Below, piece after piece: positions 1 to 64,000 of a stretch of DNA of 64,000 nt (positions are counted from its first letter, which is position 1; each line of letters opens with the position of its first letter). The notes beneath the pieces were generated by a model. It did no database searches and was not told the origin of the DNA. It saw nothing but the letters and a program-made list of their open reading frames with translations. The position numbers were made by a program, and so were the translations under genes. The stretch is from Alentia gelatinosa (taxonomy: Eukaryota > Annelida > Polychaeta > Phyllodocida > Polynoidae): positions 108,917,125 to 108,981,124 of the forward strand of contig OX465581.1 of the NCBI GenBank assembly GCA_950022655.1, given 5' to 3'.

Positions 1-2646
1 ATTTCATATATGACAGGGTGTTAAGTCTAGAGGCCAACCTAAGCCATGATAGACCTTAAGAGTAAGGGAGTCAGAACTCGGACACAAGAGTATTTAGTAC
101 CGTTACGAGTAAGGAGATGCTTGATATTAATGACAGCTGGAAGATACACATGCCACAGGTTGAGCTTGCATGCTCTGCGCTGTGATTGGCTGTTGAACAA
201 ACAACCAATGAGGGATAACCAGCTTCGTTCTAGTCTGTTGTACATGCCATGGAGGCCACTCATGACACTAACAACCCAGTATAAAAGTTAGAGTACCCTG
301 GACAGTCCAGTAACTAGAGTGAGCGATAATGAGGGTAAATATGCCATTCACTACATGGCTATCAAACTGTAAATATCAAGACCGGAGGGAGCTTCGCCAA
401 AATGGCGACCTTTCCAATTCAGTGATTTATTATTCTAATATATACAGGCAATTTTGATGATTAATCTCCTTGCAAATGATCCTAAAAGATTGGTCACAAT
501 AGGGATGTTAGAGACTAGTTGCTTGTTTAATAATCCAGAATAAATCATAGATGTTGTCCTCTGATCGTCCTAGGGCTAATGTCGTTGTATCCGCCTTTGG
601 TCTTAGAGCTAGGAAATTTCAAGGATATGATTCCATGCAGCCTTTGAAATGTCGTTGCATAGATTTATCGTACAACTCTCATTTGTCGTCTAAATTGTAC
701 CTCACAGTCGTCTAAAATGCTCCTACACCAAGGACACCTATAGGGCTGTCGTATATTTATCTTGTTTTTAAAATACAGCATAATAAGTTGTGGTTTAAAT
801 TGTATTCAGTGTTTTTTTTAACAAAATGGCTGGCCATGGTGGATAAGAATGGAACGAGCGGTAAAGGAAGAAAAGAGGCTCTGGAAAAGTTGGATAATCA
901 TAGGTTTATTCAACACTTCCTAGCACATGTGATCCGTTGAATAATCCAGGATATATCTTAGAAATTGTCCCATGTCTATTGGGCCTCAGGCTTAGGTTCG
1001 AGGGACTTATCCTTAAGAGACTTCTGCGATGTACTTTCCAAGAGGGATTTTACTGTCCACCAGGGATCTCATTTATGAAACGATATTTAGTGTGGATCGT
1101 CCCAGACCTCCCCCATCTTGAATTAGATCTTATCGTTCAGCCCTACGACACATTCAACAGGCCACAGATCTTTACAAGGCGAAACACTCACGTGTAGACG
1201 TCACATCGACTCTCCTCGGTTCCCAGCTCATGCATTGTCACCTCAGGTGAGTTGAGCGCTCCTAGCTGGAAGCCCAGACCTAGCCATGCCAGACTAACAA
1301 CAGCACCTGAGGATATAGGAAACAGGACTCAGAAATGACCAGTATATTTCAGGAGGGAAATAAAGTGTCAGACGCCTCACTAGTGCCTCTAAATGTAAAA
1401 GGGAAGAATAGGTTACAGTGTCGGTGCCCGATCGCCAATTGCCTTGCAAAACACAAAGGATTCTAAATATTCGTAATCTCCATAAAACAAAATTTAAATG
1501 GGAATTTCTAATACTTCCTGCAGAATCTGTTTCCCGAAACCTAAAAAGCATCTTATCATCATAATGTAATGGGGAATGACGAAAATAATCATGTGCCAGC
1601 CCACACAGTAGACCCTCAACCCGGAGCAAATTTGTCCTAATCCTTTATGGTGAATAGATCATAAAACTGCAACGAATTGATATCTGACGCTTGCTTCCGT
1701 TTTGTCAAAGAGATATGTCCTTAGGCCGTAGAAAGCTTTATCATGCCCGAAGGCTCACACAGCGTCACACACCACGTCTTATTTGCCATGTAATAGGGAA
1801 ACATAAAACACTCCTTAAGGGAAAAGGATACTTTCGCAGATTAATTCTTGTCTCCGACCCAACTATTCATTGTCATTTCGTTGTGCTACCGGGCACATCA
1901 ATCACAGCTGGTGTTTTTATGATTTGGAGTGGGCCTCGTGGGGGGTCTGCTTGGTCGCTGTGGTTTCTGAGCCTCCATATTTAACCTCCACATTGTCCGC
2001 AAATATTTACCCTTCAAATAGGGTGGGGGGATAAGGGTCAATAATGGGCTATAAGGGCAGTTAATGGCACCAGGGAATACCGTACATTTTATGGGTGACC
2101 GTAATATATTTCTGACCGTAAATCTTAACTGAAATAAACGCTATTTTGATAACGGTTCAAACCCGTTATATATTTCACATCAAATATCTTATCTGTAGTA
2201 AACCATAATTTGATAATGGTTGAAAACTGTAAATATGAGAATGCAAAGCTGTATGAATATACAATGCAAATGACTATCAAAACGGGGCAAAAATAAACAT
2301 CCAGCTCCTAAGATACAAATGACTTCTCAATATATACGAACATAATATAAATCTTGATGCTGAAGATTCTCCAGAATTGTTTTATGCAGTTTATATCTGA
2401 TATCAGGATGCAATAGTAAATTCCTCTTTTTTACTACCATCAGAAATTTTCTAAGTAGCACATAAGCTTATCCATATCATTGATACTGATGATCAATAAT
2501 TTCTGAACATTAATTTCTTTTCAACTATGGTGTTCTCAGTGCAGACACTATCACAGGAGAACTCATAGGAATTCCACATCACAAGGTAGCATTTGATATC
2601 GGAGGAAAACGTCAATTCTAATTATACTCTAGAAAAATTGTCTTAC
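1..2646. other. No gene recognised (intron 3' of exon e or flank)
   Basis: AT-rich sequence with only short open frames in all six readings. I looked on the minus strand for the expected next transporter motifs (cysteine-rich loop, N-S-E-I-Y-P, PETKG) and found none. No clear repeat ends were seen. Confidence 0.5.
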
Positions 2647-2810
2647 CGAATAAACTGGTTATGGCTAAGGGCCTGCGCCCGATCTTCTCAACAAGATAGA
2701 CGCCCACGAAGGTAAATACAAAGTTGACGGCTGCTGTGACGGCTGACAGCCAGATGGCACTCTCCTCGCTCTTCACTCCTGACATTCTTATGATGGTAGC
2801 ACTGTAGTAC
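2647..2810 (-). CDS. SLC2A13: HMIT-like transporter exon e (helix 7-8, GRR motif)
   Basis: The acceptor is TACCCATAG before 2810 and the donor is TTCG/GTAAGA after 2647. The first base completes the Met codon AT/G; 54 codons follow: YYSATIIRMSGVKSEESAIW, LSAVTAAVNFVFTFVGVYLV, EKIGRRPLAITSLF, then one base of Gly. YYSATI after N-T-V-M completes helix 7; the hydrophobic block is helix 8; EKIGRRPL is the G-R-R motif of the loop between helices 8 and 9. All features match HMIT. The next exon, which should carry the cysteine-rich extracellular loop, was not found in 1-2646 and probably lies beyond the left edge. Confidence 0.93.
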
Positions 2811-2965
2811 CTATGGGTATAACAACAACCAAAACATTCAGACCGGCAGTTGATGGACACTGCAGTCGATGTATGGGCTCATCCATGAAGTATGTTCGCA
2901 ATGGTTCTGAAAACAATGCCCCTACTTTCCCCCTCCTGCACGTAAAATTTCCCAACCTTTGGACT

Positions 2966-2980
2966 CCCCCCCCCCCCCCC
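2966..2980. repeat. Poly-C tract
   Basis: Fifteen consecutive C within the intron upstream of exon e. A similar run of about ten C is at 16629. Confidence 0.9.
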
Positions 2981-3244
2981 GCCTCACTGCATTAGGTATT
3001 TCATGTATGGCCCCTTACAAAGCTTTCACACCAGGAACATATAGTGGTGCTCAATTACCTGCAGTATTAACACGGATAGAATGTTCTCAGCAGAATATAT
3101 GTAGTACAGCAGGCTGGCGGCACTTAACTGCCAGGCCTGCTTGGGTGGGCAGCAATTATTAATATGTTCACCTTCTTGGTCGGCTTGCCTCCAAGTGGTG
3201 CAGGGTGGATATACTTGCGTGCAAGCTTAACTAAAACAAACAGC

Positions 3245-3470
3245 TTGGGGAATTATCTCAGTGGTTAAGAGCACTGGACTCACAATCCCAATGTTGTCAA
3301 ACTCTGTAGGTTTGAGTCCCACTGCAGCGACTTTCCTCCTTCACTCCCAGCAGTGGTTATATATTTACTGTTATATCAAAGGCCAATCATTCTCATACCA
3401 TGTCTATGTGGTGTGGGAAGTAAAAGAACTCTTACCTCGCTAAATGTGTAGGGGTGAGAATTCTACCTAA
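3245..3470 (+). repeat. tRNA-derived SINE-like repeat
   Basis: The head at about 3247-3325 has a Pol III A-box-like TCTCAGTGGTTAAGAGC and a B-box-like GGTTTGAGTCC at tRNA-like spacing (CTCAGTGGTTAAGAGC...ACTGGACTCA...). A non-tRNA body follows to about 3470. It does not fold as an intact tRNA, and there is no terminal CCA or clean acceptor stem. No obvious poly-A tail or target duplication was seen, so the end is approximate. Confidence 0.55.
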
Positions 3471-3876
3471 ATACATTTCATAAATTCGATCACCATCAAA
3501 GCAAAAGTAACTCTAACATATTTGACATTGAGCTACCCAAACAAACAAACAATTTTAACAGCAAGTGAGGGTATGTTGACATAGTATTACCTATAGGTAC
3601 AATTGCAGTTGAAGACAATCACCCAATCTTGTTATCTAATACATCAATCGTAAATCCACGTAATCTCTCAACGACACTGAAAGATACAGATACTATTGAA
3701 CAGCCAGATGCTAAAATATTGCCTACTTAGAACCCGTGAATAAGTCAGAGGTATATGCAGTCCGTACATGAGTATGATAACAATACTTTAAGACATGGCT
3801 GTTTCAGTACAAAGCTACATTGATGATTACATGACATTACAACAACAATACTTACATGACCGGTTTTATACCAGAT

Positions 3877-4507
3877 TTTATCCTACCCCTAATAAAAACG
3901 GCCCATAGGTATAACATAGGCAAATTTTATGCGGCATGCCTGACATAAAGTGCGATTTATGCCTCTAGGGGCATTAAAAAATCGACCAATCAGCGACCAG
4001 ATTGTGAGCTGCTCCGAAAAAAGTTTCGGTTGGACTCAAAAGTTTCGGTTGGACTTCGGTTGGTCGTTCAATCAATATTTATAGATTAGTAATCCAAAAG
4101 CTTAGAGACGGGGTAGGATAAATACGAAACCGAACTCGAGTTAACGCTTCGCGTAGTAATACACGACCTTCCCGTCGTGGCATAAACACTGACAAGTCTA
4201 ACTCTCATTCAGTTTCTACTGAATAATATGAAGAGACGTCACGAGTTTGAGTCTGGGTTTATTTATGTCACACATTTTGTGGGCTCCATAATTTCACGAG
4301 TCGAAGACGAGTGATATTGCAGAGCCCACAAAAGGAGTGACATAAGTAAATTCAAACTCAAACGAGTGGCGTCTAGATTTTATCCTACCCCGTTTCCACG
4401 AATTTTGAATATTAGAAAGTAGTGACATAAACAACACTTTATGTCAAACCCGTGACATAAAGAAGTCCCATGTTAAGCCTATAGCGTTTTTTATTAGGGG
4501 TAGGATA
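3877..4507 (+). mobile_element. Nested-hairpin element A1 (two modules around a hairpin)
   Basis: The fullest member of the hairpin family. The left end TATCCTACCCCTAATAAAAA (from 3880) is repeated inverted at the right end (…TTTTTTATTAGGGGTAGGATA to 4507). Each half is a module bounded by TTATCCTACCCC/GGGGTAGGATAA: an inverted module at about 3879-4123 and a direct one at 4380-4507 with TGTTAAGCCTATAG. Between them sits a nested hairpin: TTTATTTATGTCAC (from 4258) pairs with GTGACATAAGTAAA (to 4350), TTTTGTGGGCTC pairs with GAGCCCACAAAA, and the apex is CACGAGTCGAAGACGAGTGA. The word GTGACATAA occurs at 4337 in the stem and again at 4422 and 4452 in the module. No ORF. Target duplication not clear. 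Confidence 0.75.
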
Positions 4508-4513
4508 ATATCA

Positions 4514-4789
4514 TGAAACATCATGAAATTTCATATGAATGTTTATATGGCATGAGTTGTCTTCGTGGAATGATATCACAAAGTGGAGCTGAGTGATATC
4601 TGTAGCAGAAGACAATGAATGCCATGTAAACAATGATATGAATTTGAGTGATGTTTAGATTTTTTTCTACCCTGTCACATGTTTTTAACTTCATATGTTA
4701 CCAGTGGCATATAAATATTTTATGGCATAACCGTGGCATACAGTCACACCATGTTAAGTCTATGGAGATTTATTTGCGGGGTAGGATAA
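4514..4789 (+). mobile_element. Nested-hairpin element A2
   Basis: Starts 6 bp after A1. An imperfect palindrome at 4514-4658 has several stems: GAAACATC with GATGTTT, ATATGGCAT with ATGCCATGT, TTGTCTTC with GAAGACAA, GATATCAC with GTGATATC, and apex AAGTGGAGCTGAGTGA. The module follows (about 4664-4789) with ATGTTAAGTCTATGGAG and the end GGGGTAGGATAA. The word GTGGCATA occurs at 4704 and 4733 of the module, and ATGGCAT/ATGCCAT occurs in the hairpin arms. Non-coding; it lies in the exon d to exon e intron, just past the exon d donor. Confidence 0.7.
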
Positions 4790-4840
4790 CAATTCCTACA
4801 CGACATATACATATTCATAAGTGGGTATGCCAATACTTAC

Positions 4841-4952
4841 ATGACTGTATTGATGCCGGCCAATTGTTGGAACATCTGAAGACTACAGCCAATGATGAGC
4901 GCCCTCCTAACGGCCGGCGTTCTCAACATCTGCCAGATGATCGGCGTGTGAC
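4841..4952 (-). CDS. SLC2A13: HMIT-like transporter exon d (start of helix 7)
   Basis: The acceptor is CCATCTGCAG before 4952 and the donor is GTCAT/GTAAGT after 4841. Two bases complete a Ser codon, then 36 codons: [20 protein letters not shown] and [16 protein letters not shown], ending with AT of a split Met. [11 protein letters not shown] holds the Q-Q-x-x-G-x-N motif of helix 7, which lines the substrate path in sugar porters, and RRALIIGC precedes it as in HMIT. The intron to exon c is 701 bp; the intron to exon e is about 2 kb and holds two hairpin elements and a SINE-like repeat. Confidence 0.93.
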
Positions 4953-5539
4953 CTGCAGATGGAGCCACCCACGTTAATACTGACATCTAGTGACGAACAC
5001 AGGAACCAACGGAGTGCACACCAGAGGAATTGTTTCTTACGGCTGAACGGCTTTTAGAAACATGCCCTTGTTGTATGTAGCGACTGTTTTTATCAAAGTT
5101 AGATGTGGATGGAGACCATAGCCTGATGTGATTGAACAAAGGTAGTGGTCTTTGTAGCTGTGACTAGCGGCTTGACAGAGAGATGTAGTGTTTAATACCA
5201 TCGGAGTGTGGGTGTGGGGAGATTTCAGATCATCTTTGTAAAAAGCTTTGTAAGTTCGTATGCCTCTCAGCAAGGATCAGGTAAGACATGCTTCAAGCAT
5301 TTCCCTCACGGCCTACCACCAAAAGTATTTTGAGACCATGCTCCGACTCATCACTCGTTAACTAGTTAAGTCTGAATGTAACAAAACTAGTCTTCTAGTA
5401 CAGATATGAGGATAAAGTCTCCACTCCAGTCAAATCATGCTGCTATTTTATTCCCTATCACAAACCTTTACAACGGGGTAAGCCATGGGCATATTTTCCA
5501 ATTGCTTATACTAAAGGATTAGAGATTAAAACAGAGGAG

Positions 5540-5648
5540 ATGCATCTCAAATTAATGCTTTCAAAAATCATTCTGCGTTAACGATCCAGGCTGTGTTTGC
5601 CCGGTTGTTTCCGCGGAAATCTTTTTTGAAACATGCATCTCAAATTAA
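5540..5648. repeat. 16-bp direct repeat flanking a 77-bp segment next to the exon c donor
   Basis: ATGCATCTCAAATTAA occurs at 5540-5555 and 5633-5648, separated by 77 bp. The second copy is 3 bp from the donor dinucleotide of exon c. The length is typical of a target-site duplication of a small retro-insertion, but the enclosed segment has no poly-A tail, only a short TTTTTT near one end. Confidence 0.5.
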
Positions 5649-5653
5649 CATAC

Positions 5654-5750
5654 TTCTGGCTTCATTCTCTATCTCTGCCTCCTCACAGCTGTGCCGGATC
5701 TTGTAGAACTCATCTTCAATATCCTCGTCCCCGCGTATCCTTTGCAGCAC
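5654..5750 (-). CDS. SLC2A13: HMIT-like transporter exon c (helix 6-7 loop)
   Basis: The acceptor follows a pyrimidine-rich tract ending CTGTTCAG, and the exon starts at 5750. The donor is CCAGAA/GTATGT after 5654. It encodes 32 residues plus one base: VLQRIRGDEDIEDEFYKIRH followed by SCEEAEIENEAR. This is the charged cytoplasmic loop between helices 6 and 7; in HMIT the same place has a Q-(M/I)-R-G start followed by an acidic stretch. It has no membrane segment, as expected. The neighbouring exons fit by phase (0 in, 1 out). A 16-bp sequence next to its donor is repeated 93 bp further into the intron. Confidence 0.88.
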
Positions 5751-6610
5751 CTGAACAGGATAAAAGGTTAAGATTTCATATGATGGTGTCAAACACTTTG
5801 TACCAAACCAAAATATGCATATACGCATGACAGTTGGCGAAGAGGCCTGTAATATATATATTGCATAAACTGTGCTGTAAGAATGTGATTAAATGGGAAA
5901 TGAATAAATAAATATCGGAAATTACGCTTCCTAACATGAAACATGATATTGACGTCACAACATCGCGCAATGTACCGTCCGCTCCAGGCGATATTAATTC
6001 ATTCTATCGAGGTTGCGGTTCAGTGCACAGTCCCTTCTACGTAACTCCTCACAAGTGAGGTTCAATGCTTTACACTGGGTCTCATCTTTAAGTAATCTTA
6101 GACTGGGATGGGTGGAGAGGAACACAGAAGGCATGGTAAAGGTTTGAAAGTCATTTAGATTTCGTAAGCATAAGGAGCCACAATACAGGCTCTCTTCACC
6201 TTTGGGTGGCACCATCGTGCAGATATTATTATATACCCGTGCATGAACTTATTGTAAATATAAACCGATGCTATGGGTGTAGTCATCGCAATTATACTGC
6301 ATACTATGCCCTGCAGCTTTGTACAGGTCACCTTTTTTATCGTTTACTTAGACTGGTCAGAGCTCAGCACAATGAGGTGCTGGTTTCAATGCACGGCCAG
6401 TGCGGTTAGACAAATGCGCTCTCTAAATCATGTTTCTGCTCCTTTTTTAATGATCAGCGGCAAATTTTAAAACAATGGACAGCTGTCCATTTAGGCGTCC
6501 CAATACATTTCAAAATCTCCCCGTGACGGCAAAGAGTAGACCTATATATCAAGTAAGGTAGTTTAGGTTGGACGTAACAGAATTATTATAGCTTAGATAT
6601 GGGAAATTAA

Positions 6611-7013
6611 CCCTTTCACTACGCTGCACAGCACCAAATACACACCCTGAAATTTATACGCTGCTGCAGTACCATTTTCACCCCTGTGGTACGCAGGCAC
6701 TTTTCACAAAATCCACAGTGATGTCCTTATATTACACCTCCATTGTAATCCAAAATAATTAGGCTTTTATATAATAGTAATGATATTAACTATAATATTT
6801 GTTTACATATGTTGGAAAACTCAAAATATTCGCATTATTTCATTAAAAAATAGCAATTACTTAAATTTCGGAAATGATGCCTCAAGGCATCATAGCGTAC
6901 CAAGCCCGGGAATGCCTTCAGGCACCATAGCGTACTATGCCCGAGAATTCCTCCAGGCACCATAGCGTACTATGCCCGGGAATGCCTCCATGCATCATAG
7001 CGTAGCTAAAGGG
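6611..7013. mobile_element. piggyBac-like non-autonomous element with TTAA target sites
   Basis: TTAA at 6607-6610 and again at 7014-7017 flanks ends that are inverted copies: CCCTTTCACTACGCTG at the left and TAGCGTAGCTAAAGGG at the right. TTAA target duplication with CCCTTT-type ends is diagnostic of piggyBac-like transposons. At 403 bp with no ORF it is a MITE. The right third is a tandem array (see the next entry). Confidence 0.75.
6873..7013. repeat. 35-bp tandem repeat, about 4 units
   Basis: Four units of the form AATGCCTCCAGGCACCAT + AGCGTACTATGCCCGGG (units at about 6873-6910, 6911-6945, 6946-6980, 6981-7013) lie inside the piggyBac-like element. The last unit merges into its right terminal repeat. 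Each unit contains a small GCCTccAGGC hairpin. A related pair of 34-bp units is at 52881-52948. Confidence 0.8.
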
Positions 7014-7336
7014 TTAATCGATAACAACAAGATCTCTCACTGAGATTACTCAGCGGTGGACCACACAGACAGAATGGAGGCCACGTAACTAAGTAATTTC
7101 TCAAGGTTGTAAACAAGCGGATAATTTCACAGAGACAACAAGTGGCGAGTAAGCCTGTGACATCACCGGCATGAGCAACTTCCATAAGGTTTGACCAGAG
7201 ATTCAACAATTCAAGCCATATATATGGTATCAGGCTTAGCTCTTGTTGCATATGCGATTACAAAACCACCCAAATACCTTGTGTTGTACGAATTCATCGA
7301 ATCGAACTCAATAAGGGATTCTGGATAGGCAACATG

Positions 7337-7378
7337 TTTTAACATACTACTGTCAGCTTTTTAACATACTACTGTCAG
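7337..7378. repeat. 21-bp tandem duplication
   Basis: TTTTAACATACTACTGTCAGC occurs twice head to tail (7337-7357 and 7358-7378). No function is suggested. Confidence 0.85.
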
Positions 7379-10267
7379 CTACCTGGTGACTGATTCGTGG
7401 ACTAACAATTTCACAGTGCCCTATAGTAGAGAATGTTGTCCCGTTCCCAGGTTGTAGTCTAGGTGGACCACCTATTGGTAGGTGGTGATGTCGTGTTGCA
7501 CCCTCCTCCCAGATCTTTCGCGGCGCTACCGCAAGCTAATCTCTGCCTCAACCCAACATTGGTTCTCTGGGTATCCACTAAGGACATGGGGAATCAGCTA
7601 AAATTTCAGATTCAAAACAAGGCAACTGTCAAAAGTTATGAAACTCAAACAACTCATATATTTGTGTTGTGAAATATAGGTATTGTTAAATGAGTTTCAC
7701 AGACAGTCCAGCTGTTTCCTTTTCAGCTTTAAACCATTTTATAATGTGTATAGATCTACTGTTGATAAGACTGCACCTCTGAAGATAAAACCCAGTTACA
7801 CATGAGGTGATATCCATTGAAAAATGTAATCCAAGAGGCTGTGTCTGGTTTGAAATAAGAAATAACACAAACTAGTGAAAATCATTTTCTGCGGCCACAG
7901 GAAATAGAGCGCAGGATCTCTGCTAGGAGAGTGGTCATGTAGCGTCCATTAGGTTCACTCTCAGAGGGTGTTCTTTCCCCTCAGGGATACAAGACTGAAC
8001 GTCGTCTCTACATTAAAGGCCTTGTCCAAGCCAACTGAAACAGTTTGCCTTCCCGAAGGACAAAAGTTTAATTGTGATAGTTTCCGCGTCTGAAAACTAA
8101 TCAAGAAAACTACGATAGCAATTACGATATTGAGACATCCTGATGCGCAGGTCTCATGTAGTGAAGTACATGCGCTGCAACCTTGTTTAAAATATAATAA
8201 TAGTGTGGTATTCTGTGTGGTTATATGGAGTCCACATTAAAAAGGACATTTTCAGCACTGACGACTCTTCTCACCATAGTTCTTCATTGTATCAGCTAGG
8301 AAGAAGGGATCGGCATTCCCCGTGAACACTAATCCTGTCAGTATTCCCTTTCTCAGATCACATGACAATCTTTCATCATTTATCTCAGTTTTGTACTTGC
8401 AGGGGCTTTATGGTGTCCGAGTAAAAGGAGAGTCGCAAAGCACTGGTTTGAGACGTTGTCTATGCCTCGATGACGACAGACACCACAGAAGAAGTCTACA
8501 ATAACACAATCTAATTGAGGTCAACAAGGTCAGTCATTATCTGAAGGCCTTCACCTTGTGTCATATTGATAATAGAAGAGTGGATGAAGACAGTGGAGCT
8601 TGTAAAATGAATCTTCGTATTGGCATACTACATTTTACAAATGCCATTTACACGACAGGAATCCATATTCTTCCAGCCGAGCGAAGGCCACCTGCATTCA
8701 TTTGCTGAATGAATACTACATTTCAGGAATGACTCCCGGTCTGGCGTAATATGGGCAGCTGTTATAGGGCAAATGGTCTAAGAACTTCCAACTATATGGT
8801 GTTTACTTTAGAGAAGCATTTACTTTGTTTATTTGATCTATTTGGGAAGAATATGTACAGCAATATGCCTCCTCTCTCAACCCAATTTATTATTTTCTTT
8901 TCTGTCTACAATATCAAGGCCGGCTGTCTAGCGTCAAATACTCACTGAGTATAACATCGACTTTTCATTGTAAAAGGAAAAAGGGTGCTAAATTTTCCCA
9001 TTTTCCTTTGTAGGTTAGATCAATATTCTCTGTCAATTTGCAGGAGCGTGGACTGATCCATAAATCAAGGAATTGAATTTGTGCTGCATGCTTCCATCAA
9101 AAAGAAATTTACCCTTCCCCAGTTCTCCGCCTTCTCATAACGTATCCACGCGAAAGGCAGACGATATTTGTCTTTTTACATGACGTCATTTCCCGTGACC
9201 TACATTGCCTGCTCCCCACCCGCGGTGACAGCTCGTAGTCTCAGCTCATGATGACCACCTGATTCGCTGTCAGCCAATCACGACGCAGATGATGAAGAAT
9301 CCGTCACAGGCTGTCAATGCGCATGCGTCCTTGAGGCCTGGTGTCACAGTAGGACTAAACTATCGGCCTAGTCCGCGATATGGTCCGTACTTCGAGCAGA
9401 CAAAGGCTTAGGAAGAATGGCCAAGACAAGCTTCATATAAAGCAGGAGTTGAACCAACCCCAACCTCCGATAACACCACAACTCCTACACCAGTCCCGGG
9501 ATTGCTAATCATTATGCAAATAGCCTCGAACCAATATCCATCAGCTCGCTCCACACAGCTGTGGCCGTCTTCTTGTAGCCACCTTTAAACATGTAAAAAC
9601 GGTTTCCTTGCAATTACTCACTTTAAAGTACCCTTTTAGTAGACTTTGGTATAGACATGTCAAAGCTAACAAACTCTCTCAAATAGACGATCAAAGAAAC
9701 GTTTGAAAAGAATTCACAAGGGCAGAACTGTATTGATAAGATGAGGCAGATTATATCATTAAGATGAAGGCAGATTTGAGCTTAAACTATATGTAAGTAT
9801 CGATTGTTCTGGAACACACCTTTGTAATACCTCTCTGAGCACTACATCGGAGATCGCGAAAGGAAATTGAAAACTATTTCAAATTAATCCAGTTGAGTCA
9901 GGTTTGTGAACAGGCCTCTTTGAATCGTCAAATAATCCAGCCAAACAAAAAGTAAGTTAGACATCAACAATGCTTTCTAAATTCAGTCACTTCAGCCCTA
10001 GTCCAACCTGTTAAAATGAATTATATCTACCCGCTATTTTTTTATGGTTCTGGTTGTTTCTATATACATTTATGTACATTTGTGGCTTCAGTCTAGAGCT
10101 GGCCTGTCCTGAAACTAGTGCATGATCATGAGTTCACTCTCCCATTTAAATGAGGACAAACACCTAAAGGGAAACGTTAAACCGGATTAGCTGTTCCGCT
10201 ATGTTTTATGTAACACTGTATCTAGATCAGAGTGCTTTAGAGTATGAGTTATGAAAACACGTGAAGA
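7379..10267. other. Intron sequence; possible regulatory cluster at 9175-9330
   Basis: No exon or repeat recognised. At 9181 there is a perfect CRE-like TGACGTCA, followed by three CTGTCA/TGACAG sites (about 9225, 9268, 9311) and a CCAAT box in a locally GC-richer stretch. This could be an intronic enhancer, but motif clusters of this size also occur by chance. Confidence 0.25.
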
Positions 10268-10547
10268 TTTAGAAGGAAACCTACGAGATGAAAAGAGCTT
10301 GGTCCGTACTGCAGAGTTATTCACGAAGCGAAGCTGAGTGAAGTACTCTGTGTTCAAACGAGGTGGAGTGCGAACAAAGTTCTTTTCATCGAGTGGGTTT
10401 CTGATTTTATCTCACCCCGTATAAAATTATTCATTGATAAAATGAATCACCTAATTAGCCATTGAGTATTAGGTACACGAACCTCATGCCCGTGGAGTAT
10501 GACTTGCTAATGTTAAGTCTATGGAGAAATATACCGGGGTGAGATAA
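10268..10547 (+). mobile_element. Nested-hairpin element A3
   Basis: Hairpin at about 10268-10406: AGGAAACCTACGAGATGAAAAG pairs imperfectly with CTTTTCATCGAGTGGGTTTCT, with apex TTCACGAAGCGAAGCTGAGTGAA. The module follows, bounded by TTATCTCACCCC (10409) and GGGGTGAGATAA (to 10547), with AATGTTAAGTCTATGGAG. The module ends differ from those of A1/A2 (CTCA instead of CCTA) but still match each other. Confidence 0.7.
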
Positions 10548-10604
10548 GAATCATAACTCCATTTTATCGATCAGCAGGAAAAGGTCATATAGGATTATAT
10601 CTAC

Positions 10605-10719
10605 CATTCTGGCCTCGTCTTCGTTGCCCTTGGTGATCAACCAGCGTGGACTTTCTGGCATGAAGATAAACCCGATAAACTGGATACAGGCGGGCACAGC
10701 TCCAAGTCCCAGCATATAT
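10605..10719 (-). CDS. SLC2A13: HMIT-like transporter exon b (helix 6, PESPRWL)
   Basis: The acceptor is GTTGTAG before 10719 and the donor is AGAATG/GTAG after 10605. One base completes the Arg codon split with the previous exon; 38 codons follow: [20 protein letters not shown] and then [25 protein letters not shown] at the cytoplasmic end of helix 6 is a hallmark of the sugar porter family, and the YMLGL start matches HMIT proteins. The exon ends in phase 0. It lies about 33.7 kb from exon a and 4.9 kb from exon c. A hairpin element (10268-10547) ends 57 bp past its donor. Confidence 0.92.
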
Positions 10720-11456
10720 CTACAACAGACAACAAATCACATTTATTATTCAACGTCTTCATGTTCACAACCAACACCCACCTTAGACCTACACGAAAAA
10801 GCCATCACCCGGGTGGGTAGACCTTTGGCCGGGTTTGACAGCAAGTTAGTCTGCCCTGCAGGCTCAGTTACCCAAGGGTTGCTCTAACAAATGTGTGCCT
10901 TTAGCGAGTGCACCTGCACTGGAATTGGCTACGGGATTCCGGAGTATTCTGTAACTTTGTCTACTGAATATGAACCAGATAGACATACCAGGCATTTAAA
11001 GAGGTGGCTGTTGTGACACTAGAATGAATCAAATGCTAGAATATCGAAAAATGAGATTAATCTAGAATGAAAAGGTTGATCTATTTCTTTCAATAATACC
11101 AATCTTATCGTTACATCCACATGTCAAGGAGTTCTGTGCTTTGCTGTGAGTTTATATTTACCATCAATACATGTCCTTGTCTCCGAATTAGTCCCCCATA
11201 AAGGGGATTCATCTAGACAATCAACCAACAATGCAGGCCATATAAACCTTTTATCTGATGGAGAACTTGTTTTGATTCAAAGGATATCGAGAGACATACC
11301 AGATTAATCTCCCACTTAAAATCATGTACAATGAATCAAGTCTCCTAGAGAAAAAATGTATATTAAGACCCTACCTCTACATTATATTCATTATAAGTTG
11401 TCTCTGATAAGTTGAGAGGCTTGTACTTAAGTTTTCTGGTCGGGGCCACTCATTTC

Positions 11457-11819
11457 TTATCCATCGTATACAAAGACCCAGTTAAAGTGTATGGGGACTC
11501 AGTAAACCACTACCCATTGTATAAAACCTGTCAGATATCATAACTGTCGTATACGGATTCAAATCTGTGGTATACAGCCTTGGCATACGGGAAGAATAGT
11601 CCCTTTGTGCTAGAGAGCAAAGAAATAGACCCTATTGTTTTACCCATTAATATGGCAATTACTGGGTTTAATTCATTCGAAAAGATGGATAATAAATGCA
11701 ACAAAAGATTGTTTTGTGGACAGAACGCTCTGTGAACTACTCGAGGTTGACGTTGTATTATACGAGCTAGCGCTCGTGTATTACTACGCGTCAACCTCTC
11801 GTAGTTTACACCTGTGTCA
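11457..11819 (-). mobile_element. Nested-hairpin element B1
   Basis: The module at 11457-11692 is bounded by TTATCCATC and GATGGATAA. A hairpin follows at 11732-11819, in which CTACTCGAGGTTGACG pairs with CGTCAACCTCTCGTAG and TATACGAG with CTCGTGTA around GAGCTAGCGCTC. The order shows minus orientation relative to A1-A3. GTATAC is repeated through the module (about 11469, 11548, 11570). It is about three-quarters identical by eye to B2 (21357-21659) in inverse orientation. Confidence 0.65.
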
Positions 11820-12403
11820 CCCACCACTACCACCTCAAGCCATACTCTGAACTTATCAGACCATAGATCCATCTACCCCATTCGACTGATATAATGGCTG
11901 ATGAAAGATGTTTGAATAATATACCGATAAAAAAACCTTAATGAAAGTCCATGTGGAATCTTTTGAAAGAAACGGACTGCAGTTACCTCAGGTCGAATAG
12001 CACGGGCGGCCAAGTAGCTCATATCTGCTCTGACCCACAAAGAAGACACGGGGAGCTACTCGCATGCACGTCTTTAGAGCAGATTACCGGTCACAGTACG
12101 GAGTGTGGGGGTGTGGCAGGGGGTGACACCTGACATATTAGTCTCCAGGGGCGGCTAGACAACGGGCTGATACACTGCCAGCATGGGCCGGCTCAGACAG
12201 GCGGGCGGTAATCAAGATGGGATACCTGGGACAAGGGAGTAGGCCAGGTAAGGGCTATAGATCAGTTCTGTCGGCGAAACCGTGCAAGACCTGCGCTAAT
12301 ACACAAAACAGAGCCTAGAGGCGGTCAGATCGCTGCGTAATTGTTGTATAAGTATATAAACTTATGGCTAGAAACTCCTTGCTTATCTATCATTGAACTA
12401 CTC

Positions 12404-12427
12404 TGCACCGCTAATATTAGCGGTGCA
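12404..12427. repeat. Perfect 24-bp palindrome
   Basis: TGCACCGCTAATATTAGCGG continues to TGCA and reads the same on both strands, with no spacer. The centre is TAATATTA. Nothing around it looks like an origin or a gene. Confidence 0.85.
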
Positions 12428-12819
12428 TAGTACCACCATGGAGTTGTCCCATTACAATAAGTCCATATAAGGAATAGAGTAGACCCAGTAGCCAATGACT
12501 GCATTCGCAGCAAACCCCGACCTTCACCCTGACCTCCTTACATGATATTTTCTAGCGCCTTGGGACGTAGACATCAGTCGAGAGTTGACCTACAATCTAA
12601 TGGGCCACAACCACCCTCGTAACCTCAACATGTAAGTAAAGATACAATTTTAGAATATTTAAATACTTTAAATAATAACTGATAAATAAGTAATTGGTAT
12701 TGTTTATCAAAATTGATATTAGATAAAGTGGTTGTGCTTCATGGAGACGAAATTTCAAGGCGAGTCGTGTATTTGGAGCGAGGTCCACAACACTAAGCTC
12801 AATTCCCCACCAAGATTAA

Positions 12820-13233
12820 GAGGGGGCGTCCACCAACCACAACAAGGCTGCGACACGCGCCAACAAGAAAGTTCCTATCGGCTCCTTGTCGCAGCCTTGT
12901 CGTGAGGAGGGGAGCTGTCGTGAGCCCTTGTCGCAGCCTGTCGGGAAGTGCACACTCCACCTAAATATTCTATCGTAGACCTCTGCGACACGCCATGACA
13001 CGGCTCTAAAATCGAACATGTTCGATTTTGTCGTAACCTTGTCGGAAGGCCTCCGACATGCCCCCAACAAGCTTCATGTCGCAGCCTGTCGTGGCCTTGT
13101 CGTAGCCTCTTGTCGGGAACTGTGGTCCACCAACCACGACAAGGCTACGACAAGGCTTCCAATCGTAGAGCTGTCGTGGACCTTGTCGGAAAGCCGTTGT
13201 CGCAGCCTTGTCGTGGTTGGTGGACGCACCCCC
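12820..13233. mobile_element. PIF/Harbinger-like foldback MITE H1
   Basis: TAA at 12817-12819 and 13234-13236 flanks ends GAGGGGGCGTCCACCAACC and GGTTGGTGGACGCACCCCC, which are near-perfect inverted copies. A TWA duplication with GC-rich ends fits PIF/Harbinger MITEs. The interior is made of repeated CGACAAGG and its complement CCTTGTCG, plus a palindrome AAAATCGAACATGTTCGATTTT at 13008. The right quarter (about 13120-13220) is itself a hairpin whose ends CCACCAACCACGACAAGG copy the element ends. No ORF. Confidence 0.7.
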
Positions 13234-13236
13234 TAA

Positions 13237-16200
13237 AGAAATAACGAAACGTAATGAAAGCGATAGTCAACACAGGCGATTCTGAAGAAAAGTACAGATG
13301 CATTGTTAGGCTATCTGAGAGTACACCCAGGAGTTCTACCTCAATTCCCTTTTCTTTGTTTTACATTATTATCACCAAATAACACAAAGGTGAAGAAGGA
13401 CATGTCAAAGGGAAATAACACAGGTCAGTATATTCTGATCTCTCAAACCGTTCCGCGCGCTATGTCACGTCATAAATCACAATACCCTAAATGTTACCAT
13501 CAACACCTGAACCTGAGTCCATCCTTTCATGGTAACAGACCTCAAGTCAACACAGGAGGAGTGACCCGGCTCCACACGCTTCTGAGCAGGTCCCTGGAGA
13601 TGAGGGCCACACAGGAGGTCCCCTCATGCACCTCTATGTCCGTCCTTCCACCCGTCAGAACCGCCCTGCCATTCCACCCCATTAACAAAGTCAGAGGTCA
13701 AGGTGGCGTGTGAAAGGGGTCAGGGTAGCACAACAGTGCCTGTCAGAAACCAGTTAGGCCGTGGTGAATAGTGTTTGGACAATGCCCGCTGGAGGTAGCA
13801 TGTAGTGGACAAGGCATGGAGAAGTTGTGTAATTGACAAGGATTCTGGGGTTAGCCTGCTATAGAGAATGTGTGGGTCACCGATGGCCCCATCTTCACAA
13901 ATAGAGGTCAGCTGGTGCCTCCGCCCATTTCATGCTACGTCGGCAACGCTATAAACACCAGGAACCATAATGGCAGAGAGGACACCTTTTCTTGGTGGCG
14001 TCCGTCGCATGGTTTGCCTCTTTCCAGTGTTCTTGTATTCTTTTTAGACTCCTTACAAGAAATAATGGGTTTTAACAGCATGTTTGGGATGAGCCATATG
14101 ATAAAAGCTTGATAAAAGATATCGTGTAATTATATGTCATTTTGAATCAAGTTCTTATTCATGATTCATGGCAGCTATATTATTACCTACACAGTGGTTC
14201 CCTTTACGTATTGCCTATTTTTTTTATTGATTTTATCATAAAAGATGGGCATTATCTATATCCAGTGCCTATCTAAAGGTATTTAAATGTGTCAGTGGAG
14301 GGTAGTAGAACGTTATATGCATGCCAGAACCAATTGGACAATAGCTCTTGTAGGTGGTTCATATTTAAGACATTATTGCCTGACCAAGGATCAGCCAGTC
14401 TAGTCTTGTAAGGAGTCCTGCAGGCGTGTCACAGACTATGCTCAACTTCTGGGCCCAGACGGGAACTCAATCAACTCGCCCTAGACCGAGTTGTCCACGG
14501 AATATGCATCTATCATGAGGCCCCATACAACAGCACAGCGTGGCTGCGTTGTCGGACATTTGCTGGGAAAATCCAATCTCTTGGGTTCATAGAAATCTAC
14601 CGTGTTGAGCTTGTAAAACTTTCCACAATGGCACATTGGTAAATGATCAGCTATTGTACCACAATGAGTCCTACTACGACCGTCAAGGCCCTGAATTACT
14701 TTTACTTGACAATTCTCATCATCAACGCCCACCATACACCATGTATATGTAATTGTGAAACTAGGCGCCCCTGTTTTGACACATCATTTCTGACCTGACA
14801 TAAAGTTATACCGATTCATAAATAATGCAATGACCTTAGATTTGGTGAATATTTGAAGTTATGCTACAAATTGTACACCGGGACTGGTAAATTATAGCAC
14901 AGTATAATTTATCCCCATTGCGAGAGTAGATTGACATCTAGCGATAATGGGGCTTGTACACGAAGACCCTTTTCTGTACCTCATACAAGGTTTATCGATT
15001 AATAATTTTTAAGTCTATCCGCTAAGACAGTATTAGCCATCCATAAGGTCGTACATAAGTGTTGAATAAAGTTGACCAACATCATCCCTGGGTCTCTATA
15101 GCATAAAGAAAAGGGCCTTCATGTACGATCCTAGATAATTAAGCGGGCCACCGTTTTCATTTGTTCTCAGTGTGGATTTAAGACCTTTTATCCAGGTATC
15201 TACCTCACCCCATCCTAGATCTATGTTCTCCCATCTCCCCGTCTCTCTGCCTTGCCCTGCTAAACCGCGCACCCTATCTCCACCCTCTCTAAATCAGGCA
15301 ATCTCACTAAAACTACGTCAACACCCCCACGGCCCCTTTTACCTGGAGAGGTGCATTGCGGCACAGAGCCCAGCGTCTTTGATCTTGCTGGCCTGAACCC
15401 AGCCATCAAGCAGCAGCCATTTGGGCCTTTCTCCTCCAGGGCCTAACACAAGGGCCCGAGGCCAGCCAGGTGGCTCTCCAGGGCTGCGTGCTGACTTGGC
15501 ATTTTGTTAAGGAAGCGTGAACTGCAGATTTGAACCTAACTCTATCGATTCATCGAAATATATATATAAATTTGACATGATTCTAGTAGAATTAGTGCTA
15601 GTTAATATGAAAATAATATTAGTGAAATTACGGACGGGATGTGAAACCGCAACAAAAATAGATAACATAAATCACTTATCAGAGTTCTTAAAGCTTTCCT
15701 AAGAGCATTTCTAGTGGGGAGCCTTTGATCATGCGTAGCTGTATCAAACACATACCAAACGAATATACCTGTCTTTCCAGGCGAGAGTGTATGACAGTCT
15801 ATTTAAGTTTGTACTCGATGAACTTGCGCTTGCCATGAACTCTTATTCCGTATTCTCAGCATCTGTCGGGTGCACATCCACCACCACCACACCCATCACA
15901 CTTTATCTCACTTCTCCTCACATGTCGCACTATAATCACATCCCATGCATGTTACTTACATAATATTTGTTCTTTATATAAAGTCTATATACGAAGCAAC
16001 CTTGTTTAGTTGCCATTCCTTCTGTTACTGTTAAAGGGGTGAAAAGGAATTGAGAGTAATATGGCCTGGCAATTGCTAGAGTATTCATCCTCATTAAAAT
16101 ATAACCATTTAAATGCTTCACATGGTGAATGAAAGTGAATAATAAAACAATCTTAAATCTTCATGGTCCTGCACTGTATGTACAAAAAAACAATAATCAA

Positions 16201-18481
16201 ACGAATTTCCTAAGGAAGTATATGGATGTGCCTCTTTACCCTGGACGCATTCACCAGAGGGAAAATGATAGACCGAAGATTGCTGCTGTGTAGGTGTAAT
16301 AAAAGTACTATACTGACGAGAGGGAGCAGCTCAGCAATAACTGAAGGAGGAGCAACTGATTGGTCGCCTGAGGACTCCTCTCAGCCTAATAGAGTTTGAT
16401 TGTCGATATACGTAACTCCCAGCGAAGTAATCACGAAACGGTAATTAGCCCCAAGCCACACCGATGATTGACTCACAGGTATTTCTCCGAGTCCATAGAG
16501 TATCCCTCGGGGACCGTCTTAAGGCCAGCAGACATCGACCGCTAGTCTCTGATTCATACTATCCCGATAATCTGAATGGGTCTGCTACATATTTATCACT
16601 GCTCAATACTCTTCTTCAGTGGACCAACTGGAACTGCCCCCCCCCCCCCTGGTGGTTTCCCCTTTTATCTGGCCAGTTCGCCGTCTTGTCAGGAAAACAA
16701 GCAGACAGAGGAGACTATAATATTGTTCAACGACAAGAATGGATCGTGTATATTAGACATAGCCAATCATTGTCAGCAGTCTTCCAAATCTGGTCGGTGG
16801 AGTACATCCAGTTGACTGGTGGTCAAATAGCTTTTATCAATGCTCGTGTTATCCACTATAAACGGTCCTGTTAAGTGTCATCACATAAAATCTAATTTTT
16901 GATAATACTTGTTCTGAAAGGGTCAAAGTTTATCAATGTATTAATTGTTGTTATAGGCCATGGTATGGTGGTGATATTAGCTAGGTATAGCGGCTATTTA
17001 TCTAAACATTTTTCTTTTTACAAAATGGTCTAATTCCACGCTTGTGGCTTCGGTAAGCAGCTCCTTGTAACGAAACTTTTCACAATTTATAGCTATGGTG
17101 AGAGCAGTTAATTGGTGCATTATAGAGAAAAGCAATATCGTTATCTACATCTCTACCCACATGATCAAGATGACAGTTTGACTTTTGTAGACGGCATGCT
17201 ATGAGGTACGTCTTCAGTCCTGCTGAGGAAATCAATGGAGAATACAAAAGGAAACAAAAAATAAAACGACCAAAGAATACAGAGCGCTGTTGGCTGCCGC
17301 AGAGGAAATAAAGGCACCATTGACACAATTAAAGGTTTCGGAAATCATAGAGTGTAGTGATATAAACCTCCCATTGAGCTCAATCACTGTGCACACACGT
17401 CCTTGTTCAGGAGAAATCATTGAGCTGTAGTTACCTATTACCTGATGTCCACCCCATTCATTACTCCTCAGTAGTAGGCTATTGCAGGATTAGGTCATGT
17501 CCATCGCCAGCCCAAACATTTTCCTCTGCCTTCATGAACTCACACTGGACAACTACTCTTCCGAAACCCTAGCTTCCCCAACCAACTGAAGTCGACGTTC
17601 CAGAGAGCAGTGATGCAAACTGTAATTGGGGAATGTCTCAATTTTAGATCTATAATTTCTGGTCGCCCTCCTTAGCCTTAGGATCCCATTTATACTAGAT
17701 TTTGAGTACCATGTCATCCATATTCACCAGAATGATAAACAAATTGAATTGAATAACAAAATTCAACAACTTAACCATTTTGATGTTCAGGCTAACTGGC
17801 TTAAAGGTCAGAGGAAGGTGATTGGATACCTTGATCCATTATTGAGTCACGATGGCCGGCAATAGGAAACAAATAACCTTCTTTAAATATACGACATCGT
17901 CTGAATTGTTAGTCAATAGAAATGCCAGGAAAGTCGGAAGCTAGAGAAATTCATTAATGCAGCATAGTCGGGCCCCTGATGTTTATGTCTAAAGCACATC
18001 AAGCCGAGTTTGTCTTAAACAACAAGCAATCACAGGTATTGTCATATAAAGACATCAAATTACAAAGAGGAGATTTAGTAGATAGTATACAGATGTGTGC
18101 TTATAGTAATGACCTATAGAAGCAACGGTATATACGTATTTCCTGTTTTATTACCCGCGTCCTTTCTGGGAAACTACTGCCATTTCCGCCATCATAGAAA
18201 TATGTCATGACTTTCTTCATTCAGAAACAAGTGTGCTTATTTCAAACCTAATTGTATTTTGGAGAAGAATGGAGGAGACCCGCTCCATTCTAGTTAAAAT
18301 GATCTACTCTACAGCACAACAACATAAGTCTAATCCAAAAAGGACTTTAGCAGACCAGCTGCTCCCACTCCGCTTTCCGGTTAGTTAAATGACCGATTCT
18401 GTGTTGTGCTACCTCAGACCTAGCCGTCTGAGAAGTCATTCGGAGATATCAGTCACATGTTGAAGCCCTTCTACAAATATT
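13237..18481. other. No gene recognised (giant intron)
   Basis: Short open frames only (up to 136 codons at 13303-13713 and 16464-16874), without recognisable domains. A poly-C run is at about 16629. Nothing else supported. Confidence 0.4.
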
Positions 18482-18556
18482 ATTACATACCTATGGCCGA
18501 AAGTCTATGAAATACCACCAGCTGTGCAGTATTAATTACGTTCGACTCACTGTGAC
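18482..18556 (+). repeat. Dispersed repeat C, copy 1
   Basis: The stretch starting CATACCTATGGCCGAAAGTC matches 24354-24436 (ATACCTATGTCCGAATGTC) over about 75-80 bp in the same orientation. The family is not identified. Confidence 0.5.
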
Positions 18557-19466
18557 GTAGGGAATGAGCTATGAATCGATGAATTAGTAAGTGAAGAAAA
18601 TAACTTTTTCTTCGTGTGTTTTATGTATATGATAATGGTAAAACGTAGTGAGTGAACCCGTAGCGATTCCATTTTCTGTCTTTTGTACATTAACTATGGC
18701 TCTCCATCTCTGGCGTCGTGCAGTAGTTATAGAACAAAGGACCTCGAACGGCAATTGCTATGAGCCCACTATCTACATTTTCTCTTCATCATTTTGTGAG
18801 GAATAGTATGGATACTCATGATTGACTACATGCTATTTTCTAATTCGTAGAAACGCATGTCCCTCTCATTATTATAATAACATTCTTAAACCAACCATCC
18901 TTGCACAATCCTGAAACACAAGATATGGTTAGAATGCATGCATAGAGAAATTCACCACAATAGTTAAGGTAAGAGTTATGTAAGAAGATATTGCAGAATG
19001 AATTCTTGAAGTCAATTTTATTGATCCGAGTATTGATGAGTACGTGGTACATTGAAAGTAAGGAGTTTGCTGACAGAAATCCAAACTTAGGATTGTAAAA
19101 AGAAAGGCCTTTAATACGAAGAAGTAATGTGTGTATGTCCATGTTAAATGATATATCTTAATTTGCGACTGGTTTTCCCCAAACAAATCAATTTTGGACC
19201 AGCTTCCCCCTCTAGACTGGCCACTAGAGCTACAATAAGTTGGGTTAAAATCCAAACCACCTTGACACACAAGCTGTAAGTGTCCGTACCTGTCCCTGCA
19301 GAATTTATTTGTGACCGAGACCTTTGTTTGGGGAGTGAGCTATTTCCCACTCTTGCAGCCATTTTCACATATTCATATTTCCTCTTGAGTGTATTTAGAA
19401 TAAGATAACCATAAAGGTAGAATTTAGTAAGCTATAAATATTTGTTGATAAGTATTTCTGCTCCCA

Positions 19467-19682
19467 GAAACCACCTATATAAAGAATTCTTGATCTGGGA
19501 GTGACAATTCCTGGACACAACTTGAATGGGTTTCTGAATTTATCTCGCCCTTCACATCGACTAACGGGCTAACATTTGTGATATAATCCCCCATTGAATA
19601 TTTTTCCTAAATATCTCACGGGCGTTGGATTCGAGTTCCCAATGTTAAGTCTATTGAGAAAAAATACCAGGGTTGAGATAAA
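19467..19682 (+). mobile_element. Nested-hairpin element A4 (short hairpin)
   Basis: A reduced hairpin (CAGAAACCACCTATATAAAG with CTTGAATGGGTTTCTG) leads to a module bounded by TTATCTCGCCC (19540) and GGGTTGAGATAA (to 19681), with AATGTTAAGTCTATTGAG. ACGGGC is repeated within the module. It seems a truncated member of the A family. Confidence 0.6.
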
Positions 19683-19689
19683 ACCATAC

Positions 19690-20010
19690 CAACCTCTAAG
19701 TTGGAACAGAGTGGAGACAGAGGTGGCGGCCAATCTACCTCCTCCTCTTTCAACACGGCAGCCAGTGGCGCCATCTGTCACGGGTGGCTGAGCGGTGCGA
19801 CCGTTCCTCCGTCTCGCCCTGAAGACGACCCTGCGCCCCCGGTCCCCTGTAACCCCGCGACGGCAGCGCCTCTGGTGGTGGCCAGATAGCTGGCCCCGTA
19901 TATATATAAGGGGTAACGTCATTTCCCCAGGGCTGGGGCGCGTGCACAAGACACGTCTCGGGAGGGGAGGGGACTGGTGAAGGGGGACGGGTGGATCGGG
20001 CGTAGATGGT
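19690..20010. promoter_or_regulatory. CpG-rich island with TATA and CRE-like motifs
   Basis: A strongly GC/CpG-rich block in AT-rich intron. It contains TATATATAAGGGG (about 19899) followed by TAACGTCA and a GC box-like GGCTGGGGCGCG. There are overlapping open frames on both strands (up to 126 codons, minus 19949-19569), but none is recognisable. It could be an internal promoter, an enhancer or an unrecognised first exon. Confidence 0.3.
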
Positions 20011-21016
20011 CGGACACGCAGTTAGGACGAATGGACTGGTTAAATGATGGTAGCTCGGTGAATGGAAGTTATGATCGCATGGGAATGTCGTCATTCATAA
20101 TTACTGATTGATAAACTTCTTTTGTGTCAAGAATATTATTTGAAAATTATTATACGTAAGTAATTGGTTGTAGGGAACATTCACCCATACCTTTACATTT
20201 ACATGTATGTATGGTGCCAGGTAGTTATAAGAAATGCAAATGGTGGCGATCTTCAATATTTTCCTGTTATTATTCTAAGTGGTAGTTTACCAATTATAGA
20301 TATATATCACTGGGAGCGCAGTGGAGGAGAGGGAATTGTACAGATTTGAATTGATGATCTGAACGTCGCAAGCTAACAACTGGGGGGACTCTTGTAGAGA
20401 CACAAAAGGGACGGGGGTTTTAGAGCGGGACTACCTTGATACGTTAACAGCAGGGGTGAAAATAATGCATGCTGTGAGGGAAAATCGCTCGGATGGTGTG
20501 TCAGTAACTCAAGATTAAAGATGATTCATTTATCAGTTTCTGATATGGAGGTCGCTGGTGGACCCTTTCCATGTGAGAATACATCTAGGCATTATTTACC
20601 GAAAGGACGAGAAAGCTAAGACATTATGTACGTTAAGGGTGAGAGTACCTTAAGGCATTCATGACAGATTCGGCAATCTCGCCCGCTCAGGCATGCTACC
20701 TATAGATCATCCGTGGCCCTGTAGACACTGCTACCCATCGACATGCTCGCTAGTACAGGAATAAACGTATTATCCAACCAGTTATATATGATATAGATTT
20801 AGTATCGTATCAGATGCTCATATTCATACACTATACAGCGATGGTTTTGAAATTGAGGAGCGCTAGGCACAAGTGTAGAGTTTACTGTTCTTCATTGCTT
20901 TTTACACCCTCCCTCAGTGCTGCTCCTTGACCAGTAGGGGTGGGGTACTTAATGATAATGTCAGCAGCAGACTGCTATTGTATGGGTATGGGATTTTGTG
21001 GCCACATACTATTGTA
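20011..21016. other. No gene recognised
   Basis: Intron sequence without supported features. Confidence 0.4.
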
Positions 21017-21313
21017 AAACTGGATGAGTTTTAATCTTGGCCACTATATGCCATGACTGGAGTTTGGCATAGTGACTTCATGAGGCGAAGCCGAGTGAAG
21101 TCCGGAGACAAAGCTCCAGGAGTGGCATGTGGTGGCCAAGATTAGAACGAATCAAGTTTTGATATTATCCTACCCTGTCTCCTCGTTTTTTCAATATTAC
21201 GTGATAACAATTCTGTAAAGCACTAGTGGCATATAAAACTCAGTATGAGAGTCAGCATGGCATATGGAAACTTAATATTAAGCCAATGGGATTTTATATT
21301 AGTGGTAGGATAA
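21017..21313 (+). mobile_element. Nested-hairpin element A5
   Basis: Hairpin 21017-21164: AATCTTGGCCAC pairs with GTGGCCAAGATT, CTGGAGTTTG with CAAAGCTCCAG and GACTTCA with TGAAGTC. The apex is CATGAGGCGAAGCCGAGTGA. The module runs 21165-21313, from TTATCCTACCCTG to GGTAGGATAA, with ATATTAAGCCAATGGG. The 8-mer TGGCATAT is at 21227 and 21258 in the module; its exact complement ATATGCCA is at 21046 in the hairpin. The module closely matches A8. Confidence 0.75.
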
Positions 21314-21356
21314 TGATTCATACGTATACCCCAGCGTATCAATAGACAATAAACGA

Positions 21357-21659
21357 TGGTTTTGTGGACAGGCGGCCGTTAACCACGAGAGGTCGACGCA
21401 TAGTAATGCTCGAACGCCATCTTTTCAGATAAATCAAACCCAGTAATTGCCATATTAAAGGGTATAACAATGGGGACCTTTTCTCTGCTCTATAGTTCAA
21501 AGGAACTATTTTTCTGTATGCCTTGACTTTGAGGCCGTATACCGTAAGATGTGAATGCGTATACCAGTTATGGTATCTGAGAGGTTTTATATAATGGGTC
21601 GTAGTTTACCGAGTCCCAATACATTTTCAATGGGGTCTTTGATTACGTACGATGGATAA
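21357..21659 (+). mobile_element. Nested-hairpin element B2
   Basis: Homologous to B1 in inverse orientation. A half hairpin (AACCACGAGAGGTCGACGCA, 21380 on) is followed by a degraded CCATCTTTTCAGATAA boundary and a module ending GATGGATAA (21651-21659). It shares with B1 the stretch around TATGGCAATTACTGGGTTTA, read here on the minus strand. It lies 43 bp after A5. Confidence 0.6.
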
Positions 21660-24353
21660 TGATATCAAAGTCTACCTCTACCGTCCTAGAATATTACACA
21701 TACCTCATTCCTAGATAGCTGTACCAGACTTAAAAGCAATAATTGATTAATCAATATGTAATTCCTATCTGGGCCTATTCAGTATGTCATTTTATAAACA
21801 CATTCCTGTGAGAAATAACTGTTATATATTCATCAGAAAGGAAATCATAAGAGTTTCTTAAAACATCTGCCACCGTAACATTACCCTGCTTCCTCATGAT
21901 ACTAGTGAGGAAGTAGTGCTTGGGGCGCATTGTTTCTACCCTCACCACCGTTACACCGGAAGTTAGACATATACAACCTTACGACAGGGCAATAGGGTAG
22001 GCCCCTGGTGTCTACTGGCCGAATCCTCTCCGGAGGATAAGTCTATAGCTGAAGAAGGTGGCCGGAGGGTCTGTGGTTGACCGTGCCAGAAGTAACCGTG
22101 ACTCGGGAAAGTAATCTGGACAAGGTGAAGGTGGCAGATGTGATCAATAGCATACCCAGAATAGATGCGCTACCCTCGGGCACCACCCCTCGTGTCCCTT
22201 TAGGTGATTCGGACGTTCTGCTCCGGGGAGAGACGAATCTCTACAGACAGCGGACATCCGCCAGGCCTAGAAGTGAGAGAACGGAAGTGCAGTGCCGCAT
22301 CGATCTGTTCTCTAAAGAACTTTGGTCTCAAGGTGGGTGGAACTTGGGTACGGGTGCTGTTAAAGATGGTGGTAGGGTGCTTTGCGGCTGGGGCTAACCT
22401 TAAAGTGTGGCAGTACGGAGGGTTGACATTTGCCTCGAAGGTAACGGTTTTAAAGCGGCCACCTACCTACCAAGAGGCGCTCCCTGCTTAAAATAGAACA
22501 AACTCTTATAGTTTATGCACAATCAATACAGGTTAGAGCCGCTCGTAATGGACCGTGGGCTAATATCCTTGCTGTTTACTATCTGTGGGAGCCATTCCAT
22601 ATATTGACCCAAATAATGCATGCTGGCTTACGGTTTTTGCAGGTCTCCCTATATTGTAATATCGATATATACATCTCATGCTGCTCTGCAAATACAATAC
22701 TGTCATTTATTTCTACAGGCTGAGACATACTAACAAAGTCCAGACCCCCTCCAGTTTAGTAAACAGAGGCGATATTGCTGTCCAGTATGTGGTATCTCTG
22801 CTGTTTCTTCTAAATCACCCCTGGTTTACATAGCAATGTCACATAGCAACATAAGCAGGACAGCCAAACACAAGTAACCCTTTTAAATCTATTTCTATAA
22901 CCAAGTTAAAGAGTAGTTCCGAGTAGTATATGGAGCACCAGGATTATATACTTGTACATGTTGGGCTGTATTGCGGATAGGTTTCGATAGACCTCAGATC
23001 AAACCTTGTAGTAAAGTATGTTTTGGCTTTGGTATCAGGTCTGCCTTGCTTACTCTGCTGTCCAAGGTTGTAGGAGGGTACCGGGTAAAAGCGATGGTCT
23101 GTGCACTTCTCACTACAGTTCAAAAAGAAACATATATTTCTTTTATCAATTTCATTGATCAAAAGATTACAAATTTCCCTATGTTGTCGGGTAGGCATTT
23201 TTGTACATAATACTCTCTGTAGATTGACAATTTTTCCTCTTGTGTTTGCAGCAGTGAGGGACATTCCAGATACGGCACATCTAAAATAGTTCATGCAACC
23301 ACTTTGAATAATCGGAGACCTCGAAAAGACAGATTTCACGATGTAATCATATTACGCCTCACTGTTATGCCTTCATAAGATTGATGAGCGAGAAATACGA
23401 GAACGCTGACAAGATTCAGCCCATTATACCTAGTCCTACGTTGTTAGGAAACCGCTGAAAAAGGAGCACTATGCGAGTTTGCAATATAGGTGGCGTGCGG
23501 CATACAGTCAGCTCTAGGTAGATCAATAGTAAGACGCCATCTTCGGTCAATTCCCGGGCTGAATAGTGGCGGGTATGTGGCCACCGCGATCCATCAACTA
23601 CCACCAGGAAGCAAAGCGAACGCCACGTACCCAACGCCGAGAAATATCGTCTGTCATTTGTCACCGAGACTTCGCGGCGTTATGTTTCCCGCGCAAAACA
23701 AGCAGACGACATTTTAAGCGGCGTCCACATGTCGGAGCTCAAGGAAGATTTGTAGGTTCGATCCGGCGTTAATTGCCTGGCCACTGTTCTGTGTGGTTCT
23801 ATGCCAACTCGTTATACCCACCCCCAGTACTAAAACCCTTAAAGCATTGTACTACTAGACCTTCCCTATAAAAATACAGTTCACCACATCACTATCATTA
23901 ACAGATCTAACCTACTTCATTTACACCTTCAACGCACTGGAGTTCTCTTATATCATTTAAAAAATTCTCTCAATCATCAGTTCTGATTCACCATAATATC
24001 TATTTTGAGAACCAGTAATTATTATTTCACATCTAAGTTCAACAAAGTTCAGATCAATAGTCATCTGAATTGCTCACATTAAATAGTACTAAACTGTATG
24101 CTATACCCTGAACCGGTTGAACTAATCAGATGAAAAATGTCATGGAAATAAATGCTTCCAATGTACTAAATAAGAAATTGCTAGATTGAAATAAAGATGA
24201 CGAAATCTAATGAATTTGTCGTTAGGCACGAAAAAAAATAGGTGTGTTTCCGGCTACCCCCTTCCTAGGAAAACCTCACTCTACCTAAAATTTCTCTTGC
24301 CTCAACAGTGTGTGCGACCCGTAATTTACAAGATCTTATAGATAAATGATATT
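21660..24353. other. No gene recognised
   Basis: Two moderately GC-rich patches (about 22030-22480 and 23470-23770) have open frames of up to 106 codons (plus 22077-22397). No domain, splice context or repeat that I recognise. Confidence 0.35.
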
Positions 24354-24436
24354 ATCATATACCTATGTCCGAATGTCTATTAAATACTGCCCGCTGCTAG
24401 GGGTGCAGTAATAATAATGTTCGTGCCCGCTGTGAC
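24354..24436 (+). repeat. Dispersed repeat C, copy 2
   Basis: Homologous to 18482-18556; see that entry. It lies 70 bp left of a large hairpin (24507-24623), which suggests the repeat and the hairpin may belong to one element. Confidence 0.45.
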
Positions 24437-24506
24437 TGCGACTTTGTATGTCATTAAAATGTCGTTTTTTTCACCAATTAAAGGTGTATGATATTAAGCA
24501 AACGTG

Positions 24507-24623
24507 TGTAGACGAAATGGTTCTCGTTCTCGGTCAGTCTTCGTTTTCATACTGCCTTCCGCCTATGGCGCCAGGCAGTATGAAATCGACGACTTACCTC
24601 GAACAGGAACCGTTTCGTCCACA
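24507..24623. repeat. 117-bp nested imperfect palindrome
   Basis: GACGAAATGGTTCTCGTTC (left) pairs with GAACAGGAACCGTTTCGTC (right). Further in, TTTCATACTGCCT pairs with AGGCAGTATGAAA around a GCC/GGC apex. The architecture recalls the A-family hairpins, but no A-type module follows. Confidence 0.7.
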
Positions 24624-24683
24624 GTAAGGAAGTTTCCTAATATTAATTTTTCAAAAAGAAAAAGCTAATTTGTTCAATCCTTT

Positions 24684-25800
24684 TTAGAGATCTTGTAGTT
24701 TACAGCTCTTGTTGCAGTCATATACTGATGTCCATAAGTGGGTATGTTGTGTTAAATTCTGAAGGTTGTATGCTTTATTCTGCAACAACAGAATTGGGAG
24801 AGCCAGATAAGGTATCTTCCACTGGTGGGATAGGAAATTGCTAGTACAATCAAACTCCTTGCTCGTAGCCTCAAAACATTGAGCTGGTGGAGAAGAAGAT
24901 ACTAATCTCATTGGTGGTCTTGAAGTGTAAGATCTCAGAGCATTTGAAAAGTCTTTCTCTTGAGCTGTTCTACCAGTCACTGTTAATAATTCCGTGCTGC
25001 AGCAATCAACACCCTTCAGGCATGTTACACTATCAAGCAGATTCGAGAACCAAAGACAGGGAGGTAAAAGATTCTTACCAAATACTCCAATGGAGGCACT
25101 GACCATAACATTACAATTGAAACATTGATATGCTCCTTCTGGATTCTAATAAGAAGTGGTTGACCTTGATCTTAACAGAGGAGCATAGAGTGCTTCAGAA
25201 CAAGGCTCCTGTAATCAGGAGGAAATGCAGCTTTTGGATCTTGCAAGATCTGAGGCAGCAGAATGAGAGTTTCCATAAAGTGAAAGGGACTGTCTCGACC
25301 CTATACCTGGCAGCTGACATGTATAACTTGTAAAGCATTTTATGTGAGATCAAGGATTATAACAAATGGCTTTACAAGAACAAAATCCATCATCATTACT
25401 GGTTTCAAATACAAAGGTGTGATGACCTGCAATGTTCCTTGACATTATGCTGTTCAGCTGACTTTACAGCATCATTGTCTTCAAGTTCAGTGCGTTGTAT
25501 GTCAGAAACTGAGGATTATATACTCAAGAAGAGCTCTGTCAGAGGCAAAATATGTGCTTCTTCAAACTTGTACTAGAGTAAAAAACCACCCTCTCACATC
25601 CTCATGAAAACCTTGTTTTATGGCTCTTACATAGGCTAAGATGACATTTCTTACCAGTCTGGTGGCCCAAAAGAAACACATCTGTCTTCCAGAAAAAAAA
25701 CTTTGTGTAGGTCCACGGTGTGTATTGATTACAGATATGAGTCACTTATGCGAGGCCCTATTGCCATAATGAATGAAAGTCTCATCAAAACCTATCATAC
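24684..25800 (-). pseudogene. Possible decayed coding remnant, family unknown
   Basis: A 140-codon minus-strand open frame (25106-24684) includes TGRTAQEKDFSNALRSYTSR. Protein-like fragments appear in shifting minus frames further right, for example GFDETFIHYGNR near 25750-25800 and SVSDIQRTELEDNDAVKSAE near 25470. Stops and frame changes break any long product. I do not recognise a family; a dead transposase or a retrocopy is possible. This rests only on fragment appearance. Confidence 0.2.
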
Positions 25801-28800
25801 AGACTATAACTTTCCACTACGTGAACAACATATAGCCATCATCTTTGCTTTATTTTTAAGCCAGAAATAAAACTTCAATATCAACAAAGGTCTTATTTAG
25901 GGAATATCCACAAAGGGAATCTTCTGCAATCTCTTTTAATATTTCACAGTTACTTCTTGCTTCGCAGAGTTTAGTAACTGTCAGGTATACGTGCATGTAT
26001 TTGATAATGGCTTCTACACAACGAGTGATGAGGTGAGGCGTGAAGGGTAAACAGAGACCTGTGATGGGAACAGGTATTATTAGTAATAATGTTTGAAAAT
26101 AATATGTGAGAAATGCATCGAAGGTGACTCTGGGCTAATTATGGGTTGCTAATATGCAATTAGACACATGTGTCCTATATTAGGGACGCGGTGTTAGGCT
26201 TCCTTGTGACTTAATGTGTTCAAATGACAGTGCATTTAAAACTCATGAGCATCGTCAGTTCGATAACTAGGTTATACATTAACCCTGACTACTGCCGCTT
26301 CACGATAATCTCTCATACTCAACTGGGGTTACTTAAAGACTAGATATCTCTGATCTTTGAATTATTATCCAGAAACTGCCAGTAAGGATAGGTGTATTAT
26401 AAGGTCTGACAAAATTTGCGCCCATGCTTTTATCTGCATCTGATTTCATTCCTCTAATCCCGGTTCCTTCCCGTCTGCACCGAGAAGATCAAAGCAGTTC
26501 TCATGTTGAAATTGGCTTCCTTTGAAGAGAGCATCTTTTTAGCGGGATACAAGTCATTCTTAACTCGCGCCGGGCATCATGGCCCATTATAATGCTACGT
26601 CTATTAGTAACAGTGAACAAAAGATATAACGGGCAAACTGGCCTCTACGTGATCTTTGCGTGTGTCAGTGACGTATTTCTCACGGCAGGTCACATGCTAC
26701 GTCATGGCATTCACGTGACGCGTAATTAATGTGAGCCTCCAAAGCCTAAGGCCATCCCTCAGAGAAAAAAAGTTTATGTCGTTAAAGTCACTTAGGTTAC
26801 TGACATTTTTTCTGTAAGAGCATGATATGTACATGAAATAAGAAAAAATAAGGTGAACCTCGCGGCAATGAATTATTCTAGCGTACCTATTGGTAAGGGG
26901 TAGGACGTAGATAATGGATATGTTGACACTCCTATCCCTGATCTGTTTAATTATTTATTCTAGTGCATAAAGACACTAATTCTTTCTGGTTAAATCGATC
27001 GTACTATTTTTTTGTTGGAATATCTCTGCCCCCCTAGTTGGGAAATGAAGGGGAAAGTGTGTCTGGATAAATAAGGCCTAGTCGTATTCGCATTCTACAA
27101 TACCATATTCCTCTGGTACAACAGATTTATATAGACAGTTTAAAATATTTGAAGAGCGACCAACAGCAGTCATCAAAAGCTGAGTCTATAAGGTGTGCAT
27201 GACGGGGAGCAATATGGCTTCTGGATCTATTCACAATACATTCCGTATTAGAATGCCGTACGCTATTTGGAAAGCTTTTTAGGAAGGGCGATTAAAATAG
27301 GTTCTGTCATGGCACAAGATTGAACAGCGCAGATGTCCCAGAACAATACATAAATAAAATACCTACACTGAAAGCAAAAGGAGCTTAAATACGACTTGGT
27401 TACAAATGGAATAGATTTATCATTCGCTTTAGGTCATTCTTCTCACGTTCTGCAGCATACAAAACAGTCTTCTTTACATTTGATTGCTTATTGCTAGTCG
27501 TGATGAACATAAGAAAAAAACGTTAATGATATATTCCTCAAGTAAAGTCTAACTTAAAGTGCAGTGGATCTCATTGTATCATTGGAGGCATAAGACAGTA
27601 TCTGCTACCAAATATGGCTAATTGCATAGATATTTATAATCTACCAAATGTGAAATACATATATATTCAGAGTGATTTTCTACCATCGTCCTGTGGTCGG
27701 AAAGTTGGATTTATGTTCACGGTTACTGTGTTTGACATAAGGTTGAGAGAAACGTCACTGAAGCATATTAGGAGGAATTATCATATATTCCATCAATATC
27801 CATAGGTAGTAGCAGTAGACTTGAATTAAATCAAACCGATTATTGGTATTTTAAAGTTTGAGGGATGGATACAAGAAGTAAGTCCATATTTGAGGCTGAT
27901 TTGAAAATAAGACACTAAATTCCTATATCAGATCAAAAAGAGACATATAAAGATCACGTTTTGTAAAGGGTCTCATCTCTATTTGTTATCAATGAATCTT
28001 ATCTGAGCCTCAACTTCCTACACTAGACAGCACATGATTGCCTAGAAGTCTAAGGTTATAACACCCCTATCGCTTTGTATTGGCGCCTCATCTTGCCGGC
28101 AAACAGCAATCAATATCTCCTCAGGACTGAGAGGTACGCCACTAGACTGATATGAAACTATATGTAGCCGTCACTGGTAGCTTTGGGATTCTTTTGCCTC
28201 ACTGGCAGCTATATGCTGTTTGAAAATAAAAATATTGTCAAGCCTGAGGCAGTAGACATCTGATCAGACCCAGCTGATCAATGCCCGGTATTCTTGCACA
28301 AGGACAGTATACGGCATCAGACACTTGCGGTCTACGACATAGACCCTGTGACAGATTGTTGTAGGTGCAGTTATCCTCCAATGAAATAAGTTTTATTGCT
28401 TTCAGAATTGTATTAGAATCGTGAGTCAAAACCACCAATTCTATATATATCTGTTGAAGTCTACGGATGAAACAAATCCATTTACGTGAGGTCAAATCTA
28501 TATAAAAAATCTCTAGATCCTATATTCCATGTTTCTATATTTCCTTTAAACATCACCAATATGGGTTGAAGCCTGATGAAGGCCTATTACTGTACCACTA
28601 TCAATCATCAATTATCTTACACAGTAAAATATATTGTAGAGGATGAATTTTACTAGGTCATGAATATTATTTGCAGTCGCCTATATATTTCTAATATAGG
28701 CATCTCACATGTATGCAGACAATCGCTCTCTATTAGCACTACTTTTATGTTTTATACGATCTTTATCATTTTCACTCTTATTTCACTCTTTGGATGCTTG

Positions 28801-31800
28801 TTAGATTCCAGGAAGAAAGAATAATACTACCCCTAATTGCGAGTGAATAAAATACTTTCGCTGGGCTCAACCCCGTATGCTCAAGGTGTTCTTTGTTATA
28901 TAAAGAATTGAGTTTACGTCTCATGACTTGTGACAGGTTTTTAAAGAACACACCACCCCTCTCAGTTCTCAGTGATGGGTGACTAGAGTAGTCTGTGTGT
29001 AGTACTGTTTTTGAAGATAGAAGAGATTGATTTCCGAGTGTAAAAATAAGAAATCACCCGAGGGTTCATTTGTGAAGTGTCTGGCTGCGTCAGTAGTAAA
29101 ACCGCCAGGAATCTCCTCTACTCTACCACATGCTGTGATACCGGGCTGTAACCAAAGCAGTGTTCAATGTCACCTCCCCTTTTGGTGCAAAGGATGACAG
29201 AGATGCAGATAGAAACTGTTATACAATAACGATCTCAGTATTCTTTTGAAAACAATAGACACTCAACTGCGTACTGTTGAAAACAGAACTGGCAACAACG
29301 ATTGGATAAGCTAGAATACAATTAAAGAGTGGGACACAGAGAATACACCAGTTTGATGTCTTGCCCGCCAATATGATAACATAAAGTATTAAGGAAATTA
29401 TGTTTACAAATGTTTCGCCATATGTCATTTTGTTCATGAATAAAGGACAAATATGTTACATACCTCTGCTCTGACCTTTAGGGTGTATTCAGGTTATTTT
29501 ACCATGAAGTAGCAGCTATAAGTACTCCAGAATGGAAATATCTTCTGAATCATTGTTTATGATATTAGTGGCAATGGCAATTACTGCGAATTGCAAATCA
29601 TTGACTTTCGGGGCCACTCCCATATTTTTTTTATATTAAAAGTCGAATCAGTATACAGCTTTTAAAATGAGAATGAGGGGTCTTAGACATACACCTGCCA
29701 AGCAAGCCATGTCAGGAGTAGGGTCATAACAGTTATAAAGTGAACAGATGACAGTATGATTATACCTTTCAGAGGGAAAAACATAGATTCATGCACTCGT
29801 CAGATGGCGTCTCAGAACTAAAATAGCCACAGTATATCTTCTTTTGATTGAAATCATGTGAGCACCAACCTTGTTCACCCTTTATTTCAAAGGGGTCTGA
29901 AGAGAAACTGTCTTTATTTAGAAATCTGTATCTCGTGTTGTATACCACGTACGGTATCCCAGGAAGCACTACACAGGTGTGCCGCCTATGAATAGTTCTC
30001 AACGAGTGTGAATGGCACTGAACATCGATCCTTGCCGTGGTCACATGTTTCATGATACATCAAGAAATAAGGCATGAGACATTCACTTTGACCCCTGATT
30101 TCAATGGTAGCCATAAACCAGAATCACGCCGAAAGTAAGCGTGAAATAATGGGAAAATGATGATGTTAATCAGTTATACTTTTTGACCTATGGTGGGGAA
30201 GGCTTAGCTTCTAACACAGATCATTCATACATGCATGAATGATCTCCAGTGGGATCATCAATGCTGTCTATTTTTAGGCCCCCGAGGCATCCTGCGTGCG
30301 CTAAAAGAGGTCATAGGGGACGATTCCTAAAACTAGTACAAAGACATTCCCGTGGAGAGAAATCACCTCAGTTGTTCTCAGATTCCCATGAGCGGCATCC
30401 AATCATATCTTCATCTGTCAGAATCCAATGCTCTGTCACTCGTCCTAATTCTCAGGGCATGCCTTGGCCATGACAGGAGAGCTTGGTGTAAGATTGAGAG
30501 GAGCGAACACTCAGGACGGGCTTTAAGAAAGGCTTGAAGGCGACCTGTCGGTGTTGTTATCGCCTGTCTTTGAGGAGTGACGTCAGTTGGATCTGACATC
30601 CTGCCCACTCTCCAGGGGGCAGGGAACATGCGCAGAAGACAGGATCAGGAAATGGACCCGACCTTTTGAAAACTGACACCCCATTAGTGTTTTCACATTA
30701 CCGCACCCTGTGCATTCCAACCACGGTACTTCCTGTCTCATTTACTGGGTTTGAAGCACCTAGTGTAACTTTAACAAGAATTTCTGTAAAGAGAAGGCTC
30801 AACCAGAGACAAAAAACATAAAATAAGAATAACAGGTATTGTTTATTTCCTGATAGAATAAAATGTTTTGGATTTTTGATAATCCTTCATCAGTTAGAGA
30901 TGACATCAGTGATTTGGTCAGAATATATCAATTATTGAGTTGATTGAGAATAATTAGGTTGGTTGCTTAGAAACTAATAAAGGTTCAGGGTCATTTGATA
31001 TGTAACAGGTGTACTTTTAGATTGATTCAGTTCCATTTACTTCATCATTGTATAGTTAAACAAATAACCGGATAAGAAACCAACCAATCAAATATCCCGG
31101 GGATAATAGAGTTTTGATTCAGCCTCGGCCCACATTATCTCTATAGATATAAGTCTCTTTATTTACATGATTCCACAGAGCCTTTCGCTCACCATGCTGT
31201 AGCTTAATTTGGAACCGTCTTCATTAATCTAGGATAGATGATGCAGATCTTTGTTTCCACTTTTAGCGCAGTGTGATAAGGTCGCCTGTCAGCTTTTCAT
31301 CATGACATTTGCACCAGAAAACAGCTGTCTACGTACGCTCTCTTTTCTTTAATTTTCACTTAACAGAGCCAGGCCGTGGTCTAAAAATAGATTGTCCTTG
31401 TTTTGATCCATGGCTTCCGGGTAAGCCTGCGAACCAGGGGATATATGACAAACGTAAACATTTACAAAGTCAGTTCATTCATCATTTCCCTGTAGCAGAT
31501 TATTGACCCTCTGCAGGCCTGCGCCCTCCTCCCAGGCGGATGTTTGGTAACTAGTCTAATAAACTTGATGTATAGCAGGCAGGAGGTAGACAGGCAATCA
31601 GAGATCTAATCCTACTAATTTCACGTTCAATATCTAGCCTGTAGGCATACTAAATATCACCAGTTATACAGGAACTAGACGAAGGTCGTTTGCAAAGTCA
31701 TCTCTATAGAGAGTTAGTTAATGTGTAGATCTAGATTGCGAACGGTATCGTCTAACTTCCGTCGAGATTGCTATATAAAGAAAACTGGGCATGTCCATGC

Positions 31801-32529
31801 TTGACCGTTCTCTTATCTGTTTAAGGGTACCACTTATCCAGGTTCGACTATACCCCGATGGGTCTAGAATGCATTATTTACCTTTAGTTCAATAGAGACC
31901 TATTTTCTCGATCGACATAATCATATACCTGAGCTTGGCATAATGTGATATCCCCGTTCACATCATCATCTTGGATATATACCGAATAGTGGATACTCCA
32001 CCCTTTTGCCCGTGCTCTAGATCTTCTTCCGTCGGACACGCTTCCTGTATTTCTGCAGACTTTGGGTTAAGCTTTCAGTACAGGCCTTCAACATTTCAGG
32101 AGTCTTTGGCCTAAGCTTTGAATACATGTTTCCAGCATTTTAGCGGACTTTGGGTTAAGCTTTGAGTACACGACTCCAGCATTTCACCAGAATTTGGGTT
32201 AAGCTATGAGCGCGAATGGCGATTACAGTGCGAGCTCCATTGCAGTGTGTTTGTTTTTGGGGGTGAGGGTGGAAGGTGAATATCAACAGGACATATATAG
32301 GGAGAGATATCTGGGGCGGTAAGATATTCCAGAGGAAGTGTTTGCACCAGGGGCTTGTTAAAATTAAGACGCCGAATTTGGAACGATTCAGTCATTCGCC
32401 TTCATATGTAGGGAACGAACTCCAACAATTAAAGAGTACACGACTCCGGAGGAGAGGTTATCAATTTAGAAAAAAGGTGAGGGAAATGTTTTCATGTATA
32501 GATGACATGTTAACGTAACGAAGCTGCTC
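25801..32529. other. No gene recognised; one palindrome at 30218-30245
   Basis: Long intron stretch without recognisable exons. AGATCATTCATACATGCATG plus its continuation forms a 28-bp near-perfect palindrome at 30218-30245. A CRE/E-box rich patch (CACGTGACG, TACGTCA) lies near 26650-26730. A GC-richer stretch is at about 30250-30720. Confidence 0.35.
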
Positions 32530-32808
32530 TGATAGGTTTTGGTCAAAGTCGTCGTTCTCCACGAGTTTGATGCGGTGTGATATGAACGAGGCAACAGCCG
32601 AGTGATTATCACATAGCATTCAATCGAGTTGCAGAATGACTTCTTTGACCAAAACGAGTTACTATCTGTATTTATCTCACCCCTGTACACACTAAAAGAA
32701 TGGAAAACAGGATATAGACCATGGAGAACGGACTGGAATACTTGTAGGGGCATGGAGAACGAGTTCCCAATGTTAAGCCCATGGACATTTATTCCAGGGG
32801 TGGGATAA
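32530..32808 (+). mobile_element. Nested-hairpin element A6
   Basis: Hairpin 32530-32668: GTTTTGGTCAAAGTC pairs with GACTTCTTTGACCAAAAC and GATGCGGTGTGATA with TATCACATAGCATT. The apex is AACGAGGCAACAGCCGAGTGA. The module runs 32672-32808, from TTATCTCACCCCTG to CAGGGGTGGGATAA, with AATGTTAAGCCCATGGAC. The 8-mer GGAGAACG is at 32723 and 32754 in the module, and its exact complement CGTTCTCC is at 32553 in the hairpin arm. Confidence 0.75.
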
Positions 32809-34402
32809 TGGTACATACTGGCATAACAAGCGCTTATCAAGCTGTGATGTGATATTTGTCCATGTTTGTCCATGTGTCCAGACGAAGATATGGAAGATCG
32901 TCAACTTTGATGAATACCATCTGGTTAATAAGTGAAGTCTTTCCAGGAACCCTGAATCTAATTAATGAACTATGTGCAGGGAATAAGGTAATACAATTCC
33001 ATTACACAACGATTTGCCGGTTCTCCTACAATGACTTTATATATCGGTGTTGGCCTCTGGCAAAACGCGGATTGATATTAACTGATATACCTAAATAGTG
33101 TTGATGTAGATTAGACGATGGCTGTGGAGAATTTTAATGGAGGCTTGAGAGAAGCCAGGTTAGGTGCTTTCACAGACGCTTCAGTGGTCCTCAGTCTTAG
33201 ATTATCACTCACGCCGGGCGTAGAATTGTAATGCGTTTCGTGCGCACCTCATACTTACTACCACTTATCTGTGATCAACGTTAATTATGCACCACAGCAT
33301 ATAAGTATTTTTACACTCGAAAGACTCGCGGCATTGTGACTGTTCTGACTATGCATCACCAGGTATATTGTGGAGTAATTATAGACGTGTTCTTCTGATG
33401 AATTATTTCCTGTGTGGAATAGCATAGATGGGGCGTGGTTTTTGAATGGAAATAGTCTCTTGTTTTTATGTGTATGTTCCCATTTAAGTCATATTGCGAA
33501 GGGATGGGCTTTCATAACACCAGCTCTCTGTAGGCTTCACCAGGTGATAAAGCCAACCGGGTGATCTCATTTCCATAGCAAAGTAAAACATCTTATTTGC
33601 GTATAGATACCTTGTGGGTGACATCGTCACCTCGGCTTAGACCAGAATAAAAAGAATCCATTATTCTGCACCTGCCATGTGCACAGGAAAGCCCTGTATT
33701 GGATTGGCCTTTACATGTTGCACATACATGTACATACTAAGCGGCCACACGGTCAATGCTGCGACTTTACCCACTTCCCCATGACGCCATCTGCCGGGCA
33801 AATACAACATCACGTTTGTCACTTGCCGCATCTGCTGGTTCCCGGAGGGTGGACATTAATGAGGGCGAATCACCGTCATGTTCGGTAAACATGGGCGCCA
33901 GTCGTAACCGGCGGCAACGTCATTCCGCCCTCTAGCGGTTATTCATATCTCCACGCCCGACTCCCCACCTCCCCCACGCCTCCCACAAACACCAAGCCCT
34001 CCCATACCCGCTCATCATGCCCGTGATAAATAATACCCTTCCAGATGACAGATGTGCTCTAGGGCGTTATAACAATTAATATCCACACACTATCCCCTTC
34101 TCGCCGAGGAAGACGTTTGTTTACATCGTCATGAGATTTGACAGATATAAGTTAATCTTTTTTGATAAATTTTAATAGAAAACAAAATGATTGAAAAATA
34201 TGTGTTTCAGGATCATGAATCAAACTGAATGTGTCAAGAAATTTCTCTCTGGAAACTTCCCTCTTGTCAAAGATGTCTCTCCATAGGAAATCCCCTCATA
34301 AGGTCTGTTTCAATCGGAAGACAAAAACGGAGTAGTTTTTTTAGTTCTCCCAATAGCCCATTTACATTTGCGTAAGCAGCGCTTAAGGTCTGTCCGTAGT
34401 TA
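32809..34402. other. No gene recognised; GC-richer patch 33640-34060
   Basis: No exon or repeat recognised. The patch has GCCATCTGCCGGGC and related motifs and might be a conserved non-coding element, which I cannot test. Confidence 0.3.
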
Positions 34403-37400
34403 ATGACTGTATATCCTTGCTATTTATTACGCATTGATATTGTACTGCACCTTTCAACGTCTGCACCTTGTATATTTTCTGATTTCTTCGTGGTGAATCA
34501 AATCATATTGAGCGACTGGCTGGAGTATGTTCCCTTTAATAAATCAAGTACCTTTAGAATTTGTAATGTTTTATATTCTACCCGATGAGCTGGAAGGTTT
34601 GAAAGGGGATATCTTTCTCAATGTAAATATACATAGCCTCTATGCAAAATTAGATCAAGTAATACCTATCTTTCAAAAATGCACCTACATAACGGTTACT
34701 GAATCATGGCTGAAAGACAAACATGCACCATCCTTACTGAATGTACCGAATCTATTCATAACGAGACTTGATCGCAATTACGATTATGAGAAAATAGGAG
34801 GAGGTGTTGCCTTGTATGCCCGAAATCATCTGCAGCCGTACCTAACGTGTCATAGAGAATATAGTGAGTCAACGGAACAATATGAGATATTAACATGCAG
34901 CATTAAAGAACCCAACAGAAAACAAATTTTAATTGTGTCGGTATATAGGCCACCCCACAAAAATGTTAAAGCTTGCTATAGTTATATAGGCATTATACTA
35001 CAGGATCCCAGATTTAAAAATTACGAAGTGTGGGTATAAGGGGATTTTAATGTAAATACCAAAACTAGAATGAGTCCTAAATTTAGAGTGTTGAAAAACT
35101 TTTTAAATAGTAATAATTTAAGTATGCTGGAAACATCAGAAACATTTATATTTGGTAGGGGTAAAAGTACATTAGACCATTTTTATACAAATAGCAAACA
35201 TGTCAAAGCATCGGGAAACCTGAATCTCTATATATCAGATCATATACCTATTTTCGCGCAGCGAAAGTATACACGACTGCAAACTGAAGTAACAAAAATT
35301 ACAGGCAGAAACTTAAATAACTTAGATGACGAGTCCATACGAGATCATATGAGGCAGTACATACCTCCAGTGGAAATGGGAGCTGACCTCAACTTACATC
35401 TCGAAAATTACATAGAAGTACTGATAGACAAAAGGTGTCCCTTAAGAGAATACACACGGAAAACGAAAGGAGGACTTGAGTTGCCAAAAAGTATAAATGA
35501 AATCATAAGGCGTAGAGCAAACTTAGTGAAAATGCTCTCAAAAAGCACCTCAGTAGATCGCTCTGTACTACGGGAAGTAAGACACCTACGAAAGAAAATA
35601 AATATAGATATCCGAAAACATAGAGCAAAAATTCTGCACAATCAACTAACTGAATGTAAAGGCAACCCAAGGAAAACATGGCGTCTTATAAATAATGTGT
35701 GGTCCCCACAGAATGATAATGCAAGTCTATACTTAAGTATAGGACAAAGTCGAAATATGTCCCAAATTGATATTGCAAATGACATGAATGACTTCTTCAT
35801 AAACATAGGTCCTAACATACTAGCACTTTTAGGGGATGTAACAGTGGAGACACAAATAGTCACTACAGATCATAAAAAAAATAAAATAGAATTGGACACA
35901 GTGACAAACGAAGATACAATAAAAGTAATAAGAGACTTAGAATCAAACAAATCAACCGGTATAGCACATTTAAACTCTATGCATTTAAAACGATTACTAC
36001 TAGGAAACCCCAACATCACTACCACACTTGTAAACACTGTAATAACACAGGCAGAATTTCCAAATTCTTTAAAATTGGGAGTAATAACTCCTCTTCCCAA
36101 ACCTGGTGACCCAACATTAAATGTAAACTGGAGACCTATAACGGTAATACCAATGATGTCGAAAATAATTGAAAAAATCGTCCAAACACAACTAATGACA
36201 CATTTAATAAAAAACAATATGATAAATGAAAACCAATATGGTTTTATGCCGGGCAGATCAACGGGCCAAGCCATCTTTAGTCTAATAAATACCTTGTTCC
36301 TAGGAATGAATGCAGGAAAAAAAATGCCTTTGCACTTTCGTCGACCTCAAAAAGGCCTTTGACAGTGTCTGTCATAAAATATTATTCAAAAAACTAGACC
36401 AATTAGGACTAAATGATAGCTTTTTAAACTTGATTAAATCATACCTAAAGAAAAGGAACCAATCAGTTAAATTAGGAAGTGTAACATCAGGAATGCAAGA
36501 CGTAACATGTGGAGTACCACAAGGGTCAGTGATCGGACCTACTTTGTTTATAATTTTTATAAACGACGTATTTAAAAGGATCCGCAATTGTCAAGCATTG
36601 ATGTACGCAGATGATCTGGTGCTGATATCAGGAGACAAAAACGAAAATTATGTACGAAATGTTATGGATAGCGATTTATTAAATATTTGTGACTGGTTTA
36701 CGGAACATAAACTACTTATAAACACCAAAAAAACAAAGCAGATGTGGGTAGGAAGAAACTTAGATAAAGTAATCCTACCGGTAAATGATATACATGATGA
36801 ACCTATAGAAAGGGTCCACCGTTTTAACTACTTAGGAATTTTAATAGATAGCCAACTAACCTTTAAGTTCCAAGTTCAAAAAATAATAAATGAGTCCCGA
36901 TTAAAAATGCAAAAGCTACGACTATTAAAATACCTACTACCAAAAGAAATTATGGTAATGATCTTAAAACAAACGATACTTCCAATTTTCGACTATGTAG
37001 ATTTCATCTATGTTAGCTGTACCAAAGAGGATCAACGGTCACTTGACAAATCGTTTAATCAATGTATGCGTACTACCCTTGGTGTACGAAGAGCAAGAGA
37101 AAAACCAATAACAGAGCTATATAGCGAGTGTAAAATAAGGCCACTTAGGTATAGGAGACTGCTACATCTAATGATGCACATATACTGGTGGTCATATGAC
37201 CCAAAGCATCATAAACAAAGTACAAGGAACACACGAACCTCAAACAAAATTGTCATTGACAAAGCATACCCAAGAACTGAAAAATACAAACAGTCACCTC
37301 TTTATGTAGGGATCGATATATGGGACAAACTCCCTGAAAGTACCCAGAAGACCTTTGATAGCTCATACTTTAAACTAAGGGTAAAAGAGTACTTACTGGA

Positions 37401-37707
37401 AAATCTGTAATTATAACACGAAAGATGGGAATATATTACCCAGCCAGTCGAATAAACCAAAATGGCAGGAAAATTTCCTACTTAACTGAAATTTTTCTTC
37501 CTTTATAGATTTACTGTATTAAAAGACATCATACTCACCTTTGTACTGTCCTGTACTGTCCTGTAATGTCTTACCCAGTTTTGAAATACTGACCTCCTAT
37601 GGAGTGTCATCGCTCTGTATATACTGTTGTTTACAGCTGCATGTAAAAACGCCAAATACACTGGTGAATGTATGCTACTTATCTGAATACAAAAAAAAAA
37701 AAAAAAA
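34403..37707 (+). mobile_element. Non-LTR retrotransposon (LINE), nearly full-length ORF2, inactivated
   Basis: One coding region with an apurinic-like endonuclease and a reverse transcriptase is followed by about 280 bp of 3' UTR and a run of 17 A (37691-37707). ATGACTG occurs at 34403-34409 and again just after the A run (37709-37715), a possible short target duplication, so the 5' end is tentative. It lies antisense to the host transporter gene in its giant intron. Domain order and motifs fit the CR1/L2/Jockey-like group; I cannot fix the clade. Confidence 0.85.
34527..37410 (+). pseudogene. LINE endonuclease-reverse transcriptase, one stop and one frameshift
   Basis: The first block (34527-35039) has the endonuclease start: LNVNIHSLYAKLDQ, TESWL, SVYRPP. 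An in-frame TAA at 35037-35039 interrupts it just before GDFNVN. The same frame then continues through the endonuclease SDH motif (SDHIPIF, about 35237) and the RT fingers (NWRPITVIP, YGFMPGRST) to about 36320. At the A-run 36317-36324 the reading shifts to the 36310-37410 frame with FVDLKKAFDS, GVPQGSVIGPTLF, YADD (36604-36615) and YLGI. The catalytic motifs are intact, so the copy is fairly young. It would copy LINE RNA by target-primed reverse transcription. Alternative: the stop and shift are sequencing errors in homopolymer context, likelier for the shift than for the stop. Confidence 0.9.
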
Positions 37708-40614
37708 GATGACTGACATTCAGGGAATGCATCAGAACCTGAAGATTACCTTGATTCTCGGCGTAAATTTTGAGCGTTTTGTTCAATCGATCAAAGGACA
37801 TTGGATCACTTGATTCCAGAGTACGAAGAACGAGGAGCGACAAAAAAAGTAAAGTTCAAAAAGTTTCGAATAAACTGCAATTGTGAGACATCTATATTTT
37901 GATGACTATCTAGATTATTCCTTACATTGGCAGATCTACCGTCAGGTAGAAATGTTTGTGGAAAATAAGAAGGAATGAATTACCAATGGCTATTAGGAGA
38001 AGTAAAAGAATCTAAACCGTTTTCGTCGGCCAATGGAAACGGACATATATATGGAATGTGTCTGCAACGATGGGGCGGTGTAAGACAATTGGTTTCCTAA
38101 GACTTATTTGAACTAGCTTGTCTCCACTCTTAATTTCACTCACTAAACATGATATACCTTGTATAGCCTCACAATAGGTAAAGGTCACCCTACAGTAAAC
38201 CTCTCTAAGCTCATTAAATTTCCCTTTATTAACGCTCATTACGGTACCATTATTGCTTGAGCGAGAGTTACATCGGTCAGCCAGCGTCTACAGGTGACAG
38301 TAGCCATGGGTGGTGTATAGAAAACGGGTAATAATCACGTAGTACGAGTCACATGTTACCTGCCACGTGTCACGTTAGTGTGTGCTGCTTTCACGATAGA
38401 ATTGTAGAGTGAATGTAAAATAGACGTCCACATTTTAAAAATAAAATTTAAAGTATATATTTCATTCTGTAGAAAACAGTTCTTCCATGAAACATAGATA
38501 CACATCAGTTGAACAAACTCAACTAGATACGTTTACTTTGAAAATGAGAAATGAGAGTAGGATGAAGTGTTCATAGTATTTTAGTCTAGTCGTGCTGACC
38601 GATTATCCAGGCTTAGTTTTCAAGTTAGCTATTCTAGATATATAAACAAGTAATTGAGATCCTAGGTTTGGGTTAAGTTTTTGTTTGTTTGAAATAAATG
38701 TACTACAGTGTATTGAAAAAGATTCTTTATATCACATCTCTTAGAATAGGTATCCATCTGACTCTTTTTTCACAGCCTGTTCAAATATTTGCAATATCAA
38801 AACTTTGACGCAGTATATATCTTTGGTACTCTATCCGACCAAAGAATAGGAATCCGCGTGTGTCGTCCATCCATGGCTAGAGAGATATCACAATTGCTCG
38901 TCCGGTATACAGGTACAATCGCCGATTATTATCGGATGCCCTAGAATTTCTCAAATCTTTGAAAATGGTCATTTGTTAAACTATTATTATCAGAATTAAA
39001 TAAATTACAATACGTGACCTTCCTCTTAAGGGCCCAGGAACAATTGATCGGGTGAGAAATCGGCCTGGTGGATTGTGCCCTTAAAATATCATCATTTAAG
39101 TATTAAATCCTGACAATTTTAACATGCTGACACTGAAAAATACGATGGGACCCGAAACGACCCGACGAGGCCCGACACAACCCGACGTTTATATTTCCCC
39201 GATGGGGACTGTGGGGGATATACCATCTCATACCTATTGACCCATGGTTGGTGTACATTGACTGCTTGCTCAATCTGGTTGTCCATAGGGAGGCGATTAT
39301 GCAGGATCAAGTTGCTATTTGGTATTAAGATTCAATCATGCCCCCCGGGAGTTTCTCATGCATACCGCCAGATGGCGCATCCATCGCGACTTGATTACAT
39401 GGAGGACGACATACGGCTCCTAGTGGTGATAGTAAGAGATACCACTGTATGATAGGATAAACTTCTCTGCGAGGCAAGGGGAAGGGCCTACAGCAGCCAC
39501 GAATTATGCTGCACAAATACTAGTCTATAGAAACGCAATTGCAGCAGATGATAGCATGATTTTCACCTCGCGATCTACATATATGGAATATAGCTCCTCG
39601 GATCAAATGCTTGATCATACCTAGGAATAAATAAACGGATAATATCAACAGTGTGTTTCTAACTAAATATTGACTTTAGTAATAAGGTTTCCATGTGTTG
39701 CATAGGTTGGGTCATTAGGGTTTGGCTGAATTTGAAGATATCCTCTAAAGGTTTAGGTTATCTCTTCATGATTTTCCTTATTACCGAAAGTAAAAAGCAC
39801 TAAAGTGTGTTTTATCAGCACATGGAGAGGCACTTATAGTAAGATTATAAATATATCAATCAAATAGAGAGTGAAATGAGGTCTGTACACACCTGAGTAG
39901 AAATGTGTGTTGCCACTTGCCGTGAAAGGAAGGAAGCTCTCCCGTTACAATTATACCAGACCCAGTTCTCTGGGTGTTCAGTGTCGCTGACAATGCACTC
40001 TAGAACCTGTCCAACATCGGATACTACCGCTTTTCCTGTGCTCTGATTAAAAGACCGTTCTTTTAGGTATCATAAATAAGTGCCATTAAATATGTAGGCT
40101 TCGAAAATGTGAGCCTCTGGGGCAACATAACATCTTCATAATCCTTTTTCACATCACATTTCTAAAGATCATTGTAGAGTAATTGCTAGACGTAAGTTAT
40201 GAATTCTACACTAATCCAACACATATAAAAACTTTTACAAATCTGAATAAATAACAAACCTTGTTCATGTAGCACATGATGTTCGCATGTTATCATACTT
40301 ATCAACCTACCTTGTCAGTAGGTTTATAGCAGGAGACATTTAAGATAATGGAGCACGGCTTTATGAAACTTATCATTTCTAGATATGATTATACCCTTGT
40401 CTAACTATACACGCAACGACACTGAGCTCGCTGCCTGAGAGACATTCTTTGAGTATGGACATCTAACTCAAGGGCACATATCGAAGGTATGTACTTTGAC
40501 ATGAAGTAGTATATGAAGATGATGGTTTGTACCGGGCTATGCATTAGTACCCTCAGAGAGTAGTATAGAGAAATAGGGAATTACAGCAGGGTATCCCGTT
40601 TTTATACATGCTTG
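37708..40614. other. No gene recognised; short GACCCG-rich patch at 39145-39185
   Basis: Intron sequence. At 39147-39183 the word CCCGA recurs four times, as in the ends of the 56.7-kb palindromic element, so this may be a remnant of that family. An E-box rich stretch is near 38330-38390. Confidence 0.3.
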
Positions 40615-40617
40615 TAA

Positions 40618-40866
40618 GGTCTGGCGTCCACCTACTACCATATGACTACGATGCACCTCAAAATCGCGTGGGAATGTCACCTAATATCGGGGCAGTTAAC
40701 CACGATTAGACACCGATAAAAATCCCAAACAATGTGTAGTGAATTGCCTTGTCTAGACGTATGTCTACGATTTTGCACCTTCCCGATATGGCACCGATTT
40801 TGACATTTTGTATCGGTGCCGTATCGGGAGGTCTACGATTCTATGGTAGTAGGTGGACGCCGGGCC
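40618..40866. mobile_element. PIF/Harbinger-like foldback MITE K1
   Basis: TAA at 40615-40617 and 40867-40869 flanks ends GGTCTGGCGTCCACCTACTA and TAGTAGGTGGACGCCGGGCC. The interior repeats CGATATGG-like words and their complements (CCGATATGG, GTATCGG, CTACGAT). Same family as K2 (53055-53336). The outer GGCGTCCACC is shared with H1 and H3. Confidence 0.75.
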
Positions 40867-41896
40867 TAATTAGGTTTTATACATGCTCCGTGATTAGGTT
40901 CTGTAGAAGGTATCCATGGTTTCACATCTTTGCCAAACTATTCAAGATAAACATTTCCGATAAACGATCTGTCTATCACTTAGCAAATTACAGCTTAAGG
41001 CTGTGATTGGCTAACAGGACTATCTATTCCCTAGCTCGAGCAGACTAGATATGGCCAACATATATACAACTATGATTTGCATCTTACAGTAATCGTGTCC
41101 CAAATATTCTTCTATAGCCTTGTATTTGACAGTGGCTATTCGTCCAAGTTCTAGTACATTTCTGAGATGGAAATGGTTTCATAGACCAGGATAACGTAGA
41201 TCTTGTGAGGTAGACCTTTGTTTTAGCATATGGAGTCGGGTAAAAGATTAAAAAAGAGTGTAAATGAATGTATCATATCAACGTGCGTCACCTACAGATC
41301 GTAGTCTTTGTAGTTACGTTGCCCTCTTGGTATTGAATGGGGATGTGATGTTCAACGTGTTACACATAACCCTGTAAGGACCTATTATGATGAATAAATA
41401 AAGAAAAAAACCGAAAACCCTGTTAGGTTCGGCTCACCTTGCACACATGTGTCTAGTCACACGTGACCTCAAAGACGACCTCTCATTGGCAGACAATATT
41501 TGGCACGTGATCGTGGCCTTACGGAGACCTTTCACCTCTCTGTGTCGCACTCCCCCAGCGCACCCAGCGCCATACTGACCTCCCCCTCCCTTACCGCCCT
41601 TTAACACCAATTAAACATAAATGAGGTACGGGAGAAGACGGCAGATGACAGGGATCAGGCAGGATTATATATTGTAGGTAGATTTGGAGTTACAGGATCT
41701 TTCAAATGGAGGTAGACATTTTGATTATGGTTTTCACTTAGCTACATATCCAGAGTTTATGAAAAAGTACAAATGAAAATAACTGAAATGGTCCCCTCAG
41801 TTTTACATGAACTGTAGGCAAGTACTTTTCCGAAATTAAAAGTTTGTGGTATTTCTGTGCATAAACATAAAAAAGGAGGGGGACTGAAAGTATTGA

Positions 41897-42242
41897 CCAC
41901 TAGAACGTAAGCGACCACCCTCCGTTCCAGGGCTAAGTATCCGCTAATGCGGAGTGTCCGCTTAAACGAGGTTTCCAAGTTTCCTCCAGTCCGACGTACA
42001 AGTGTTATATGTCGATTTAAAGGGGAAACAGAGGCTATTAAATCATGAATTATCTTCTATGTATACACATCAACAGTCCGTAGCTCACCCCAGCTCAGCT
42101 CCTGGCGGCTCACCCTTAGACATTCTTGATGAGGTATTCGTTTACACCGGGTTAGAACAAACATTTGATAGAGGGAAAAAATTCCGTTCAGAGCAAGTAA
42201 GTGACCGCTTACGTGGGGTGTCCGTCAGGTGGGGTTCTACTG
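41897..42242. mobile_element. Possible DNA-transposon remnant with GTGTCCGCTTA-type ends
   Basis: The right end, read on the minus strand, is CAGTAGAACCCCACC, followed by GGACACCCCACGTAAGCGG; TA adjoins it. A similar GCGGAGTGTCCGCTTAAACG lies at about 41950 and a CACTAGAAC start at 41898. This resembles pogo/Tc1-type MITE ends, but the left end lacks TA and the arms are degraded. A short relative is at 51072-51122 (CGGGTTCACCCTTACACGGG). Confidence 0.35.
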
Positions 42243-42999
42243 TACTTTTATGGGATAAAACAAAATTTGACATTGAAAATAGAGATCATGACCTTGAGCA
42301 ATGCTAGTGTCCCTGTAATATTCATCGAAAGGACACTCAAATATTGCTACATCTTAGTTTTTTGAATCTTGACAAAAGATACATTTCAAACAAAGGTAGA
42401 AGACAAATAAACATATTCCGAATATATCACATTTGGCGTGTTGCCGTGGAACGAGGGGCTCCTGAGTCGCTGAGCTTGGCATCAGAAACGGCCCCTCATC
42501 TTTTCATGAACTCTGGATATGTGTAGCTAATTAAAAATTATAGCTAAAATTTCTACCTTCATTTGAAAGTCAAAAATGGTCTGGTTCTAGAGTCAGTTTT
42601 ATTCGAGGACCTCTTAATATACTATAGGTAAGTGATTCCGAAAAGTAAGATCTTATGTTTACCTGGAAATCTTCACCCAGAAGCTGTTACCTATATCCAG
42701 CCATTCACTAAAAGGTTTCCGAATTAACATGCTGTATTCCATGCATATCAAGTTGAACAATTCAACATTGTCTATCGAATGTTTGCAACGACATTAAAAT
42801 GTGAATTTTCCTCTATTTAAAAGAAATATTTACATTTGAATGAGACTCCTTGAAATCGTGAAAAAAGGGGTGTATGAAGTCCCACTTTTAAGCGAATTTG
42901 CACAAAGAGGGATCAAACGCCCAAAACATCAATGAAAGGGGGGTATTTTTAGATATCATAAATAACTATTACGTGTTCCCACTTTTTCAGGCGAGTGAG

Positions 43000-43380
43000 G
43001 GCTCTGAGGTGGAGAAAAATGGGCGATATTAAGAGATGTGTAGAAGATGAGGGTACCGGACCGAGCACCGGACGGTGAGGCTGCTTGTGTACGCTGCCGG
43101 GAGGGGCAGGGCAAGTAGCCGGGTGGCAGGGCGGGCCAGAGAGCTGCGATTGACGGCCGCCCGGGTCCTCTAATAGCCTGGGCCAGGTCGGAATTACCCG
43201 GGACAAACGGGGGCGCCCCGTGTAAGCAGACGCCCAATGCCGAGTGAAATATTAATTTCCGCACTGACACGGGTGGGTAAACAGGGCCGGGGACCTGGGG
43301 AAAGTCGTCTACGGCCGACCGGATTCAACGGCCGCGTTCAAGTGCTCCTCACGTGTGCGGTCTTCAGCGTATCGTTTGTA
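43000..43380. other. GC-rich island in intron near exon a
   Basis: About 380 bp of high GC and CpG (GGGCGCCCCG, GACGGCCGCCCGGG, CACGTG near 43350) in AT-rich surroundings, 1.0 kb past the exon a donor. Open frames on both strands (for example minus 43270-42956) look compositional rather than coding. It may be a regulatory island. Confidence 0.3.
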
Positions 43381-43673
43381 TTGAACACATGCCTATGTAT
43401 GTCTTTTACGTTAGCTTTAAGGCGTTTATACAAGAAGGATATGTATGACTTTGATATATCAGGAATGTGTGCTCTAAATCTGTTTTAAGGCATACATCGT
43501 TTCCTTAATCGTCTGAGCGTATTGAATATGGATGATTTCTCTGCTCATTTGTTCAGTTACTTATTCCTTTTTTATTTGTCAATATTGCATCTCTCATCTC
43601 CACGATTTTTCTTTTTAATTCTGATACAACATCAGTATCTCAGAAATATGATTGGCATTCGTATCAGCTAAAC

Positions 43674-43896
43674 CACGCTCGGTGGCCAAGTGGTAGGGTG
43701 TTCGCCTCGAGCATGGGAGGTCGTGGGTTCAAACCCCGGTCGGGTCATACCAAAGACTTACACAAAAATGATACCCACTGCCCATTCGGTTTAACACCCG
43801 CCATTAGAATGAGAAGTAGGGGCAAGGGCCCGAGTGGAAGAACGGCTCTATAGCCGAATTCGGTGATTCCCTAATAAAAACTTGCCAAAAAAAAAA
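43674..43896 (+). mobile_element. tRNA-derived SINE with 8-bp target duplication
   Basis: AGCTAAAC at 43666-43673 is repeated at 43897-43904, right after the A-run. The head has a Pol III A box (TGGCCAAGTGGTAGGGTG) and a B box (GGTTCAAACCC) at tRNA spacing, then GGGTCATACCAAAGAC, a non-tRNA body, AATAAAAACTTGCC and a poly-A tail of about 11. The total is 223 bp. Heads of this kind are common in mollusc and other invertebrate SINEs (family knowledge). The clean duplication suggests a recent insertion. Confidence 0.85.
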
Positions 43897-44017
43897 AGCT
43901 AAACGGCCAAATACCTAAGTAATTAGGATTTACCAAGACGAGCTATTAGGTATTCTTATATTCTCTAGTCTGTATCATGGAACACGAATATTCTCGGATA
44001 TGAATAAACACTCATTT

Positions 44018-44277
44018 TTATCCTAGCCTGGTATAAACGTGCATAGGCTTAACATTAGGAACTCGTACTCGACAAGCTTACGAGTACGGTAACTCTTCCT
44101 CAACGGATAATGAACAGATAAATATTGCAAGGCTAAGATAAAAACCATATTCGTGCATGGTCTGAGTCCCCATTCTCTATCTCGTTTGGAGTGCCTCAAA
44201 ATATCCACTCGGCTATTGCCTCGTTCATATTACTACGCACTCCAATCTTGATGGCGAACGAGGACACATACCATACA
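44018..44277 (-). mobile_element. Nested-hairpin element A7
   Basis: Inverted relative to A1. On the plus strand the module runs from TTATCCTAGCCTGG (44018) to CAAGGCTAAGATAA (44141), with CATAGGCTTAACATTAGG, the complement of the family 15-mer. A hairpin follows to 44277: GCATGGTCTGAGTCC pairs imperfectly with GGACACATACCATAC and TTTGGAGTGC with GCACTCCAA. The apex, minus strand, is AACGAGGCAATAGCCGAGTGG. It sits 110 bp from exon a. Confidence 0.7.
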
Positions 44278-44387
44278 CTCATCAACTTCTTTATTAATGT
44301 ACCTATGTGCATACATTAAGGTGAACGTCAATCCCCCAAACGCAGTATGTGCAGTGAGGCCCTCTAGTGTGAAACTTGCACACTCAC

Positions 44388-44547
44388 CTCCATCCGTCGC
44401 GAGGTCTGTCGCTGAGAAGTCCAGCGACCACGGCAGCCACCAGCTGACCCGTGGTCCATAAGACGGGTGTGAGGCTGACCAGTGTTCCCCGCCGCCTAGC
44501 GGGCGCCAGCTCCGCTATGTAAATGGGCAAAGTCATGGAAGATAGGC
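44388..44547 (-). CDS. SLC2A13: HMIT-like transporter exon a (helix 4-5 region)
   Basis: First visible exon of the transporter gene. The acceptor is a run ending TTATTTGCAG before 44547 and the donor is GAG/GTGAGTG after 44388. It begins with the last two bases of a Gly codon and encodes 52 full codons, including LSSMTLPIYIAELAPARRRG, which matches the helix 4/loop signature of sugar porters (P-x-Y-I-A-E-x-x-P-x-x-x-R-G). It continues through TLVSLTPVLWTTGQLVAAVV (helix 5) to a GW followed by a split Arg codon, as in HMIT proteins, where DGWR precedes YMLGL. The product would be a plasma-membrane proton-coupled inositol carrier. Immediately upstream in transcription sense lies a tandem array of degenerate copies of this acceptor and exon start (44548-44841). 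Two hairpin elements flank the exon. Confidence 0.9.
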
Positions 44548-44841
44548 CTGCAAATAATCCGGCAAGATGGTCCTCTACACTCTAGGTAAATAGGCAAGGT
44601 TATGGAGGACAGGCCTGCAAATAACCCGGCATATCGATGCTCCACACTCCGCTATGGAAAGGTCATGAAGAACAATCATTTACGTAACCAAGCATGTTAG
44701 TGCTATACACTAAGATATGTTAATGGAAAAGTCCTAAAGGATAGGCTTGCAAACAAGGAGAATGTCAGTCCTCGGCTATGTGAATAAGCAAGGTTGTGAA
44801 GGATGAGACAAAGAGTAACCCAGTATGTCAGTTCTTCACAC
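44509..44841 (-). repeat. Tandem array of the exon a splice acceptor and exon start, about 5 units
   Basis: Units of 63-72 bp at about 44509-44580 (which includes the real exon start), 44581-44647, 44648-44710, 44711-44773 and 44774-44841. Each resembles CTATGTAAATGGGCAAAG, then TCATGGAAGATAGGCCTGCA, then AATAA. Read on the minus strand, unit 2 keeps a full acceptor TTATTTGCAG and exon-like LSSITLPIYL; units 3-5 are degraded. Using the unit 2 acceptor (exon start 44614) would add 67 bp and shift the frame. The array grew from the intron-exon border into the intron. Confidence 0.75.
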
Positions 44842-45044
44842 GCATCGATCACTAGTAAATTGCCCGCACAAGATCGTGTTTTCTTACTCTGATAACGTGA
44901 TGGATCATGTGATGGCACAGGGTCAGGAATACGATTGGGGTTTGAATGTGACTTCAGACCTGGATTTCTTTTCTGGTACCTTCCCTCTTCCTCTTGTGGT
45001 TATGTGATGGGGATCCAATGCTGACACTCCAGAGGGATATATAT

Positions 45045-45168
45045 TTATCCTTCCCGTAATATAAATTCCCATAGGCTTAATATTGAGTTTCCGTATGCCA
45101 CGCTGACTGGCATACAGAGTTTTATATGACACTAGTGGCATACAGAATTGTTATCACGTAATATTCCA
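45045..45168 (-). mobile_element. Nested-hairpin element A8 (module only)
   Basis: On the plus strand it runs from TTATCCTTCCCGTAATATAA with CCATAGGCTTAATATTGAG, through TGGCATACAGAGTTTTATAT, to TTATCACGTAATATTCC. It matches the A5 module along nearly its full length in inverse orientation. No hairpin arm was found beside it, so it is a truncated copy. Confidence 0.65.
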
Positions 45169-47424
45169 ACTGAATCGAAATATCAGATCATGAACTTCTA
45201 GCAAACAAGAGGTAAGGCGCCGCAAACAATTTGACACATCATTCTTATTCAATCATTGACAACATTACATATACGGATACACCTGAAACCATCTCCAATT
45301 CTATTTTTTTTCTATGAGTGGCATCCCATCTTCAAGTTACCAAGATAAAAACCTAGATAAAAAGTGTTTTCCTTTGTCATTGACGTACAATAATGTTCCT
45401 CACCGAGTATTTTTGGTCTCACATTATTTTCCAGAAACAGTTTTGCAAATTACTCTTCCGAGAGGAACTGTTATCAATGATGGATTAAGTCTCAACTCAC
45501 CTCTTTGTCCGGGGAAAGGAACACCCAACAAGGAAAGGGACGGGAATTTGGTTTGTAAAGAGCAGTGTTAGCTTATCTAATAACCCTGCATAATGTCGAA
45601 CATTATGCGAATTAAAAGAACATATTTTGAATGTACTACAAAATCTCAAGCATATTGAACATTATCTAAGTGTCCCCTTATAATTTTGTATATCTTGTCC
45701 TCTGATACGAAAATCATGGTAGTACCGGTACTTCATAAATGAACTGGAATTAGGAAGCCTTTATTATGGCTCGCATACAAAAAATCAAAGCTCCATGAAA
45801 GATAACAGATTTTTTTATCTATGCTTTTCTGTCGTCAAAGCGTGTGCAATGTCTAAATCTTTTCAACACATATTGAAGTTCGTCTCTATCAGGACGTATA
45901 ATAGTCTAGCAGAAAACTGAGACTTATTATTTCAGTTATGTCCTGGCTTTTATACGTCGCAAGCTTCATTATGACCACAACAATGTGGATAAGCGGACCG
46001 CGAGGTTCCCCAGGAGAGAAATCGGCCTTTCATCCGTCCAATGACCGGTGCATGAAATGGAAGCCACAGTAGGGTTGGTTTCCTGCCCCTTTCACAAGGC
46101 AGGGGAAGGGGTTTTTTGCGCATGCTTCGTACCAGAGCGGTGGGCCACGTGACTTTGCTTTAATAAAATCGTCAATGTGCTTCAGAGAAAAGGAAACCAG
46201 GCAGAGAAAATATCCACGATACTGTGCGGAACTGAACACCGGGAATTCTGCGAAGTAGTATGACACAGAAAAATAACTGTGAATGACGCGGGGAGTTTTC
46301 TGCATGGAAGGAGAAGAAAAATGTTTCTCCATGGAAAGCACCTCCGGGTCCAGGCAACAACCAGATTCATTGCATCAAAGGCGAGACATCCAAATAGCAA
46401 TTTTAGAAAGATTGCATCAAAATAAGTCTGAAGAAATCACCAGTCATACTCGCATGAAAAACGACTAAGTCGAGCGAACATGTCCCTTTTTTTTATTACG
46501 TACTGTAAGAGGGTACAAAAGCGGTATCTGCTTTAGCAGTTATTCTGGCTCGCTATCCACGATGCAGGCAACTAGGTCGAGTCCATGTAACTGTCTTCTT
46601 CCAGTAATTATTTACATACATAAATTACTTATATATAGTGATGAATGGGACTAATGAAATGGGATAAAAATAGAACCTCCTATTTTGAGCATGTAGGATC
46701 GTGCACACAAAGTCTCTTGGGCTTATTCTGATTACATCTGGTTATCTACTTATTTAACTAAAACCCAAATCTGCACCATGTTTCACAGACCATATCATAT
46801 CATACTTTCATCATTTTTTCGCACTATGTATAGGGTGGTGGGTCTGATATTATAATATTTTATATTGTTATATTGTTATACAATATATAAACCGCTTACA
46901 AAAGAGTCACCTAAGGTGATTGAGCATATGTGATATGGATCTAAATCTAGAAGTACCAGCAGACATGCCATAAATAGAAGTCTATCTCTGTGATGAATTT
47001 ATGCGCTAATAAACAACAACAAAAAATATATTTATTGTCCCATAGGGTCATATTCATGAAAAACACTTTTGTGGAAGGGCAGTATGTTAACACCGTACTG
47101 TATGGAGCTCTAACGACATTAAAACAACCCTTCCCAAGATGTATGTACAGAGGCCTATGTATGTACTGATGTATGTTATCACTTAGTCGTTAACGGAGCT
47201 GCAATCCATCGTACTACTGCTGACATAGCGCAAAAAGATGAGACAGGGCCATTCCCGATGGGGCCACCACTAATACTATATTTAGGTATTCAAAAGTCTT
47301 TGAAAACGTCAGACTCCCCTGGGCTCTTCCAGAGGAGACCCAGCTTTGAATTCTGTGGGTAGATTCTTAAAAGAACCCGACAGAACAACCGTGCTTGAGT
47401 TCCCCGTGAATAAAAGTTGGGTCA
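45169..47424. other. No gene recognised
   Basis: AT-rich intron sequence. Open frames of up to 103 codons (minus 46341-46030) show no recognisable domain. Confidence 0.4.
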
Positions 47425-47895
47425 ACCAACTACGACAAGTCTACTACAAGCGCCGACAAGAAAGTTCCAATCAATGCTTGTCGCAGCCTTGTCGTAAGAA
47501 GGGGGGCTTTATGACAGCGTTGTCGGGGCGTGTCGGGAAGTGCACACTCCACCAAAATTAACTATCATAGACCTCTGAGACACGCTCCCGACATGCAGTG
47601 ACACTCCACGACAAAGGTTCAGTCGTAGGAAAAATCGAACATGTTCGATGTTGTCCTAACCTTGTCGGAAGGCTCCCGACAAGCTTCCCAGACGTAGCCT
47701 GTCGTGGCCTTGTCGTAGACTCTTGTCGGGAACTGGGGTCCACCAACCACGACAAGGCTACGACAAGTCCTCCAATCATAGGCCTGTCGTGGACCTTGTC
47801 GGAATGCCATTGTTGTAGCCTTGTCGCGGTTGGTGGACCCCAGTTCCGGACAAGAGTCTACAACAAGGCCACGACAGGCTACGTATGGGAAGCTT
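47425..47895. mobile_element. Foldback MITE H2, with an inverted duplication at its right end
   Basis: Homologous along its length to H1 (shared CGGGAAGTGCACACTCCACC, ATCGAACATGTTCGAT and many CGACAAG/CTTGTCG words). It extends beyond H1's right end: 47829-47895 is an inverted copy of 47683-47741, so these arms and the CCACCAACCACGACAAGG hairpin between them form a palindrome of about 210 bp. The left end (GGTCAACCAACTACGACAAG) is degraded, and no TWA duplication was seen. Confidence 0.65.
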
Positions 47896-47902
47896 GTCGG
47901 GT

Positions 47903-48032
47903 GATTCAGTGTAAAGGCGGGCGTCCACCAACTACGACAAGGCTACGACAAGTCCTCCAATCATAGGCCTGTCGTGGACCTTGTCGGAATGCCATTGTCG
48001 TGGTTGGTGGACGCCCGCCTTTACACTGAATC
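47903..48032. mobile_element. Foldback MITE H3, 37-bp near-perfect arms
   Basis: The left arm (47903-47939) GATTCAGTGTAAAGGCGGGC + GTCCACCAACTACGACA is repeated inverted at 47996-48032 with one mismatch. The 56-bp centre matches the terminal hairpin of H2 (TCCTCCAATCATAGGCCTGT). At 130 bp it looks like the minimal unit of the H family. Confidence 0.75.
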
Positions 48033-48629
48033 GGGTTTACTGTCGTTGCACGTAAAAAGATACGCGGTATAATTGTAAACCAGATTATCCCGATGTTGAA
48101 TCCAACATGGCCGCAGCGTGAGAAGATGGCGAAATGGTACCTTCTATTGATGTCGATTGAATGGCTGTACTCCATACATCACAGTGTGACGTACGGCCAT
48201 ACATATGACATGGGTATAGGAGCGGGCGGTTTATGCACAAGATACAGCTACAGGTGCTACCAGGCAAAATTTCTTTGGGTATTCAGAGCACCTGCCGTGT
48301 AGGTTTATTATATTCATTTCCAACCTTCATAATTCTCCCCTCTCACGGAGCTCCTCTGTGCTGGTCCCGAAACACTTAACAAGCAGGCCGGAGACAGCAA
48401 TCAGCGACCCGATAATCTATGACGTCACGGCAGCTGTGCCTTGCATCATAACTTAGCGTCGTGATGATAAATGTAGGGGAGTCTTGCAAAAGAGTTTCGG
48501 TAGAAATCATTTGGGTTTATCACAGGAGGAAAGCGTTGACAACAAGCCTGCTGGTTGAAGATCACATTAATACCAGTAATATCTTTCAGTATATTAGGCG
48601 AGCAGGCCCAGCATTTGAAAAAGGAAGAA

Positions 48630-49016
48630 TTAGTAGAAACCAAACGAGAGCCTTGTCAATGTTTATGCCATGATGGGCAGGTTGTGTATTACTACACTCA
48701 GCTAACGCCTCGTGTAGTGAGTAGCAGACCTGACCAGAGTGGTATAAACATTGAGAAGGCTAACTCGAGTTCAGTTTCGTATCCCATCTCACCGATATGC
48801 AGAGAAAATTTTGTAAATATCCATGTTAGTAGCGTGTTGACACTCATCGGAGGATGGCCGCATCTATCAATGCTGCTGGATCTACTTTCGTTATCTCGTC
48901 CCCGATTGGTCTGTTTTTTATTCACCCCGGTGCATAAACAACACTTTATTCAAGGCTCCGTCAGATACACTGAGTCAATGTTAAACCTATGGCGTTTTTT
49001 ATTATGGGTAGGATAA
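48630..49016 (+). mobile_element. Nested-hairpin element A9
   Basis: Hairpin arms AGCCTTGTCAATGTTTATGCC (48649) and TATAAACATTGAGAAGGCT (to 48761) enclose ACTACACTCAGCTAACGCC + TCGTGTAGT, whose complement reads CACGAGGCGTTAGCTGAGTG like the other apices. The module ends ATGGGTAGGATAA at 49016 and carries CAATGTTAAACCTATGGCG. Its left boundary (TATCCCATCTCACC, 48780) is degenerate. ATAAACAACACTTTAT is shared with A1. Confidence 0.65.
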
Positions 49017-52000
49017 ATAAAAGAGTTATCAGGGGCATGTTGTTGTAATTGTATATATGTAGGTAGGAAAGCGGAAATGACTATTTGACCTGATATTAGT
49101 ATATTTTGTAGAGGAAACTCCACATTCTCCATTAGGATAACACCGTCTGGTGCTAAGTATCTGGTGCTAAGTATAAATGGCCTAGCTTATATGAACCATT
49201 GCCAAGTAGTCAATGGAGCCTGTCGCCGTAGGTAAGCGTGTAGACGCTGCAGCGTGTATTAATTGATTTTCCAGACTAATTGGGTCGGATTTCCTGGACT
49301 AACGCGGAAGATAATCACGTCATTATTTTGTGAATCACTAATCGATACTTTAAACGTGATGAACGCCAATTCGTTCTCTTATTATGTGAGGTGTTTTGAC
49401 AAATGCAGACAAAAATAATATCATTTTAGGTTAGGATAAAACAATACAAGTCGCCCAATTTGGTGTAAAGAAAAAATATATCATTGTTATATCTCAGTTG
49501 TTTCACAAAATATATATGTAAGAAGTTGTCTACAAGCAGAATGCAACATGCATTGATTATATGAACGCATTAATAAAAGTATTTCAAAGTTGACCATGTA
49601 ATACTAGCTTTGATAAATGTTTAAAATGTTAGGTTTTCAAATCTCACCACGAACATTTTTACGTCCTCTGTCCATAATCTCGCATGTAGATTATACGACG
49701 CATAACTGATGTCGCAACATTAAACAACATGAGAATGTTTATTCTCATACTCATGAGAATGGACATTCTCAGATGAGAGTGGTGTCCATTCCTTCATGAT
49801 ATCATGTCATCGTCTCTATTGTTGGCAAACAGTCTTTCCTTGATAAGAAAAGAGCTAGGTATTCATCGTGGAGGCAGCCCGGATGTGGTATTGATAGCAT
49901 CTTGACGTTATTGACGAGTACTCCGGAGATTACAGAGGGAAGGCAAGTGCTCATCTATTATTACGTGATTTGTTTGGTGTACTATAGTCACCGCTTCCGG
50001 AATTTCTGTAAGTGACAGCGGCCGCTTACTATTGCAATGAAGCTATATGTCCGCTCTTCCACATTTTCAAGACAAGAGTTGATACATCGAGGGACATCGA
50101 TTGCTCGAAGTCAAACCCTGGGAGTCCATATGGGTTCGAGTGACTCTTGCAATCACCCATTTTCCCTGGTTCCCTTCACCCGTCTACGAAGTCTGCTAGC
50201 ACTGCATGTCACGCACGTATTTAGAGGAGGAGCCCTGGATATTCACTCTTCCGCCATTAGCATTTATTCTCAAATATATGCTGGTTTGTGTATGGAAGGT
50301 TATGTGGGCTTCATCTGTGACCAGTTGTATATGGATCCATGTTGTACTTCAATAACTATTGATTGGCTATACTTGTTTGGTGAGAGCAGCCGGTTTTCTG
50401 ACGTTATTTTCGTCACAAGGCCGTCAAATTTCTTCTTTTTTTCTAAAGAAACTTGTTTAAACCTTGAGTGAATAGTGTCAAGCCCAAGTGCAGTACATGT
50501 AATTCTACTTTGTAAATATGCCGATAGTTTTTAACTGACAATACATGTACTATACGGTGTGTATATATTCATATATCTATCTAGTGTTCTCTGGGTGAAA
50601 AACTATATACCGTGCACTCTGCATAATGTATATTCACAACACTTTCTGTACGTAGAACTTCATTGTCTGTCGTCTGCTCCTGTAATATAAGATATAACCA
50701 GTAAGGATCCTCCTGAACATAATCACGCCCATAGTGTACTGTGCCTCGCCGTGGGCCCTGAGGTGTAATCCTTCTCTTAAAACCAGCCTCTTCCTTCTCT
50801 GCAGGGAATGACTACGCTTTCTTCTTAAGGCCCTTATTGCTGCTTTCGACTTAGCCCTAAGTAACGGCACTATGACGGTAATTATAATCGATTCTCTCTA
50901 TAGCGTCATCATTTTGGACCGTAAAAGTAATACATCATCAAATATTTCAGATAACATAAAGGAACACTTCAGGAAGCAGACCTTTAACAGACTCGGCCTA
51001 GTGGCTAGTGTAGTATTAACCTGGTAAAATCAAACATCTATTCGAGGGAACTGTTCCGAGCAAATGTGTTTCCTTACGCGGGTTCACCCTTACACGGGGT
51101 GACCCTTTTAGCGGGTTTCTACTCTATCTACATATATAAATGATTTTCCAAATAATTTCACACATTTTCGACTAAATCAATCTTCAAACATCAACTATAG
51201 GAAATCTAAAGTCGTCTTTCCCGTCTTTCCTTTCACAAGCTAGTACAGTCTAGCTATACCGTAACCATATCACATGCATATCTATCATTGATATTTTCGG
51301 ACACAAGTATACCTGATTGGAGAAAGCTTTGGTCCCGTCCCTTTGTTCATGACTTTGAACCCTAGACTGTTACTAGCTGGATGATGCTATTTTTAGATTA
51401 GAGGACGAAATGTCGTTACACAGGACCAAAGCAAAGTTAATTTCTTGACCAGAATACGTCCTTTCCAGATCTAATCGTAGTGACCTTGTGATGTCACTCT
51501 CCGTCCAGAGTGTGCTGGGAATGCTGTCACTCTCCAGCCACAGAGCGCCGAGAATGCTAAATCCCTCTCCACCCCTCGTTCCTTTCTATTAACCCGTGCA
51601 GGCATTGAGTCGGGCTGAGTGGCAAGCAGAGAAGTACACAATCACACCCCCTGTCCAAACCACAGCTCCAAACCATAATGTCATCGTGGAAAGGAGTCCT
51701 TTCACTCACCCCAGCCACGTCCCGACGCCGGTACCCAGCTGAGATCCACGTCACACACCGGAACCAGCTACAAGAGCGTGATTGCACCACCTACTGGCAG
51801 TATGGGGTACCAAAATGAACCCAGCCCAACGACAAATACCCGTTTACAAACTCCTGTCCATACGCAACCTAGAGGTGGATGAAAATAGATCTAACGCGTT
51901 CAACTGTTGGTTAAGAAAGAAGCCGAAATTTCCGTTCAGAGGAAAGTATATCATAGTTGCTGATAACTTAGAACGTTTTAGTGAATAACGACAAAAGAAG

Positions 52001-53054
52001 ATTCGATAAATTAATTCATGTCCAAATTCCTCTTGGTATTGTTTCATGATTCTGCTTTCTGAACAAAAGTTCAGCCCGATCTAACGAGAAAGAATCGGTA
52101 TTTCAACATGGATGTGAGTATATATATATGTATCTGAATTGTAGATGTTATTTTCCTGGACTGGTACATGTGGGGTGGGTTCCATTTGCATAGAGTAGAC
52201 AGGGTCTTTACCCTGATGCAGTGTGGAACCGTGTAAACATGGAACGTATGCGTGCTGAATATATTTCATGTATCTTCTAGACATCCAAACGAGATCATAA
52301 ACTACCCCGAAATGTCAAAGATTGGTTGTCTAAAAATACAAATGCACTTGGGAGACCAACTTCCTCTCTCATAAACGGTCAAGGGGTGGATGGCATCAAT
52401 CTGCCGTGGGTACCTATATCTAGCATGTAGCATGGTGGACCCGTCTTCCACGTTGTGGAGTCCTGAGTGACGCGCCAACAGATAGCGTCATGAGTGACGT
52501 CAGAGGCGCGCTTGGTGACGCTAGCCACCACCCATCCCGCCATAAATATGGAGAGGGGATCTAGGCGTCACTAAGGCGGGATTGGGGCAGGTCGTCGGGG
52601 CTCAGCAGGCTTGCTCGGCCTAATCTGTAGGCCTGTGTCTAACCCATCAGACCCTGGAGCTGCTCCAGGTCTTACAGGAGCGGATGTGAGCGTAAAAGGG
52701 AGGCAAAAGCCTGTAATCTGAAGGGAGCACTAGCTCTACCAGAGACTGTCTACTTACTGATACAACTCTACAATATTTCATTTTCATCATATCTTTGATA
52801 TCCTGTCCCTTTTTATTGCATTCATTTCCTCTTGGGTAATGAAGCGGCCGATTTTGTTTTTAACGTTTTCCTTACCAATTATGCCTCAAGGCACTCCCGT
52901 GGCTAGTGCATACGATGCCTTGAGGCACTCCCATAGCTAGTACAAATGGTACTTCAAGCCATCATTTTTCATTTTTTTGGTCAAAATGACATTATCTCAA
53001 CTGATTCAACATGGATTTTTACAATTCTGTCAGAGATTATGTAAACCATCTTTA
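49017..53054. other. No gene recognised; 42-bp palindrome at 49730; 34-bp duplication at 52881
   Basis: TGAGAATGTTTATTCTCAT (49730) and ATGAGAATGGACATTCTCA (to 49771) form a palindrome. ATGCCTCAAGGCACTCCC-type units of 34 bp are repeated at 52881-52914 and 52915-52948 and resemble the array in the piggyBac-like MITE. A 144-codon frame (50037-50471) has no recognisable domain. A GC-richer patch at 52440-52740 might be regulatory. Confidence 0.35.
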
Positions 53055-53336
53055 GGCCCGGCGTCCACCTACTATGATATGGCTCCGATATGGTCTACGA
53101 TGCGCCTCCCGATAAGAAATCAAAATCGCGTCGGAAGGTCAGTTAATATCCAGGCTGTTGACCACGTTTCTGCGATTAGACACCGATAAAAACACCATAT
53201 AATGCGTGGGGAATTGGCATGTCTAGACATATGTCTACGATTTTGTACCTTCCCAATATGTCTTCGATATTGACATTTTGCATCGGAGCCATATCGGTAG
53301 GTCTTTATTTCTATCGTAGTAGGTGAACGCCGGGCC
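53055..53336. mobile_element. PIF/Harbinger-like foldback MITE K2
   Basis: TTA at 53052-53054 and 53337-53339 flanks ends GGCCCGGCGTCCACCTACTA and TAGTAGGTGAACGCCGGGCC. CCGATATGG and related words are repeated inside. It is homologous throughout to K1. No ORF. Confidence 0.8.
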
Positions 53337-54081
53337 TTATAGTGGTAATCAATGATTAATTCAAAGTTTTCACAAAAGAAACATTGACAATCAACATTAA
53401 ATACAGTGGGAAAGAAGCAATTTTCTCAACGATTGTAACATAGGTCTGCACTACAGAGGTGGTCCAGTGTTAAGCATGCTGCAACTAAAAATGTAAAGGG
53501 GGACAGTGCAGAGTAAACGAAACTGAACCTGAATGATATACCGGATACATTTATTCGAGGTGTGAGTTACCCCTAACGTCCAAACTGAGGAAACATTAAG
53601 AAGAAAATAGTTTGGATTATTTTGTATCTCTAAGCTTTGTTTTAAACTTTGTTTTATATGGCATATTGTGAGCCATCACCTCACCTCACCCTCACTCACT
53701 CCACTCAATCGCCTCACATCATTCAGGTCAATTCTCCTACCCATCCACATCCTTATTATAGCATAATTGACAACTTAGTCGTCTCTAATTTCAGATGATA
53801 TATATATAATCATCAATCTCTGGCAATGCTATTACACCATTTAACAAACACCATCTTATAATTTTACATATGTTTTGATTAATGTTATTTAAAATGAATG
53901 TTATTTCTCCAAGCCTACCTTACTCTTAACGTGTCCAGCGGGATATGGTAATGTGCCAGTCAGATTATAGTACATTCTAAGAATATAAAATCCCTGGAGG
54001 TATATGATAAATGAATGTTGATAAAATATTTCTTTAAGACTGATCAAATCAAATAATTAATAATACGCGTAATAGAATATA

Positions 54082-54084
<3 letters not shown>

Positions 54085-54163
<79 letters not shown>
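54085..54163. repeat. (AT)n microsatellite
   Basis: About 79 bp of uninterrupted AT dinucleotides. Confidence 0.98.
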
Positions 54164-54165
<2 letters not shown>

Positions 54166-56735
54166 AGCATTGCTTTGCCTTCAGCACCTTATATACACAA
54201 ATCACTGTGTGGTCAACATCACACAAAACTGATCCCACCCTGCTCGCTTCTGCAAACAGTCCTAATCTAGGTTCACCAGTGGACAGGAGGAGGACATAGT
54301 GGACTGAGGGGCCACGTATCTGCAGCTGGCAGGACCACCCCGACTCTCTGTGGATTCCCACGATCCCCTGGATCCTCATGGAGCCTCCATGACAACGTGT
54401 CAGTAATTGAGTCTGCCGTTTGATCTCCGTATCTCTGATTGCAACTGGTGGCCACAAAGAAACCCTGGGGAAGAAAGGGACGAGTGTGGAGGTGTCCGGG
54501 CTGGGGATGAGAAATGTCTATGGTTTATAGTGGTGGTTATATCGCGACTGGTGATGAGGCCTACAGTCCTATCTGTGTGACTAGCTGCAGGTGTGAGACA
54601 TACAATACATTCATAAGACAGGAGGAATCCCATATAAATCCGGTGAAGTCTGATCTATAGTAGAGGATATTAATCCCCTCTGATTTTACATTACTCAAAT
54701 ACTCGACCATATCAATATTAGAAATCTGGGGATGTGGTTTTTAATTTAATTCATAATAGTTTATATGGGTACAAACAATGGTCTCTGCTTTGTAATTATT
54801 CTGACCATTGGTCCGACCATTGGTTTAAACAGTGCAGGAGTTCCCTCGCCCTTTTTCATTGCTGCAAAGCGATAGCGACTGCACTGAAGTGTTACATCGT
54901 GTTTAGGTGGATTTCAAACACTATATAATAAAAAACAAACGAATATAGTGTAATGGGATTATGGGTCATACCTTGTTTGAATAATAAATACTTACTAAAC
55001 TTGCCGTACAGGCTCGTTTACTAAGCATGCGGTCGCCAAACGCAGTATGCCCCTTCATTTCATCACACTAGACTAGTTTTCCTAAAATAAATAATTCACG
55101 TACTAATGTTATATCATTTATATAGAGCACGGAACCGGTTGATTTATACAAGAAACAATCAAGCAGACAAAGAAGAAAGTCATCATTATCCATGTATGAA
55201 ACCATTAGGAAAGACGATGGAGGCGATATACTGAGAGATATCTCCCACACCGAGTCACCTTTCACGTGGCATGGTTGACATGTGCACTGCCATAACTCAA
55301 TTTACGTATTCTATGCAATCTCGTGATATCACCTGACCCGGTCGTAGGGTTACTATTGGTCGCCCATTGCGCATAGTCCCTCAATGCAAAACCTTCCAGA
55401 CCTGGTGCCTTTTATCCGCCCAATATTTCATGACCTTGACCACCATCACCGAACGGAACATTCATCCCATTCACGCTCTGACCACCATGGTAAACACTTC
55501 CATCCAACGAGGCAAACTGTTCCTAGTGCACAAGTGTATTATTAGATTGTACAATACTGTAATCACTTTAGTGATTATTAAGTGGAAATTGCAATTCATC
55601 CCTTCATAGAACAACGAAAGTCTATGTAATTTTGCTTTCCAGATGTATTAGATAGATAGTGAAATCATCTTCTTCGGAGGCTTAAATTAGAATATATATA
55701 TATATGCCATTTGACATGATTCATAAAAAGGTCGTAGAAATAAACTACTTTTTCAGATCACATATCACATCTAAGTACTATATCTAAGCAAATGAAAAAA
55801 ACACTGACATTAAAGGTCACAGCACCTATCTGTATGCAGAACATGCTGGCCAAGTTTCAACATAAACGGCGGTGGCACCACAAGCTGTTACGACCTTTAG
55901 CGTAAAAGCCGGGCTAGCAGATTAACCATATGTACCTCACCCATCTCATTCCATTATTGTCAAGCTGCCAGAACGTATTCGAAACATAAAAGCATAAGCA
56001 CAGTTGATAGGAGCTCAAAACGTCGGTGTATGGGATCTAAAAGTGCCATGACAGAGAAACACCTGCAGAAACAGCTAGAGGCGGGCGATATTAAGGGGAC
56101 ATCCCGGCGATCATTGCGTCCCATCTCTTCTTATTTCTTCACACATCAGTTGGCTGCTCCGCAATCCTCCCTCTGCTTTCACGTACCCGAACCATTCCAG
56201 TTTACTCCCTCTGAGAGAAGTGTACGCTGTTCAGCACGTGACCAGGGCCCTGGCGGCGAGTCTGCAGGAGCGCCAGGACCATGCGAGAGGGCGCTGCAAT
56301 TAGGACCCAAAGCAGTGCGAGTCTCCTCCACCAGGTGGTGCAGGGAGAGGGGCTGTGCTGAGGGCCAGGGCTAAGATCTCTTTTACACTGAGTAGGACAC
56401 ACCTCAGCTTTCTCTGAGTTCGCACGCGCGACCTTCACAGACCTCCACTTCGCGCACGTTTTTTAGGGGGACTCTTTTTATCCCGGGGTCACGTGCAGTT
56501 AAAGTAGAAATCTCCAGAAGCGTACTTCTTTGGTTATATTCACTAAAGTGTATGAATGGGAAGACTTTGTATGATTATGACCCATTGAAACGCGAGACCA
56601 CTACAAATAAAACCACACACAGAGCTGTCGGACTTGTCTGAACAGGCTGCACTCGTCTGGAAGCATCGTGGTGTTAGATGTATAGAGCCGCTCGCTGTAG
56701 TTCACTCTTATCTGGAGTGTGCCGAACAGTTGCTG
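54164..56735. other. No gene recognised; GC-rich patch 56090-56480
   Basis: The GC-rich patch has CACGTG E-boxes (near 56240 and 56490) and open frames on both strands that overlap, so none is preferred. It could be a promoter-like island of an unseen exon. Confidence 0.3.
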
Positions 56736-57350
56736 GAGAACTCGACCCGACAGGAACCCGACCCGAAGTTGTCAGGGGAACTCGACCCGTTTTAGAGAAC
56801 TTGACCTGTTTTATAAAGTAATGGACGACAGAATTTAAGGCCAAGATGAAATATTTCCTATCAAGTACTTATATAGAACGTCCTGATCATGCTGTACAAT
56901 TCACAGAACGAGATGGTAATTTACGGTTTGTACGGACCGAGGCATTTATGCCTCGTTCCGTACAAACGGTAAATTATCATCGAGTTCTGTGACTTGTACA
57001 AGCATGGTTGGATGTTATATATTTACTATATACCCGAAATTTAAAAAGAAATCAATTTCATTTGGCTTAACAACCATTTTTTTAATAAACGTGTATGGCA
57101 AGGTGGTCCGTATTTTAGTGTACGGACCAGCGGTCCGTACAGTATTTTTACGTCATATGCTGAAACAGTGCGTATTTACAGTATGTACGGCATGGGTATA
57201 TAGTAAATGTATAGTATTTATCCACATTTATCCACAGTTGTATTAACAAGATATTTGAGTTCGGATGATTTAAAACGGGTCGAGTTTGTTACAGGTAGAG
57301 TTCTCAGAACGGGTCGAGTTCGTTACGGTTCGAAAAAATTCCGGGTAGAA
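56736..57350. mobile_element. Element M1 with CGACCCG ends and a 119-bp central palindrome
   Basis: The left flank carries repeated AACTCGACCCG (56739, 56780) and the right flank repeated CGGGTCGAGTT (57276, 57310), as inverted ends. Inside, 56888-57006 is a palindrome: CATGCTGTACAATTCACAG with CTGTGACTTGTACAAGCATG, TACGGTTTGTACGGA with TCCGTACAAACGGTA, apex CGAGGCATTTATGCCTCG. GTACGGACC/GGTCCGTAC recurs at about 56930, 57105 and 57120. No ORF, no target duplication identified. Confidence 0.6.
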
Positions 57351-57461
57351 TCCAACCAGTCAATGTGCACTCTGTGATCATATGTCAATCCAAAACAAGT
57401 AATGAACGACTTACTGTTTTAGGGAAACACGACATCGGATTTGGAAATAGCTTAGGGGCAA

Positions 57462-57507
57462 GGGTTACGGATAGGTTAAGGGTTAGGATAAGGGTTAAGG
57501 ATAGGGA
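57462..57507. repeat. Degenerate GGGTTA/AGGATA repeats
   Basis: AGGGTTACGGATAGGTTAAG and following bases repeat a telomere-like word imperfectly about seven times between the two M-type repeats. Confidence 0.5.
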
Positions 57508-57519
57508 TTTCTGGTTTGT

Positions 57520-57830
57520 TTTATCCCCCTGGTAGACAATATTTGAAGCCAAGATAACATACTTCCTATCAAGTATATCATTTATCAATATTTGTATGTC
57601 AGCCACGCCTTACCACGTATTTGTCCGTATTTATTCACAGTTGTATTAACTAGGTATACCTTAGTTGGGAAGATCTAAACGGGAGGAGTTTGTTACGGGT
57701 AGCGTTCTCCGAACGGCTCGAGTTCGTTTCGGGTCGAGATAAATCCGGGTATAGTTCGTTTTGCGAGTGGTTCTTCAGTATATATGCCAACCAATCAGTG
57801 TGAACTCTGTGATCATATGTCAATTTATAC
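57520..57830. repeat. Second, partial M-type repeat (M2)
   Basis: GCCAAGATAACATACTTCCT, CACAGTTGTATTAAC, CGGCTCGAGTTCG and GTGATCATATGTCAAT repeat, in order, sequences found at 56840-57391, offset by about 430 bp. It lacks the central palindrome, so it is a deleted or ancestral tandem copy. Confidence 0.55.
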
Positions 57831-58466
57831 TCAAGTGTTCAGTAGAAGCTGGGGACTCAAGGTGACTCCTCATTACCCCTTGGACTGAGTCGTATGGTTT
57901 CTACAGTGTTTGCCAAGTTTCATTTTGTTTCTTCTTATCACTGGATAGAAATCGCGAAATAAGAATTGGTACACATGATGCCAAGGAGACACGCTGTACT
58001 CGTATGAACCTGATATTCGGATCTCATGAGGAACCACGACGCATAGGCCCTTGAGCTAACCTTCATAAGGAAACATTACCAAAGATAATATACCCAGCAA
58101 TGCCTAATTTACCAGGGTGAATTCATAGTGGAAGGGCGATAAAAATCACCTCTGAGGAAGGTGATGGGAATCTAATGACATAAAACAACGTCAGTGGGAA
58201 TTCTCCCTGACAGCGATCTATCACGGGCACGTAGAGTGAAGAGCTCAACCCCGACGTGGTGAAGGCCCCATGTCATTATATTTTTCAGTTTGAAGTGCTG
58301 AAAAGTGGAAAAAGCACATCACACGCCTGTAAAAAGGACTGCTTGTATCCTCCATGATCAGTGTAATTAAAACCGCTCTTTTAGTAGAAAGGGCATTAGA
58401 AGGAGTAGTTTATGCATGGGTAGCTTATACTAAGCGCTGGTTGGTTTTAATGCATTTTGCACGCTA
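57831..58466. other. No gene recognised
   Basis: Nothing supported here. Confidence 0.4.
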
Positions 58467-58686
58467 TATCAGAGTGGAATATAGCTCATGCTTTGTCTTA
58501 TATCCCAGTCTTATTCGTGACTGATCAATATATGTATAATCCTTGTTCAAATAGGATCCGGAGTTTTGATAATAAGATCCTCTAGATAAAGGTAATGTTA
58601 CATATGATTGATTATCATTAAACTGCAGCTTAAAGGTCAGGGGATTAAGGTAGTTTCCATTGATTATATCTCCGTATTGCAGCTTT
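58467..58686 (-). CDS. Possible exon, unassigned
   Basis: A minus-strand open stretch after a good acceptor (pyrimidine-rich GCCTTTCACTCCCAG ending at 58687). It reads KLQYGDIINGNYLNPLTFKL and further polar, Tyr-rich sequence, and stops at 58464. The start (K-L-x-x-x-D-I-x-N-G-x-Y-x-P) recalls the first propeller strands of DPP4-like proteins, but that is a weak pattern match. A donor could be at 58601 (TCATAT/GTAACA), giving an 85-bp exon, or the frame may be chance. No partner exon was found. Confidence 0.25.
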
Positions 58687-58703
58687 CTGGGAGTGAAAGG
58701 CAA

Positions 58704-60896
58704 TGATTACTGTTACCAATCATTGTTTTAATTTCATATGTAGTTCAGGTCATTGACTTCGGCTAATTCTCGACGGAGTGCGGCCACGGTAAGACGATTT
58801 GACTAGAAGAATCAGGCGGGGAATTACTCCAGAGGGGAATAATTCAATAGCATTGTCCGTCTTTATCCTCCTCTCTTCAATTATTGATGCTTAAGTCTTA
58901 TCGACCAAGTCGAGTAGCTCGGAGCTTAACTACGTAATACTAAAAAGTCAGACTATTGATGTATGTAATGTGTACGCAATATAGACGTAATATGTATACG
59001 CAACACAAGCGACTTAAGCTTACATGAGTACAGGTACATGTCTAGGGATACAATTATTGTAAACGGCTTCAGAAGATTGAATATAGGTTATTTCTACAAT
59101 TTTACAGCATAAATAAATGTGAAACTAGAGGCTTTTATAAAGAAATAGTTATTTACAAGAACCATATATGTAAGATATCCGTTATGCTTTAAATCAAACT
59201 TTTGTTTTATACACTGCATACCGAGGGTTACTTGGCAGCCAGACGTTTGAATAGCAGGGCGGTTGTTTTACGCCCTTTGGGTAGTTGGCTGTAAGAATGA
59301 TTCACGTCTATTGATCTAATTGAACGTAACTAACATCAGGCAACATCTGACAGCACCACGTGGTCGATGTGGCTGCTATCTGAAAACGGTTTCCTTTTAA
59401 ATGCGAAATGCGGGAAGCCAACATTGGCCTGTGTGGGTTCGTTTTAATCAGAGACTAATCAACTTGTCTCCGTCAGCCAGGGGATAGCAATTGTGAATGA
59501 GTACATACAGCTATTGTGTGCGAAATGAAACACCGAAAACAAAGTTTGAGTGGTTGTGTAATATTCCCATTGGACATACAGGGAGAGGGTAGATAAGTAG
59601 ACAAGAGTACATCGTGCCAAATGATGGTTGCATCGTGATGGGCTAAATGTACAATGCAGGAGATGAAGGGGTATGAGGCAGGGGTCTGCTATTGAAGCTG
59701 ATCATTATAAAAGGTATCAGACACTTTGCCAGCGGCTGAAGAGGGAATTAAACGGATTAGCTGGGGATTAAATGCCTCCAGCGTAATATCAGACTAGATT
59801 AAGCCGCTCTTTTTGCATTTGAATGTGCAGAGCGTCACACCAGGTAATCAAACTGGGGAACCAACGCCATGCTCGGCCTCGGCCATAATAGGAGGACCGA
59901 CGAGCAAAAATGGGGTTTGTGTGCCGCCTGAAAATTTTCCAATTTATTTATAATATACAATGGGAGGGGGTGTAAAATGGAAACCTTTGAGCGATGTTGA
60001 AAGAATTATTGGGTGGCAGCACCATCATGGAATATTTACAGCCTCTGTGGAATAGAAATGTAATACCTGGATAACACCTACATTATTACAAGTGAACTTG
60101 TAAAATTCAAGGGCATTATTTGGCTAGCCAGATACATCAGCATGCTGTAGTTGTTACTGATGTATGTACATGTAGGCTCATCCGTTATATATATGTGTTA
60201 TTTTGAAATATCCATGAATTTAGAGCTTGGATCTTCATAAATGATCCAGCTTAACTGCAGTCGTTGGTGTATATGCTATAAATGAATGTCTGATTATGTA
60301 AAAATTAAAAGAAGAAGGCGAAGATTATACAGCTGTATGTTCCCAGGCATACCCAGGGTTTCGTGGGGAATATTACGTGGTCAAACACACGTTATGGCTC
60401 TCCAAAGTTTGGTATTTTATCGAAGGCACATACATGTAGTCTAGCAATCCGAAGAGTGACGTTTCTTGAACCAATATCTATGGGGGAAGTCGTATCACAT
60501 TTAGTTGCACATCTAAACAAACCCCACTATTTTGATATTCTCTTTGAAAGGGAAGTCCTTACGTGACAGTGCATACATATGTGGGTAGAGAGAGAGAGGG
60601 GAGGGAGTCTATGTATTTCCATTGTAGATTTAGTCATGCCAAGCATCTGACAAGGCAGGTGGAAACATGGGAGTTTCATCGCTTCATTCTTGCAAGGTTT
60701 CATACCTCACTATCCTTGGCATATTATCGCTTAATTTAGAAACACAAACATGCAACAACTTACCAATTTGCTAGAAAGGACCAAAGGCAAATCCCCAAAT
60801 TTGACTTAAAGACTCGAGACTTCATCTAAGGAGGTATACAACACAGAGGTATTAACGGAAATACATCAACTAATTTATTTTTCTCACTCGCTCACC
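58704..60896. other. No gene recognised
   Basis: AT-rich, with only short frames of up to 67 codons. Confidence 0.4.
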
Positions 60897-60926
60897 TTCT
60901 CTCTGTCTCTGTCTCTGTCTGCCTGC

Positions 60927-60988
<62 letters not shown>

Positions 60989-60997
60989 GTCTCTCTG
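60897..60997. repeat. (CT)n/(CTGT)n microsatellite
   Basis: About 100 bp of CTCTGT, CTGT and CT repeats, then interrupted CT. A GAGAGA run is at about 60588. Confidence 0.95.
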
Positions 60998-61175
60998 AAC
61001 ATTAAAATGGAAGGAACATATTGTAAAGATCTGCAGTCGATAATTCTAACTTTGTGGTATTTTTGCGTTGAAAAAGCAGCATTATTAATTATAATATATA
61101 TATTCAATCTATTCTAAATTCTTTCCTCTGAATCCAAGATGGCCGACACTGGCCAGGCTAATTGGTCCTTCCTGC

Positions 61176-61490
61176 TGTAGCTATAATCCCCCCTTTGAAC
61201 CCGGCTTTGGCCGGCGGTTGTTTGTTAACCCAACTTCCTGGAGATGCGGGCGCGCTCGTTGTTACAAAGGTGACGCTAACTGGCGCCTAACACGACCGCC
61301 CGTATAAGCGTCCCCCACCTGGAGACAAAGGCGCTTCGATGGTATATAAACCCGGGGCCCAGAATAAAGAGTATTCAGTCTTACCTGGATTCTGTTACCT
61401 ACAACATCTATGCGTTGACTCCAACCTTATTTAACGTATATCGACCGCTAGGAACAGAACCGCTAATGGGTATAGCCTAGAAACTTTACA
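61176..61490 (+). mobile_element. 5' LTR of a retroelement running off the right edge
   Basis: Begins TGTAGC and ends TTTACA (TGTA/TACA inverted tips), 315 bp. Within it are a TATA box (GGTATATAAACCCGG, 61341) and AATAAA at 61363, in the usual U3-R order. TTGGTGACC follows directly. GC content rises sharply from about here. The second LTR is not in the window, so the boundaries rest on the tips and the adjoining primer-site-like sequence. Confidence 0.65.
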
Positions 61491-61491
61491 T

Positions 61492-61509
61492 TGGTGACCA
61501 CGACGAGAC
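61492..61509 (+). other. Primer-binding-site-like sequence
   Basis: TGGTGACCACGACGAGAC starts 2 bp after the LTR tip. TGG (pairing with the CCA of a tRNA) followed by TGACC..CGACG is typical of Metaviridae/BEL leaders. I cannot name the tRNA. Confidence 0.55.
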
Positions 61510-62114
61510 GATTTGATTCAAGTTAGACAGCCAGAGAACCAGAGAATGACCACGCGAATATCGGCCGCAACGTTACTTCACTGAGGCTGGGAAATGTAGG
61601 CAACGCGTCCGTGTTCGGCGGATGGCGCGAGGAGTGCCCTGCCGGGCCAAGAGGCCACAGACGCGGCCGTGTGTGAGTGCGAGCACGCTGCCCTGTCCAC
61701 AAGGCCGGGAAAAGGCTGCAGGACCCGCCGTCACCGCTGCCGCCGTCCCGCGGTCCCGCTGCCGTCAACGTTGATATACGATCAAGGAGGAGACGACGTC
61801 AAACTCTATAGAGATGAATGCACGAAGATTTGCCGCCGGTACGTCGCTCTTCAAACCAGAATTATAGCAGGAAAGTAATTTTTATTATAAATTGTGACTG
61901 AGACAACTCGTGAAGATTCGGTGCTGAGGAGATATGCGTACCTCTACAGGAACGATGTTGATTATATTGGGAATGTGAATCTGGACAATGTTCTAAGTTA
62001 TATTGATTATATAGTGTCTGACGGCCGTGAGAGCGTGGGAAAGTCGGGAGTTTGATCCCAGGGCATACGGGACGCCCTGCCTCTGGCACTCGCTGCTACC
62101 CTCCTCCGCTGACC
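61510..62114 (+). other. LTR-element leader
   Basis: GC-rich leader of about 600 bp with short frames only. A B-box-like AGTTTGATCCCAGG at about 62051 lacks a matching A box. Confidence 0.4.
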
Positions 62115-62116
62115 AT

Positions 62117-62347
62117 GAGTGGTACCGAGTCTACCGCGAGTGGTCCCGAGTCTACCGCGAGTGGTCCCGAGTCTACCGCGAGTGGTCCCGAGTCGACCGC
62201 GAGTGGTCCCGAGTCGACCCTGGGTGGTCCCGAGTCGACCCGGAATGGTCCCGAGTCGACCCGGAATGGTCCCGAGTCGACCCGGAATGGTCCCGAGTCG
62301 ACCCGGAATGGTCCCGAGTCGACCGCGAGTGGCCCCGAGTTGTCTCA
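62117..62347 (+). repeat. 21-bp minisatellite, 11 units
   Basis: Units GAGTGGTCCCGAGTCGACCG + C repeat from 62117, the last ones degraded; related CCCGAGGTGTCC sequence continues to about 62470. Since 21 is a multiple of 3, every frame stays open through it: plus frames give PSRPRVV- or GPESTAS-type heptads, and the minus strand gives LGTIPGR-type heptads. Confidence 0.9.
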
Positions 62348-63333
62348 ATTCGGCCCCGAGGTGTCCCGAGGTGGCCCCGAGGTGTCCCGAATTGACTCCA
62401 AGGTGCCCCAAATGTGTCCCAAATGGATCCCGAGTGGTCCCGAGTGGTCCCGAGTCGACCGCGAGGTGTCCCAGGCTGGTCCATGGGAGTGCAGTGATGA
62501 GAATTAACCTAACAGCAGGAACAGCACGCACCCGTGCGCTGTTTGGGTGGTTTACGCAGGACTTTGAGGAGTGGTTTGCTAGGCAAAAGCATTGTGGGGT
62601 GGTACAGTGGGATGCTTCACCGGAGGAGCATGAGGACCCCTTCTGGTTCTATATGTTCGGTCGTCTGCAGGAGGAGGCCTGTGGGGACTTTCCAGAGATT
62701 GCTCAGGAGCGCATCTTGGATGCAGTATGGCAGGTGGAAAGGAGGACAAGGTTTAAGTTTGGCGGGTATGTGCCTTGGGAGGACACGGTGCCGGTCTCCA
62801 TGTCTGAGCCTGCTGCCCCATCCCTCGTGAGTCCCTGCCTGCAGTCTGAGATCCAGCCCGAGGCTTCTGCGGCGCCTCCGGTGCAGCCATCTCCACCACC
62901 ACCACCCCAGCAACCACTGCAGCCATCTCCACCACCACCACCCCAGCAACCACTGCAGCCATCATTGAGCCTGTTGACACCACCCATTGGTCCCTCGGAG
63001 GTGTGGGAAGCAGCACCGCTGCCAGAGGATCGGAAGCATTGCCAGGATGGGCCTGTCAGGTGCACCCAGCCTGCGATGCCCCGCCGTCGAATTGTGACAA
63101 TCAGGCAACGGTATCGCTGGAAGAGGCGTCCTACAAGGAAGAGATCCGCTAAAGGTGTGAGTGACCGACGGGTCATTCAGGTAGTGATTTCTGCCAACCG
63201 GCCCGTCTATGACCCGGGAGGGTGCACGCATTCAGACGATATGATGGGCACTGATGGTGGGGCTCATGCAATGCTCCTGGAATGGGGCTCGATGGCTCCA
63301 GGGCGCCCTCCTGACTGTAGATGCTGCGGGTAA
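62119..63333 (+). CDS. Retroelement ORF of unknown function (gag position)
   Basis: An open frame of 404 codons. The first 120 or so are the minisatellite in VPSRPRV form and may not be translated; a more natural start is the ATG at 62497 (MRINLTAGTARTR), giving 278 residues. Then come an acidic/aromatic part (FEEWFARQKHCGVV, DPFWFYMFGRLQEEA), a Pro/Gln-rich tandem (PSPPPPPQQPLQ twice, about 62886-62960) and a basic stretch (RRRIVTIRQRYRWKRRPTRK). There is no CCHC knuckle, protease or RT motif. Its place after LTR and leader suggests gag or an accessory gene; I do not recognise the fold. An alternative start at 62115 in another frame has a better ATG context (ACCATGA) but encodes mostly repeat. 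Confidence 0.5.
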   Translation: MVPSLPRVVPSLPRVVPSLPRVVPSRPRVVPSRPWVVPSRPGMVPSRPGMVPSRPGMVPSRPGMVPSRPRVAPSCLNSAPRCPEVAPRCPELTPRCPKCVPNGSRVVPSGPESTARCPRLVHGSAVMRINLTAGTARTRALFGWFTQDFEEWFARQKHCGVVQWDASPEEHEDPFWFYMFGRLQEEACGDFPEIAQERILDAVWQVERRTRFKFGGYVPWEDTVPVSMSEPAAPSLVSPCLQSEIQPEASAAPPVQPSPPPPPQQPLQPSPPPPPQQPLQPSLSLLTPPIGPSEVWEAAPLPEDRKHCQDGPVRCTQPAMPRRRIVTIRQRYRWKRRPTRKRSAKGVSDRRVIQVVISANRPVYDPGGCTHSDDMMGTDGGAHAMLLEWGSMAPGRPPDCRCCG

Positions 63334-63425
63334 TGAATTGTGGACCCTACATGCCAGCATCTGTCGCGGCTTTTAGCTCGCTTGCACGCACTACCCAGGG
63401 CGGGCGAGCTGGAGGCCGACCGTAG

Positions 63426-64000
63426 GCCGGCGGCCGAGCGCAGCGGCGGGGCCTGCTCAATATCGTGTATTGGCCACTATCCCTTCCCCCCACTCTTGAA
63501 GGACCGCAGAAACCCGCTGTCCTCCACCGCCTCCGAGACGCCGGATTCCACACCCTGCTGGCGATGTGGTACTACAACTACGTGGACATCTACCCCATCT
63601 GGGAGGAGGGACGGGAGTTGATCTACCGTGTTGTTGTTCCCGGGCTCACGAGCGAGGCCTACCTGGTGTACAAGCTGCAGTACTTCCCCGTGCAGCTGGA
63701 CGCGTCCCACCTGCAGACGGTCCAGGGTAGGCCCCGTTTGGCCGTGAGCTCGTCGTCCTCCACGTCCTTCGTCCCTGATGTCTGCGTAGGTCGGCAGCCA
63801 CGAGTGTGCAGGCCTACGGTGGTGTATACCGAATGGTCCTGCGAGTCGGCACTCGTGCGCGGGACCAAGCCGACCTCGTGCCACATCGCCATCACTGCCC
63901 GGAACAACGCGACGGCCGTAGTGTCGAGGCCCGAGGCCGGAGGCCGACAAGCTGTGGTAGTCGCCTACCAGTCGACCTCCGTGCTACGCCTCTGCACCGG
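63426..64000 (+). pseudogene. Envelope-glycoprotein-like remnant of the LTR element, broken and cut by the window edge
   Basis: Open from after a TAG at 63423 to the edge. Features seen: an aromatic WYYNYVDIYPIW segment, a hydrophobic run ending YLVYKLQYFPV, then spaced cysteines with a SCESAL motif. This order resembles the F-type envelope proteins of errantivirus-like Metaviridae (family knowledge; a pattern match only). Similarity seems to enter from other frames upstream (63280-63425), so at least one and probably two frameshifts or stops break it. No pol lies between it and the LTR. It would be a membrane-fusion envelope in an intact relative; this copy cannot make one. Confidence 0.4.

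Follow-up and report, generated by a model that had tools for sequence, protein, structure and literature searches.

Hairpin-ended short elements in the genome of Alentia gelatinosa and their probable kinship with DUF3504 Cryptons

A 64,000-nt window of the Alentia gelatinosa genome (assembly GCA_950022655.1, contig OX465581.1, positions 108,917,125–108,981,124, forward strand) contains 14 short units, which are most probably non-autonomous Crypton transposons moved by a Crypton tyrosine recombinase (probability about 0.85). The units have a definite structure, with defined ends and a defined target flank, and one of them, unit C, is kin to a Crypton. A sequence-only reading of this DNA had described eleven copies of a nested-hairpin family with a common layout, low identity, fast-changing sequence and no ORF; its observation is confirmed, and its interpretation is supported in part.

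Units in the Window and Their Anatomy

The 14 units comprise ten of A type, two of B type, one C and one D, the least sure (Table 1); eleven copies was thus too low a count, and unit C lies outside the range described earlier. Within the window, a profile built on the 60-nt 3′ box has ten matches, the A-type copies, and the next one has E = 0.34; nine of the ten have a hairpin upstream, which is damaged in L1 and degenerate in unit 3 (Table 1). The common layout is borne out above chance by this profile and by two short sequences: GTTAAGYCTATGG, at up to two mismatches, has 12 matches in the window against 2.98 expected (none of 100 shuffles reaches 12), and GGGTAGGATAA, at up to one mismatch, has 14 against 1.09 expected. 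Units B1 and B2 carry a module that differs from that of A type and are perhaps the pair that had been labeled B. Unit D is a weak member of the architecture: a border comparable to its pair (10/11 positions) occurs at 9% of random positions, and a single 8-mer is common to its hairpin and module.

Table 1. Positions (window coordinates), strands and features of the 14 units.
Unit	Positions	Strand	Features
L1 (A type, inverted)	3878..4226	-	Module 3878-4121, damaged hairpin 4122-4226; 3′ box; 12/12 border stem; tandem GA at hairpin base
1a (A type, subfamily 128a)	4227..4508	+	Hairpin, border TTATCCTACCCC at 4380, module, border GGGGTAGGATAA
1b (subfamily 128b)	4509..4789	+	Adjoins 1a with zero bases between; 3′ box match
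2 (subfamily 142b)	10270..10547	+	3′ box match
B1	11457..11835	-	Tandem-GA hairpin; border TTATCCATC/GATGGATAA; limit on the hairpin side approximate
3	19413..19683	+	Degenerate hairpin; 3′ box match; left limit approximate
4 (subfamily 149)	21010..21313	+	Hairpin 21010-21163, module 21165-21313; 3′ box match
B2	21340..21659	+	Hairpin partly lost; 80% identity to B1 over 246 bp; left limit approximate
D (weak)	24353..24640	-	Tandem-GA hairpin; border TATCATACACC/GGTATATGATA; word GGCAGTAT in hairpin and module; limits approximate
7 (A type)	32525..32808	+	Module word TGGAGAACG twice, complement in hairpin arm; 3′ box match; left limit approximate
8 (A type)	44018..44300	-	Border TTATCTTAGCC/GGCTAGGATAA, both sides changed relative to other units; 3′ box match; hairpin-side limit approximate
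9 (A type)	45045..45165	-	Hairpin lost; 88% to unit 4 module over 121 bp; 3′ box match
10 (A type)	48630..49016	+	Lacks a left border matching the right one; hairpin tip inverted; 3′ box match; left limit approximate
C	56864..57213	+	Deletion derivative of a DUF3504 Crypton; border TTTACTATATACCC/GGGTATATAGTAAA

The order of parts is fixed: nested hairpin, border, module with repeated words, complementary border. Read hairpin first, a unit starts with TA (mostly TAT), and GAAAC or AAAAC comes shortly after. The hairpin measures 152–155 nt in all six subfamily consensuses (built from 27 copies, chosen by subfamily) and runs through a stem of 9–10 bp, a tandem G·A step, a stem, a second step, a stem, a third step and 3 bp to a loop, which is GAA in every consensus but one, where it is GGA; some of the tandem G·A steps are degenerate. 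A linker then leads to the border TTATCYYACCC, after which come a module (128–159 nt long in the consensuses) and the border complementary to the first. In eight window units (unit 10 left out), the border stem comprises 86 Watson–Crick, 7 G·T and 0 A·C pairs of 96, a score reached by 0.4% of all re-pairings.

Identity between copies is low only in part. Mean pairwise identity is 72–89% within the six subfamilies, whereas between subfamilies a lenient aligner gives hairpins 0.74 and modules 0.79, with 0.75 for shuffled sequences of either kind, so that the earlier statement holds between subfamilies and fails within them. The sequence is variable, and its appearance of fast change comes from the many subfamilies, which each have words of their own. 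In many modules a word of some 10 nt is repeated, and it recurs in the hairpin arm next to the second G·A step. Across 12 window units, module and own hairpin have 37 8-mers in common versus 9.8 with swapped hairpins (p 8e-5), units 2, 3 and 8 contributing none, and two hand-picked module words agree within eight units at 68/96 versus 53 (p 3e-4). This sharing between hairpin and module is weaker on the six consensuses (p 0.04) than on the copies.

The units encode no protein recognized by Pfam among the 16 ORFs scanned (of 33 with at least 100 aa), in line with the earlier reading; the only two matches are both to LINE reverse transcriptase, at 35070–37410. The LINE reverse transcriptase region of the window is also delimited as 34527–37410.

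Copies, Ends and Target in the Genome

The abundance suggested by the window extends to the whole 1.23-Gb genome, in which the anchor 13-mer, at up to one mismatch, has 100,652 matches versus 2,362 for the reversed control, or about 98,000 above control. From the first 100 among the matches listed, 88 anchor places were read (the other 12 include 10 with tandem-array spacing): 82 match a unit consensus and 6 match none. Of these 82 loci, 49 reach near both consensus ends and 40 reach both exactly, and 31 are 5′-truncated, a count taken on copies that were located by their 3′ anchor. Copies L019 and L024 are young, at 99.3% identity to the consensus.

No target-site duplication is seen in the A copies, since a direct repeat of at least 4 bp within 2 bp of both ends occurs in only 5 of the 40 exact-ended ones. 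A MITE or other terminal-inverted-repeat transposon that duplicates its target is rejected on this ground, and the earlier statement that standard MITE ends are lacking agrees with the ends found here, which are two complementary borders, one of them flanked on its outer side by a hairpin. The left flank of the 40 A copies reads RTA[A/C/T] (T in 31/40, A in 31/40, TA at −3 and −2 in 24/40), and a weaker TAY stands at +8 to +10 in the right flank. A TA dinucleotide is present at both ends in 26/31; it falls within the ends as delimited here and, taken alone, is not distinguishable from a 2-bp duplication. Units also abut one another: exact abutment on the GATAA-type border of another unit occurs for 1a/1b in the window and at locus L078, and abutment was recognized by eye at L024 (the neighbor's end altered to GGTAG), in the unit following L048, for the Crypton at L099, and at L090, onto the inner border of an inverted unit.

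Tyrosine Recombinase Loci and Probable Kinship with Cryptons

A tyrosine recombinase had been named among the possible autonomous partners of the family, and DUF3504 Cryptons were found. A first look with Phage_integrase gives 5,316 candidates in the genome, of which 150 were scored (all above the cut-off) and 30 loci were read. Thirteen catalytic ORFs, each from a different locus, were tested, and every one has DUF3504, above the cut-off, together with Phage_integrase; the upstream exon is QRICH1-like in 3/3 tested, above the cut-off in one. DUF3504 is the animal Crypton domain. Vertebrate DUF3504 genes such as QRICH1 and ZMYM2 derive from Cryptons (PMC3212892).

Most of these Cryptons have hairpin ends of their own. 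In 10/30 loci a hairpin is present close to where the locus ends, some 1.2 kb beyond the recombinase exon; when 18 of the 30 were extended on the hairpin side, an own-end hairpin was present in 16 (10/10 preselected for a hairpin and 6/8 others). Extension of L094 found no hairpin, the nearby hairpin of L102 lies in the opposite orientation, and L114, which was extended as well, has no hairpin beside the recombinase locus except that of a neighboring A unit. The borders TTATTATAYACC and GGTATATAATAA bracket the gene about 3.2 kb apart in 8 of the 10 preselected loci, L122 and L099 having no exact left border, and the full elements are about 3.4 kb long. Their target flank has TA at −3 and −2 in 8/10.

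Unit C links the window to these loci. It matches Crypton L111, whose ORFs are DUF3504 and QRICH1-like, at 91% over 180 nt (hairpin and border) and at 89% over 44 nt at the other end. Since both ends of unit C match L111 and the matched ends are 127 nt apart in C versus 3.2 kb in L111, unit C is a deletion derivative of a DUF3504 Crypton.

The A units are, with good likelihood, Crypton relatives as well. The hairpin-first starts are alike (TATGGAGAAAC in L122 and TAGAGGGAAACC in L099, compared with TATGGAGAAACC and TATAGAGGAAACC in A units), and the two groups agree in the size and tip of the hairpin, in the target and in the type of left end. Alternatively, the A units could be a separate type of element that has only an ancient end design in common with Cryptons and is moved by another enzyme, which would fit the finding that A borders are never the element's own ends in the 30 recombinase loci. 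No autonomous element with A-type borders TTATCYYACCCC is present among these loci (150 of 5,316 candidates scored), and the A-type boxes (E under 1e-3) near six of them (L093, L094, L099, L106, L114, and L120) look like separate neighbors. L114 was considered as an autonomous A element and rejected, extension showing a separate, complete 293-nt A unit. However, a separate type is unlikely given the left end, hairpin length, tip and target, which are like those of the Cryptons, and given an exact junction between one Crypton (L099) and an A unit. For the A units, kinship with Cryptons is the preferred reading.

Strand Bias, Proposed Mechanism and Known Systems

Under plain decay of the hairpin arms, G·T and A·C mismatches, like A·G and C·T, would be expected in equal numbers. 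In the nine module-bearing hairpins of the window, the counts are A·G 45 to C·T 7, G·T 35 to A·C 11, G·G 11 to C·C 1, and T·T 14 to A·A 7, and tandem G·A steps recur at like positions on the strand that reads hairpin first. The six consensuses have the same bias (A·G 40 to C·T 2; G·T 16 to A·C 4). Five separate inverted repeats of the window that are not units show no such bias (G·T 10 to A·C 8; A·G 6 to C·T 6); the full set of 11 control repeats, which includes three units (11731, 24507, and 56871) and overlaps at 12.8–13.2 kb, gives G·T 18 to A·C 16 and A·G 9 to C·T 18. The hairpin-first strand folds better in 9/9 units by RNA and DNA energies alike, the difference by DNA energies being small in two of the nine, L1 and unit 7. 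Eight distinct Crypton hairpins have A·G 28 to C·T 5 and one or two full tandem G·A steps, versus three in A units; the case for a favored strand in Cryptons rests on G·A and T·T, since the G·T excess is absent there (8 versus A·C 6).

A folded RNA might leave a bias of this kind, if the units were transcribed and their RNA structure conserved. The restriction of the bias to one strand, the tolerance of G·T but not A·C in the border stem, and the frequency of 5′ truncation (31/82, in copies found through the 3′ anchor) would suit such an origin. Triloops of GAA or GGA type are stable in DNA rather than RNA, and these are the tips of the consensuses (five and one of six, respectively). Moreover, the same bias is obtained with DNA energies in 9/9 units, the autonomous relatives encode a DNA recombinase, and neither a tail nor a duplication is seen, so that a folded RNA is an unlikely cause. 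Rfam at gathering scores gives no match, and a known RNA family is rejected.

The layout also recalls non-autonomous Helentrons or Helitron2 elements, which move by rolling-circle replication: in reverse, the units show a terminal inverted repeat, a body, an inner inverted repeat and a 3′ hairpin. The order of parts matches that of HINE and Helitron2, in which one of two inverted borders likewise has a hairpin on its outer side, and a target-site duplication is absent in both cases; the differences lie in the enzyme, the hairpin size and the folded strand (PMC4067079; PMC3627910; PMC7492417). The hairpin is several times longer here, and the more stable strand is the opposite one in 9/9 units. 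Helitron genes are nearly absent: the 1.23-Gb genome has a single match to Helitron_like_N (PF14214), around which, out to about 10 kb, there is no clear unit box (best E 0.02). Together with the kinship of unit C to a Crypton, these points mostly refute a Helentron origin and leave it highly improbable. An IS200/IS605-like origin is rejected, Y1 transposase having 0 matches in the genome and 5 of 14 control genomes being positive. In viral and prokaryote contigs the anchor and border pattern has no matches, and the hairpin-tip 19-mer has one match in viral contigs, with no unit box around it.

With a Crypton recombinase as the preferred agent, the following cycle can be proposed. The autonomous element, of about 3.4 kb, carries the QRICH1-like exon and the DUF3504/Phage_integrase exon between complementary borders, with the hairpin, about 150 nt long, on the outer side of one border, and the window units retain the hairpin, both borders and 120–240 nt between them. 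The recombinase would act on them in trans, presumably by binding the repeated words of the module and the hairpin arm, and would excise the element, probably as a circle. The element would then be joined just 3′ of the short target RTA[A/C/T] with no duplication made, the GATAA border of another unit being a favored target. Since the tandem G·A steps favor the folding of one strand over that of the other, the hairpin probably acts in single-stranded, folded form, by analogy with integron attC sites.

Integron attC sites are recombined by a tyrosine recombinase, are poor in sequence and rich in structure, fold on one strand, and can form head-to-tail units. The units described here resemble them in these respects; attC sites differ in being bacterial and in having extrahelical bases and a coding cassette, whereas here there are tandem G·A steps and single-strand action is putative. 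It is proposed tentatively, at somewhat less than even odds, that recombination of animal Cryptons takes place on one folded DNA strand, the recombinase's substrate being a hairpin of fixed size, with tandem G·A steps about 24–31 bp apart that make it strand-selective and a GNA loop tip. If so, integron attC recombination would have a eukaryotic counterpart, structure-guided single-strand recombination would exist outside bacteria, and the words of each subfamily would act as a changing specificity code on a constant fold.

The earlier reading, which knew of no described family with this layout, is half right: the Crypton superfamily has been described before, and the hairpin-ended layout seems undescribed in the literature searched. 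In the accessible part of PMC3212892, the first non-autonomous animal Cryptons are reported, no terminal repeats, direct or inverted, are found in animal Cryptons, and the word "hairpin" occurs 0 times among the matches listed. A search for hairpins with Cryptons (12 of 38 matches listed) and one for the family's own strings gave no account of such ends, in literature that leaves out most subscription papers. CryptonA and CryptonI, as printed there, are like the present elements in having a DUF3504 tyrosine recombinase, no duplication, and short derivatives that far outnumber full elements, and unlike them with regard to the complementary borders, the outside hairpin of about 150 nt, the repeated words and the target motif (PMC3212892). 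The movement of animal Cryptons had no handle because no terminal repeats had been recognized; now that the ends and the target are defined, along with a very large collection of naturally diverged sites, the recombination site is testable. CryptonS of oomycetes, which differs in its terminal direct repeats of 5–6 bp and for which the accessible part of the source reports no hairpin, has TATGG termini (PMC3212892), comparable to the left end of both subfamily 159 and Crypton L122, which is likewise TATGG.

Right flanks of the full copies

In the right flanks of the 40 full copies (A-type genome copies that reach both consensus ends exactly), a weak TAY lies at +8 to +10 past the right end; it echoes the left-flank TAM, with a spacing of about 10 bp, and may represent a second recombinase contact.

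The anchor 13-mer outside ordinary units

The anchor 13-mer of A-type units occurs 10 times at G000:C1:3976028-3976970, spaced by multiples of 62 nt. This locus is a tandem array bearing the motif, perhaps a satellite derived from a unit. At L001 and L037, which are among the first 100 matches listed, an inverted repeat unrelated to the units (GGGAGCTGTTTCAAAACGTGG...TTTTGAAACAGCTCCC) carries the 13-mer in its loop.

Control palindromes and other elements

Strand bias, in which hairpin mismatches favour folding of one strand, is absent from the control set of long inverted repeats listed below, the ends of which are GGCGTCCACC/GGTGGACGCC-like.

Other features of the window
Feature	Position	Remark
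Other palindromic repeat	12816-13237	Long inverted repeat; strand-bias control
Other palindromic repeat	40617-40867	Long inverted repeat; strand-bias control
Other palindromic repeat	47419-48032	Long inverted repeat; strand-bias control
Other palindromic repeat	53054-53340	Long inverted repeat; strand-bias control
Non-LTR retrotransposon	34527-37410	Reverse transcriptase broken across frames
GC-rich region	62069-63333	62% GC

The sole Helitron RepHel-like locus detected genome-wide (G000:C7:36821968-36825621) is broken across several frames. The GC-rich region contains a 21-nt tandem repeat and an open frame of 404 codons with no Pfam match.
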